Shown: positions 1 to 64,000 of the stretch, in pieces
Layout of the letters: the number at the start of each line of letters is the position of its first letter
How positions within the stretch are numbered: position 1 is the stretch's first letter
Origin: Crossaster papposus
Taxonomy: Eukaryota; Echinodermata; Asteroidea; Velatida; Solasteridae
Length of the DNA: 64,000 nucleotides
Reading direction: 5' to 3'
Assembly (NCBI GenBank): GCA_037893245.1
Contig: JBAIAA010000699.1
Location: 372,001 to 436,000 of the forward strand
Notes under the pieces: generated by a model
What the model was told of the DNA's origin: nothing
Seen by the model: only the letters and a program-made list of their open reading frames with translations
Databases searched by the model: none
Translations under genes and position numbers: made by a program

Positions 1-182
1 GAGTTTTCTGGCATTTCTTGTATCTTACGGCCTTGGTATGCAACATGTCTGCTCTGAGAATCCTCCTTGCTGGCTAGCGATATTTCTGACTTTCCTCTAG
101 TTCCTCGTCCCTGGATCGATGGCAGTTTTACGCCAATTAAACCACCGACTGGTCTAGGCGATACTTCTCCAGGCAAAGACAT
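1..182 (-). CDS. CNG-like channel, first coding exon, proximal copy (partial)
   Basis: The reading frame is open from an ATG at 182 leftward to the window edge (60 residues, starting MSLPGEVSPRP and ending IQEMPEN). It is a near copy of the first 60 residues of the exon at 2993-4215. By direct comparison I count five base differences in 182, all transitions, three of which change an amino acid. The rest of the exon and gene lie to the left of the window. The non-coding sequence upstream (183-1080) also matches the region upstream of the other copy but with many more indels. It is either the first exon of a separate channel gene or, more likely, one of two alternative first exons of a single gene, because the distal copy has no room for downstream exons before this one. 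Confidence 0.75.
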   Translation of the reverse strand, partial: MSLPGEVSPRPVGGLIGVKLPSIQGRGTRGKSEISLASKEDSQSRHVAYQGRKIQEMPEN

Positions 183-1084
183 GTTTTCAAAAGATGAGAC
201 AAATTACTCTTCAAATTAGCTTCATTTATTCAACTATTCAATACTGGATGACACAAACTGTCCACCCCGTTCACTTTATACACGTCTTTGGAGAATTTGT
301 AGACACATCCAAATCGTACACTATTCAGCAGGGGGCTAATTTGTCCAACCATTGATTGGGAAGCAGTGTGTTATTTTGCTATAGATGAGCCGGTGTCGTC
401 CTGTCTACCTTAATTTCAGCATTGGTTTGGTTTCTTGTCAAGACGCTGATCGCCGACAAATTCTCCACAGAACTCTGCTTGTCAGAATGTTTATTCTCAC
501 TGCATCTTCAATTTCAAAAAAGACTCTTCTATTTTGATGGTCGATGAAGCGACATAGTACAGTCGTACGACCGTTGCATGAGGAAACTTCGTATACATTG
601 ACGGTTTACTGTTAGTCAGTCTAAAATAGCGATAGACAGTTCTGTTGTCAAGTTATAAGCCGGATCAGTTGTTCAGCTATAATAATCGTGTCCACAGTAA
701 ACAGGCAGGTCACTGCGTGATTACGTGTTGAGCACCGATACTGGGTGCTTGGGTAAACAGTTAAACGTAAAATCTAAGCGACCATGGAGTATCGTTTGAT
801 TAAAACGATGTTTGATCGATTGCAGGCCGTGTGCAGATGAGTAAGTCAACAAAATAAGCGCTTGTCTGACCACCACCGTCCATGTATCACCCACTTGGAA
901 CATCAAGCCGTGGTGTGGAAAACGGTTGGTATAGTCTCCAACAGTTGTGCTTACCTGTTTTTATTCCTCCATGCCGGAGAGAAGCACAGTCACAGCTATA
1001 TCGGCATTGGTTTGATAAAACACCGCAAACGGAGTCCGTGTGCGGAAGGACTCGGCTTCTGTCAGTGTTCCAAAAACATGTCGC

Positions 1085-2258
1085 TACACTCTAAAAGCTA
1101 TGTTTAGCGAGGAAACACTTTTGGGGCTGTAACTACGAAAGCTGTTTAAGCCATTAGATGCGTATAAATTAGTAGTCACTGTTTAAACCTGGTGTCTAAC
1201 TTCAAACAAGTACTACAAAGCTTGTTTTAAGTTAGCCGAGTTTAAATGACCATTGGAGTTAAACATGTGTTTATAACAAACAATAGCAATTCTTAAACGT
1301 GGTACGGGGTTGTTTAGTGAGTATTCTGAGCCATTTAGAAGCCAGATATGTACAAAGAAAGGTAGAAAGGTGGACAGGATGGATGCGCTTCAAATCTTCT
1401 TAATTGCACAAGAGGAGGCCAACTAACAAGAACATCGTCATGGTCGCCAACACCAACGTGCACCAAGAGTTTTTAGGGACAAGGTGAATCCCTTAGAAGA
1501 GTATGACGAGGAACATTTCATCAGACGTTTCAGAGTTAGCAAAGACACGTTGAACGATTTACTTGGACTTCTCAGATTGTATTTAGAACACCCAATTTTT
1601 TGTTGTCCTTATAGCAGATCGGCTTTTACGGTCCGAGGAAACGAGATGGACATTTCTGAAGTGTTAGCTTTCCAGGCATCAGCTTTTTTTCTGGTTGGCT
1701 TTAGTGTCACATCGTTTGTCACCAATAATGGAATTAAAGTTCCTCATGGTCTCAACGAGAGCCATCCTTTCGTCAGCAGTGAAACTGTCACTGCGTTGCC
1801 TTTTGGTATCAGCCATATGGCTCAGGCTGTAGAGTAAAGACCTGCTGAAGATTTATCTACTGAGGCCTATCGTATGTTCATACTGTTGCGCAATCCTCCG
1901 ATATTACAATGTAATTAACAATAGGGTCCACGGTCAATAAGTTAATAAGACTGTCCAAGTTACACGAGGATAACTAAACAACCATTTAAGATATATTTAG
2001 TAAGAGCTGTTTGATTCAGGTGTTTAGGAAGACGCGTGTAACTTGGATTTATCCACGTCTATATGCTACACTCGTATAAAGATAAACAGCTTTCGTAGTT
2101 ACAGCCCTTGGTGTTTAAAAGCTAAACACCAATGTTCAATGGCTTAACACGATCCGTCCTCATGCTAAACATGTTTAGCATGTAAACATGTTTGTAAACT
2201 GATAGCAAGAAAGTATTTAGAAAGGTGTTTACTCGTAAAACACAGTTTTTGCAGTGTA
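1085..2258 (+). mobile_element. Harbinger-like DNA transposon, internally degraded
   Basis: This 1.17-kb block is missing from the paralogous locus near 5000-5020. Its ends are imperfect inverted repeats of about 34 bp (left begins TACACTCTAAAAGC, right reads inward TACACTGCAAAAAC, both running on to GAAACAC/GTAAACAC). A second, exact 25-bp inverted pair lies inside at 1122-1147 and 2084-2109. It holds one short frame at 1484-1837 (117 aa) that begins NPLEEYDEEHF and contains RFRVSKDTLNDLL, like the N-terminal region of PIF/Harbinger (HARBI1-type) transposases. The DDE catalytic part is not recognisable, so the copy is not autonomous. The flanking bases do not give a clear 3-bp target duplication, so the superfamily rests on the protein fragment. 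Confidence 0.7.
1484..1837 (+). pseudogene. Harbinger-type transposase N-terminal fragment
   Basis: 117 codons resembling the first third of HARBI1-like transposases: an acidic start, the (R)RFR.SK.T...LL..L..YL helix pattern, then a diverged helix-turn-helix-like part ending GISHMAQAV. The family is normally about 350 aa with a C-terminal DDE nuclease; that part is missing. It lies inside the terminal-repeat element at 1085-2258. Confidence 0.6.
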
Positions 2259-2699
2259 GTAATCACTTTGGGATTACCGGCGACACGCGACACTGTTCAA
2301 TCATTTTAGACATATAACCTGGACATTGGTGAATGGTCGAAGTGTATTTGTCGTCACCAGCTTGGCCTTGTTTTGTTTTATTTTGGTTTTTTTGTATGTT
2401 ACAGTATGGATTTGAATTTCAAGCCAATTCAATGTTATTAATTGTTGGTTAATAAAATAAATTGATTTCCGAATTTTTTTTGCCGAGAAATGAAATTAAT
2501 TGATCGGGTTATCCAAAATTATAAATGCTTCGATTCTATTCGACCCCTTTACGATTCAAAGGGCATAGATTGACCATCATGTCGAGAAAAGACATGTTTT
2601 GTGCAAACCAGAAAATAGAAATATTCTCAAAGGAGTTGCGCCTTTAATTTGTGGGATTACTTAATTAAAATGTGAATCTTTAAGATCTACATGTTATTC

Positions 2700-2934
2700 T
2701 TAACCAGTTCGCGCCGGGATTATTTTAACATTACCGAGCCGAGGCGCGGGATTTTTTTAACGAAACTCGATCCGAGGCGGGTTCAGGCCAATGGTACCGG
2801 GAGCCACACCCAAGCATTTACGGCCTTGCTCGCATGCTAACAGACATTTCCGGCCTTGCTCGTTATGGCCTTGCTCGTTTTGAATCTGGGGAAAACTTTG
2901 CGTGTATATACGTCATCCGGCGCGAACTGGTTAA
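2700..2934 (+). mobile_element. MITE-1 (TTAA-flanked), copy 1
   Basis: Flanked by TTAA on both sides, with terminal inverted repeats CCAGTTCGCGCCGG / CCGGCGCGAACTGG. The interior has two CGGCCTTGCTCG motifs and a GTATATACGTCATCC right end. First of nine copies in the window. TTAA duplication and C-rich ends are typical of piggyBac-type non-autonomous elements. It lies in the intron after the channel exon. Confidence 0.85.
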
Positions 2935-2992
2935 AATAGTTAAATGGGGACAAGTAATATACTGATCTCTAATATACTCATAATATACTCAC

Positions 2993-4215
2993 TCCAATTC
3001 TGAGGAAGGTACGGGTATATCTCCAAGTAACGTCAGTGTGAGTGTAGACCAGTAGAAAGACCGGAGATACATCCGAATCGTGGAATTGAACTCGCCCTCC
3101 GGATACGGGTACACCCACTCCCCGCTGCCGAATCCGATCCAGTCGCAAAACAGGAAGTAAAACGCAGCAAACCAGTGGACCAGGAGGAGCAGAACGTGGC
3201 AGATGTTGACGATACGGAAGACGGCGGGTAAGGTGACTTTAGCCTCGGCCATGTAATACCAAGCGATCAATCGGTAGGCCTTGAGAAGCCGAGGGAATCG
3301 AAGGATGGGATGCATCCTGGTCAGGTTGACGATGTACAGCAAATCGAGCGGTGTCAGCGCTAGCAGGTCCAGCGCGAAGCTTCGCGATCGCAAGTAGTGC
3401 TTGGCCAGAAGCCTACCGTCTTTCACCAGGATGCCGTGCTCGAGATAACCGGTCCGGAACTGGATGCATATATCCAAGAGGTAGACGAAATCGCAGAGGT
3501 AGTCCAAGACGAACCAGGCCGCTCTTCCCTCCTCCTGCAAGCCCGACCATGCCTCTCGAGCGATGATAAACCAAATATTGTACTCAAAGGCTATGGTGAT
3601 CACGAGGAGCCAGTAAAACATGAAATGACCATCGGGATCTATGGTGAATGTTCTGGATTCTCCCAGTGCCGCGTATTCCTCGCCGTTTTTCGCATGGCAT
3701 TCCAGATCGTCATCTGTGGTCTTTCTCCCCCTGGTGGTGAATTTCTCCAGGAAGGAGTCCACTCTCTGCTTGGAGTTCTTGACCTTCTTCTTAGACAGGG
3801 CGGTCGAGTTAGAACTGACCGCGGCTTGGAGGGGCGTCCCGAGGACAGAGCTGCGCCGGGTTGATGCCGATTGGTCGACGGTGCTAACCCCGTTGGAATC
3901 CTCATCGTCACTCAGTCCAGTCACCCGGGACTCTGCAACTGATGGCAAGTTCACAGGATGCACCTTGACGTTTCTGAATCGCTTCCCTGCGTCAGCAGGC
4001 ACGGGTCTAATACTACCACCCGCGCTCCCTAAAGAGTTTTCTGGCATTTCTTGTATCTCACGGCCTTGGTATGCAACATGTCTGCTCTGAGAATCCTCCT
4101 TACTGGCTGGCGATATTTCTGACTTTCCTCTAGTTCCTCGTCCCTGGATCGATGGCAGTTTTACGCCAATTGAACCACCGACTGGTCTAGGCGATACTTC
4201 TCCGGGCAAAGACAT
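2993..4215 (-). CDS. Cyclic-nucleotide-gated-type cation channel, first coding exon (distal copy)
   Basis: The exon runs from ATG at 4215 to a GTGAGT donor at 2992 (407 codons plus 2 nt). Residues 1-185 are a polar, Ser-rich cytoplasmic tail. Then the CNG/HCN membrane core follows: S1 about 198-219, S2 233-253 (acidic LDICIQF), S3 276-295 (LDLLALTPLDLLY), S4 300-325 with spaced Arg, S5 333-358, and a pore loop 385-403. GYLEHGILVKDGR between S2 and S3, and FGSGEWVYP before the pore, are CNG-specific rather than HCN or EAG. The pore reads TLTLLGDIPVP where vertebrate CNGA has TLTTIGETPPP; an Asp at that position is known from Drosophila CNGL-type channels. S6, C-linker and the nucleotide-binding domain are not in the window: only about 560 bp separate this exon from the duplicated unit, so downstream exons must lie left of position 1. 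Confidence 0.85.
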
Positions 4216-5190
4216 GTTTTAAAAAGATGAGACAAATTACTCTTCAAATTAGCTTCATTGATTCAACTATTCAATCCTGGATGACAACAACTCTCCACCC
4301 CCGTCCACCATTGATTCAAATTCATTCAACTATTCAATCCTGGATGTCGGTCCTGTCTACTTTAACTTCAGCAGCTGGTTTAGTTTCTTGTCAGCCCAAG
4401 ATGGGAGATCGCCGACAAATACTTCACAGAACTCTTCTTGTCAAAATGTTTAGTTGCTGCATCTTCAAAGAAGACTCTCCTCCTTTGATGCTCGATGAAG
4501 CGACACAGTACAGCCGTGTGGCCGTTGCATGAGGAAACTTCCTATAACGGTTTACTGTTAGTCAGTTTAACAAGAGGCGTTAAACAGTTGTCGAGTTATA
4601 AGCGGGGAATCTTGTATAAGATTGCCCACAGTACAAATGCAGGTCAGCGTGATTACTTGTTGGGCACGGATACTAGGTGCTTGGGTAAACAGTTAACGTC
4701 AAATATAAGCGACCTTAGAGTATCGTTTGATTAAAACGATGTTTGGTTGTAGGCCGTGGGCGGAAGTCTGGTCGACTACTAGAAATAAGCGCCTGTCTGA
4801 CCACGACCCTGCTATCACCCACCTGGAACATCAAGCCGTGGTGTGGAAAACGGTTGGACTTTCTCCAACAGTCACGCTTACCTTTGTGAAGAACAGTCAC
4901 CGCGATAATCGGTCTTGGTTTGATAAAACACCTCAAACGGAGTCCGTGTGACTGCGGAAGGACTTTTGCTTTAATTACCTGTTTCCTACTCGGCTTACGA
5001 AAATATGACGCTAGTAGTAGTAATTAATTTGGGATTACCGGCGACACGCGACACACCTCAATCATTTTAGACTAATTAAACCTGGACATGGGTGAATGGT
5101 CGAAGTGTGATGTAGTCAGCCAGCTTGACCTTGTTTCGTTTGTTTTTGTGTATACGTTACAGTATTGATTTGAACTTGGGGCCAATTAAA
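4216..5190. promoter_or_regulatory. Upstream region of the channel exon (right duplication unit)
   Basis: About 0.97 kb upstream of the ATG at 4215 is shared with 183-1080 plus 2259-2435. It should hold the 5'UTR and promoter of the distal exon. I see no coding frame, TATA box or recognisable repeat in it; the assignment rests on position and on its duplication with the exon. Confidence 0.45.
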
Positions 5191-7295
5191 TTGTATGTGG
5201 ACATTGATTTTCGCAGTTACACCTGTATTCATTTCATTCGTTCCACGGTTTCGAATTCGCAACCTTTTCTTTACATAATTATTAAGCTCCGCCCATTGTA
5301 CTTGTAGGTGGTCAACGCGTGCATGGGTGGATCCTGGGGCGCAAGCCTCTTTCTCCTTCGAGGGAAAATAGAGCAAGTACGATAGAGAGGCTCCAAACGA
5401 TAAGACAATGCACCCAGACCTATCTAGCTGCAGGGCGGGCGGGCATCACACCCACAACGTTGCAACTTGCCTTTATTCTCCTTGGTTATACCCAGCACGA
5501 TATGTGGCAGAGGGGTACCCCCCTCTTATCCCTATTCGTTATACGCACTCAACACTATTGTAACCTAACCCATCCCCCCTTGAAATCTAAAAGGAATTCC
5601 TGAGATTCCGGGAACACAATGGTCAACACAAAAGAGGTTTTTTTTTCTCTGCCACATATCGTGCTTCATATGTTTACTGTTACTGCTTTGTATATTTCAC
5701 GCCCCCCCCCCCCCCCCCCCCCCCCACCCACATCATTTTTGGGTCGGGGGTCCCTGGATCCGCGGCTGACGTGCGCCTATAAAACAGAGGGGAACGGGTA
5801 AAGAAAAACACTTGAAGTGTATTACAAAGTCATTTATTTTAATAATACAAATCATATTTTTACAATTATTCTAATGTACACATCTTATGCAACGAAGTTG
5901 AGACGTCGAACGGAAGAAAACAATCGGCCACGGCTTTTTAATTATGGAATGATGACTGTACAGATTTAGAATTATTCTTGGGAAAACGCTAATTCGATTA
6001 TGGAGGGGTAGATTACCCCCCCCCCCCCCCCCCCCGATTACCAGGTGCCTATTCACTTACAGCCAAGTACTGTACTTGATAATAATTTGGTAGTTATTAG
6101 TTTTATGTTTGCAAATGTGGTATGGTAACTAAATAAAACTTACATAAAAAGGTTTTGCATGTACTAACAAATCAAACTTTAACACCAGAGTTATACATAT
6201 ACGAAAGTAAAATAATTTATCAAAACTTTCCTATTATTGCATAGAATTATTCGATTTAAACCAGTTTCTCTCAAATAATATACAAAACAATATAATTTGT
6301 GATTGCCACAGTATAGTTACACAAGTACAATATATGGTCATATATTATAGTTTTGAAGAAAAAAAGATTATTACTCATCACAGTAAGTTTCTTTATTTTA
6401 GCAAAATGAGATTGAACTGGGCCGAGATCGAAATAAGGTGTTACAACATAAAGGGGTCATACTGTTTGTTCCACTTCAATCAGGCATTCCGTTGTGAAGT
6501 TATGATTGTTTAAATTTCATTCAATTTTTTTTTTACAAAAATTTATTTTAAAAATGTTTTACTTTTTCTGTAAAATATGTCTATAGAAAATAATGTAAAA
6601 CAAAAAAAATAACCGCAATATTTTTTTTTTTCACGACAGCCTACACCCGATTCCGTCTCATTTTGCCAAAACTCTTCATGATTAAGAATGTTATGCCCAA
6701 ACTGCACCATCTTCTGAACTACAGCTGGGACTGTCGCATGCAGCATGCATACATATTACACATTTCGGCTGCTTACTTTTTTGCGGGAAGTTAATTCCTT
6801 ATCTGAGGCCGCATCCAAATCCCAATTCTAGAGTAGACTTGTCTCAAGTGGCTTTGTTTACATATGCACTTTCCTATGGGAGCGAAGTCGGGACGCCAGA
6901 CAAAGTAGCGACATACTATCACATAGAAACAACGGAGCACCCAGGATTTTGTGTTAGGGGGGCTCAATAAAAACTTTACTCTTAAATCAACTAGGCCTAC
7001 TATTATGTATGTAATTTTTAGTTATATTGTATGAATAATATGTGGATCTTCCCATTAGGAACTTTGTAACCTCCTATATGGAGGGGAATCTCTCTCTCTC
7101 CCCCCTCCCCTTTACATTTTTTGTTTGAGCTTCTTGGGGGGGGGGGGGCTTAAGTCCTTCAAGCTCCCCCCCTTGGGTCCGTCATTGCATAGAAAATCGC
7201 ACATGTAAAGGTCTATAATCACCGATTGTTTTTTGGTCATTCTAAAATCACATGAACAAACAAAATACTTCATAAAATCCATTCCCAACAAATGT
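5191..7295. other. Intergenic region without a gene
   Basis: No supported coding frame. It has a run of C at 5703-5725, another at 6017-6035, a G run near 7137-7148, a CT-rich stretch at 7090-7110, and an old MITE copy at 6398-6675. The remainder is AT-rich single-copy-looking sequence. Confidence 0.6.
6398..6675. mobile_element. Old GGCAAAATGAGA-type MITE copy
   Basis: The left end GCAAAATGAGATTGAACTGG and right end CCGTCTCATTTTGCC are imperfect inverted repeats. The interior (CTGTTTGTTCCACTTCAAT) matches the copies at 39970 and 52344. Diverged, with no clear target duplication. Confidence 0.55.
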
Positions 7296-7301
7296 TTTAT
7301 T
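7296..7301 (-). terminator. Polyadenylation signal of the SLC15-like gene
   Basis: AATAAA on the minus strand, about 60 bases past the stop codon at 7362, a normal place for the 3' end of this transcript. Confidence 0.6.
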
Positions 7302-7361
7302 CCTTACACAATGTGTAAAGAAGGGCACCCTCTCCTGTTAAGTCTCCGACACCCTCTCGTG

Positions 7362-10300
7362 TTAAGTCTCTGACACGGCCCTGTTGTCGTGGGCATTTCT
7401 GTTGATGGTCGTGGACCCAGCCCGTTGTTTGGCTTCCTGTCTCTCGTGGTACAGAGCCACGGTGGCAAAAATCACCAGTCCGATCAGCTGGAAGGCCGCC
7501 AGCAAGTAGAAGTACCTGTCAAGGTGTCCGTCGTTGATGTTGCCGCTGTCCGTTTGATTAAACCAGTTGATACCAGGCAAGGTGGAGACTTTCACGATGG
7601 CGCTACCGACAAACGCTGCGACGCCGGAGGAGAGGAAATACATCCCCATGATGAGACCTTGCATGGAGCGGGGGGCCATGGAGTAAGCAAATTCTAGACC
7701 TGAGAGAAAATTGTAAAACAAATACAAATTATTACATGCCCACCTCCTTAGACAATGCTTATTAAACTTGACAAATACGATCATCAATACTTACCAGCAA
7801 CGCTTGCAAAGACTTCGCTGATTCCTATAAGCGTGTACTGTGGAATCTGCCAGAAGACCCAAATATTGGCCGCATGGTAGACCGTAATGGTGTCTCCCGA
7901 TCCGATGGTCTGGTTAATCATTTGGTTTTGGGGGTTGTGAATCCACATCAGTCGATAGTCCTCTAGAACCCCCGCTGCGATCATGGCCAACATGCTGAAG
8001 AACATCCCAACCATCATGCGCCTCAGGAGGGTAAATTTGACCCCGTGTCGGTCCAGCTTTGGGTAGAGGAACCGGTCGAACAACGGGAGAAAGAGGAGAA
8101 CGGCTATGACGTCAAAGAGTGAAAGCCACGCCGGTGGAATCTGAAATAAAAAAAGGAAAGTAGTGTTGTTTATTGATTCACTCCTGTGCCACAAGGCGTT
8201 TCGTTCGGGTTCTCAAATTTTCCTCTCTCCACAAAAATCAACATTTATGATCTTTGGCTGTGTTCTGTAGTCATATATGGGTCGTATGGCCGTCTACAAG
8301 AGGCACCCTTACGTGCCATCGACCCCACCATGTTGTAGTCGTGTCTTCCTAGCACCCCAGCTGCGAGTAATGATGATCAGCCTCCTAAATTATTATCATT
8401 ACAAAAACTGCGTAGGTGACTTTTGTGAAATGTGCTAAATCCAAGTTGCCGCTAAAAGTGAAATTCTACCCAACTTGTACGCAATCAAATGTGGCGACAG
8501 TGAAGTTGCGCCATTGCGTAAAGTTTCACGAAATTGGCTGCAGATGCGGTTCGGACTGTGCCTTTTCGGACTTGCAATTTCTCTGCATGCTTCCAAAGCT
8601 GTTTTAACCAGTTGGCGCCGGATGACGTATATAAACGCAAACATTTTCCCAAGTTCAAGGTCGGAAATGTATGTCGGCAGCGAGCAAGGCCGGAAATGCG
8701 TGGGTGTGCTTCCCGGCACTATCAGCCTAAACCCGCTTCGGATCGAGTTTCGTTAAAATAATCACGCCCCTCGGCTCGGCGATGTTAAAATAATCCTGGC
8801 GCGAACTGGTTAAAGTCTCAAACAAAAGCTTTGGATTATTGCATTGCCAACCAGTACCTACCTGGAAGCTATCCGTAGTATCACTGCAATTTTCAACGGT
8901 GCAGTTGATTTTAAAACGCATGTGGAGTCCCTGAAGCAAAAATGTTGTCTGCATCTGAAAACAAAAATTATAACATTGGTCGTTAGCTTCCTTGCACTAC
9001 GTTGACGAAGCTGAGGACAGATGATTGATCAGACAATAAATTCTCGTCTCTTCATAGACTTTTTACACAACCGCTGAAGTAGTGCCGGGATGCTACATTC
9101 TTTCCCAGAATAACTTAGCCTACCTGAAAGTAGACCACCCAGTACGGAGTCAAGCCCAGAAAAACCAGAATAATCTTCTTAAGCGATTTGACATCATCGA
9201 CCATCGACTCGTGAAAACTGCCGCCGTATCGAACCTTGGCCATGTCCAAGAAACTGGGAGAGGCCTGGCTGTGGAATAACTCGGTACTGCAAGAAACAAA
9301 ATAATTGCGACAACTGTAAGTGTAAGCACGGCTCTGAAAATTGAAAGTAAAATTCTCCAAAACTCTCTTCTCACAAACAATGTGAATAACCTCTCGTTAT
9401 GTAAATACCTGTCCTGTCTTTGGAACATCATCTTCTTGACTGGCCGTCGTTTGAAAGCCTCGATGATGATCTTAGACGTATTCGTCAGCACACTGCCCAT
9501 TGGTTTCTTGGACACGTACCAAGTTCGACCGACAACAAAGATTCCCGCTGCGACAATGAGCGACGCGGCAGGCACGATTAGGCCTATGAAGAAGTTCACG
9601 TTCTGCTGCAAGGCGGTGACTCCCGCCATTGCGATCAGCGAGCCCACGTTGATGGCCCAGTAAAACCAGTTGAAGAAGGTTCGCATGACTTCGGGCCCTT
9701 CATATCGCACCTGGAATCAAGGACAAAACCGGGAAAACAAATTACATTTCGTTTCTTTAACCAGGGTAGCCCTATCAGTTATCAAGTGTTCTCCCTGGCC
9801 CCCTGGGAAAGTCACAGACAGTTGAGAGTTTCTTCTATTTCCAGGCGGATCACATTCAAGTAAATAAGATGTAACACTAACGGGAACACTCAAAAATGTA
9901 TGATACACAAAATTTACGGGGAAATAATGTTACATTACAACCTGACGCAGTTTTTTTTTTTTTTTTTACCAAAATTGTCAAATTTATCTTTTTTTTTAAA
10001 AAGAAAAAGAAAAGAAAAAAGGAGGCGGCCCCCAAAAAGGAAGCGGGCGGTGACGCTAAACATGTTTTATTTTTTATTTGGCCTTACATTACAACCTGAC
10101 GGAGTCTTTTTCTTTATATATCATCTCAATGGAGTTTAATCAGTGCAAAAATGTTAAAAAGACATGATTCTGGGACCGAGAAACGTTTCAAATTTTGTTG
10201 GGAAATAATAAGAAAATGTTTTCGACTCTTCCTAGTTTTTATACTCGGGATACTACATTCTTTTCCCCCAAAACCACCTGAACTCTTGATATATAATTTA

Positions 10301-10913
10301 TTTTCACCTGGTCACCTCCAAAAGGAGACAAGTTGGATCGGACTGAGCCAACTCCGAGTGCAGTCACCACAAGACTGAGATACACGGCCCAACCGCAGTA
10401 CATGAAACTGTCCCCGGGGGTCACTGTTGAATTAGGGCCTACACGAACCATATCGGTGTAATTCCCGCACAAACTGTCCCGAAAGTTTGTATTAATGGAG
10501 CTGTAGCCGATGAGTACAAGCAGGATGCTACCCAGGCTGTAGATGACGAAACTCAGGACAATCATCTTAAACCGTCCCAGTAGGGTGTCGGCCAGTAGGC
10601 CTCCAAAGACAGAGAACACGTACGACAGACCCACAAAAATCAAGGAGGCATTTGCGGCGTCATAGGATAACCAGTTAAACGGCTTTTCGTTCAAGAACAT
10701 GACCAAGTTGGAGGACAGGCCGTAAAACGCCAACCGCTCAAACATTACGGCAAAGAGGATGGAGCCACAGGCACCACGGCGTTTCCATTTGGACAAACCG
10801 TAGGTGTGAGTTATTAGAGGCGGCGCCAGTCCTTTGGTTTCGTTGGCGGAGCTTCCTCGTCTGCTGCGACCTATCATCAGTGGCCTCTTCTCTTCCACCG
10901 AATCGTCAGCCAT
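7362..10913 (-). CDS. SLC15A4: Proton-coupled oligopeptide/histidine transporter, SLC15A4/A3 type
   Basis: Coding exons: 10913-10308, 9710-9409, 9286-9124, 8954-8862, 8140-7795, 7699-7362; all have GT-AG borders and the 1,848 nt close in frame (615 aa; human SLC15A4 is 577). POT/PTR2 family hallmarks are present: FYGLSSNLVMFL in TM1-2, FGGLLAD, the signature SVRSNLSPFGGDQ (ending at 202), FFNWFYWAINVG, PYWVVYFQMQTT, QIPQYTLIGISEVFASVAG and LEFAYSMAPRSMQ. The last three are diagnostic of the PHT branch (SLC15A3/A4), which exports histidine and di/tripeptides from endolysosomes and in mammals supports TLR7/9 signalling. An acidic N-terminal EEKRPLM (residues 7-13) resembles the human dileucine sorting signal. 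Odd point: the family ExxER motif reads VMFER (56-60), so its first Glu is Val. A splice acceptor just before the ATG shows a separate 5'UTR exon. Confidence 0.93.
8604..8813 (-). mobile_element. MITE-1, copy 2
   Basis: TTAA at both ends; inverted relative to the 2700 copy (starts with the GATGACGTATATAAACG end). About 210 bp. Sits in the intron between coding exons 4 and 5 of the SLC15-like gene. Confidence 0.85.
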
Positions 10914-11311
10914 TGTGCTCTGAATAAAATGTCATCATTTCAAAGTGAACAAACAAATCTTAAACAATTTAAGAAAAATGAGTCTTTAAATGAACAGCGC
11001 CCTCACACAATGTAGGTTATGTATGATCATGGATGGAGTTAGGAAACATGGGCATGATATTAAGTTGAGGTGGAAAACACATGACATTGACAATGCACTT
11101 CAGATCGAGTCCAGCAGTCTATGAGTATGAGTAGTGACTGAGAGAGTGAGAGTGAGACTGAGAGTGAGACTGAGTGACCCAGTCAAAACTAAATCACTTC
11201 ACGTACGAAATATAAAAACCTATTGATCTCTCGTTTTAAATATACAATACTTACTTTATTTCTTTTCACTTCGATTAGTGGACAAAACAATTTCCGTTTT
11301 TTTTTACTCAC

Positions 11312-11510
11312 GCCACACACAGTCAGTGTCACTGTCAGTCACTGTCAACAATTGTACACAGTGCCGAAGCAAATTTAGACGGATCCCTGTCGCAAAATAT
11401 TGCACAAACGGGAGTAAACTGAAACGGGCACAAGACAACCAGGAATAGGCAATCACGTGGGTTGAGTTCATCATGTGACTGGTTTGCGTTCCGTGCGCAC
11501 TCAACAATGC
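11312..11510 (-). other. Probable non-coding first exon and promoter of the SLC15-like gene
   Basis: A consensus donor (GGC|GTGAGTA on the minus strand, GT at 11311) precedes an intron ending TTATTCAG just upstream of the ATG at 10913. The 5' boundary is a guess. A GA-rich repeat (GAGTGAGACT units, 11125-11178) lies in the intron. Confidence 0.5.
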
Positions 11511-13243
11511 AAACGTTCGGGTGCGTTCGCTAAATTTATTCGCGTAGTTAGAGGGCGTTCGGGTATAATAACAAATAAATTAAAGTATAAAACTTCGCTT
11601 TACAGATTTTCTTCTGCAAAATTCTCCACCCATTGTAATTTTGGCCTCAGGGTAATAAATGAAGTATGCTCGTCTGTTGGCAGTGTGGTTTTTTTGCTAC
11701 CCCGTTTAGTCCCCATCGGTTATATTAAATATTATGCGAGTTAATTCAAGGCTTACCGGCAGGAAATATTATTTAGACAAGCGCACAGAAAATTCACAGA
11801 AATGTACCGACTTTATTTGAACCATCTTATTTCTCCATGTTTGAACAGTAGTGCAAAGCAGATTATTATATAAAATCACATCTTTTGTAGAATTGTTAAA
11901 TTTACACGGCCAAAGAAAGGACATTTCTTGTGCGAGTGAAAATGCAGTCAAAATCACAGTAAAGTGAACAATTCTGCACAACATCAGAAGCATCAATATA
12001 TGCATCCCCCTAGTCACTGGGCGTAGTCTAACATTTTAGTGAAAATTAAGAGACGAAAAAACAAACAAAAATTCTCAAAAGTACACTTAAATTCGGATCT
12101 AGAGCGGGCAAAAACTGCTAGGTTTTAAACTTCAGCAAAAATTAACAATGTCTAAATAAGAAGTTGACTTAGGTTAATTTACACTCATAATCTAGTAAGC
12201 CTTTCAAAAGAAATAAGGCTGCTTTAAGCAGGGGCACACGATCTACAAACAGCATGTCTTACAAAAGAAAAGAAAAAAATCAGAAAAAAACATCTACATT
12301 AGAGTACAAAAAAGTTCAGAATATCCGTAAATACTTTAGTACAAAAATAATAATTTGTATATCCATTAATACATTGCTTACATAGAGTACAGAATTGATG
12401 GCTGTTGTAATTTTATTTTGTTTATTATTTTATTTTTTTTATTTAATATATTGTTAACAATTTATTTCAAAAGTTCAAAAGATTTAGTATGTGGAGTGTA
12501 AACATTAGTAAACTACAAAAATAGATAAAAAACAGTGAAATTTGAACAATTTTCTGCATTATTAGAAGACCTTATTTGTTATAGTTTAGGCGTGGTTGGT
12601 ATTGATGTTCTTTTCATGAGGGTCATACTATAAATATGGGTTCCATATTTGATGTCCCTGTAACGCACACTTGAGTGTGTCATTCGAGTAACATCATTAA
12701 ATTAACTCCAAAACTATGTTTTAATTGGTATATTATGCCCAATATTAGGCCCTCTTAACTTATTCGATTTGTATATTTCAGGGCATTCCAGCCAGCAGTT
12801 TGCAGCAGTTTTAATCGTATTCATTTTAATTGGTTTGACAGTTCCTTGCACTACATTCACTCCTGGAGACAGAATGCATTAACAATGTGTCCTGAATTAG
12901 CAAAATCGATTTCAACAGAGGTTACATTTGTCTGCATTTTCATGTTTGTTTTTGTGGGGGTCAGGATTTGTCCCGATTTCAGGCTTTTTTTGTCAGAATT
13001 TTTCCTGATTTCTGATTTTTTTGTCTACATTTTTCCAGATTGCAGAATTTTTTTTCAATTTCCTTTCCGATTTCATGATTTTTTTGTCAAGATTTTGTCT
13101 GATTTCAGGATTTTGGGATTTGGTATTTTTCAAATTTTACCAAAGATAAGTTTATATTTTATATAAACTTATATTTATATAAGTTCATGTAGAACAAAGA
13201 AATTCCAACCATATGCTATGGGAAAACTAGACTAAAGAACATT
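11511..13243. other. Intergenic region, AT-rich, no gene seen
   Basis: No conserved frame. At 12946-13140 there is an imperfect tandem series of a T-rich unit (TTTTTTTGTCAGAATTT / CTGATTTC pattern). Part of this stretch may be 3'UTR of the TIR-HEAT gene ending at 13705, but I cannot fix its poly(A) site. Confidence 0.5.
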
Positions 13244-13686
13244 TGTGACCGGCTCGACAAAAAAGGGTATTAAGTCGCGCTGTGCATTATCATGTAATAG
13301 CCTACTCAAAGTTGAGAGGGTAAACATTTCATCAAAATGGGATTTTAATTTGTTTGTCATGAATGACATCTTTAACACCAATATTTTCAAGTTTCGTTCA
13401 AAGAAATGTTGATTTTGGTGATTAAAGTGGAAAATACGCCCATTTTGTGTTCATCGTTCTGTTGTTCTACAACAGAACTGGCTTTTTCAAAGCCCGTTTT
13501 CTCAGTTGTGTAATTTGAACTCCAAGGAAGTAATCAAAAGCAAACATATATATCTCCAGAACGGGAGTAGCTATGGAGCTCTATTATACATCAACTGGAA
13601 GCTTACGCCGTGGGCTTTCCAACCATGTATATAACTCAATTTCACTATTTTGTGACATAATACCCATTATTGTGGAGTGGGTCACA
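13244..13686. mobile_element. TGTGACC-type MITE, subfamily A, copy 1
   Basis: Ends TGTGACCGGCTCGACAAAAA and (inward) TGTGACCCACTCCACAATAA. The interior (TATTAAGTCGCGCTGTGCAT, GTTGAGAGGGTAAACAT) matches the copy at 15160. It begins about 20 bases downstream of the stop codon of the TIR-HEAT gene, so it forms the start of its 3'UTR. Confidence 0.7.
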
Positions 13687-13704
13687 TTTAAACAAGTTTA
13701 ATTT

Positions 13705-16700
13705 TTACTGCGTTTCCGATAGTTTTTTAATTTCGTCACTCAGCACCTTGGTGATGTGCATGGCTTTCTTGGCCTCCTCTCCACCAATCTTCTCCAGGGC
13801 AATCTTTGCTGCTTCTCGAACATTGGAGATCGCATCATTGCGCCTAATGATGTGAAGAAAAAAAATAAGAGTCAATTACAAATAATTACAAATAAAGTTA
13901 AAAAAACCTAACCTACTCCACTTTTTTTTTGTTTTAGATGTTTTGAAAGCACAAAATTAAACGAGTTATTTGCATAGAGGAAGTGCCGTGGCCTAGTTGT
14001 CAGGAGCATTGAATTCGTGGCCTGCAGGTAGTTCTGGAGGTTCGAATCCAGCCTGGGTTAGGACACTTTTACACATATTATTGGTAGAGGAATTATCAAT
14101 GCCTTGCTGTGGACTAGTTAACCATCCCAACCCTATTCGTGCTGTGAAGAGATCAGATCGTCTTGTTTCAGTTTGGGGTTGCTGGTTCTTCCACACTTTC
14201 CTCTAGTAGCCCACAACTCGAGTGGCCTTGGGCACTTTTGAGTGGTTTTATTACCGAAAAGAATTTTTAACAATAATCCAATCCAATCCAATCCAATCCA
14301 ATCCAATCTGAATTTGTAAAGCGCCATCAATCCAGTTGACTATATTCCGAGGCGCTGCCAGGAACAGCGGGGCAAAGCCCCTCCTTTTAGCGATAATTGT
14401 TACTGGGTTCTTTTACAAGTATTACACAACACACGGGACCTCCAGCTTTACGTCCCATCCGAAGGACGTAGCAATAGTGGTTTAATTGGCTTGCTTAAGG
14501 ACACACATGTCGACACCGGGACTCGAACTCACGCTCTGCGGAACAGAAAGCCGGGTTCTTAACTGCCCAGCCACCGCCCGGCCACGACACCCCACAATAA
14601 TAATATTATTACAAATCTTTTTACCAGAGATTGACCAGCTGAGGTGCCGCCTCATTTGCCTTGATGTGTCCCAGTGCGAGGCAGCCACTCTCTCTGACCA
14701 GACGGTCTTTGTCCTTCAGCAGATTCATCATGCGACTCACGGCATGCTTGTTCTGGGGCTCGGCGACGCGGGCCAAGGACAGAGCCGCGACGGCGCGCAC
14801 ATTCTCATCCTTGTCGTTGCAAAGATCAAGCAGGGCCTCCAGCACAGAGTTACTGTGGAATTTGCCTGTCAGGAAGAAAACAAGAAAAAATTGCTAAAGT
14901 GGATTGTAAAATTCCTTTTTTCTATTGGTCGAGATCCTTGCTCTGCGCAACATCTAGGCAGTGCATAGGTTCGAGTCCCTGTCTGGTTCCGTTGTTTTTC
15001 CCCAGAATTGGGGTTTTCCTCCCACCTCTAAAACTGTTGATGTCTTCTCTCTGCAGGTTTCTTCAGGCTTTTTACAAGCTACAGTGCTAAGGACACTTTT
15101 GAGGAATCCTTGGTTTTGCTACCAGAATAAAGATGATGATAATAATGATAGGTTATATATGTGACCAGCTCTACAAAAAGGTGTATTAAGTCGCGCTGTG
15201 CATTATTGTGTAATGGCCCGCTCAACGTTGAGAGGGTAAACATGTCATCAAAATGTGATTTTTGCCATGAATGACATATTTAATACTACAGTTTCAGGTT
15301 TCATTTAAAGAAATGTTGATTTTGATAAATAAAGTGGAAAAAATACCATTTTGTGTGCATCGTTCTGTTGTAGTACAAGACAGCCGGCCATTTCAAAGCC
15401 TGTTTTTTCAAGTAATCAATATGTAAACACGTCATATCTCAAGAATGAGAGGGGCTGTGGAGCTCTATTATATACCAAATGAAAGCTTAGGTTGTGGGCT
15501 TTTTAACCATGTATATAACTCAATTTCTTTTTTTGCGACATAATACACCTTTTTGTAGAGCCGGTCACATATATTCTCAGTACTAGGATGTTTTATTCAT
15601 GACAACTAATTGGCATGAATAATATAAGTGAAGCGTGCTTTGCGTCATACACACGCCGACCGGTACGCATACTCGGTGTGTCCATCCTTCTCACCAGGGC
15701 TCTCGAAAGCGGTCTCAGAGCACCACCTACTGTCCACGCACACATGCTGTCATACTTACTGAGGTTTTGGATAGCATCAATACGGACGGTGGAGTTCATG
15801 CTGAAGACTTCTCTCATGGTGTAACTCTCCAAAGCGTGTTCCTGAACTCTCTGCCAAAACTCGCATCTCTCACCATTGACAGTGCAAAATTCTGTATTCA
15901 CACAACGGGACAAGACGTCAACTTCAACCTCTACTAGACCCACAATATATCCATAAAATGTGATGCGATCAAGCAAAATCAGTCGGAACTCAGCAATTCT
16001 TGTTTTGAGATAGGGTCAAAAATTTGTTCGTAGGGTTGGACAAACCCAAATTGACTTTTTTTACAAAAACAGATGGGGAAAATATTTTTCTTTTACATGA
16101 AAATACTCTTTTAACCAAATTCAGAAGGGAAGTGATACAAAAACTTTATTTTCTCAGTTTCTTTATTTTTAACGTGCTGGTGTTCAAATGGTTGTAATTT
16201 TGAAACCAAAGGTCGTATTCACATGGGGTTTTCACTGAAATAGAGCCTGAAGTACGCTACAAAAGAATATGTAAAAATCCCAAAAATAACATGGGCTTAC
16301 TTCAGACTGATTTTGCTTGATCGCATCACAAATTAGGGAGGTGTGTTTCTAAATTTGGTATAAAATAGTTGTATAAAATAGTTGTATAAAATGACTTGAT
16401 TTTTTTTTGCTGAAATAGGAGGTTACCGTTGTAGTGTTGTTTGGTGACCAGACCGTCGGAATCTTCATCCATCTCATTATTGAGGATACCCAGGAGCCAC
16501 AGCTGATCGACATTCTTAAACATCTCGTCCAGTTGACTGCTGTACTCCTCTAAAAAGGCAGCTTCAAATCTGCACAGAAACAAGCAGAAACATTTTGAAT
16601 ATGCAAATTGTTTGACAAAGTAGTAGGAAGATACAGGAATTTCAAGAAAGAAGTAGAAATTTCCAGAAAAAAGTAGAAATTTCCAGAAAAAAGTAGGAAT

Positions 16701-19700
16701 TTGAAGAAAAAAGTAGGAATTTGAAGAAAAAAGTAGGAATTTCAAGAAAAAAGTAGAAATTTCAAGAAAAAGTAGGAATTTCAAAAAACAAAAAGTAGAA
16801 AAAGGTAATTTTTTTTAAATTTTTTTAATTATGAAAAGTAGGAAAATTTAAAAGTTTGCAAGTGGAAAGCTTCCTGACTGTTTGTATTAAACTTAGTACA
16901 TGTATCATGTGAATAGTAACCATCGTCTCGGTGAGTTTACCAATCAAAGTACGATGCATATATGAAATTGTACGTCACAGCCCTAAAAGTAAACATTTGC
17001 TTACATCTCCCATTCCACGGATGATTGGACCTTAAAGTGCTTCTCCCAGAAGTCCAACTCCTTCTTGACTTCAAAGTCCGGTTTGGAATGAAGGTTGAGG
17101 TGGGAACGCTGCCGTTGAAACTTGGCTCGTTTGTTGTCAGCTTTGAAGACAAAAAATATATATATATATATATCAAGGAATGAAATTAACACTTGATTTA
17201 AAGAATAATTTGAACACACGAAATAACCCTAACCACAATGTTCGGTTGACCATAGTTGGAACTTGATAAAAAAATCCATTAACAAAAAAATGACAGCACA
17301 ACCAGGTACAATTATTTTGAAGGATGCTTGAGACCATTATTCATTTGTTGAATTAAATGTTACTTGATTTTTTTTCATATGAATTTGTTCCTTTTGTATT
17401 TAGATATTTGTAACCTGGCACCACGAAATGGGTGGAAAGTGGCGAAATTAAAAAGTTGACATTATTACATTTCTAGAAAAAAGAAGTCCTTAGCTTTCAA
17501 ATGGTGTATTGTGTTTTGCTGTAGCTTATTCCTAGCCGCAGCTATACTCTTTTGAAATTGCTGAAGTCATGCTCCCTTGTTTTGAGAAAACAGAGTTCAA
17601 AGTCTGTGAACCGTGCCAACTATAATACCAATCAGTGCAAATCAGCCACCAAAACCACACTTTAGAGTTTTAATTGAGCTATACAATTTTGGTATATAAT
17701 AAAGAAGGTTTATTTAGATATAAAAACTCCAAACCGACCTCCCACTTGAAAGATTGACGTTTTGGCCAACAACTCGTTTTGGCAATGTGCGACTTTCCGC
17801 TCATTTCGTGGTGCCAGGTCACATTTGTAAATCTGTATATTACTTTTAAGTATCAATTTAGCTTTAGAATACAATTTTTCCGGTAATTAGCAGCTTACTT
17901 TTGTCATCTTGATTCAGCTCGGCCAACTTGCTCTGGATTTTCTTGACCAGCTCCATCATGGATTGATTGAGTGCTGCCGTGTCGGTGAACATCGTCCATT
18001 CCACCGGAGCAAGCTGAAGACGCCTACAGCATCAATAAGATGATCAAAAAGAAAGAAAGAGTGGAACTCGTTTGACATTTCCTTAAAAAGTACATCCCGC
18101 CTGTCTCTCTTTAAATGTAACTATAAGAAATATTTGTTAAATAATTATTTGGAAAAAGATTAACTCTCACGGGGTCGCGGGTCACAGGTTTTGTTTGTAA
18201 GTTCCTTATTTTTGTGTGAATAATCGTGTTAACTTAATAACTGTTTTGTCTTAATGTGTAAGTTATATGTATATGTATGTGGGGGGCTCCTACTCGACAA
18301 GCTCTGCTTCCTAGGGACCCCCTTCCACATTGATCCTAAATTAAGTGGTGTTTGCTTATTTTTTTGTGTGCAACGTTATGTGGAAAATAAAGTGAATTGA
18401 ATTGAAATTGAATTGAACCAACAGAATTATTGCTTAAACGCTTACTGGACGTAAAGATATTAAACTCTAATCTCTCTGTGAAATTATTCCATCTTGGATG
18501 CTGTCATTTTGAAGGAAATAATGAAAGTACATGTTGTCCAACGATGTGTCTCGAAAAGGAATTTTTGGAAAGTTCCATCAGGTTTAGTTGTTAAGCACCA
18601 TTCGTTAGATTTTGAGAACATTTGCTGGTTCAAACAATAAACATGCATAACTGACAAATTCAGTCTGAAGTAGGCCCCGGTCATTTTTTTGATTTTTACA
18701 TATTCGTTTGTAGCGTACTTCAGGCTCCATTTCAGTGAAAACCCCATGTGAATACGACCTTTGGTTAAACAATTACAACCATTTGAAGACCAGCACGTTA
18801 AAAATAAAGAAACTGAGAAAATCAAGTTTTTGTATCACTTCCCTTCTGAATTTGGTTAAAAGAGTATTTTCATGTAAAAGAAAAATATTTTCCCCTGTTC
18901 ATCTGTTTTTGTAAAAAAGTGAATTTGGAGTTTTCCACCCCTACAAACATATTTTGGCCCTATCTCACAACAAGAATTGCCGAGTTCCGACTGATTTTGC
19001 TTGATCGCATCACATATATCTGGTTCACATATCTGGTTCTCTAAATGTGCAATGGATCGGTATAATAAACCTAAAAGATTAGGAGTAAGGGAGGGGTGGG
19101 GGAGAGGGAGGGTACGTGGGGGGTGCTTACATTCCAAAGTCCATGAGTGGGATCATGTCTTCTCTTCCTTCCATGGCACATGGGAAGATGGGTTTGCTGG
19201 AGACGTAGGCTAAGGCTAGCTCATCTTTGCAGTACTTGGAGACGACAGACTTGGTGCTCAGTAAGGACAGAAAGAGCTGGGGTCATAAACAAATGATATC
19301 AAGTGAAACATTCTACAAATGCAAATTATCTGTAACTAAGTGTCGAATATATTCCAGTCCTAAGTCGACCCATTTTCTGGTTCACCGGTTCATCGGATCT
19401 GACAGGATCTGATGTCACCAGAAAGGTGTGTAAATTATTTGTAAGTGTCGAATATATTCCAGTCCTAAGTCGACCCATTTTACTGGTTCACCGGTTCATC
19501 GGATCTGACAGGATCTGATGTCACCAGAAAGGTGTGTAAATTATTTGTAAGTGTCGAATATATTCCAGTCCTAAGTCGACTTATTTTACCGGTTCACGGA
19601 CCATCAGAATTGGGTTTGCACTGACAAATCTGATCGATCTATCCGCATGAAATCAAACACGCTTGATTTTTCTCATCTGATTTGACAGGATCTGATGTCA

Positions 19701-21626
19701 CCAGAAAGGTGTGTGGGTAAGTACCTCGATTTGCACCGGATGCAAAACTGATATTAACCAATCAGGCTCACGAAAAAAGTCACATGATTTAAAATTGACA
19801 GCTGCCATTTTGTTATCATGTGATTGGTCGGATATCATGTGACTGATCACCATGTGACCAATTATAAAATAAAATCATATGGATCATACTTTTTCCCACA
19901 AAAAAAATGATAGATTGTGCTTTCCTCTAAACTCGTACCTTGGCATCGACGATGGCCTGTCCAATTTTGTTGAAGAATTCCACCCCTGCTTTCAGCCCCA
20001 CCTCATCAACCCAGACTGTGACGCCAGCTTTCTCCAAACCATCTACACAAATCAAAATCAACGAACTGAATATAAGTATGTTTGATCGGTCACAAACAGT
20101 CACAATTTTCTCCCGATTTCCCCGAGCCCGCTGGTTGTAACATCCCATTCCTGTAAAACACTGTGACTATATAGTCGAATTCCATCAACTATGGTTGTTT
20201 GTTTTTGTAATTTTAAGTTTCACTGTTTAAATGCGCACTATATTCACAGATAACAAAATCAACTACTAAAAGAAATTTCCAAAAATGCCTCTCTTGAGAC
20301 GCATCTTTGGAAATAACCTATTGTTTTCTTCAAAATGTCAGTATACTGTTATTACATGTACATCATGCTGCCTACATTACTTTGTATATGTAAGCCTGTT
20401 GAAGTCCTACAATATGCTGTATACATACATGCAGTGAATTTCACTCTGATGCAATATGCTCTGCATGAGCTTGACATGAAGTGTATGTTTCTAATTCACT
20501 GTGTATTACGCATGCAAACATACAGTATGTGTTTGCATTCCAGGCCGGCTACGCCCATAATCACTGCATTTAATAAGACCATTTTATAGTTGATAAAAAG
20601 TCAGTCAGTACAATTTAAGTCATCCATTTTGTCATAATTTTCCCGACATAATTAGAGTTTTTTGTTTTCACCTACATACTGGCTCATTCATAAATCAACA
20701 AAACTGAAGCACCTGTCCAATCCATACATTAATTAGTGTGCATTAAAGGTAGGATACACCATTTGCAGATATTGAAAATATTTACTACCGAATTATTAAG
20801 AAATATCTTACTCATTGGAAAGTAAATAATGATTCTAGGCATGTAGCAAAATAATTGCGCTAAATATCCTCTAATTATTCCGAAAAAAAATAATTTTATA
20901 AAGAAAAATTTGCAGATCGCCGGATGGCGATAGCGAAAAAAACAAAGATAACACAAGAATAACTGCTCGACGCCGGTTGAAAACAATCGCTGTTTTTCGT
21001 GCTTTTCTCGGCATCCGTGGTTGTAAAACTTCCGAAAGGTCAGTTAATCGATATTTACTATAAGATACAACCCCCCAAATCTACTCCTATTCATGAAAAT
21101 TCAAGCAATTACCAATGGTGTATCCTACCTTTAAATCAGTATAGTGACTAACGTTGCAGTATTCAACACTCTCATTACTCATTAACAGATTTTCTTTGAA
21201 TCACGTACCTTTAATTTGCCTCATTTGGTCTTTGTCCTGATGGCTGTAGCTAATCATGATGTCCTTTGGCTCCATGCTGATTGACCGATCGGGACCCTTA
21301 TCCTCCACGTTGTTTACACCAGACTCACCGCTGCCTTTTACTGGGACAGCCTTGATCTCTTCACTACCCTGGTTCCCTACGCTAGCTCCACTGCTTTGAT
21401 CCTTCACAGCCACTGGATCACTGGTACTTTGCAGTTGTACATCATTTGACCCCTCCTGACCCTGCTGATTTGCCGATCCTGTCTCTGCTATCTGCGGTTC
21501 GGAGTGGGAGTGGGGCCGGTAGCGTTCGGCGGAGGGTGACTCTTGGCCTTTAACGCGGCCGAGACTGCCCGGCGCACTCTTGGGGCGCTTTTTCTTATGT
21601 TTGGACTTGCTGCCAGCTGTTCCCAT
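13705..21626 (-). CDS. TIR-HEAT protein 1 (N-myristoylation motif, TIR, FW-linker, HEAT repeats)
   Basis: Coding exons: 21626-21209, 20042-19939, 19276-19131, 18023-17899, 17140-17005, 16569-16427, 15891-15760, 14865-14625, 13843-13705. Phases agree at every junction and the 1,584 nt encode 527 aa. Residues 1-15 (MGTAGSKSKHKKKRP) fit an N-myristoylation site (Gly2, Ser6) followed by a polybasic patch. 16-118 are disordered. A TIR domain spans about 119-235: DIMISYSHQD, VWVDE, then KYCKDELALAY with Glu193 at the site used as catalytic Glu in NAD-cleaving TIRs. 285-320 hold FWEKHF...VEWEIFEAAFLEEY, resembling the EF-hand-like module of Cbl. HEAT repeats follow at about 385-515 (DENVRAVAALSLARVA, DRLVRESGCLALGHI). 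I know no characterised vertebrate orthologue; SARM1 has the opposite order (ARM-SAM-TIR). Likely an innate-immune or stress signalling protein at membranes, which is inference. A paralogue lies head-to-head at 36684-43979. Confidence 0.88.
13979..14255 (+). mobile_element. tRNA-derived SINE in intron of TIR-HEAT 1
   Basis: A 5' tRNA-like head (A box TGGCCTAGTTGT, B box GGTTCGAATCC) is followed by a body (CTGTGAAGAGATCAGAT, GGGTTGCTGGTTCTTCCACA) that recurs at 55803-56330. Its tail abuts a CCAAT-type pentamer run at 14276-14306. Confidence 0.7.
14262..14592 (-). mobile_element. tRNA-derived SINE with CORE-like body, minus strand
   Basis: Read on the minus strand: tRNA-like head (GGCGGTGGCTGGGCAGTTAAG, B box GAGTTCGAGTCCC), a central body (AAAGAACCCAGTAAC, GGGGCTTTGCCCCG), a tail GGCGCTTTACAAATTC, and an ATTGG pentamer run at 14276-14306. 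The central body is shared with the element at 36850. It looks full length and ends 33 bases short of exon 8 of TIR-HEAT 1. Confidence 0.75.
14930..15150 (+). mobile_element. SINE, family with GGGGTTTTCCTCCCACCTC core
   Basis: B box GGTTCGAGTCC, core GGGGTTTTCCTCCCACCTCT shared with 42065-42330, and a 3' part (CAGGCTTTTTACAAGC, GAGGAATCCTTGGTTTTGC) shared with 36850-37075. Ends in a GATGATAATAATGATA simple repeat. In intron 7 of TIR-HEAT 1. Confidence 0.65.
15160..15569. mobile_element. TGTGACC-type MITE, subfamily A, copy 2
   Basis: Inverted ends TGTGACCAGCTCTACAAAAA and (inward) TGTGACCGGCTCTACAAAAA; TA-rich flanks are compatible with TA target duplication. About 410 bp, same family as 13244. 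Confidence 0.8.
15959..16330. mobile_element. TGTGATGCGATC MITE, complete copy
   Basis: Terminal inverted repeats of about 28 bp beginning TGTGATGCGATCAAGCAAAA at both ends; about 372 bp. A second copy in inverted orientation is at 18656-19015. Both are in introns of TIR-HEAT 1. Confidence 0.8.
16621..16800. repeat. Minisatellite of about 19-20 bp units
   Basis: About nine units of AAAAAAGTAG(A/G)AATTT followed by CCAG or (C/G)AAG. It directly follows exon 6 of TIR-HEAT 1 on the plus strand. The minus-strand frame through it is FLL/FSG-rich noise. Confidence 0.8.
17409..17823. mobile_element. TGTGACC-type MITE, subfamily B, copy 1
   Basis: Ends TGTAACCTGGCACCACGAAA and (inward) TGTGACCTGGCACCACGAAA; about 415 bp. 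Related in its ends to the element at 39545 (both continue into TGAGCG.AAAGTCGC). Confidence 0.75.
18150..18416 (+). mobile_element. Retroelement 3' end with (ATTGA)n tail
   Basis: GGGGGGCTCCTACTCGACAA and CTAGGGACCCCCTTCC are followed by GGAAAATAAAGTGAATTG and an ATTGA repeat. An AATAAA plus pentameric simple-repeat tail is typical of LINE or SINE 3' ends. No coding frame remains. Confidence 0.5.
18656..19015. mobile_element. TGTGATGCGATC MITE, second copy (left end truncated)
   Basis: Inverted copy of 15959-16330. The right end has TTGCTTGATCGCATCACA; the left terminal repeat has lost its outer bases and starts at CAGTCTGAAGTA. Confidence 0.75.
19338..19610. repeat. Tandem repeat of about 110 bp, about 2.5 units
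   Basis: GTGTCGAATATATTCCAGTC through CACCAGAAAGGTGTGTAAAT is repeated at 19339, 19445 and, partially, 19552. Intron of TIR-HEAT 1. Confidence 0.8.
20743..21134. mobile_element. MITE-2 (TTAA-flanked), copy 1
   Basis: TTAA at both ends, with inverted repeats AAGGTAGGATACACCAT; 392 bp. Further copies at 38834, 40090, 50875 and a fragment at 41882. In intron 1 (coding) of TIR-HEAT 1. Confidence 0.85.
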
Positions 21627-22186
21627 GGTAACGGAGTGAATGTAATCAATTAGGATTTAGGTGGGTTTGCAGTGCATGCTAATTTGCCTAGTGCGAAAAA
21701 AATATATGAACAAATGGAAAATTAATTACAGTCAAACACCTTTATAACAAGGTCCTTGCAAATCACCTTGTTTACTTGTTAAACTAAGCAGGATGTGTAT
21801 TAACAGTGCTCTTATTATCAGGGTTCGACTGTATTAAAGTAACTCTATATTATCTTTCTTACTTAACCTAAGTTTAATTTAATTTATTAATGCAATGCAT
21901 GCTGATCACTACTACAAAAATAGCTTGTATTCCATGCATATTGCGCATTTTACAATGTACCCGTACATTGTACAAACACACTACAAAACGTAAGCTTTTA
22001 TGCCTTTGGCCATGCAAATATATGCAAGTGATTACCAAGATAAATAATATTTCCACTTCAATCCATCATACACGTACCACCATACAAGTTACAATTAAAA
22101 CCTAAATGGATTTTGTTTTGGCACTGGCAGTACATGTACTAGTAATAATGAGTCATTCATACCATGATACACACAGAAACATACTA

Positions 22187-22605
22187 CATGACCCACTTTG
22201 CAAAAATCGGTCTGATGTTTCAAAATACAGTTTCCCATAAAAGGCTGTTTAATATCAGAGATAATTTTTCTATCAATAAATCATTTATTTTGTGGATTTT
22301 TGGTTTCTCTGATACCTTTATTTTCAGATTGGATTGATTGCAAAAGTTGTTTTGATTCCTAAAGCAGATTTAATAAAGGTTTTTGTCATTCTCTTACCAT
22401 ATCTGATGAAGCACTACAATTTAAAATCATCATTTCTGTACAAAGACATTTTTAATATAATAGAGAAAAAGCACATTTCAAAAAATTAAAAGCCCAGTTG
22501 TGCCATATATCAAATGAAAGCTTATTTCCTGCTTTTTCTGACCAACTGTAAAACTTAAACAAATATTTGTAACACATCAGACTCATTTTTGCAGGGTGGG
22601 TCACA
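22187..22605. mobile_element. TGTGACC-type MITE, subfamily C
   Basis: Left end CATGACCCACTTTGCAAAAA and inward right end TGTGACCCACCCTGCAAAAA. TA on both sides fits a TA target duplication. Confidence 0.7.
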
Positions 22606-23236
22606 TAATTTTGTGCTTTTCTGTTGGCATGCATCAACAGAATCACAGCATAACTTGTGGGTATTTCCTCTTAATTCAGCTGACCTATTTTAAATTGTAA
22701 TACACACATCACCATTGCCCCACACACATACTTTACGCATGTAGGAACTAGGGTATTGTCATTTTTTCTGTGGACGTACCCACCTTTATTGAATGAAGAA
22801 CGAAAAGTTCATAAAGACTTTGGAATTTCATGGCCACTGCATCATATGTGGCCGTTGCAGTGTACTTTATGTACGATCAAAGTTTGCTGTGCATGCATGC
22901 GTAGAAGGTGGGGCATCAAATGTGTTGATGACCTAAAAAGCTTACAACATGGTGGCGTGCTCACACATATTCACAAAAAGTGACCCTGTAGTACAATACA
23001 CTGGGTACAACTATAGAATGCAGGACTGCTCAACTGCTTAACTACTCTGTATTACAACATATGTATCTTGTACCGGTCCATGTACTATCTGATAACAGAG
23101 AACACGACAAATGCCATTTGGGGCTGCATGAAGCTGCTAGTCCTAATAAGCCAACCCCGCCCCCCAATTTTTTATTTTTTTTAAATAAAAAATTTAAATT
23201 AAAAATTAAATAAATAAATAAATTAAATAAATTACA

Positions 23237-23597
23237 CAGGGTGTCCACATAAAAAGTATACCCATTTTCAAATTCATATTATTGCAAAACTACTGAATGT
23301 TTCTGAAAAATACAAATGTCTGTTGAAAGGGTAGAATGCCCTCTGTCCAATGGTATAACTTTTATAAGGTTCATTATATCATTTTTCTGATTTTATGTCA
23401 CAGTGCTTATTTCAGTACCTTTCATTTTTTTGTCTTGTTTGTTCAGTCATTCATGGCAATGGCATAATGAACCTTATACCATTGGACAGAGGGCATTCTA
23501 GCCTTTCAAAAGACATTTGTATCCTTCAGAAACATTCAGTATAGTTTTGCAATAATATGAATTTGAAAATGGGTATACTTTTTATGTAGACACCCTG
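23237..23597. mobile_element. Fold-back MITE with CAGGGTGTC ends
   Basis: The two arms match for more than 100 bp (CAGGGTGTCCACATAAAAAG left; CAGGGTGTCTACATAAAAAG inward from right), separated by a loop of about 100 bp. Confidence 0.8.
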
Positions 23598-24058
23598 TAT
23601 ATATAATGTTATTACTAACAGTAACATACTGTTCTTCTTACATTCTTTCACAGTTTCCCTTTTTGTGTGAAGTTTTACTATTTTGAAATTTAGTGGAATT
23701 TATCAGCTCAGAAACTTTATTAGGCTTTTACTTTTGAACAGTTTTGCTCAAAAACTGTTGTTTTTCAAAACCACTGTAATCTTAACATCATTCTTATTAA
23801 ATAATATTATTCACATTAATTCAAAACAAATGTTTCATTCCTGCTCGCCTAATTGTTTTCGATTCGCCTTGTTTATTTCTAAAGTAAATTATTTTCAATA
23901 TAACATAAAGTTAATACTAGGTATTACTATTAGGGGGCCTATTAAGTTTGTTATATTTTATATACAAATCCTATAGCATAGGCTATGCTTTTCCAGTGGT
24001 TTTTATTTTATAATATTTATTATTTCGCATGATGAAATAAACAGGCATACGAGTTACT

Positions 24059-24165
24059 GGCCTCTAGTTATCGGCTTTTTAACATTTGGACATCATCTGG
24101 CATCATCTATATAGCGCCAGATGATGTCCAAATGTAAAAAAATTGATAACTAGAGCCAGTACTAA
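24059..24165. repeat. Palindrome of about 105 bp
   Basis: Arms include CTCTAGTTATCGGC... and ACATTTGGACATCATCTGGC with a short loop TCATCTATATAG. May be a very short MITE. Confidence 0.7.
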
Positions 24166-24730
24166 CTCGGTCTAGCATACACGGAGTATTTAAGAAGTAA
24201 AAATGTAGAAATTAGATGAACTTAGACATGGAGAGTAAAAAGGCAAGAAATGGCAATTAATAATGTAACCCTTAATAGTTGTACTAAGTAGGATCATATA
24301 GTCATACTAGTGTTTTTCCCCACCTATAGGCTATTGTCATAATACTAGTTTGAGAATTCCACTTTCCAGATGTCGAATCTCCCAATCATGAGCTATAGAG
24401 CTGACATTCTTAAGCTACCCCAGGTTCAGGATAGGTTGAGAAAATAGGTCAGAATCATAGAGCTTTTCTTTATTATACAGCTCTCTATCAATCATGTTGC
24501 ACTTGCAGAGTACAAAGTTGAAAGTACAATGTACACCATGGAGGAATAAGGAGTGTACACATTGTACTACAAATGTTAACATCATCATGACAGTTCTAGA
24601 GCCAGGCGTTTGCAAGACAACCGGATACCGCCCGTTCACGGAAGTGATGATCGGACATCATCGCCGCACATAAATTTGTTTCACTTTCTTTATCCATAAA
24701 AACCAAAAACAAAGTACAAGCCAACTTACA

Positions 24731-24800
24731 TGCCTCCTTCGTCGACGAAACTTGATCCAGTAAACTGACGCTCACTCAGGTTCACCCTCACTCTCTCAGT
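24731..24800 (-). other. Putative non-coding first exon of TIR-HEAT 1
   Basis: A consensus donor (CAT|GTAAGTTGG, minus strand, GT at 24730-24729) precedes the long intron before the ATG exon. The 5' boundary is not defined. Confidence 0.4.
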
Positions 24801-24885
24801 AAACCGTCACTAGCCACGCCTTATTACGTAATTTATAATTTATATTGCAAAACCGGAAAAAAAATCTGGGCAAACTTGGATCCGC

Positions 24886-25005
24886 GTCAAGCTATCACCA
24901 AATTCGGCACCACACCACATTCAACGCCACCTTCGGCGTCGTACATGTACTACGTTGCACTGTAACTACGGTGCTCCGTAACGGACATTCACTTCAAAGA
25001 AAACA
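24886..25005 (-). promoter_or_regulatory. Upstream block of TIR-HEAT 1, matched upstream of TIR-HEAT 2
   Basis: Read on the minus strand it has TCTTTGAAGTGAATGTCCGT, TACGGAGCACCGTAG and GGTGATAGCTTGACGCGGA. The same words in the same order occur on the plus strand at 35939-36050, upstream of TIR-HEAT 2. It is either shared promoter DNA from an inverted gene duplication or a dispersed repeat. Confidence 0.5.
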
Positions 25006-25027
25006 ATATATATTACTGATAATAGAT

Positions 25028-28000
25028 CCATAAATTCATCCACATTTACTTCCGCGTCAGTTTATTGGGCTTTATTTTCCCTTCGTACAAAATCCAACAA
25101 AACCACAAAGTAAAAAAAGAAAATAACAAAAAATACAAAAAAATATAAACTAAAAAAATACGGAGGATTCGAACCCACAACCTTTGGACATGGAGGCTGG
25201 TACATTATCCATCAGAGTACCGCATATCGTTAACCTAATTCAATGAACTCCGTCTGATATCTACACACTATACCAGAGTCATGAAAAGCTGCCGTATATA
25301 CAAACAATTCCATACACATTTAGGTCCATGCATAAATTCATCCACATTTACTTCCGCGTCAGTTTAATGGGATTAATTTCCCCTTCGTAAAAAATCCACC
25401 AAAACCACAAAGTAGAAAAGTAAAAAAAATAAAAAAAAAATAATAATAATATAATAATAATAATACTAAGGATTCGAACCCACAACCTTTGGACAAGGAG
25501 GCTCACATTATCCATCGGGGTACCGCATATCGTTAACTTAATCCAATGAACTCCGTCTGATATCTACACACTACCAGAGTCATGAAAAGCTGCCGTATAT
25601 ACAAACAATTCCATACACATTTAGGTCCATAAATTCATCCACATTTACTTCCGCGTCAGTTTAATGGGATTAATTTTCCCTTCGTACAAAATCCACCAAA
25701 ACCACAAAGTAAAATGGAAAAGAAAAAAAAAGGAAAAAAATAAAACATACTGAGAATTCGAACCCACAACCATTGGACTAGGAGACTGGTACATTATCCC
25801 TCAGAGTACAGCATATCGTTAACCTAATTCAATGAACTCCGTCTGATATCTACACACTATACCAGAGTCGTGAAAAGCTGCCGTATATACACACAATTCC
25901 ATTCACATTTAGATCCATAAATTCATCCACATTTACTTCTGCGTCAGTTTTGTGGGCTTTATTTTCCCTTCGTACAAAATCCAACAAAACCACAAAGTAG
26001 AAAAAGAAAATAACAAAAAATACCAAAAAATATAAACTAAAACAATACTGAGGATTCGAACCCACAACCTTTAGACATGGGGGCTGGTACATTATCCATC
26101 AGAGTACCGCATATCGTTAACTTAATCCAATGAACTCCGTCTGATATCTATACACTACCAGATTCATTACAAGTTGCCGAATTTATTTTACAGTACAACT
26201 ATTTTACAATCATGCACACCCTATATGCAACAATAACAATTATCCACAAAATTCTATACACATTTAGATCCATAAATTCATCCACATTTACTTCCGCGTC
26301 AGTTTATTGGGCTTTATTTTCCCTTCGTAAAAAATCCACCAAAACCACAAAGTAGAAAAAAAAAATATTAATAATACTGAGGATTTGAACCCACAACCTT
26401 TGGACAAGGAGGCTAGTACATTATCCATCAGAGTACCGCATATCGTTAACTTAATCCAATGAACTCCGTCTGATATCTACTCACTACCAGAGTCATGAAA
26501 AGCTGCCGTATATACAAACAATTCCATACACATTTAGGTCCATAAATTCATCCACATTTACTTCCGCGTCAGTTTAATGGGATTAATTTTTCCTTCGTAC
26601 AAAATCCACCAAAACCACAAAGTAGAAATGGAAAAGAAAAAAAAAGTAAAGAAAAAAACCCCGAAAGATTCGAACCCACAACCTTTGGACAAGGAGGCTG
26701 GTACATTATCTATCAGGGTACCGCATATCGTTAACTTAATCCAATAAACTCCGTCTGATATCTACTCACTACCAGAGTCATGAAAAGCTGCCAAATTGTA
26801 CAACAATTAACAACTGTTTTTAGTAATGCACACTGTATGCAACAATTTAACAACCGAGCACAAAACTCCATACACATTTAGGTAAATAAATTCATCCACA
26901 TTTACTTTCGCGTCAGTTTATTGGGCCGTATTTTTCCCTCGTACAAAATCCACCAAAACCAAAAGAAAAAATGGAAAAGAAAAAAAAAAGTAAAGAAAAA
27001 AAACATAGGGAGGGTTCGAACCCACAACCTTTGAACAAGGAGGCTGGTACATTATCCATCGGGGTACCGCATATCGTTAACTTAATCCAATGAACTCCGT
27101 CTGATATCTATACACTACCAGAGTCATGAAAAGCAGCCGTATATACAAACAATTCCATACACATTTAGGTCCATGCATAAATTCATCCACATTTACTTCC
27201 GCGTCAGTTTAATGGGATTAATTTCCCCTTCGTAAAAAATCCACCAAAACCACAAAGTAGAAAAGTAAAAAAAAATAAAAAATAATAATAATAATAATAA
27301 TAATACTGAGGATTCGAACCCACAAACTTTGGACAAGGAGGCTCACATTATCCATCAGGGTACCGCATATCGTTAACTTAATCCAATGAACTCCGTCTGA
27401 TATCTACTCACTACCAGAGTCATGAAAAGCTGCCAAATTGTACAACAATTCCATACACATTTAGGTCCATAAATTCATCCACATTTACTTCCGCGTCAGT
27501 TTAATGAGATTAATTTCCCCTTCGTAAAAAATCCACCAAAACCACAAAGTAGAAAAGTAAAAAAAAACAATATTAATAATAATAATAATAATAATACTGA
27601 GGATTTGAACCCACAACCTTTGGACAAGTAGGCTCACATTATCCATCAGAGTACCGCATATCGTTAACTTAATCCAATGAACTCCGTCTGATATCTATAC
27701 ACTACCAGAGTCATGAAAAGCAGCCGTATATACAAACAATTCCATACACATTTAGGTCCATGCATAAATTCATCCACATTTACTTCCGCGTCAGTTTAAT
27801 GGGATTAATTTCCCCTTCGTAAAAAATCCACCAAAACCACAAAGTAGAAAAGTAAAAAAAAATAAAAAATAATAATAATAATAATAATAATACTGAGGAT
27901 TCGAACCCACAAACTTTGGACAAGGAGGCTCACATTATCCATCGGGGTACCGCATATCGTTAACTTAATCCAATGAACTCCGTCTGATATCTACTCACTA

Positions 28001-29365
28001 CCAGAGTCATGAAAAGCTGCCAAATTGTACAACAATTCCATACACATTTAGGTCCATAAATTCATCCACATTTACTTCCGCGTCAGTTTAATGAGATTAA
28101 TTTCCCCTTCGTAAAAAATCCACCAAAACCACAAAGTAGAAAAGTAAAAAAAAACAATATTAATAATAATAATAATACTGAGGATTTGAACCCACAACCT
28201 TTGGACAAGTAGGCTCACATTATCCATCAGAGTACCGCATATCGTTAACTTAATTTAATGAACTCCGTTAGATATCTACACACTACCAGAGTCATGAAAA
28301 GCTGCCGTATATACAAACAATTCCATACACATTTAGGTCCATAAATTCATCCACATTTACTTCCGCGTCAGTTTAATAGGATTAATTTTCCCTTCGTACA
28401 AAATCCACCAAAACCACAAAGTAGAAATGGACAAGAAAAAAAAAGTAAAAAAATAAAACATACTGAAAATTCGAATTCACAACCATTGGACTAAGAGACT
28501 GGTACATTATCCCTCAGAGTACAGCATATCGTTAACCTAATTCAATGAACTCCGTCTGATATCTACACACTATACCAGAGTCATGAAAAGCTGCCGTATA
28601 TACACACAATTCCATTCACATTTAGATCCATAAATTCATCCACATTTACTTCCGCGTCAGTTTATTGGGCTTTATTTTCCCTTCGTACAAAATCCACCAA
28701 AACCACAAAGTAGAAAAAGAAAATAACAAAAAAGTAAAGAGCAAAAGCCCGAAGGATTCGAACCCACAACCTTTGGACAAGGAGGCTGGTACATTATCCA
28801 TCAGGGTACCGCATATCGTTAACTTAATCCAATAAACTCCGTCTGATATCTACTCACTACCAGAGTCATGAAAAGCTCCCAAATTGTACAACAATTTACA
28901 ACCGTTTTACAGTAATGCACACCGTATGCAACAATTTAACAACCGAGCACAAAACTCCATACACATTTAGGTCCATAAGTTCATCCACATTTACTTTCGC
29001 GTCAGTTTATTGGGCCGTATTTTTCCCTCGTACAAAATCCACCAAAACCAAAAGAATAAATGGAAAAGAAAAAAAAAAGTGAAGAAAAAAAAACATAGGG
29101 AGGGTTCGAACCCACAACGTTTGGACAAGGAGGCTGGTACATTATCCATCGGGGTACCGCATATCGTTAACTTAATCCAATGAACTCCGTCTGATATCTA
29201 CACACTACCAGAGTCATCAAAAGCTGCCGTATATACAAACAATTCCATACACATTTAGGTCCATAAATTCATCCACATTTACTTCCGCGTCAGTTTAATG
29301 GGATTAATTTCCCCTTCGTAAAAAATCCACCAAAACCACAAAGTAGAAAAGTAAAAAAAATAAAA

Positions 29366-29398
<33 letters not shown>

Positions 29399-30370
29399 GA
29401 GGATTCGAACCCACAACCTTTGGACAAGGAGGCTCACTTTATCCATCGAGGTACCGCATATCGTTAACTTAATCCAATGAACTCCGTCTGATATCTACAC
29501 ACTACCAGAGTCATGAAAAGCTGCCGTATATACAAACAATTCCATACACATTGAGGTCCATAAATTCATCCACATTTACTTCCGCGTCAGTTTAATGGGA
29601 TTAATTTTCCCTTCGTACAAAATCCACCAAAACCACAAAGTAGAAATGGAAAATAAAATTTAAAAAAAAAATAATAATAATAATAATAATATTACTGAGG
29701 ATTCGAACCCACAACCTTTGGACAAGGAGGCTGGTACATTATCCATCAGAGTACCCCATATCGTTAACTTAATCCAATGAACTCCGTCTGATATCTACAC
29801 ACTACCAGAGTCATTAAAAGTTGCCGAATTGTACAACCTTTTACAACCAGAATCGTGAAAAGGCGAAGTATATACACACATTTTCGTACACATTTAGGTC
29901 CATAAATTCATCAACATTTTCTTCCGCGTCAGTTTATTGAGCTTTATTTTCCCTTAGTACAAAATCCACCAAAACAACAAAGTAGAAAAGGAAAATAACA
30001 AAAAAGTTAAGAAAAATAATCAGACGGAGGATTCGAACCCAGAACCCCTGGACTTTATTTCCCCTTCGTAAAAAATCCACCCAAACCACAAAGTAGAAAA
30101 GTTAAAAAAGAAAAAAAAAAATAATAATAATAATAATAACAATACAAATAAATCCGGAGGATTCGAACCCACAACCTTTGGACAAGGAGGCTGGTACATT
30201 ATCCATCAGAGTACTGCATATCGTTAACTTAATCCAATTAACTCCGTCTGGCTTGACACTACCACTACCAGAGTCAGGAAAAGGTGTCGTGTACACAAAC
30301 CTCCATACACAGTTATGTCATAAATTCATCTACATTTTCTTCCGCGTCAGTTTATTAAATACGAATGAAA
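25028..30370. repeat. Satellite: about 17 monomers of 290 or 340 bp, each with a tRNA-like segment
   Basis: Monomers start with CATAAATTCATCCACATTTA near 25028, 25326, 25627, 25915, 26270, 26540, 26881, 27172, 27470, 27762, 28053, 28340, 28628, 28970, 29262, 29562, 29900 and 30308. Most are about 290 bp; four are about 340 bp because of an extra AT-rich block (CAACAATTTAACAACCGAGC type). Each has a conserved part (CTTCCGCGTCAGTTTA, CCACCAAAACCACAAAG), an A-rich and AAT-repeat tract, then a segment containing GGATTCGAACCCACAACC and TACATTATCCATCAG. On the minus strand that segment reads like a tRNA with a perfect B box. The pair 27172/27470 is almost repeated by 27762/28053, a two-monomer higher-order repeat. 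Frames crossing the array are not genes. Confidence 0.92.
25152..25232 (-). other. tRNA-Arg(CCU)-like segment of the satellite monomer (example; about 18 in the array)
   Basis: On the minus strand: GTAC arm, A-box-like CTGATGGATAATG, second GTAC arm, loop CCTCC, then GGTTGTGGGTTCGAATCC. Box spacing equals that of a real tRNA and the string follows animal tRNA-Arg(CCU) closely, but the anticodon stem does not pair and there is no acceptor stem. T-rich sequence follows the B box at once, as at a Pol III stop. Other copies lie near 25470, 25758, 26056, 26385, 26668, 27017, 27308, 27603, 27897, 28183, 28470, 28756, 29104, 29402, 29701, 30032 and 30159. Confidence 0.6.
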
Positions 30371-30560
30371 TGTAATGCGAATTTTTCACTATGTTTGCAC
30401 TGACAAATCTAAATTCAATCATGGATGACTGGTTGAAGGACAACCAACATATTGGTTATGAATGACCAATAGATTGGTTGATACCTTGGTTACAAGCTCA
30501 ACCAATATGACTGGTTGACGGACAACCAACGCATTGGTTACGCTTTAACCAACACATTTT

Positions 30561-30940
30561 TTAAAGGGATCGTATACGTTTGGTAATTGGAACCCACTGT
30601 TTGTTTCAATCCTATATAGTTATAGATATATACCATAAAACTAACCTGTCAACATTTCATTTAAAAAGGTGGTAGCGATTTTGAGATATTGCCGAAAATC
30701 TAGAGCGGTTATGTCCACGCAGAAAGAATAATCTGCATTGGAATACACAGTCTGAGAAACGTCACTGCAGTAACGCTTCTCAGATTCAATTTTTTTGGGA
30801 TAAAAAGTGATATGTTTTTCCATAACCGCAGTACTTCAAAGTGAAAAGTTTCTAAAATTGCATTATACTATCCAAAGCTGCCGTACTCCTTACCAAGTAA
30901 GTTTGTATTGCTATTCATTTTTTGAGTAATTAATATTATG
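30561..30940 (+). mobile_element. MITE-3 (TTAA), right end lost
   Basis: Left TTAA then AGGGATCGTATACGTTTGG. The interior matches 37292-37698, but the right inverted repeat has been replaced by an AT microsatellite. Confidence 0.75.
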
Positions 30941-31909
30941 GATAATATATATATATATAAAGATATAATACATATACATCTGTACATTTATTGATGAATG
31001 TGGGGCACACCCCAAATTGAAAAATGTGAGCGCGTTGCGCGAAAACTTTAACGGCGTGGGGTCCGGGGCCGCTTAAGGGCCCCGGGAAATTTTGGATTCT
31101 ATATGCTTTGTGGTGCAATCTGAGGCGATTCCTGGCCTCTTTCCTCTGATTTTTTTAGCAAAAGTTTTCAAGATTATATGGAGATAAAAAGGGGAATTAT
31201 GCAGATTATAAATATAGTATAACTATATTAAAGTTTATATATGAATGTGGGCCACACCCAAAACTGGAACATGCGAGAATATATATAAATATTTATAGAA
31301 AAACTGTCGCTAACAACCAACCAACTAACATTCTTACACAAGGTAGTTAACAACATAAACATTCATCCAGATATACTGCAATAAAATGGTAATTGGCGGG
31401 AGGGGACATTACTGGTAATTCAATGGCCACATGTCCACCAGGCGCGGGATTATTTATTCAACCACGATGCCACTGCCAGGTAGTCCGAGTATCCGAGGTT
31501 AACGGAGCCAGTTGATACCATGGAGCTATAGCTCCATGGTGATACCAACGAGCGGCTAGATGCGCGCCAGGCGGGTTCAGGTTGTCCTCTGCGGATAACA
31601 CCAATGTCCGTCCGGCCTCGCTCTCCCGTTGCGAGTAGAGACCCTGAGAGGGCTTTATGTGCATGGACAATTTGAACGGGTGTGGGTCGCCATCTGGGGT
31701 TCCATGGATTGATAACTTTTTTTAGTCAGTATTATATTAATATGCCAAGAATTAGACAGCAGATCCTCCGATCCGATCCTCCTTCCTTCCTTTTCTCCAC
31801 CTCCCCTCTTTTCCCCCACCCCCCATTTTTTTCTTTTTTTTACTCATTTTACCCGGGGGGCACGTGCCCCCGCGGCCCACCCCTGGATCCGCGCCTGGAT
31901 ATGTATATA

Positions 31910-32300
31910 TATTTTGAAGTGGAACAGACGACTATTGTCGATTGTTAATTAACTGCACGGACGGTGATTTAACGTGCAAACTGACTTGTGAAAACAATGA
32001 GCTTTACTTTTGTGTAGTGAAAGTACGTTGCGAAGTTCACAAACATACCTTTCACTGTGAAAGGTATGTTTGTGAACTTGCCAACGTGCAGTGTAGGGGA
32101 CCCCGCTTGCAAATTGACCTGTAATTTCCAAATCCATTTCAATGCCACCCTAGGACTTTTACAACTACTAGATAATGAATAGATTATGACGATTTGTAAA
32201 TATCTTGAACTTTTCTATGCATAGTTTTCCTGTAATTTGTTATCAAATCACGGGATCAACATTTGTGCGGTGTCACGATTACCGCATACAAACACGTAGC
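31910..32300 (+). repeat. Dispersed repeat R, copy 1
   Basis: Shares GTGAAAACAATGAGCTTTAC, GGGGACCCCGC, AATTGACCTGTAATTTCCAA and GTGTCACGATTACCGCA with the inverted copy at 35565-35890 and, for the second half, 32571-32790. It carries an extra 33-bp-arm hairpin at 32022-32090 not present at 35.8 kb. Confidence 0.7.
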
Positions 32301-32495
32301 CTAATATACACGGATACGCGCGTTGCTGGGCGGGGTTTGTTCGTAGAAATGCCTCTCATTTTTAAACCGATTACGGTGCCATCCTAAATGTTTTACAAAT
32401 TTGAGGATAGAATCCACTGAAGATGCTACGTCAATATCATCCAGTTTCCATGTGTAGTTTTCCCGCCAAAGGTCGAGCAACTCCAGCACTCCAAA
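32301..32495 (-). pseudogene. Unidentified coding-like segment, left arm of an inverted repeat
   Basis: The minus-strand frame contains LELLDLWRENYTWKLDD and SSVDSILKFVKHLGW. The plus-strand segment at 32802-32960 encodes a diverged copy. I do not recognise the family. Retained W, Y and acidic positions suggest it was once coding, but there is no promoter, start or splice evidence. Confidence 0.35.
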
Positions 32496-32570
32496 TAATA
32501 TGAGTTACGCGTTTCTGGACGGGGTACGTTCGTGAAAATGCCTCTCATTTCTACCATGTATAGGCTGCGT

Positions 32571-32790
32571 GCGTTTGTATGCGGTAATCGTGACACCATT
32601 TTGATCCCGTGATTTGACGATAAATTACAGAAAAACTATACATAGCAAGTTCAAGATTTCTACAAATCGTATTAACCTATTTCTTATGTATAAGTTGTAA
32701 AAATTCCAGGGTGGCATCGAAATGGATTTTAAAATTACAGGTCAATTTGCAAGCGGTGTGTTGGCTCTGGTGTGTCGCTCCACATAATAC
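32571..32790 (-). repeat. Dispersed repeat R, copy 2 (inverted)
   Basis: Begins GTATGCGGTAATCGTGACAC and runs through AGGGTGGCATCGAAATGG to AATTACAGGTCAATTTGCAA. With copy 1 it makes a large imperfect palindrome centred near 32540. Confidence 0.7.
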
Positions 32791-32801
32791 ATGTAGTTTG
32801 A

Positions 32802-32960
32802 ACATGGTGCTGGAGTTCCTCGACTTTTGGCGCAAAAACTACACATGGAAAGTGGATGAGATTGACGCAGCATCTTCAGTGGATTCTACCCCCAATTTGT
32901 CCAAAGTTTAGGGTGGCATCATAATCGGTTTAGAAATTAGAGGCATATTTACGAACATAC
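32802..32960 (+). pseudogene. Unidentified coding-like segment, right arm of the inverted repeat
   Basis: The frame reads MVLEFLDFWRKNYTWKVDE followed by IDAASSVDS, then stops. It aligns with the minus-strand frame at 32301-32495 with mostly conservative changes. Confidence 0.35.
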
Positions 32961-34609
32961 AAGAGTAATTTTTATTTCTTATTTATACAAACTAATTCCC
33001 AGTCACAAGGCAGACTGAATTGATCCTGTTAATGCCACCTACAATACCTGTCTCCTGTGGTTTTCAAACACCTAAAAAAAACAAAATTATTTTCTTCTGT
33101 TAAATAAAAAACCTAAAACTAGTCTAAATTTACAGAAAGAATATTATGTTTGCTTACAAAGTACACAGTTACTTAGACTTGGTGCCAAGTCGGTAATAGC
33201 GGTCCACTCGGTATAGGTTGGGAGGTTGCGGTTGCCTCGTACCCAATGTGCAGAGTTCGAAGTTAATTTCGCAACTCGGCACGTTACTAGTCTTAAACCA
33301 GCCGTGCCGATGAATTTCGACTGAAATTCACGGATAAAACCCGACTATCTAACGACTTGTCTTCAAGTCTAACAGTTACTCAGTATGCATATACCCCCGC
33401 TCTAAAATAATTATTCTCATCACTAAAATTCAATTTGGTTAATGAATGTTCATTATTTTGTTTAAACGCAAACAATTTTCCGATTGTGGACGTCTGTAAT
33501 ACATGTATTGTCTGTATAAGGGCATCTCTTTATATTTCTATGGTTCTTATATTGTTTGCCTTTGAAGTTGGGCTGGTCGGTCCCAAAAAAAATACGGGAA
33601 AAAAAGAAGTTCCACCTGATTAGATGGATAAACAAAATGAGAAGTGCGTATATACATGACTCTCCAATTTTGTTAAATGCAGTGTGTTTATTATGAATTG
33701 TATCACTGCATAAACAAAGTTTATTTTTACCAAGATGCAGTTGACTTCTGCACAATTCAGCTCACTAATGAGTAATATACTGGCTGTAGTGGCAGTCGTG
33801 CCATACCAGTATTAGGTACAATATAAGGTATCTATTGAATTGGGACAACACAATGCATCCTTTCATCTTCTGGGATTTCACCGATTGTTATACATGTACG
33901 CTATATTTTGTGTATAAACAAACCACTTTCAATAGCGTATATCATATAACACAGAGCCGTATTGTATAAATTTACTATTCATTTTTTTGTTTATTTGCTA
34001 ATTTCTTGGGTGAATGGGGTTCTAGAGAGGGAAATGAGAACCACATAAATAAAAAGGGCCGTCCTAATAAACACATCACTTTCTTATAAGATAAACCCGC
34101 CCTGCGAGAGCCAAATTATTTTCCAAAGGCCTATTTGATTTTATAACTAAATGTTTCAACGACCAAGGGCATAATGATCCTAAAAAATTGCTCTAAAATT
34201 CATATAAAATTGTCATTACCCTTCTAATCTAATTCAATCATGTTTATAGTATTACAATTCTAGTATACTAACATCTGGAAAGTCATGCATGGTCATGATG
34301 GTATACTTATAATATTTTATATGCAACTCTTTATTTCTTATTTTTTTTATAAAGATACCTTTCACAACATTTAATGTCCCAGTTGTATTCTTTCTTTAGC
34401 TGATACTGGTATTATTTTCTACCTGATAACAAATGTGATATAGCACTATTTAATTTCAGATCCCATTTACAAATGCGTCGTCGGGGAACTACATAATTAT
34501 TTTCGCCATTTTCAAACTATAGATTTTACATTAATGAATTCGCGACTGGTAACATTTTTTCACCAAACGGTTCTGTTCTGCATCTATTTAAATATTATTG
34601 GCGTACATT

Positions 34610-34755
34610 TGTACGACATTTCTGCGCCGATTTCTGCGATATTGAAAATTTTATCGCACATTTCTGCGCAGAAATGTGCGATACAATCCGCAATATCGCA
34701 GAAATCGGCGCAGAAAATGTGCGATTAAATCTGTAATATCGCAGATAAAATGCGA
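34610..34755. repeat. Palindrome with ATTTCTGCG words
   Basis: CGACATTTCTGCGCCGATTT is mirrored by AAATCGGCGCAGAAAATGTG across a centre near 34675, giving arms of about 55 bp; a further CGCAGA/CGATAAAATC repeat follows. No frame of interest. Confidence 0.75.
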
Positions 34756-35564
34756 TAAAATCTGGTTGCGGGAGGCCCAAAGAGCATCATGTTGCGCGGA
34801 ATGTTAGAAGAAGGAAAAGTGTAAAGTATTTTAAATGTATATATTTCGCCCTTTGTACCTATTGCTGCCATGTCATCGTATATGTATGTGGTTATCTCCG
34901 AACTCGAGCGATATAAGTCAAACATGAACTACCCCTTAGTTTGACCCGAGTTATAGGGTGCGACCTGTTTTGTGTGCCTAAAGGGAAGTGCGACCTGTTG
35001 TTTATCCTAACCGTGTAATGTATAATCGTTTATCTCTGCACTCGAGCGATAAAAGTCAAACACTAAAAAATACAAAAATAGAAGGTATACATTATAACAT
35101 TGTTGCTTTATTGACATAATCTCTCACACAGTACTTTGATTAGTCTTTGTACGTTTGATTTTATTCCCCAATATTGTTTGCAACTTATATCGCTGTCCTC
35201 AATGTAACCTAAAAGTATGAAATATGATAATGGATTACTGTAAGAATGACTAACAGAGGTGACTCTTTTCTACCAAAGGAACAAGATTATTATGTTTAAT
35301 ACAGTAGTTTGTCTGAAACTATTAGTTTTTAATCATCAATGTCTTCCTCGTTATCTTTCTGTTCGTCCTGAGACCAGTTTAGGTATACTGGTCTCAGGTT
35401 CGTCTTGCTGGAACAGTCCGTTAAATTTGGCCGTGAAGCATTACTCGGCTCAGGGCTTTTTTTTATTTCCCGACGCCTTTGTTTACTTTTTTTTCTCTAA
35501 ATCTTCCACAATATCTTGATGCGTGTCATTATATCTTTCATAATAATATTGGCATAATAGTGTG

Positions 35565-35890
35565 TTGCGGTAATCGTGACACCGCACAAATTTTGATCCC
35601 GAGATTTGACAATAAATTACAGGAAAACTATGGTTAGAAAGATATTTACAAATCGGCATAATCTATTCAGTATCTACTTTGTAGTAGTTGTGAAAATCCT
35701 AGGGTGGCATCTAAATGGATTTGGAAATTACAGGTCAATTTGAAAGCGGGGTCCCCTACAAGTTCACAAACATATCTTTCACTACACAAAAGTAAAGCTC
35801 ATTGTTTTCACAAGTCAGTTTGCACGTTCAATCACCGTCTGTAAAGTTAATTAACAATCGACAGTCGTCGTCTGTCCCACTTCAAAATAA
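35565..35890 (-). repeat. Dispersed repeat R, copy 3 (inverted)
   Basis: Starts TGTTGCGGTAATCGTGACAC and ends GACAGTCGTCGTCTGTCCC; reverse-complement match to 31910-32300 without the local hairpin insertion. Confidence 0.7.
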
Positions 35891-35938
35891 AAATAGGAAA
35901 CAGAATTAACAGAATAGTAATATCAGTATTATATATTT

Positions 35939-36055
35939 TTTTCTTTGAAGTGGATGTCCGTTACGGAGCACTGTAGTAGCGAAGGCGATGTTGGTGTTGA
36001 ATGTCGCGATCACTTGACGTGGTGCCGAATGTGGTGATAGCTTGACGCGGAGAAC
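35939..36055 (+). promoter_or_regulatory. Upstream block of TIR-HEAT 2, inverted match to 24886-25005
   Basis: TCTTTGAAGTGGATGTCCGT, TACGGAGCACTGTAG, GAATGTGGTGATAGCTTGAC. Same order and the same orientation relative to its gene as the block upstream of TIR-HEAT 1. A first non-coding exon may lie between here and the acceptor at 36559. Confidence 0.5.
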
Positions 36056-36559
36056 TTAATTGACGCTTGACGTAAAACTATGGAGGAATAAGAAGGAAGT
36101 ATTTTCTGAAGTAGTTTCAGCACTTTCGGTTTATAAAATGGAGGTGTGATCTGGGATTTAGAATTGTGAGTACAAATGTTGCCTTGAAAACACCGGGCCG
36201 CGGTCCCCAGCATCAGCAGATAGCTCGACTCGCGCCCGCTAATTAGTTTAGCTAGCACGGTTAGCGGAAAATGGTGACCGTAAGCGAGGAATTCTGTGGT
36301 TAACCGAGCCATGAAATTGGGCCCAGTTCAGAAGTGGGCGGGGCTAGGAAGGGTTGTTTAATTTGGGGTGGGGGACGTTGTATTATTATATTATTATTAT
36401 TTTTAGTTTTGCCTGACTGGCTCACGAGCCTTGTGGGCCACATATACTTTTTGACTTAGTTCTTGTACTTTTGTAGTTATATAGGCTGAATGATTAAACT
36501 GGTTAATATAATATTAATAAAATGCTTGAAAAAGTGTTTTTTGTGTTTCCTTCTTCCAG

Positions 36560-36683
36560 CTTAGCGGATAAATTTGCCTAAAAACAAAAGACTTGGATTT
36601 GGACAGCTCCTACTAAGTACTATTACAAGCAGTAAAAAAGGAACAGTACATTACTCCAGTGGCAAAGTGTGAATGACGTTATC
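36560..36683 (+). other. 5'UTR part of the first coding exon of TIR-HEAT 2
   Basis: A strong acceptor (TGTTTCCTTCTTCCAG, ending 36559) implies an upstream non-coding exon. The ATG at 36684 is in a good context (ATCATGG). Confidence 0.55.
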
Positions 36684-39600
36684 ATGGTGTACTCCAGCGA
36701 TGTGTATTTTATCTACAACAACGAGGATGAAGATTTCAGAGACTATCTTTCAAGTAAGAAGATTGTCAATTTTGCCTTTTTCGTTTAGCCCTTTTAAGTT
36801 TTAACACTACAGCCTCTCAATATAATATAGGTATGAACTCCTCAAGCTTAGGTGAAAGCCGTTGGTCCCGTGTATGTGTATTGTGTAATTGAACCTGGAC
36901 ACGCACGTAAAAGAACCCAGTCACGCTTATCGCTAGGAGAAGGGGTTCGCCCCGGTGTTTCTGGCATTTCGTTCATCCTCCTGCAGGTTTTCTCAGGCTT
37001 ACGAGCTTACAGTGCTTGGGTGCTTTTTGAGGAATCCTCGGTTTTGCCGAAAAAGAAATAATAATAATAATAATAACCCTACTTCCAAAAATGTGAGGCC
37101 CTTACATTTTTGGAAGTAGATAGGTTAACCCGCTGCCATCCCTGGTTGGAGCTCGGAGCAGTGCTGTGTCACTGCCTTTTTAGCCTGACGGAGCCTGTCA
37201 AGTCAATTATGGTGCCAACTTTCTGAGCCAATGGTTTCAAACGTGCTATCGCAATGCAAGACTTGAAAACAGAAGAAAAAAGAGGTCTGAATTAAAGGGA
37301 TCGTATACGTTTGGTAATTGGAACCCACTGTTTGTTTCAATCCTATATATTATAGTTATAGATATATACCATAAAACTAACCTGTACAAATTTCATTTCA
37401 AAAGGTGGTAGCGATTTTGAGATATTGCCGAAACTAGCGGTTATGTCCACGCACTCAGCAAGAATAATCTGCATTGAAATACACAATCTGAGAAACGTCA
37501 CTGCAGTAACGCTTCTCAGATTCAAATCAAATTTTTTGGGATAAAAAGTGAAATCTTTTTCCATAACCGGAGGACTTTGAAGTGAAAGGTTTCTAAAAAT
37601 GCATTATATATACTATCTAAAGCTGCTGTGTACTTCTTAAGTAAGTTTTTATTGCCATCAATTTTGGAGTAATTACCAAACGTATACGATCCCTTTAATG
37701 AAAGCCATCTTGATGAGGTTTATATGTTTTTTTGGTTTTTTTCAGAAAAACTGCAGTTGGACAAGTTGTCAGTATGGAATGAGGAGACGACCCACGGACA
37801 GGGATTGATTGATTCAAAGGTGAGTCTTTATCTTTATCTTTATTTCATTTTTCGGGATATACAAAATTACTGAATTAGAGAACAATTACAAATAACAAAC
37901 ACTGATCAAGAAACATAACAGAAGACAATATCCAAATAGCTCCCGCAGGATTACCCAAAAGAAACAAGTTTCTGTCGAGGGGCTCTCCAAACTAATTGGA
38001 TAATACATTTAAGGATAAATAGATTAGATATAAAGGTAATAATAAATAAAATTATTTAATAAAAAAAAAAAAAAAAAAAACAACAAAAAAAATAACAAAA
38101 TAACAAAATAAATAAAAAAATTTTAACTAAGAGTTTTCTTTTTGATTTCATAAAATACAGTAACATGATAAGGCAGAAACTGAAGAAATTAAGATCTCAA
38201 ACTTCAGTGGTGTTTCCATTAACCAGTTCGCGCCGGATGACGTATATAAACGCAAAGTTTTCCCCAGATTCAAAACGGATGACGCAAAAAAACGGCACGA
38301 GCAAGGCCAGAAATGTCAGTCAGCAGTGAGCAAGGCCAGAAATGCCTGGGTGTGCTTCCCGGTACTATCGGCCTGAACCCGCTTCGGATCGAGTTTCGTT
38401 AAAAATAATCCCGCCCGTCGGCTCGGTGATGTTAAAATAATCCCGGCGCGAACTGGTTAATAGCCCATGTGTAAAAAGAAAATAATGACTGATGGATTTT
38501 GACGGATTTTGGTCTAGTACCCTGCAGAGGCAGTCAAGAGTAATAGGGTTAATGCATCTTTTTTCATCACTGTTTGTAGGTGGCCATTATCATCATGAGC
38601 ACCACATCGACTAAGGACCAACATTGTGACGATGAAGTTTCATTGGCCTATATCACGGACACGCCCACCTTTCCTGTCACTAGGCAGAATTTTGTCGAGT
38701 TGGAGCCCACCCTGTCATTTTCCATGTAAGTCTGCATCCGGGGCTGTCATTTATTTTAATTTTTTTTCTGGTAAATAAAGTTAAAGCAATTTTTGAGAAA
38801 TCACTACTGTAGAACCCTGACTTGTGCACATCCTTAAAGGTAGTATACACCATTTGTAATTGCTTGAATTATCATGAATAGGTAGATTTTAGGGGGTTGT
38901 ATTTCATAGTGAATATCGTTTAACTGACCAGGCCGAAGAATCATGAATGTCGAGAAAAGCATGAAAAACAGCGTTTGTTTTCATCCGGCGTCAAGCAGTT
39001 ATTCTTATGTTATCTTTGTTTTTCGGATCGCCGTCTGACGATCGCGGATTTTTCCTTTATAAAATAAAAAAAATTGGAATAATTACAGGATATCTAGCGC
39101 AATAATTTTGCGAGATGCCTGGAATCATTATTTACTTTCAAATGAGTAAGATATTTCTTAATAATTCGGTAGTAAATATTTTTTTGATATCTACAAATGG
39201 TGTATCCTACCTTTAAGAAATACATCGGAGTAGGGTGAAAAACCCAATATTGAAAACTACAGATGATCTCCGTCAATTCCCGAATTAACATTGTCCCATT
39301 TTCACAGGAAGCTAATGGTAGCCAAGCTGAACTGGATGTTCTTTGAAAATGATGAGCAAAAAGCGGCCAATTATCCGGTCCTGCAGTCGTCCATCCGCTC
39401 ATCCATTGCCATGGTGACCGGCGAGGCAGGAGAGAATCGCGAGGGTCAGAATGACGAAGACGATTCAGCTCAGGTATTGGCCAGTCTAGAAAAGAATTCT
39501 CTTTCGTGTCTGCTCTCGGGCTGTCTTTGTGGTTTGAGGTAATATGTGACCTGTCATCAGAAAATGAGCGTAAAGTCGCACGGAGTGATTTCCCAGTACG

Positions 39601-42600
39601 GCCAGTCAAAGTCAAAATTTGAAGGGGTGGTCGATTTTGAGATTATATGGGTTTTTTTAAGACTAAATCCCCAACAATCAATTCCCAATTTTCAGGACGA
39701 TCAGATAAAAAATAAATTAGTTTTTGAGACAATTTTGACTATGCCTTTCTATGCCTTTCACACAATTTCTCGCAAGAAATGCCCGTTTTCTCATAATCTC
39801 TGTATTAAGACTCCAGACTAAAAAAGAAAAATACAAAAAATATTGAGTATCAAACCTCCAAGTGTATATACTATTGGAAAGCTCTGTTTCCACAGAAATT
39901 AGAAATACCCATATCTCAATTTTTGATTTTGCCGACTTTACGCTCATTTTGTGATGACAGGTCACATATGTGTTCTGGCAAAATGAGATGGAACTGGGCA
40001 GAGGTAGAAATGAGGGTTTTTAGGTTTTAGAAAAGGGAATAAAATTGTCCTTACAATGCTGTTTGTTGCGCTTCAATTAGACATTCCATAAAAAGGTAGG
40101 GTAAACCATTGGTAATTGCTTGAATTATCATGAATGGGTAGATTTGGGGGGTTGTATTTTATAATAAATACCGTTTAACTGACTTGTCCGAAGTTGTACA
40201 ATCATGGATGCCAAGAAAGGCACGAAAGACAGCGTTTGTTTTCAACCGGCGTCGAGCAGTTATTCTTGTGTTATTTTAGTTTTAGATTGCGAAATTGTCT
40301 TTATACAAATCATATTTTTCGGGAATAATTACAGGATATCTAGCGCAATAATTTTGCTGGATGCCTAGAATCATTATTTACTTTCAAGTTAGTAAGATAT
40401 TTCTTAATAATTCGGTAGTAAATATTTTTGATATCTGCAAATGGTGTATCTACCTTTAACAAGTTACGGCTGTTCAAAGTTCGCATTTATGAACATATTG
40501 GAAAAGTAAAATATTGAGAAAAAGACCTTTGAAGTTTCGCGTTTTGTACATGTGATATGGAAAAATGTGAGTTGTTTTTCCTTAGAAACACTGTTAGTAG
40601 GCATACCAAAGATTACAAATATCAATAAATCTGAAAATGTTCTCCACTCTGCTCTGTGTAAAAAGTCTCCTTTTGCAAGAACGCCTCACATATGTGATTT
40701 TTATTTCTCTGCCAAGGCATGGGAGGACAGGCAAAATCTCGCAGTGACCATCCGTAAAGGCAAAGATTTTTGGGACGACAAATTTGGCGACGCCGCCGAA
40801 GTCCCCTGGCTGGAGTTCCGGGACGCGTTCCTGGAGCAATACAAGAGCCAGATCGTTGAGCAGTTCACGGAGGCTAAAGTCCAGTGGATGACCAACCTCC
40901 TGTACGGAGACGTACTCCTGTTGCGGAAGGTCGTGAAGAAGCCCATGTACGAGATGTTCTGCCGTCACAAGCCCAACAAGCCACGGGATCCGGATCGTTT
41001 CTTCAACCGGCTGATTAACTACGCCAAGGGCTGCATAGCCATGAGAGGGGTGTTTAACATGGAGAGTACGGTACGCCTGGATGCCATCCAGAAGCTAGGT
41101 AAGTAACTGTGATCTGAAGAAAAATGTTCTAGAAAACAGACATTTTGCAAAATGCATCTCTTATAGACGATGTGCCCTCTGACGTCACGTGTTTACATCT
41201 GTATTCAAATGTGCCCGGCAGTGATGCGCACCCATCGTGTTTTACATAAACTTTGCTTAAAGAGTGACAACGCAGGTCCGATCGCCTTTGAATTATGTGA
41301 CCTCTGATGTCATCACTTTAATAACCAAATTTATGTAAAACATGCGTGCGCATATTGACGGGCACATTTGAATACAGATGTAAACAGAGGCACATCGTCT
41401 ATAGATGCATCTTCGGAATTGACCATTTATTGTTTTTTTCTTCAGAATAACAATTTGCCAGCAGCTATAATTTCACATGGAGTGAACCCTAACTCTCTGG
41501 CGTAATTTACTAGCAATTTACAACAAACTGACATGGACCACCCTGATTCTGGTGGTATACCTAATCCAATGTAAAGGACACTCAGTTTAGGACTATCGTG
41601 CCAAACAGATTTGTACGGGTTTTAACCAGTTCGTGCCGGATGACGTATATAAATGCAAAGTTTTCCCCAGATTCAAAACGGGTGACGCATAAACACGACA
41701 CGAGCAAGGCCGGAAATGTCTGTCAGCAGCGAGCAAGGCCGGAAATGCGTGGGTGTGCTTCCCGGAACTATCGGCCTGAACCCGCTTCGGATAGAGTTTC
41801 CTTAAAAATAATCCCGCCCCTCGGCTCGGTGATGTTAAAATAATCCCGGCACGAACTGGTTAACGGGTTGAGTTCGGTAATGGTTAATATCTTTGAAACA
41901 AGTAAGATTTTTAACAATACTTTGGTTGGTTACTTTTTGGATAGCTGCAAATAGTATATTCTACCTTTAAATCTTTTTTTTTCTCAAGAAAACACCCCTC
42001 TTACTTACAACCTTGATGGTATTAACAAAATTTCAATGGTTTCTTTATACCTTTTACATGTATGTTCTTTCCTCGCCTTCCACCACTATGACCCGGGTTC
42101 GAATCCGGCCTGGGCCAATATGTGGATTGGGTTTTCAGTCCCTGCCTGACTTCGTGGGTTTTTCCCCAGGATATTCTTCTGGGGTTTTCCTCCCACCTCT
42201 AAAACTGTAACTTCTTCACATTAATTGTTGAATGAAATAAAAAATTGTTGAATGAAATTTGTTCCCGCCGTGAATATGGCCATTGATGCTGGTACGGCGT
42301 TAAACCCTAAAAACTCACTCACTCACTACATGTATGTTCGTCCTTTATTTAGGTCAGTTTAAAACACAGGCTGTGGTCACTTCCCTGCTAGACTTGTCCA
42401 GTGACACGGACGCAAATACCCGAGCTGTCGCTGCAATTGCTCTTGGGAAAACAGGTAAATATGTCAGATATTGTTCCAGGCGTTTAAAGTATTTCTACTT
42501 TTCCTTTTTCTTGAAATTACTACTACATTGTATTTCCTACTTTTTTGTCCCACAAATCTCAAAAATTAAATGCTATTGAATATTATTCATAACAATGTTA

Positions 42601-43979
42601 CACACCTGGGACCAATTTCACGGAGCTGCTAAGCACACAAATTTGCTTAAAAGCACACAAGTATTGCTCATTAAAAACAAGTTATCAGCCAAAATTATAC
42701 GTGTTTTTCATGCTAAGCAAAAAAAACCAGCTGATTATCAATCAAAAACAATAAAGATCACAGGAAAATTTGGTCTGTAACCTTGTTTTTACCAAGGACA
42801 AATTTTCATGCTAAGCAAATTTTCATGCTTAGCAACTCTGTGAAATTGTCCCCAGCTGTCGTAAGTAAATACACAATGAAGGGCCTTGGGCTCAAGAGTA
42901 CTGCAACTGTACTTCCAAGAGCTCAGATGCAGACGGAGCACAAGTGTTGCGAGTACAGAGCATGCCAAATAAGGTTATGCTGTTGACTTTGGGTGAATAT
43001 CAACAACAGCTACTCTTGAAAGCCCGCAAAAGTTAAATTTTATTATGATTTTAAGCACTTTTAGATCCCAATTTCACAGCAACACAAGCTGACATTCCTG
43101 TGCACGGCTCCCAATTTTTTGTTATGAACCCTCAAGTTCGTAGCTCACAAAATGCTCTAACGTAGCCAAGAGAGTGAGAACACGCAAATCATGAATCGGC
43201 CAAAGTAGGCAAATTTGTTTGACTGATTTACAGGTCTGCCCCAATTGTCTGGCCAGAATTCCATGGAGGGTTTGGGTTTTGGTCACGGCTGCGATTAAAT
43301 CCAAACACTATTGAGTGCAGGGATAATGGATCGGTCTATTGATTATTTCTAGGTAATAAGAGCCGTCGTGTATCTCAGCGGATGATCAAGCTACTCTCCG
43401 ATGAGGATCGCTTGGTGCGAGAGGCCGCCTGTATTTCCCTGGGTCATATGCAGATTGAGTCTGCCGTGCCTCACATTATCCACATCTGGTGAGTCGACCC
43501 AGTTCCATTCGAGTGTGTTATAGTATACAAATAATGAATGCTTATGACTGCAATGGTAAGAATAATATAATGCACTGCATCTATAACCCAGGGATGTAGT
43601 CGAGTCAATCACAAGTCCCTGCAACTCGCTCACAAGTCCTTCAGTTCCAATTCAAATCACAAGCTATTCAATGAACTTTGACAAAAGCATTCCTTTGTCA
43701 TTGTTCAACCAGTTACTTGTGACTGGCTTTACGAAAGGACTTGTGAACGGACTTGCAGGGACTCGACTACAACTCTGCTATAACCTTACTGCATTTATTG
43801 TGAAGTGAAGTGAATCTAACAGACGTCATTGTGATTTGTACAGGAGAATGGACATTATCTCTCATGTGAGGGCAGCAGCCGAGGTCGCTCTAAGCCTGAT
43901 CAACTCGGACCGTGCTAAGCAGGCTATCCAGATGACTAAAGTACTCAGCGCAGAAATGAACGATCTCTCCGTGGAATAG
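36684..43979 (+). CDS. TIR-HEAT protein 2 (paralogue of TIR-HEAT 1)
   Basis: Coding exons: 36684-36753, 37746-37819, 38580-38725, 39308-39473, 40717-41098, 42353-42454, 43353-43488, 43844-43979; total 1,212 nt, 403 aa, in frame throughout. There is no N-terminal extension: the TIR domain starts at once (SSDVYFIYNNEDEDF, 4-18), with VWNEE and QHCDDEVSLAY, where Glu67 matches Glu193 of TIR-HEAT 1. About ten residues of the BB-loop/helix B region are missing compared with TIR-HEAT 1. The linker module DFWDDKFG...VPWLEFRDAFLEQY is near 169-193. HEAT repeats run from about 265 to 395 (ANTRAVAAIALGKTG, DRLVREAACISLGHM, SHVRAAAEVALSLI). The C-terminal TKVLSAEM matches TKVLSDEI of the paralogue. Exon 3 has the same length (146 nt) and phase as exon 3 (coding) of TIR-HEAT 1. 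Probably a cytosolic TIR signalling protein; function is inferred from domains only. Confidence 0.88.
36850..37075 (+). mobile_element. SINE fragment, mosaic
   Basis: The central part (GTAAAAGAACCCAGTCACG, GGGGTTCGCCCCGG) matches the SINE at 14262-14592. The 3' part (CTCAGGCTTACGAGC, GAGGAATCCTCGGTTTTGCC) matches the SINE at 14930-15150. Ends in an ATA repeat. In intron 1 of TIR-HEAT 2. Confidence 0.65.
37292..37698. mobile_element. MITE-3 (TTAA), complete copy
   Basis: TTAA at both ends with a perfect inverted repeat of 24 bp beyond TTAA (AGGGATCGTATACGTTTGG...). 407 bp, in intron 1 of TIR-HEAT 2. Confidence 0.85.
38219..38460 (-). mobile_element. MITE-1, copy 3
   Basis: TTAA at both ends, inverted orientation, 242 bp; intron 2 of TIR-HEAT 2. 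Confidence 0.88.
38834..39216 (-). mobile_element. MITE-2, copy 2
   Basis: TTAA-AAGGTAGTATACACCAT at left, ATGGTGTATCCTACCT-TTAA at right; 383 bp; intron 3 of TIR-HEAT 2. Confidence 0.85.
39545..39966. mobile_element. TGTGACC-type MITE, subfamily B2
   Basis: Ends TGTGACCTGTCATCAGAAAA and inward TGTGACCTGTCATCACAAAA, followed by TGAGCGTAAAGTCG on both sides; 422 bp with ATA/TAT flanks. Confidence 0.8.
39970..40590. mobile_element. GGCAAAATGAGA-type MITE carrying a nested MITE-2
   Basis: The left end (GTTCTGGCAAAATGAGATGG) and interior match 52344-52735. At 40090-40459 a MITE-2 copy interrupts it exactly where the 52-kb copy reads on continuously. The right end is too diverged to place precisely. 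Confidence 0.65.
40090..40459 (-). mobile_element. MITE-2, copy 3 (nested)
   Basis: AAGGTAGGGTAAACCATTGG at left, ATGGTGTATCTACCTTTAA at right. Only the right TTAA is intact. Inserted in an older MITE; both are in intron 4 of TIR-HEAT 2. Confidence 0.75.
41152..41410. mobile_element. Short MITE with ATAGACGATGTGCC ends
   Basis: ATGCATCTCTTATAGACGAT at left, ATCGTCTATAGATGCAT at right; extended arm similarity includes ACATCTGTATTCAAATGTGC. Intron 5 of TIR-HEAT 2, about 50 bases past the exon. Confidence 0.75.
41622..41863 (-). mobile_element. MITE-1, copy 4
   Basis: TTAA at both ends, inverted orientation, 242 bp; intron 5 of TIR-HEAT 2. Confidence 0.88.
41882..41970. mobile_element. MITE-2 right-end fragment
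   Basis: About 90 bp ending GCAAATAGTATATTCTACCT-TTAA; diverged and truncated on the left. Confidence 0.55.
42065..42330 (+). mobile_element. tRNA-derived SINE
   Basis: B box GGGTTCGAATCCGGCC, core GGTTTTTCCCCAGG / GGGGTTTTCCTCCCACCTC, tail TGGTACGGCGTTAAACCCTA followed by an ACTC repeat. It ends about 20 bases before exon 6 of TIR-HEAT 2. Confidence 0.7.
42606..42855. mobile_element. CTGGGRCCAATTTCA MITE, copy 1
   Basis: Ends CTGGGACCAATTTCAC and inward CTGGGGACAATTTCAC; interior GCTAAGCA words. Further copies at 44283 and 56788; a lone right end is at about 36310-36327. Confidence 0.7.
43589..43777. mobile_element. hAT-type MITE, copy 1
   Basis: Ends CAGGGATGTAGTCGAGTC and GACTCGACTACAACTCTG, with a perfect 8-bp target duplication CTATAACC on both sides (43581-43588 and 43778-43785). 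An 8-bp duplication with CAGG ends is diagnostic of hAT. Last intron of TIR-HEAT 2. Confidence 0.9.
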
Positions 43980-44158
43980 AAATCTGCTGTATTCTTGTCA
44001 GTGCCCAACAGTCTGACCTGTTTAAAGTTTTGTGTTCAACTTCATAGATGCTAGAAAAGCCAAGAACAAAAATACGGTTCTTGTAGTCTGGTTCCTTGAC
44101 TTCCTTCAGATGAAACAGCAATTCGTAAACAGGTAGGGAAACCTGTAACCTGTATTGC

Positions 44159-44164
44159 AAATAA
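44159..44164 (+). terminator. Polyadenylation signal of TIR-HEAT 2
   Basis: AATAAA about 180 bases past the stop codon at 43979. Confidence 0.65.
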
Positions 44165-44282
44165 AATGTAAATTAACTAAATTTTATAAATTGAGGGCAG
44201 TTTTTTTTTCTTCAATGAATGCTGGCCGGCAATTATTGGAAATTGATACAAAATTCCACTTTTCTTAAAAACCACAGCACAC

Positions 44283-44509
44283 CAGGGGCCAATTTCATAA
44301 CACTTGTAAGCACAAAAATCTTGCTCAGTAAAAACAGGTTATCAGCCCAAACTCCACGTGCTTTTCATTCAAAGCAAAAAACAGCAGAATACCATTCACA
44401 AACAATAAACATCTACAGAAATGTTGGTTTGTAACCCTATTTTTTCCAACGAAGAATTTTCATGCTAAGCAAATTTTGGTGCTTACAGGTTTTATGAAAT
44501 TTGCCCCAG
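44283..44509. mobile_element. CTGGGRCCAATTTCA MITE, copy 2
   Basis: CAGGGGCCAATTTCATAACA at left, TGAAATTTGCCCCAG at right; same interior words (CATGCTAAGCAAATTTT) as 42606. Confidence 0.7.
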
Positions 44510-44631
44510 ATGCCGTGATTTTACAGAATGCTTGAGACTGTTATTCACTTACAGCAAGTAATTAGGTACATTGTATTTCATAATAGTTCGGTATTTTTGT
44601 ATTTTTATGTTTGCAAATCATGTATACTAAT

Positions 44632-44824
44632 TGTTGTGTACATGTTGTGTACATGTTGTGTACATGTTGTGTACATGTTGTGTACATGTTGTGTACATGT
44701 TGTGTACATGTTGTGTACATGTTGTGTACATGTTGTGTACATGTTGTGTACATGTTGTGTACATGTTGTGTACATGTTGTGTACATGTTGTGTACATGTT
44801 GTGTACATGTTGTGTACATGTTGT
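44632..44824. repeat. 11-bp minisatellite (TGTTGTGTACA)n, about 17 units
   Basis: Nearly perfect head-to-tail copies. Because 11 is not a multiple of 3 and the unit has no stop in several frames, it makes long spurious frames (VVYMLCTCC and HNMYTTCTQ repeats) on both strands. Confidence 0.95.
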
Positions 44825-45406
44825 ATTTGAAATAAGCCACATGATATACATGTACTAATTACTGCCAAGAATAAGCAGCTGTTTCTTAGTGAAAACTCTT
44901 CAATATTGGACTATCCTTCCAAAGTAAAATCATAACAGTCGTACTTTTCCCAGCATTGTTTTTAGCATATTTGTTACAATCATAGGGGGTTAGTGTTGCG
45001 GTAAAAAAAAAATCAGTGCGTAGATGGCTTTTGTAAATGTCTTCAAAATTTGTTTAGACTGGTTGTAAATTTTCCTTTGATCAAAAAAGTATTTAATGTT
45101 ACATTTTAAAACAAAAAGATGACATGTTTACATTCTACATATATATGTTTGGGAAATATATGGGGAAATTGATCACAATTATATGTACAAAAACACTAAG
45201 AATTTTGTCTAAAATAAAACTCAACAATCTTATCCCTGGTTTAAATTAATCAACATTGGGAAAATATAAATAAAAACAATTGAAAGAAATGTGTTTTTTG
45301 TATACGGAAATACTCCTTCACATTGTTCCCCCATTTAGGAGTTTTAACATTCTGTAAGGCTGTTAAACAGTGTATTTGAAAAGTGTATGTGCCATAATTT
45401 TTTTTC

Positions 45407-45585
45407 TTAACCAGTTCGCGCCAGGATTATTTTTAACAAAACTCGATCCGAATCGTGTTCAGGCTGATAGTGCCGGGAAGCACACCCACGCATTTCCGGC
45501 CTTGCGCGCTGCTGACATACATTTCCGAACTTGAACTTTGGGAAATTTTTGCGTTTATATACGTCATCCGGCGCGAACTGGTTAA
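45407..45585 (+). mobile_element. MITE-1, copy 5 (internally deleted)
   Basis: TTAA at both ends and intact terminal repeats, but only 179 bp; one CGGCCTTG block and the segment after it are missing. Confidence 0.85.
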
Positions 45586-45764
45586 CTAGATGGACGTGTA
45601 CTTGATTTGAAATTGCACATATTTGAGCTATATTAGTTGGTGTTGTATAACCATTAGACTTTGCAGAGATTTTGAAAATAAATAATTCTTCCATTTTCTG
45701 AACTCTGGCTGATACAAAATTGTGTTGAAAAGAGATACAACCTATACCTGCAACTTAATGTATA

Positions 45765-45920
45765 TGTGACCCAGCACGAGTAAAAGAGACACTTTGAGGC
45801 AAAAAAAAAATTGAAATTTTGATTTTATCATTTAAAGCTAAACAAGCTTTAAATGATGAAATCAAAATCTCAATTTTAATTTTTGCTTCAAAGTGTCTCA
45901 TTTACTCGTGCTGGGTCACA
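45765..45920. mobile_element. TGTGACC-type element, near-perfect palindrome
   Basis: The two arms of about 75 bp (TGTGACCCAGCACGAGTAAA on each) meet with almost no loop (CTAAACAAG); TA-rich flanks. It would fold into one long hairpin. Confidence 0.85.
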
Positions 45921-45937
45921 TATATATTGTAACCTTT

Positions 45938-46245
45938 TTTGTACGCCCTGTAAAAGGAAAAATCTGAAATGTTTTATCTACCACTTCCTGCTTACGTTTT
46001 CCAAACAAGATTTTCAAATTACTAAACTTCTAAAACCCCACCTGAAACCAACAAATTAAAATAGCATTGTAAAAGTCTATGTAAAAGTTTTTGTACGCCC
46101 TGTAAAAAGTAGAAATCTGTGAAATGTTTTATCTGCCACTCCCTGCTTACGTTTTCCAAACAAGTTTTTCAAATTACTAAACTTCTAAAACCCCACCCGA
46201 GTAAAACCAAAAATTAAAATAGCATTGTAAAAGTCTGACTAGTTG
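45938..46245. repeat. Direct duplication, two units of about 152 bp
   Basis: GTACGCCCTGTAAAA through TAAAATAGCATTGTAAAAGT occurs at 45940-46090 and 46092-46236 with small indels. Confidence 0.85.
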
Positions 46246-46292
46246 CTCCTAATTGTTTTGGACGTCGGACTTTTGAGTTTTGACGGACTTGA

Positions 46293-48076
46293 TCACTGTG
46301 ATGGAAACAAATGGCACAGAGCCCTCCTCTCAGCGGCAGTCACCTCGGGGTGCCAAAAGTCCACCATGAGAACCACCCGCGGCCCCTTGTGGTCCTTTCC
46401 GTCGTGACGTGCTTCATGCAGGAAGGAGTCATCAAACAGGAGACATTGTTGTTCTTGCCATTGCCTAGAGCGATGGGCGACGGTCAAGGTGCAGTCTGCT
46501 GGAACATGAAGACCTAAAAAATAAAAAGGCAAAAAAAGTAACGTATCCGAAAAAACACTGTACTGCAAGGATGCTTGCAAAAGGGGAATTGGCAGAGTTG
46601 TGTTCGAGTCCCTGCAACTCCAACCCTTTCTCTTGTTAACCAGTTCGCGCCGAGATTATTTTAACATCGCCAAGCCGACGCGCCGGATTATTTTTAATGA
46701 AACTCAATCCAAGGCGGGTTCAAGGCGATGGTACCGGGAAGCACACCCACGCATTTCTGGCCTTGCTCGCTGCTGACAGACATTTTCTGGCCTTGCTTGT
46801 GGCGTGTTTATGCACCATCCATTTTTAATCTGGGGAAAACTTTGCGTTTATATATGTCATCCGGCGCGAACTGATTAACACTCTAAAGCACTTTAGAGTG
46901 CTACAACATGCAGTAAACAGCTCTCATAGAGCAATGTTTAATCCTAACGCTCTAGGGTGTGTGAAGATTTGGTATTGAAACTGATGGAATCAGCACAGTT
47001 GCACTGAAGTTGCAGTCAAGTCTTTTTTGCGAGTCCTTCCATCAAGCCAAAAGTAACTGAATGAAAAATTACAGGAATGTTTCTGTAACGGTTCATATGA
47101 ATGGATAGTAGCTTGACTTGAGACTGAAGGGCCTTGTACGTGATGGACATTGCAGGAACTCAAACACAACTAGGGTGATTCGACTACTTTGTCTCGTTTT
47201 ATTTCTACAATTTCACAAATTCCACAGAATCTTGAGTTTCAAGTTTTGCCGCTTACTGAGATGGCATCGAATCCGCAGGTTACATGGGCCATAATGCTCC
47301 GTAATGTGTGTACCCGCTTCCAGCACTGAAAACATAGCATTACCAAAGGCACAGTCCTTCATGAATACACTCAGAGTTTCAATAATCTCCACCGTCTTGG
47401 GACACTTGGCACAGTTTTCCTCCATCCTCCTGCCCTGATTGAACAAATAGAACACGCTCCACATCCCATTTGGGACATTGTTCTCCAGCCAACCTTCAAA
47501 GTTCTCGCACATGTTTTGCTCCGCGAGCAGCTCTCTGTATTCCCGTTTGATCGTCGGCAGTGCGGCTTCTAAGACCGACGTTTCTGCAAGAAATTCTCCA
47601 TCGTGCCACGGATTCGCAGTCAAGCTTTGAAGAACGAACACGTTGGGATTCTGTAGTAAAGGCACGAAAGCTTCGTCTGTGGGGCGAGATTTGTCATCAC
47701 CGTTTTGCGACATTTTCAAGCTGTTCTCAATTGAAAGTTGAAGTCGTATTAAATCTTGTTCACCTTCATTATTTTTCACATCCTTGTATTTGTCAAACCG
47801 TTCCATGAGGTCCAATGTTAGGCTTCCATAGTTCTGACAACGAACACAGCTTGCGGCAGTACATTTTGAGAATTCGTCATAATTTGCATTTTCCTGTCTT
47901 TTCCCTGTGTTCTTGTACCAAATACCATTTCCTTTCCAATTCAAAAAGCATTGGGTAATCACTGCAATTACCAAACCACAGCAAATTGTCAATAGCAAAG
48001 AATGGTGATAAAAATAAATAAGTTCTTGTATTTGTAACACGACTGACATTTTGTCTTTATGGTCATCAACAGTCAT
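46293..48076 (-). CDS. ASPHD2: Aspartate beta-hydroxylase domain protein (ASPHD1/2 orthologue)
   Basis: Two coding exons, 48076-47257 and 46513-46293 (346 aa; human ASPHD2 is 369). One N-terminal membrane anchor (about 26-46), then the family-specific CxxCVRCQ motif in the stem region (around residue 75), and a C-terminal Fe(II)/2-oxoglutarate dioxygenase domain: WSVFYLFNQG, CAKCPKT, GTHITEHYGPCNLRIRCHL and LLFDDSFLHEARH...GPRVVLMVDFWHPE. His261 and His306, 45 residues apart, match the iron ligands of ASPH (H679/H725), and Arg319 is in the place of the 2-oxoglutarate-binding Arg. Predicted type II membrane protein acting in the secretory pathway; the substrate of ASPHD proteins is not established. 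Single orthologue of the vertebrate ASPHD1/ASPHD2 pair is inferred. Met10 is an alternative start. It is divergent from gamma-synergin, with starts 518 bp apart. Confidence 0.93.
46596..47171. mobile_element. Old hAT-like MITE with nested MITE-1
   Basis: GTTGTGTTCGAGTCCCTGCA at the left and TGCAGGAACTCAAACACAAC at the right form an inverted pair like the hAT-type MITE ends at 43589. MITE-1 copy 6 sits just inside the left end. In the ASPHD intron. Diverged, no target duplication found. Confidence 0.5.
46636..46878 (+). mobile_element. MITE-1, copy 6 (nested)
   Basis: TTAA at both ends, forward orientation, 243 bp; in the ASPHD intron, inside the older element at 46596-47171. Confidence 0.88.
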
Positions 48077-48593
48077 TCAACAAAACAATGTCGCTCTGAG
48101 TCTGACTAAGAAGCCGACATTTTGGTTACAACACTAATGTCTCACTTGCACAATCATCAGCATTATAACAACAATGACATGAACTTATTGAAGTAGAAGT
48201 AATTGTAAACAACTCTACTTTTGTTCATCTTCTTGAGTTACTTTAATTGTGAATGGCAAAATCACTGTTTTTGTTACCGACTACAAACTGGGCAATTGTC
48301 AAATGAAAGACTCCTCACAGTCCAATTACGGTCTGAAATCTGATCGTTAATAAACACATTCTTGACCCCAAGAGGCGAATTCTGTGCACATATATTTTTC
48401 GGTGCCAGTCTAGTCCCTGATTGCGAAGTCTACATGGGCGTCGCCATCTTGACAATAGCGCCCTCTTTTGTTCAAACATTTACAAAAGGTTACAAAAGTA
48501 GTCAGGCTACCTCATACGGATGCTTTGCATTCTGCGTACAAGTTGGGTGAATTATTCAGGATTGACGTTTGGGATTCAATCAAACGAAAAAAA
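48077..48593. promoter_or_regulatory. Divergent promoter region of ASPHD and gamma-synergin
   Basis: 517 bp between the two ATGs, holding both 5'UTRs and start sites. At 48441-48450 the minus strand has AAGATGGCGA, a YY1-like word common just downstream of animal start sites. No TATA box is evident for either gene. Confidence 0.55.
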
Positions 48594-51500
48594 ATGGCAT
48601 TTCGGTGAGTTGATTTGCAGCATATTGCATTGAATATTTGTTTAATTTATGCTTATTTAGTTGCAATGGAAGAAAAATTGTAATAGTTGCTGTTATAAGA
48701 AATATATTGAGGATTTTATAAATTGATTATTACATTGACTTAGTGGAAGAAAGAGTAAAAAAGCAGGGCCAACATGATGTGTGATTAGATCGGAAACTGT
48801 CCAGGATTGACATTTCGCATTGAGGGCGCTGTTTGATTGTTATGCACATGATAATTGATAAACTATAATGAGGGTGGGAAAAAAATTCTAATTAGGCCTA
48901 CATATACGTTATTTAATTTTGTGGTGTTTTTTTGTCTGTTAATTTAGAAATCCAAATGGTCCACCACCAGGCGCAGGTATGTACCGTACGATCACCTAAA
49001 TCTTGCATGGTTCATTTGGATAATTTTAACGAAACTCAACCCTTATGCTGTGTTCCAATCGTGCCGTGTTTATCGTGTTCACCGTGAATTTCTCCATGTT
49101 CACAAGTAGGTTGCATTCCAAACGCTACTCACCAAGACGCACGCGCACAGTCGAGTTAGTCTTGCGGCAAGGACATTCTTTATCGCGCAAGAACTCGTAC
49201 GTGAACCAACACATATGCGCAAGTATTTCATTCGTTTATGAAGTCATGAACATGGAGAAAAAAATTCAACCTGGAGTTCACCACTGGTGAACACGAGTTA
49301 CCAGGCGATTAGAACGCCATTATAAGACTCGTGAACTCGTGAACACGATAAACACGACGCGATTGGAACGCAGCAATATGCTCCTAATCAATTGCTTTCC
49401 CCGTCCCTCTGATCTCTCTATTAACTTAAACCCAGTTTAAAACTTGTTCTTTAGTAAATGGCTGAGCATACCATAAAATGATGCGTTGCAATTGGCTCAA
49501 TGTAGCACATTCTTATTTGAATACCGTTAACCCATAATTTTAATATCCCTTTCTAGCTGATCCTTGAAGGCCACGAAATCCCCAAACAGTCGAAAAATAA
49601 TCTTTCAAAACTCGGCCCTGTTCAAACTTTGAAAATGATCGCATCTGCTGCAAAATCATTCCATCATTCAAATGTGATCTTATTTTGGCAGCATGATGGA
49701 GATACAAAACTAACAAAAACAAAAATCTTTTGCATGTTCATATACCATCGGCTGGTAATTTGGCCGGTTCCCTGCTCTCACTCGTTTGTAATGTATTTCA
49801 TATCTTGTAAACTTCTTCTTTCCCTGGTTCTCATGTAGTAGGTTATGGGATGCTGCCATATCATCAGCAGATGTATGTGCCAGGTAACCATAGCAATGAT
49901 CTGTTAATAAAGAGACGTACATGTATAATATGCTGTAACATAATGCATTGTGCGTCATTTTAAGTTGCTTTTATGCCTTTTAAAATTCATTTCCTATTTT
50001 GCATGCTCATTAATTTACTAGTAGTCAAATAAGATAACATCCCTGACACAGGTGCATCAAGTAGGACCTAATGCTTAATCTGATTTTTATTTGCAAAACA
50101 GATCAATATCTATTGATAACAAATTGCATTGCTAAGAATGCTAGTGCTACCAAAATATTGAAATTATAACAGATTTCAAAATTATAATGGATGGGGATTA
50201 TTTTATTTTTTTTCATATTGAAAACACATTCCTAGATATTTACTTGAAGAATCACGAAAAAAAAGACAAAGAATGACCTAAAGATATGTACATTTATGTT
50301 AAGAGTTTAATTGCTGGTATACATGTTGGAGTTTTGACAGACACAATACGTGTTATTTTACATTGAATGTATGCTTAAGTCACTATTGTGCAATGTCGCT
50401 GTGAACAAGTAACAATGAATTTAGTGCCAATTAACAATGTATTTAGTACCAAGTAACAATGGATTTAGTACCAAGTAACAATGGAATTAGTACCAAATAA
50501 CAATGGATTTAGTACTAAGTAACAATGGATTTTGTGCACCATATTTCCTTTGTTAGATGTTCACAGTGTGTTTTCCATCAGTTTTCATCTGTCCGATGAA
50601 ATGTTGTTGTACCTCATAAACATTTGTTAATGACATGTACATCGATGCTTAATTTGTTTCTGTCTGTAACTGTGTTTGTTTCTTTTATTACTGCAGATTT
50701 TTCATTTGTTCGTATTTTGTACTTGAGTTGCATCTTCAAGCATACATATTTTTTTCAAATAATAATTTGCTTTTCATTTCCTTATAAAACAAATCTTTCT
50801 GTTTCGTTACACATGATAAATGCTATGTATGTGTATACAGAAAAGGTTACATTTTGACCAAGGGGGGTTTGGTTTTAAAGGTAGTATACACCATTGGTAA
50901 TTGCTTGAATTATCATGAATGGGTAGATTTGGGGGGTTGTATTTCATAGTAAATATCGTTTAACTGACTTTCCCGAAGTTTTACAATCATGGATGCCGAG
51001 AAAAGCACGAAAAACAGCGTTTGTTTTCAACCGGGGTCGAGCAGTTATTCTTATGTTATCTTTGTTTTTCGCTCTCGCCGTCCGGCGAGAGCGAATTTTT
51101 TTTTATAAAATTCATTTTTTTTGAATAATTACAGGATATCTAGCGCAATCCTTTTGCTGAATGCCCAGAATCATTATTTACTTTCAATTGAGTAAGGTAT
51201 TTCTTAATAATTCAGAAGTAAATATTTTCGATATCTGCAAATGGTGTATACTACCTTTAAAATGGACTTTTAAATTTGGGATTATGTTCAATAGTTATTT
51301 TTGGTATGGAATTACTTGTTATGCTTTAATTACATGTTATGTCATCATTATTTAGTTTTTAGGTATTTCGTTTTTGTAGCATGCTATGCAAATATTTATT
51401 TGTGGGAAGGTTTTTGTTTATTTATTCCACTTTTGACCCTATTACCCCTAGACCTTTTTGGCAATGTTTACATGGTGGCAATTGGAATATTTTGCAGGAT

Positions 51501-54500
51501 CGAGGATGGTTCTTAGCCAGAGGGCTTCGGGGTTAGGGTTAAATGTTAATTTTTGTAATCATCAATTACTAAGGCCGTGTCCTAAACGGGTGTCTAGAGC
51601 TACGGCTAGGTCTATTGTCTACGGCGGCCATTTTGTAGCGCTGTCCGAAATGCCGTCTAGAGCTACAGCTACGGCTACAACGTCACAAAAATCTAGCCGT
51701 AAAAGAAGTTGTCTAGCTCAGGCAAAACAAAATGGCGGCAGCACTAACGTTAATTTTGGAGCAAATTTTCGTTTATTTTTCAATGATAGTGCATTGAATT
51801 GAAACTAACAGATCGACAAATACGTCAATATCATCGGGTATTTCGACTGGCTGTAAACAAACATTGCGTAACATCTAGCAGACGATAATTGTTGTAAATT
51901 CTTACATCGTAATTTTGCAAACACTAATTCAAGCATCGCTTGGGGGCACAATAACTAGCCGTAGGCTGTACCGTAGATACGTCCGAATTCCATTTGCCTC
52001 GGTGCCTACGTAGACGTAGCTGTAGCTGTAGACGTAGACCGCAGCTCTAGACACTCGTTTCGGACACGGCCTAAGTTAGAAATTACCAATGCTTGTTTTG
52101 GAATGAAATTCTATACAGGTAACATGAGCATGGGTGTGCCCGGCCAGCAACAACAGCCCAGGCCTGGCAGCGGGCAGTACGTCCAACAGAGGGCGTCCTT
52201 CCCCGGTATGACGCCCCCGAGGTATCCCATCATGCAACAAGGCATGATCCCGCAGCAAGGAGGGTTCCAACCACAGATGTTCCCTGGTCAGGCGCTGCCT
52301 CAGGTATAGTCTGGTTCCCACACTCGTATTGTAATTATGTGAGGCGTTCTGGCAAAACGAGACAGAATTGGACAGAGGTGGAATTAGGGGTTTGCGGGTA
52401 TTAGGAAAGGGAATAAAATCTTTCCGTTTGATACTGTGTGATGCACTTCAATTGGACATTCTCTTGACAAGTTACGGCTGTTTACATTTCCTGTTTATCA
52501 ACGTTTATGTCAAAAAAGCTAAATATTGAGGAAAGATTTTCCAGTTTTGTAGTGTTAAAAATAAAAATGCCTATTGTTTTTCCTTTAAATGGACTTTGTT
52601 CTACGATTTTTGTACATATCAGAGTTTATAAATTGCAATAAAAGTGAAAAGTGGGAAACAAATTAGCCCAGTCATTTGTTTGCATTTTTCTCCAATACAG
52701 CCTGTGCCCAGTTCCTACTCATTATGCCAAAACGCTTCGTACACTACCGTCCCTTGCCCCGATTGTAACTTACTAACCACAGTAATCTGTACTTATGAGT
52801 TCAAGTTCAAACGAGTTCTTTCTCTTGAAAGTAATCCTATCAGTACTTACTTTGAATGTAATTGTTAACATGACTTGGTCTGTAATGTTCTCATAGCAGC
52901 AACAAGGTGTAAACGTGCCACAGCAAATGCCATTTCAACAACAGCAACAACTACAGCAGCAGCAGCAGATGTTTGCGGGTCAACCTCAACCGATGGCATC
53001 TCATGTACAACAGCAGTTGCCTCGTCATCCAAGGTGTGGACAAAATTTTAAAGCCCCCCCCAAAAAAAAAAAAAATTCAGGCTCGGTCATTTTAAAAAAA
53101 AATTCACTTTATACGTTTTACAGGAAGCTTTATAGTGTATGATGTCAAGGGAAAATCTTGTGATTTATTTTTTTCTTTTGAAAAACCACATAGTTATTAA
53201 CTTTTGGTTATTTGCGTAGTATTTTTCTGTTTGAAGCAGCAAAAGTGCGCACAATGTTTAGACGGGATAGAAAGAAATCTCGAGGATCTCGATTTTTAAT
53301 TTAAAAGCTTTAGAGTCATATTTTGAATTGCGCCTGAAATCAGCATTCGGGATGTTCTCAATTAGACAGTTGTAGCTGCACGGTGCAATTTTTGTCTTGC
53401 CTTAAAACGCAATTTTAAATCCATCTAACATCGCACGTTAGTCACACACCTTAACCTTCATAATAATAATAATAATAATGGCATTTATAAAGCGCATTTT
53501 TCCAAAGGTTTCAATACGCTTGAGAACAACTCCACGAAAACAGAAAAAGATGAAATTGCAAAATGAAGGATGAGAGCAAACCTAGGATGAAAACAGATAT
53601 GATTTGAGTTTACGTTTAAACTGGTGAACAGAGTTACAATGACGAATGTTGAGAGGTATTGAGTTCCAGCATCTGGGTCCAGCCACAGAGAAAGCCTTAT
53701 CACCTGCATGTTTGAATGTGCGTTGTACTTTTAAGTTATGCTCCGAGCGGAGACCACGTCGGTTGGGCTTACTGAGGTCAAGTGAATGTATTATGTATTG
53801 TGGATGCGTGCCTGAGAGTGCCTTGTACATATTCTTCATACCACGCCTCTTCAAGATTCAAGCCTGAACTAAAATGTACATTTTGCAGTCACCACTCGCA
53901 AGCACCAGGCCAACAGCAGAGGATCGAGGAGCAAGCGAAGAAGGAACGCTACTTCCAGGAGCAACAACGGAAGCTGAAGCAGTTTGGCAGGGTGAGCGGC
54001 AAGGCGGCATCCGTCGATTCCCTGAACATCAACCTGGATGGGATGTTTGGTACAGGAGCCAGCGGGGCTAGAAAGGAGGCGGGAAAAAGTAAGCAAGGAG
54101 GCGGAGCTGAAGGCGGATGTCAACCCCCGAAATCCGAGACAGGTGAGAGGGTTGAAAATCTATTAACCCTAACCCTCCAGGGTATTTTGGCTAGAAACCC
54201 TGCTAGACGCAACAGATTGCATACTTTGTCACATTGACTTGTGTGCAGAGTCCAGCAAGGTCAAGCAGTCACCACAGATAGACTGTGCTGGATCTGGCAG
54301 GGTTAGGGTTAACGTCTCAGAACTTGCGAAGCTTCATAAAATGGGCTGCAAGTCGGACGTTCAATTTGGTTTGAAAATGTTGATCCAAACAATTGTTGCG
54401 AAGAAGCCAGTGCCAGTCTTCAAGCGTGTAAAGTAATATTTTAGAAGAACAATTGTTTTTTCGTTTTTGTAGTGGAGGATGATGGATTTGGAGACTTTCT

Positions 54501-57500
54501 CCAAGGCCCGACACCCCCAACCAACACCCCAGTCAACACTCCGCAGACACCGGAGGCTGGCCCCCTGGCACTTCTAGGCCAGGCACCACCTCCAGCCGAA
54601 GACGACAGCTTGAGTGAATTCCAACAAGGAGAGAGGAAGGAGACGGGGAATACTGGTAAATCCAGGCCGCTGAAACAAGACAAGAAAGGTACTTGATGAG
54701 AAAATAGGGGAAGAAATCAGTTGAAATTAGCTGTTGTAATCTAGTGCAATTTTTTGTACGCAATATGTGGCCTGCACAATCTTTGCGCAACCCTTGTAGT
54801 TAGCCATGTACTCCAGGGTATAGAGAGAGGCAATTGTCGTAAAGTGTCTAGCCCAAGAACACAAACAGTGTACCACCATCCTTATAAGGGTTTAAACTTT
54901 TGTAAATTGTGCTTATAAAGGATGGTCCAGAAAAAAATGTAACGGCCCATTTCCAGTACCCTACGACCAGGTGTCTTGACCCGAGTTGTTCAACAAGTTG
55001 GATGTTAATTGTTTTTAACCCAGTAGACGCAGGTTCTATACAAGTGTTTGTTTGTTTGTTTTTTCCTGTTTTGGTTCCGTTAAAAAGCGATGACTGCAAG
55101 GAAATTACTTTGCGGTCCAACAATTGGCAAATCAGACAAAAGAACATCCACAGTGCCATAGTTTAGGGAATGCATTTAACTGCTGTTAACCAGTTCGCGC
55201 CGGGATTATTTTAACATCACCGAGCCGACGCGCGGGATTATTTTTAACCAAACTCGATCCGAAGCAGGTTCAGGCCGCCAGTACCGGGAAGCACACCCAT
55301 GCATTTCCGGCCTTACTCGCTGCTGACAGACATTTCCGGCCTTGCTCGTGGCGTGTTTATGCCTCATCCGTTTTGAATCCGGGGAAAACTTTGCGTTTAT
55401 ATTCATCATCCGGCCCGAACTGGTTAATGATTGAACAGTTTACGTTTCCTGTCTTTTTCAGTCTGTTTTTATATCTTTTTTTTAATTCACAAATCCAGTT
55501 CTGTCCTTGGAGAGTATGATGCTAGATTCAGCAGACCTGACGACACCGGGCAAATCTACCAAAGCCTTCCACCAGAAGAAGAAACTACGCGAGTCGGAGC
55601 CCGCAACCCAGGCCCTCCGTCAACAGACCTTCGGCAAAGGCAAACCCTGGTCCAGCGCGGAGAATGTCACCTCGCTGTTCGAAACCCCCGAAGGGAGTGG
55701 AGGTGGCCAGGCTGAGCACAGGCAGGGATTGAAGGCGGGAAGTTCCATTGTGGCTTCGCAGGGTGCAGAAGGGAAGGGCGTGCCTGTTTGGTAAGTGCAT
55801 TGTGAAAGTACCATGGCCGAGTATTGAAATCGTGGTCTGCGGCTAATTTTGCAGGTTGTGGGTTCGAACCCAGCCTGGGCTATGACACTTAAATTGGGTA
55901 GAGGCATTATTAACCCTAACCCCCTAGGCCTTACTTTGGGCTAAAGAACTACGTACTACAGAATACTAAGTATTTTGTAGCACTGGGTCTCTCAGCAAGC
56001 ACACTCAGCAAGCAGAGGGGCCCAATGCTAAAAAGTACTACGAGTGCAATTAGGGGTGAAGTACCAAATACTAAAAATTACTACAGGCATTGCACACAAG
56101 TCAGTGAGAGTACTGCATACTACTTTTTACTACTAGAAGTAAAATGTAGCATTAGGTAGGGTTAGGGTTAATACCTTGCAGTGGACTACTTATTTCATAC
56201 TGTGAAGAGGTCAGATTATCTTGTCTTGTTTCAGTGTGAGGGGCTGGCTCTTCCTCACTTTTGTATCTGTATCCTACACCTCAAGCGCCCTTTAGACTTG
56301 TGATGAGCGATTTGCATTAAAAAAAAACAATGTGATACATCTTTTATCATAAAAAGTGAGGTTGCATGCCTACAAAATAATTGTGCAATTCCTGACGTTT
56401 TTCATTAATTGATTGGATTTCAGGTGCACGAATGAGGCTAGCCTCCCTCTGGTCTACCGCCAAGTCTTAGAGGCGTCTCTCAGAGACGACACGATAGAAA
56501 CCAGCCTGCTGTATCCCATCCTGATGCTGTCCGGACTAGACAAGCCGGTACTGGGTCACATCTGGGGTTTGGCCAATCAGATCGTTCCCGGCCAACTGAC
56601 TCGCCCGGAGTTGTACGTCGCTCTGGGCCTGATCGCTCTTGTGCAGGTGATTCTAAAAGCAAAACACGAATGGTTGTAAAGTGCAGAAGACTAGATAGGA
56701 TTTTAGTACATGTACTATATGAACATGAATCAACCACCAATGACAATTTTGTGTGTGCATGCTTGATTGGAACTTAGCATATAACCAGGGGTCAAGTTTC
56801 ATAGTTCTACTTGCCGTTAGCGAAACGTTTCTGCTTACTGTGAACATTTTATGCTAACAGCAAGTGTGTTTTATGGGTTAGCGAGGAATGTTAGTTTATG
56901 CTTATGGATTCTGTGCTGACAGGCTTAGTCCCAATTTTTTTGGGTGCTAGTGCTGTAAGCAAAAAGTGGCGCATAATTTTGTAGGTTAGCATGCAGAGCC
57001 ATGAAATTGGGCCCAGTAGTCATTTTTCAACTTGTCTTCTGTACTCTTGTCATTTGTATTCGTACCATTTAAGAATGGACAGCCACCCTCCATTGAGGCG
57101 CTGCACCGCTTCAGAGAAGCACCTCTCCCTGTGTTGATGCCCAAGACGCAGTCAGGGCCCCAGACCAACCAACAGTCTCTTTACCAGCCGTCAAACCAAC
57201 CAGCAGCATCCGGCGCTGGGGCTGTAGGGGAAGAGGACTTTTCTCCATTCCAAGAAGCCTCAGGAACCAAGCTAAGCAGATTAAGTAAGTCCGCTACTTA
57301 CCTGTATGCGAGTCTACTAGTTATGTTGTAGAGTATACATTTACCAATTTTCTTTACATTGCTGCTACTTTCTATAAATTTATTCCAAAATTCTTACAGT
57401 TGGTGGAGCACTGGTAAATTATTCCAGAGGTGTAAAGTTTGAATCCTGCTTCGGGCAAAACCCGAACCCCAACCCCAACCCTAACCCCCTTACCCCAACC

Positions 57501-60500
57501 CCAACCCCAACCCCAACCCTAACCCTAACCCTAACCTTAACCCCCTTACCCCCTTACCCCCTTACCCCAACCCCAACCCCAACCCTAACCCTAACCCCCT
57601 AACCACAACCCTAACCCTTTTACCTTAATTATTCCCACAGATGCCCAAAGTCACCAGCCAGATCCTAACTGCTCCCTGAGCAAACAGGACTTTGGGTCTC
57701 CTCTCTTCTCGGACAAATGCAAACTGACCGATGACGAGGAACTCTGCATGGATTCGACTCTCAAGTTTCCGAAGGAAGGTAGGAATCCAAACTAATGTTG
57801 TGTTAACTCTTGAACCCCCGACCATTGTAAGAGCTCTGTCCCGATATATATCCGGAACAGGTTCCGGACATCTTGTTGTAGATTCAGTTACTTTGTATGA
57901 AAGAATCTCTGCATTTGTCCTGCCCGACATGTTCCGGGGAAGTTTTCATTAGCAACTGCTTGACTCACCAATACTGACAAATTAATTGTGGGAAGATTAC
58001 AGGAAAGAATTCTGCAGCTTATACCCGATACTATTTCAGGAACTTGTCCGGAACTTGACCAAGGTGGGAATTGAGATGGGCTCCAAGTGCTAGGGAGCAT
58101 CTAACGCCCACCTTATTCTTGTTGATTACATAGCTAGGGTATGCCTGAACAGTTTGTATCCAACAGTCGTTTTCCATTTTCCTTCGGCTTTGCTTCAGGA
58201 AAACGGAACATTCCACAGATCACTTTGGGAGGCTAGTTTTGCTTCGCCACTCGAAGCTGTCAATATTTGTTTGTCAATTATTATTTTAACTTACATAAAA
58301 AAGGGAAAGATAAACTATTATAAATGCCAGGAAAAGCCTTTATTACAATTTGTGTCGCTTTTTAAAGTTGAACAATAAGCCATTTGCGCGTGACCCCAAG
58401 TTAAATTTGAATAACATCTGGTACACTGACTTGCTCACACAGCTTGGCACTGTTGAACTTTAATTTCTCCAGACAAAAGACACTGTTGCCAATTACATGT
58501 TTCGGGGCAAGCTCTTGCATAGTTACGTAACAGACGCTAAGCACCAATACATTGTTCACAATGGGTGAGATTCGCACAAAGACACCAGACCATTCCGGAG
58601 CTGGGGGTTGCTAGCGTAAGGCTTGCCCCGAATCACGCGATATAGCAAGTGTCCTTGGTCTGGAGAATTCAAAGTTAAAATGTGCCAAGCTGTTTGAGCA
58701 AGTCAGTGTACCAGATGTTATTCAAATTTAACTCGGGGTTACGCGCATATGGCTTATTAGCTGTATTACACTTACGCTTGAAAAATCATTCAATATAAAA
58801 ATGATGCTCAGAAGCTATTGTTGTACTGTCCTAACCTACTGTTGTAACGCCGGAGGTAGTAGGCAAATCTTTAGAACTGGTAGAAGACAGAAACTGACCA
58901 TTGTGCCATTTAAGAACTCGCAGCTATTCTGCAGTAGGCGAGTATTTGGTACAGTAATTCTAGGCACCAATAAAGCTGCCAAAGATATCTCTGAATCTCA
59001 GTCACCAGAGAGAACAGTCTTCACCGAATTGTACTAAACTAGTTTTAGTTCACCCGGACGCAATATTAAAGCTGTAATAACTAACCATTTCTGTATAACA
59101 ATAACCTTTTCCTCGCCTCAATCCCACCGCTGCCACCAATATTTCCAGAGGAGAACTGCTATATCTTTGCGGGCTCCCCCGCAGACTCCTCCAGCGGTAG
59201 GAGCTCCCCGCTGGTCTGGGACCCCAACTCCATTTATGATAAGCTCACATGTCGCTCGCGGGAGTCTGTCTCCTCGGGGTCCCTGTCAGGTTTGTCTCCA
59301 TCAAGAAAAAGGAAATGCTTTGGATCCAACCCTGTGTTGAATACCCTACCACCCGCTCCCCCCTCCACCCCACACTGGTGCTGGCTTCAGGTTTCCAGAT
59401 CATAGACTCATTTTAACCCTAACCCCCTAGGCCCTTATGGCTAGGATGGATCCTCAATCCTCAATCCTGCAGCCTGTCTCCGTCTTACCACTGCCTCGAG
59501 CCTTCAGAATGCTTCAACTCACTTTAAACATATTTGGGACATTGGAGCAGTGCGTATGCGTAAGGCTGAACATGAACATTGCACGTGATGCAAGGTACAT
59601 CCTGACACCTTGACACAATGCATCCTCCAAAATTTACTTGCACTTCAAAGGCAATTCGTCTACGATCCTTAAAGCACCTGGTTGAACTTGGAGGATTGAG
59701 GAGGGTTAGGGTTAAAAACGGGAAAATTTTTGTTTTGTACCCTAGTTTACATTGTTAGTTTAGAAGCCCTAAAAAAAGAAGACGAACATGGCAAACTCGC
59801 ATGGCTGTGTCAGGTTGCATGCTATAACATTTTGGTTGTCTGTGATGTATTAAAATTGTAGTTAAGTTGTTTTACTGGTGGTGTTTTTACCTTTCCCCTG
59901 CCCCCCGTTCTGCAATACTCTATCCAAACACACTTTTTTTTCTTTATTCAAAGGTCGGTCATCAACTGTCAGCTTATATTTTAACCCTAACGTCACCTAA
60001 TACTACAAAATACTACAAGTAGTAAAATATAGTATGAAGTACTCTAACCTACTTGTGTGCAATGCCCAGGGATGTAGTCGAGTCTATCACAAGTCCATGT
60101 AAGTCCCTGCAAGTCCATCACAAGTCCTTCACAAGTCCTTCAGTTCCAATTCAAACCGCAAGCTATTCAAATCAGCTTTGACAAAAGCATTCCTTTGTCA
60201 TTGTTCATCCAGTTACTTGTGACTGCCTTTATGAAGGGACTTGTGACTGGCTTCACGAAAAGACTTGTGAACGGACTTGCAGGGATTCGACTACAACCCT
60301 GGCAATGCCTGTAGTAATTGTTTGCATTCGGTACTTTACCCCAAATACTGTTGTGGCACTAAAGTTGCTATCAAGTGTAAAACATGCTAAAGAATACTAC
60401 ACTCTATTTCATTCATACAAGTAGTATTTCGTAGTCATTACACACAAAATACTAAGTACCGGTAGTATTCTGTAGAACTCAGTTCTTTAACCCAAAGTAT

Positions 60501-62995
60501 AATGCCTAGGACGTTAGAGTGACTATTTCATCAGCAGACAAAATGTGTCTACAGCTTGCTACAGTCAATGCATAGCTGTATCAAGTTTTATAACGGTCAC
60601 AGCCAGCCATTCCTGCTTTAAGTAGGCAGAGAGCGCTCAACTGTTTAAGAGAGTCACTTGACTCCAAAGGAGTCGACAATTGTGTATCACATTATTTATT
60701 ATCAATTCATTTTCACATTTTCCCCCTGTATTTGTCATTGTTTATGTGTAATTTGCATCTGCAGTTCTCGGAGAAATGTTGGTTCATGGTAAATCATGGT
60801 TTTAGTATTTTTCTTTCTTTTTATTTTAACATTATCCTTTTTAGTGTTTTTCCACATCGGTGCCAGATTGTGATATTTCAGTGTACGTTTCTTTATATTT
60901 GCATGAATCGTAAAAATGTTGTTAAATTCACCACAGTACGAGGTAAGGATGTGACGATTACATGTTTAAACTAAACACAACATTTGTTCAACTGTTTACA
61001 AATTGTCCAAAATGTTTTGAAGAAACCCAAATTATAAAAAGGGACCTGTATGGGGCCTGTTTTAGAGGCCGATTTCACGGTCTTGCATGATTCCGCAGAA
61101 AAGTTGTTCCGGCCCAAAAATCTAGAGTGTCTGTGCCAAGTTTAGCTGTTTGAGCAAATCTAAGGTAAATATTTGATATGCTGTGCTTATTGCTAATATT
61201 CTTTTTGCTGATTCATGTTCTGAACAGTGCCATGAATTGCGGTCCTAGTTTTAGTCTTAACCAGTTCGCGCCGGGATTATTTTAACATTACCGAGCCGAC
61301 GCGCAGGACTATTTTTAACGAAACTCGATTTGAGGCGTGTTCAGGCCAATAGTACCGGGAAGCACACCCACGCATTTCCGGCCTTGCTCGCTGCTGACAG
61401 ACATTGCCGGCCTTGCTCGTGACGTGTTGCGTCATCCAGTTTGAGTCTGGGGAAAACTTTGCGTTTATATACGTCTTCCGGCGCGAACTGGTTAAACAGT
61501 ATTCAGCTCCTTATTATGAAAACGATCAAGCCGCACTTTATTGCAGTAATGATAGACTAATTGTTATTTGATTTGGCAGATCGGACACCTGGTGATGACG
61601 AAGAAGATGAGGAAGACGATGATGATGAATTCCATGATTTTAAGTCTGCTCCTAAGGCATCCAAGACCTCCAGCCCCACCCACCTTACCTCCTTCCCGTC
61701 CATTGCTCCTCCGAGAGGCGGCAGCACCAGCTCCCTATCTTCGGCCGGCTCCTCTGCGGCAAAGCAGAGGAAGTTTGCATCATCCAGCATGCACTCGTTT
61801 GACTCCCTCAGCAAAAGAAAAGTGGCTGCGGACTCCCACGATGACCAGCAGAAGATTGACCTCTTCCATATGGACTTTGAGAAGGTCTTCCCGAGGGTCG
61901 GGAGGAAGACGGCCAGCACGGATGACTTCGGGAGCTTCCAGACGGGACACAGCGGGACGGGCGGAGCAGGAAAAGCAAAAGGTGACGACGAGTTTGGCGA
62001 CTTCGCTCATTTTAAGCACTCGGCGTCCGAGTCTGATTTGATGGGGATGCAGCCTGCAGAGGGCGACAAATACGCGGTGTTTCGCGAACTGGCTACCGTC
62101 GTGCCGCAAATCCCAGACACCAAGACAACTGTGCAGGTGGATGATTTTGACGATTTTAAACAGGCAGAACCCCCGAATGACGTACCGCCTGTCTCTGCTC
62201 ATGTTCCCTCCTCCGATTCCCTGACAGACTTCAAGGAAGCCACCCAGCCCGTGCCAGGATTCACGGCCAACTTTGAGGACGCTTATCCTTCCACACAACC
62301 CACCCCTCCCACCTCAGTATTTGAACCTTCTCCGGTTCTCCCCACAATCAACCTTGGTTCTAGCTTACCTGAGTCTGCTGGCTTCACCGATTTCCAACAG
62401 GCCATGCCGTTACCCCCTAGCGCCTCAAACCAACGTAGCGATGTCCTCAGTCTCAAGGCTGACTCGGCAAGCACAAGCTCCTCGGAAGACAAGTACAGTG
62501 TCTTCAGAGCTCTAGGAGGTGCTGATGATCGGGAACCACCCGAGGACGATTTCGGCAACTTTCAAACCAACCCTCCTCCCCAAGGCGTGGACTCGCTTTC
62601 CATTGAAAACGGGAAGATGAAGAAACCAGTCTCTGCCAGCGACCTGTACGGCATGGAGTTTGATGCTCTTGGATCACTCAACAACGGCACATCAGTTGCC
62701 ATGTTGAATCTGGAAGATGCCGGGGAAAACGAGCCCAGCGATGAGATTGAAAGCACTCCCACTGAAACCCTGTTCCCTGCATACACCAACTCGTTCCCGT
62801 CGTCGCAGAATAGTGAGCTCTCCAAGCTAGAGTCTATCGACAGGCTTGACCTGAAGACCTTTGACCTTGATTTGACCTTAGGAAGATCGGAAGAGATGGA
62901 CAGCAAAGACAGAGGTGATTCATTCGGTGAGTTCAGCAGTGCTGCAGCCGACATGACCAGTCCAGTTGAGGATGTCAACCAGAAAATGCAACAAG
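48594..62995 (+). CDS. SYNRG: Gamma-synergin (AP-1 gamma-ear-binding EH protein), 3' end beyond window
   Basis: Exons: 48594-48604, 48948-48976, 49839-49883, 52119-52303, 52897-53033, 53889-54142, 54473-54688, 55499-55790, 56424-56646, 57074-57284, 57641-57778, 59149-59289, 61580-62995; all phases agree (about 1,099 aa so far) and the last ends at a GT donor. The N-terminus (MAFRNPNGPPPGA) is like human MALRPGAG, followed by a Gln/Met/Pro-rich region, then a charged helix (RIEEQAKKERYFQEQQRKLKQF) as in human synergin. The EH domain in exon 9 (LLYPILMLSGLDKPVLGHIWGLAN) matches human KLYPILMSSGLPRETLGQIWALAN. Many acidic DF/F motifs bind the gamma-adaptin ear: DDGFGDF, EFHDF, DDFGSF, DEFGDF, DDFDDF, DDFGNF, DSFGEF; DKYAVFREL and DKYSVFRAL are also conserved. 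Works in AP-1 traffic between trans-Golgi and endosomes. The C-terminal domain is outside the window. Introns are full of MITEs and SINEs. Confidence 0.93.
49047..49374. mobile_element. MITE with TGCTGTGTTCCAATCG ends
   Basis: TGCTGTGTTCCAATCGTGCC at left and CGATTGGAACGCAGCA at right, with inner GTTTATCGTGTTCAC pairs; about 328 bp, intron 2 of synergin. Confidence 0.8.
50405..50532. repeat. 22-bp tandem repeat, about six units
   Basis: Units of AACAATGGATTTAGTACCAAGT with a few changes, intron 3 of synergin. Confidence 0.85.
50875..51260 (-). mobile_element. MITE-2, copy 4
   Basis: TTAA at both ends, AAGGTAGTATACACCAT repeats, 386 bp; intron 3 of synergin. Confidence 0.88.
51571..52074. 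mobile_element. MITE with AAGGCCGTGTCC ends
   Basis: Left AAGGCCGTGTCCTAAACGGG, right CGTTTCGGACACGGCCT; further paired words (GTGTCTAGAGCT, AGCTACAGCTACGGCTA). 504 bp. Ends 45 bases before synergin exon 4. Confidence 0.8.
52344..52735. mobile_element. GGCAAAATGAGA-type MITE, uninterrupted copy
   Basis: GCGTTCTGGCAAAACGAGAC at left and CTCATTATGCCAAAACGC at right; serves as the empty-site reference for the nested copy at 39970. Confidence 0.7.
53466..53870 (-). mobile_element. LINE 3' end with reverse-transcriptase ORF tail
   Basis: The minus-strand frame (53854-53582) has NLKVQRTFKHAGDKAFSVAG and PRCWNSIPLNIRHC followed by FKRKLKSYLF, the C-terminal motif of CR1/L2-like LINE ORF2 proteins. 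It is followed by an untranslated stretch ending in GCGCTTTATAAATGCC and a TTA repeat (plus strand 53461-53478). Truncated at the 5' side, as is usual for LINE copies. Intron 5 of synergin. Confidence 0.8.
54163..54312. mobile_element. MITE-4 (TTAA, telomere-like ends), 150 bp
   Basis: TTAA-CCCTAACCCTCCAGGG at left, CAGGGTTAGGG-TTAA at right. Intron 6 of synergin. Confidence 0.75.
55186..55427 (+). mobile_element. MITE-1, copy 7
   Basis: TTAA at both ends, forward orientation, 242 bp, intron 7 of synergin. Confidence 0.88.
55803..56330 (+). mobile_element. tRNA-derived SINE interrupted by MITE-4
   Basis: Head GTACCATGGCCGAG and B box GGGTTCGAACCCAGCC; after the insertion the body resumes with TGCAGTGGACTACT and CTGTGAAGAGGTCAGAT, matching 13979-14255. 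Ends in an A run. Confidence 0.75.
55910..56171. mobile_element. MITE-4 copy nested in the SINE
   Basis: TTAA-CCCTAACCCCCTAGGCC at left, TAGGGTTAGGG-TTAA at right; the SINE reads across if one TTAA is kept. Interior has ACTACAGAATACTAAG words shared with 59981-60522. Confidence 0.85.
56788..57015. mobile_element. CTGGGRCCAATTTCA MITE, copy 3
   Basis: CAGGGGTCAAGTTTCATAG at left, CCATGAAATTGGGCCCAG at right; ends about 60 bases before synergin exon 10. Confidence 0.65.
57463..57622. repeat. Telomere-like CCCTAA/CCCCAA/CCCTTAC array
   Basis: About 160 bp of CCCTAA units mixed with CCCCAA and CCCCCTTA variants, ending 20 bases before synergin exon 11. It is a degenerate interstitial telomeric repeat or an expanded MITE-4 end; it could serve as part of the pyrimidine tract. 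Confidence 0.85.
58375..58757. mobile_element. MITE with 60-bp inverted repeats
   Basis: ATAAGCCATTTGCGCGTGAC at left, GTTACGCGCATATGGCTTAT at right; the arms continue through TTGAATAACATCTGGTACAC and ACTGACTTGCTCA. Intron 11 of synergin. Confidence 0.82.
59413..59715. mobile_element. MITE-4, 303 bp copy
   Basis: TTAA-CCCTAACCCCCTAGGCCC at left, GAGGGTTAGGG-TTAA at right; interior unlike the other copies. Intron 12 of synergin. Confidence 0.7.
59981..60522. mobile_element. MITE-4 with nested hAT-type MITE
   Basis: Left TTAA-CCCTAACGTCACC; right end reads inward CTCTAACGTCCTAGGC, without a clear TTAA. The interior (ACTACAAAATACTACAAGTA) is split by the element at 60067-60301. Confidence 0.75.
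60067..60301. mobile_element. hAT-type MITE, copy 2 (nested)
   Basis: CAGGGATGTAGTCGAG at left, CGACTACAACCCTG at right, with a perfect 8-bp target duplication GCAATGCC (60059-60066 and 60302-60309). 235 bp, longer than copy 1 by extra CACAAGTCCTT and CTTGTGACTG blocks. Confidence 0.9.
61257..61495 (+). mobile_element. MITE-1, copy 8
   Basis: TTAA at both ends, forward orientation, 239 bp; ends 85 bases before synergin exon 13. Confidence 0.88.
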
Positions 62996-63275
62996 GTACA
63001 TGGAATTCATTAACAGGGACCATAGGAATTTGGTTTTTAAAGCTAGCAAAAATCAAGCTGTGAAAAATCAAGACAGCTCAAACACAATGGCACATTCTGT
63101 GTATTTTTATTGGAAGTAGAAACAGAATGTAATGCTAGGGCTCCTCATTTAGGTTTTGGTTTAGGTTTAAAGTTTGGTGAGTTTGTAGTTGGTGAAGAGT
63201 GAGCTTACGAGAAATCATTAGATTTCATGTTAAATCATTAGATTTCATGTTATTTCGCTTTTTCAATATTCTTGT

Positions 63276-63516
63276 TTGACCAGTTTGCGCCGGGATTATT
63301 TTAACATCACCGAGCCGAGGGTTGGATTAATTTTAACAAAACTCAATCCGAAGCAGGTTCAGGCAGATAGTGCCGGGAAGCACACCCACGCATTTTTGGC
63401 CTTGCTCGCTGCTGACAGACATTTCCTGCCTTGCTCGTGGCGTGTTTATGCGTCATTCATTTTGAATCTGGGGAAAACTTTGCGTTTATATACGTCATCC
63501 GGCGCGAACTGGTTAA
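63276..63516 (+). mobile_element. MITE-1, copy 9
   Basis: Left target site mutated to TTGA, right TTAA intact; forward orientation, 241 bp; in the intron after synergin exon 13. Confidence 0.85.
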
Positions 63517-63689
63517 TCTTGAGAAAATTTGACAGAAAGCTAAAATACATGTATCGCATTCTTGACCCTAACCACCTCAACCCATCAAAATCCAATTTTA
63601 GGGTGGGTACTGCACTAGTAAACTGATGCTTTACAAAGGGTTAGGCATACCACCATATATAAATGAACATTCAACAGTTTGAGTGTAGA

Positions 63690-63945
63690 GTTTGCTAGAG
63701 TATATGATGTTCAGGTTTGCAAGGATGAGGAAGGTTTCTAGTAAATCACTCTAGGCTAGCTAGGGGATGGGGAAGGTTTGCAAGGATTAGGAAGGTTATT
63801 AGTAATTCACTCTAGGCATGCTAGGGGATGGGGAAGGTTTGCAAGGATTAGGAAGGTTATTAGTAATTCACTCTAGGCATGCTAGGGGATGGGGAAGGTT
63901 TGCAAGGATTAGGAAGCACTCTAGGCATGCTAGGGGATTCAGTTG
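63690..63945. repeat. Tandem repeat of about 61 bp, four units
   Basis: GGTTTGCAAGGATTAGGAAG through TCACTCTAGGCATGCTAGGG is repeated from about 63713 on; the first and last units are diverged or shortened. In the last synergin intron seen. Confidence 0.88.
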
Positions 63946-64000
63946 TGCTTTTCTGGGCACCTTAGCTCTTTTAGATAACTTAGTTATCTCAGTAATTTTG

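Follow-up and report, generated by a model that had tools for sequence, protein, structure and literature searches.

Two oppositely facing genes of Crossaster papposus, here called A and B, are predicted from their sequences to encode divergent paralogues that share the order TIR domain, linker and HEAT repeats, and the TIR of A has kept pocket residues and a BB loop that the TIR of B has lost. Our reading, favoured tentatively and at somewhat less than even confidence, is that A would be an enzymatic-type TIR protein controlled through its HEAT and linker parts, and B would act without catalysis as its partner or competitor, sharing the HEAT ligand of A. The kind of protein is already known, being listed in invertebrates and functionally unexplored.

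The window, that is, the whole stretch of DNA analysed, comprises 64,000 bp (positions 372001-436000 of contig JBAIAA010000699.1, C699) of an assembly of 1.02 Gb in 1841 contigs, which was also searched. As rebuilt from the sequence, the predicted model of gene A lies on the minus strand with nine coding exons and 527 codons, and that of gene B on the plus strand with eight coding exons and 403 codons. All 15 introns (eight in A, seven in B) have GT..AG ends, phase is continuous across the joins, and the joined frames are open throughout. Both start codons stand in an ATGG context with in-frame stops upstream, and the span from the stop of A to the stop of B is exactly 13705..43979. The original prediction of two oppositely facing TIR-linker-HEAT genes for proteins of 527 and 403 aa was therefore correct in coordinates, lengths and phases. 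It had also called the genes head-to-head, which is true of their orientation but not of their closeness: 15,058 bp separate the start codons, and a tandem array of 17 copies of a unit of about 290 bp (24974..30028) lies between them, so that the arrangement makes no case for a shared promoter. Chance or mis-joined frames can be rejected on the intron positions, the phases and the codon-position bias described below, and bacterial contamination on the 15 introns, the 825-kb contig and the ordinary neighbour genes. Rfam gave no match in the whole window at gathering thresholds, and scans for promoters and terminators and for AATAAA were uninformative.

In gene A (all exons on the minus strand), exon 1 (21209..21626) carries the ATG, a low-complexity N-terminal arm and the TIR start in an open frame ending at a GT donor, with the TIR_2 match beginning at residue 123. 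The TIR continues through exon 2 (19939..20042), in which the open frame and the alignment place the BB-loop residues 154-163 that are missing in B, and exon 3 (19131..19276), whose E193 (codon 19220-19222) is aligned to AbTIR E208, and it ends in exon 4 (17899..18023), assigned from the joined open frame. The linker is encoded by exon 5 (17005..17140), which contains the FW motif, and exon 6 (16427..16569), both called from open frame and alignment, and it ends in exon 7 (15760..15891; open frame, Pfam) together with the first HEAT helix. HEAT repeats, matched by both HEAT_2 and HEAT, occupy exon 8 (14625..14865), and exon 9 (13705..13843; open frame, Pfam, BLASTP) holds the last HEAT repeat, the TKVLS tail and the stop.

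Gene B (all exons on the plus strand) has no N-terminal arm: the ATG of exon 1 (36684..36753) stands directly at the TIR start, with in-frame stops within 150 nt upstream. Its TIR continues in exon 2 (37746..37819), which has 74 nt against 104 in A and a gap after residue 37 (about 37786), and in exon 3 (38580..38725), where the alignment shows E67 (codon 38634-38636) to be kept. From the joined open frame, exon 4 (39308..39473) encodes the TIR end and an acidic spacer, and exon 5 (40717..41098) the entire linker and the first HEAT helix. Exons 6 (42353..42454) and 7 (43353..43488) encode HEAT sequence by open frame and Pfam, and exon 8 (43844..43979; open frame, Pfam, BLASTP) encodes the last HEAT repeat, the TKVLS tail and the stop.

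Pfam searches and the alignment agreed on the order TIR, linker, HEAT in the two paralogous genes. A gave a TIR_2 match at residues 123-236 (E = 6.5e-19; 69 bits against a cut-off of 28) and a HEAT_2 match (E = 7.9e-18; 65 bits against 27.7) with its best stretch at 439-499. B gave HEAT_2 (E = 3.7e-16; 59.6 bits against 27.7), but its TIR_2 match (E = 1.8e-5) reached 25.7 bits, below the cut-off of 28. Hence the expectation of TIR and HEAT_2 matches in both proteins was borne out in full for A and in the HEAT_2 part for B; the homology of B's TIR region to the TIR of A is indicated by three common introns and the alignment. About four HEAT repeats could be counted by eye in the short HEAT end, and the linker had no Pfam match above cut-off. 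Neither A nor B gave a match to SAM, LRR or Death at E values up to 1. The missing LRR match speaks against membership of the Toll-like receptors, the missing Death match against MyD88, and the missing SAM match, together with a TIR N-terminal of the solenoid in both proteins, against SARM1. In a PDB sequence search the best solved relatives of the HEAT part were designed alphaRep-type proteins, and 6veh, named only as a HEAT repeat domain-containing protein, was matched at E = 9.8e-13. A single-sequence fold of B exon 5 produced five helices with a mean pLDDT of 53, a low confidence that supports "helical" at most. Against PADLOC-DB, A had matches to 14 models, almost all of them of TIR-bearing defence proteins (best E = 6.3e-10), and B matched one HEAT/ARM model.

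The two proteins are 33% identical over 416 columns (BLASTP E = 4e-75). Five introns are common to both genes in alignment column and phase (140/1, 174/0, 223/2, 415/1 and 495/2); three of these interrupt the TIR and two the HEAT part. The introns peculiar to A are three around the linker; those peculiar to B are two, of which one precedes the linker and the other interrupts HEAT. Nucleotide differences at codon positions 1, 2 and 3 amount to 0.50, 0.37 and 0.70, a pattern that is the usual mark of selection on a protein in such predicted coding sequences. Taken together, the alignment, the five shared introns and the codon-position bias place the match between A and B far from chance. Identity is 36/131 aligned residues (27.5%) in the TIR, 34/113 (30.1%) in the linker and 67/139 (48.2%) in HEAT, the best conserved part, and A and B probably have a HEAT ligand in common. 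The two had been described as aligning from the TIR domain to the final TKVLS motif; this stands for the alignment overall and fails for likeness through the TIR, where B lacks the BB loop and retains one of three pocket residues.

When the TIR of A was searched alone against PDB sequences, 11 distinct sequences were matched at E values up to 10. The first five, which we take to be bacterial, were Molecular chaperone Tir (7uwg), NAD(+) hydrolase AbTIR, CRISPR-associated Cat1, a TIR protein and a TIR domain protein; the sixth was C. elegans NAD(+) hydrolase tir-1 (E = 0.011) and the ninth a TLR chain (E = 0.45). The same search with the TIR of B by itself yielded no match at E values up to 10. 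In AbTIR, substitution of S140, R151, D167, V193, W204 or E208 is reported to inhibit NADase activity, and the Trp change matching W204 is reported to have no effect in TcpC (PMC11374754). These six positions are S, R, D, S, Y and E in A (S126, R136, D152 and E193 corresponding to S140, R151, D167 and E208, and Y189 to W204) and I, D, E, I, H and E in B (I10 at the Ser, E36 at the Asp and E67 at the Glu position). R136 of A carries no weight, since the R151 position varies among the bacterial TIRs compared. The Glu of the alpha-C region is present in both proteins; according to a 2020 survey, over 70% of all TIRs possess it and its presence does not follow activity (PMC7075850).

A carries the trio S140-D167-E208 (S-D-E), as do the AbTIR and Cat1 stretches and 17/17 bacterial TIRs compared, seven of which were fetched for their likeness to A and ten of which are loci among the 128 TIR_2 matches of one genome. 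Among eight other TIRs of the C. papposus genome (those assigned a locus, out of 37 TIR_2 matches), the trio was found in one, L001, and in 0/6 of L002-L007. Because L001 also has it, the trio may be a mark of TIR_2-type sequences rather than of enzymes. B is without the ten residues VGLKAGVEFF of A, which cover the BB loop, and its exon 2 is correspondingly 30 nt shorter. A mis-called exon boundary can be rejected as the cause, as the exon is unbroken across the gap and the flanking introns agree with those of A in column and phase. With Ser, Asp and BB loop missing, the TIR of B is expected to be catalytically dead. The kept residues make the suggested NAD-related role more specific for A, for which any such role, or an immune one, would still be putative; the enzyme reading of A is weakened in that Glu is not diagnostic and that Ser and Tyr stand at the V193 and W204 positions.

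The two proteins also differ at their N-termini. A begins MGTAGSKSKHKKKRPKS, with a net charge of +7 in its first 20 residues and a match to the glycine-2 N-myristoylation pattern, presumably as defined in PROSITE. As B starts directly at its TIR, A alone is predicted to be membrane-tethered, a motif match being no evidence of lipidation.

A tree of 27 TIRs from the same genome and from bacteria, for which the program warned that long branches may attract, placed A and B together with support of 93/80. Six TIRs of the same genome, L002-L007, including the LRR-TIR L003 and the TPR-TIR L006, formed one clade (95/95) with A and B outside it; A and B stood weakly (57/53) beside the non-receptor TIRs L001 and L008 of their own genome. 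Their place among bacterial TIRs is not settled by this tree, and no horizontal transfer is claimed. The end branch of B is the longest (3.81 against 0.59 for A), which could reflect decay.

The genome was searched exon by exon at E values up to 0.01. The search with A returned 12 matches: its own nine exons, two exons of B and, on contig C196, one weak match to the TIR only (E = 8.3e-5); the search with B returned ten, comprising its own eight exons and two of A. No third locus matching the linker or HEAT was found in the 1.02-Gb assembly by this search, in which distant copies could be missed because only the best candidates were scored, B having found 2/9 exons of A. Positions 2947-9372 of the C196 region (L038, C196:21001-31000) contain one exon with a Death domain, two TIR modules and a further exon whose C-terminal end is KKKKKSSVCAIL, and do not encode a TIR-HEAT protein. 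We take this end to resemble a polybasic prenylation box, and the region perhaps encodes another membrane-tethered TIR protein, its exons not being joined into a model. Elsewhere, on contigs C325, C360, C423 and C659, TIR_2 matches are clustered in long uninterrupted frames; L006 on C325, the sole frame of these clusters checked by Pfam, is a TPR-TIR.

The architecture has precedents. A scan of a bacterial collection confirmed seven relatives of A, one of which (L014) matched TIR and HEAT together. L014 is a 586-aa frame on Anaerolineae contig JAIOHM010000211.1 with TIR_2 followed by HEAT_2. The genome that holds it (G001, about 7.8 Mb) is strikingly TIR-rich, with many TIR_2 matches in long frames; it gave 128 TIR_2 and 109 HEAT_2 matches, and in 12/12 frames with both the TIR came first (counted by eye, matches being assigned to one frame when contig, strand and frame length agreed). 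TIR-before-HEAT frames are thus common in this one genome. They lie on C47, C57 (two), C83, C146, C154, C161 (three), C192 (two) and C204; the HEAT match near 59.6 kb of C161 was below cut-off, and in the C57 frame at 2.7-3.9 kb the HEAT is followed by a second TIR. L014 resembles A in the order TIR then HEAT, in the S-D-E trio and in the Tyr at the Trp position, but it has 11 HEAT_2 stretches against two in A and is intronless. The tblastn match of HEAT to L014 ends before the KVLS tail, and linker queries gave no tblastn match against L001-L015. With the tree as it is, the likeness between L014 and the A/B pair would be one of order, and orthology is not claimed. DSR2 serves as a model of layout: its N-terminal NAD-cleaving domain precedes a helical region that contains HEAT repeats, its HEAT and C-terminal parts are described as contacting regulators, and an NADase ahead of HEAT can accordingly be switched by a bound protein (PMC11263360). 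The enzyme there is SIR2, against a TIR in A, and no homology is claimed.

Among animal proteins, SARM1 and C. elegans TIR-1 are alike to A and B in combining a solenoid and a TIR with Glu at the catalytic position. A and B differ from SARM1 in having the TIR first, no SAM and a short HEAT end; SARM1 proteins are described as SAM and/or Arm repeats with a C-terminal TIR, and the same 2020 survey names SARM1 as the sole metazoan TIR protein with known NADase activity (PMC7075850). The layout is therefore unlike that of SARM1, as originally proposed. Among TIR proteins of unassigned function in Aplysia, one survey counts ten with Armadillo-type folds in its text and tabulates 11 as "ARM-TIR", numbers that it describes as lower than those of sea urchin and oyster (PMC9334734), and ARM-TIR appears in a figure legend on the immune repertoire of the oyster (PMC4346834). 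As far as these accounts go, the likeness is a TIR with an Armadillo-type fold outside TLR, MyD88 and SARM, and the function of ARM-TIR is uncharacterised; the descriptions, on which alone the comparison is based, mention neither the order of domains nor a linker, a myristoylation-like start or a pairing of an intact with a degenerate member such as that of A and B. In its relaxed form, the ARM-TIR definition presumably covers HEAT, through the InterPro Armadillo-type fold entry. In the Aplysia survey the strict definition is an Armadillo repeat, for which A scored 11.6 bits, below the Pfam Arm cut-off of 20.6, and the relaxed one is an Armadillo-type fold, A having TIR_2 and HEAT_2 (PMC9334734). 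Gerdol et al. (2017) are cited for ecTIR-DC families, which are conserved and widespread among invertebrates and seem to be missing from vertebrates (PMC6321704), and many private TIR combinations are reported in amphioxus (PMC2575513). In the open-access literature searched, no animal family with TIR then HEAT is named, which does not imply its absence from print.

Based on these data, we propose that an old local duplication would have given two divergent genes for cytoplasmic TIR-linker-HEAT proteins whose HEAT ends bind the same partner or signal. In A, the HEAT-linker part would restrain the enzymatic-type TIR or cluster it on demand, and the TIR, once clustered, might cleave NAD+ or produce an ADP-ribose signal, at the membrane if the N-terminal glycine is myristoylated. 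B, without BB loop and pocket residues, would be a regulator, acting as a decoy or as a non-catalytic subunit. A bolder version, in which A would be a membrane-anchored animal TIR enzyme besides SARM1, triggered through HEAT, and B its adjacent dead antagonist or partner, in parallel with bacterial TIR-HEAT proteins, we consider unlikely. An animal gene found as one copy in its genome, combining enzymatic-type TIR residues with the reverse order of domains and a degenerate neighbour, would allow one to ask whether animals have kept TIR enzymes beyond SARM1 and how a pseudo-enzyme tunes them; the prediction depends on three residues plus one loop, which makes it inexpensive to check.

The main rival, which we rate slightly below our own reading, holds that A and B are both non-enzymatic adaptors, whose TIRs assemble with other TIRs, such as those of Toll-like receptors, on a HEAT scaffold, with B as a competing adaptor. 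An LRR-TIR frame, L003, is indeed present in the same genome, animal receptor and adaptor TIRs are thought to be mainly scaffolds (PMC13142454), a survey of the oyster suggests that its TIR-only MyD88-like proteins could compete with MyD88 (PMC4346834), and the Glu kept in both proteins is not diagnostic of an enzyme (PMC7075850). However, A has the S-D-E trio that is missing from the six TIRs of the LRR/TPR-type clade, it stands outside that clade, and neither protein has a Death match. That B is a duplicate on its way out with a decaying TIR, A being functional in either way, seems rather improbable. The loss of the BB loop and two pocket residues, the TIR_2 score below cut-off and the longest end branch in the tree would all fit decay, but B has an open frame of eight exons with GT..AG ends, and its HEAT part is 48% identical to that of A; damage confined to the TIR, with the rest intact, is better explained by a change of role than by decay throughout the gene.

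Where the function of a TIR domain is known, it lies mainly in immunity or cell death. This general role and the S-D-E trio kept in A both argue against a housekeeping or developmental function apart from immunity, in which the TIR would be a protein-binding module of a HEAT scaffold. Such a function, which we regard as very unlikely, would accord with the finding of two copies, against the clustered TIR_2 matches on the contigs named above, and with the ordinary neighbour genes of the pair.

By Pfam, these neighbours in the window are an ion channel (Ion_trans, 2989-4218), a POT-family transporter (PTR2, 7362-10931) and a protein with an aspartyl/asparaginyl hydroxylase domain (Asp_Arg_Hydrox, 47213-48076), all on the minus strand, and an EH-domain protein on the plus strand (56413-56679). 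The 17-copy array fills much of the gap between A and B, and a strong GC skew (-0.19 to -0.27) extends across 24-30 kb. A perfect 11-bp tandem repeat, TGTTGTGTACA, with 17.5 copies and 100% matches, lies at 44632-44824, and a short telomere-like array of AACCCC and CCCTAA variants is found within the contig at window positions 57459-57617.
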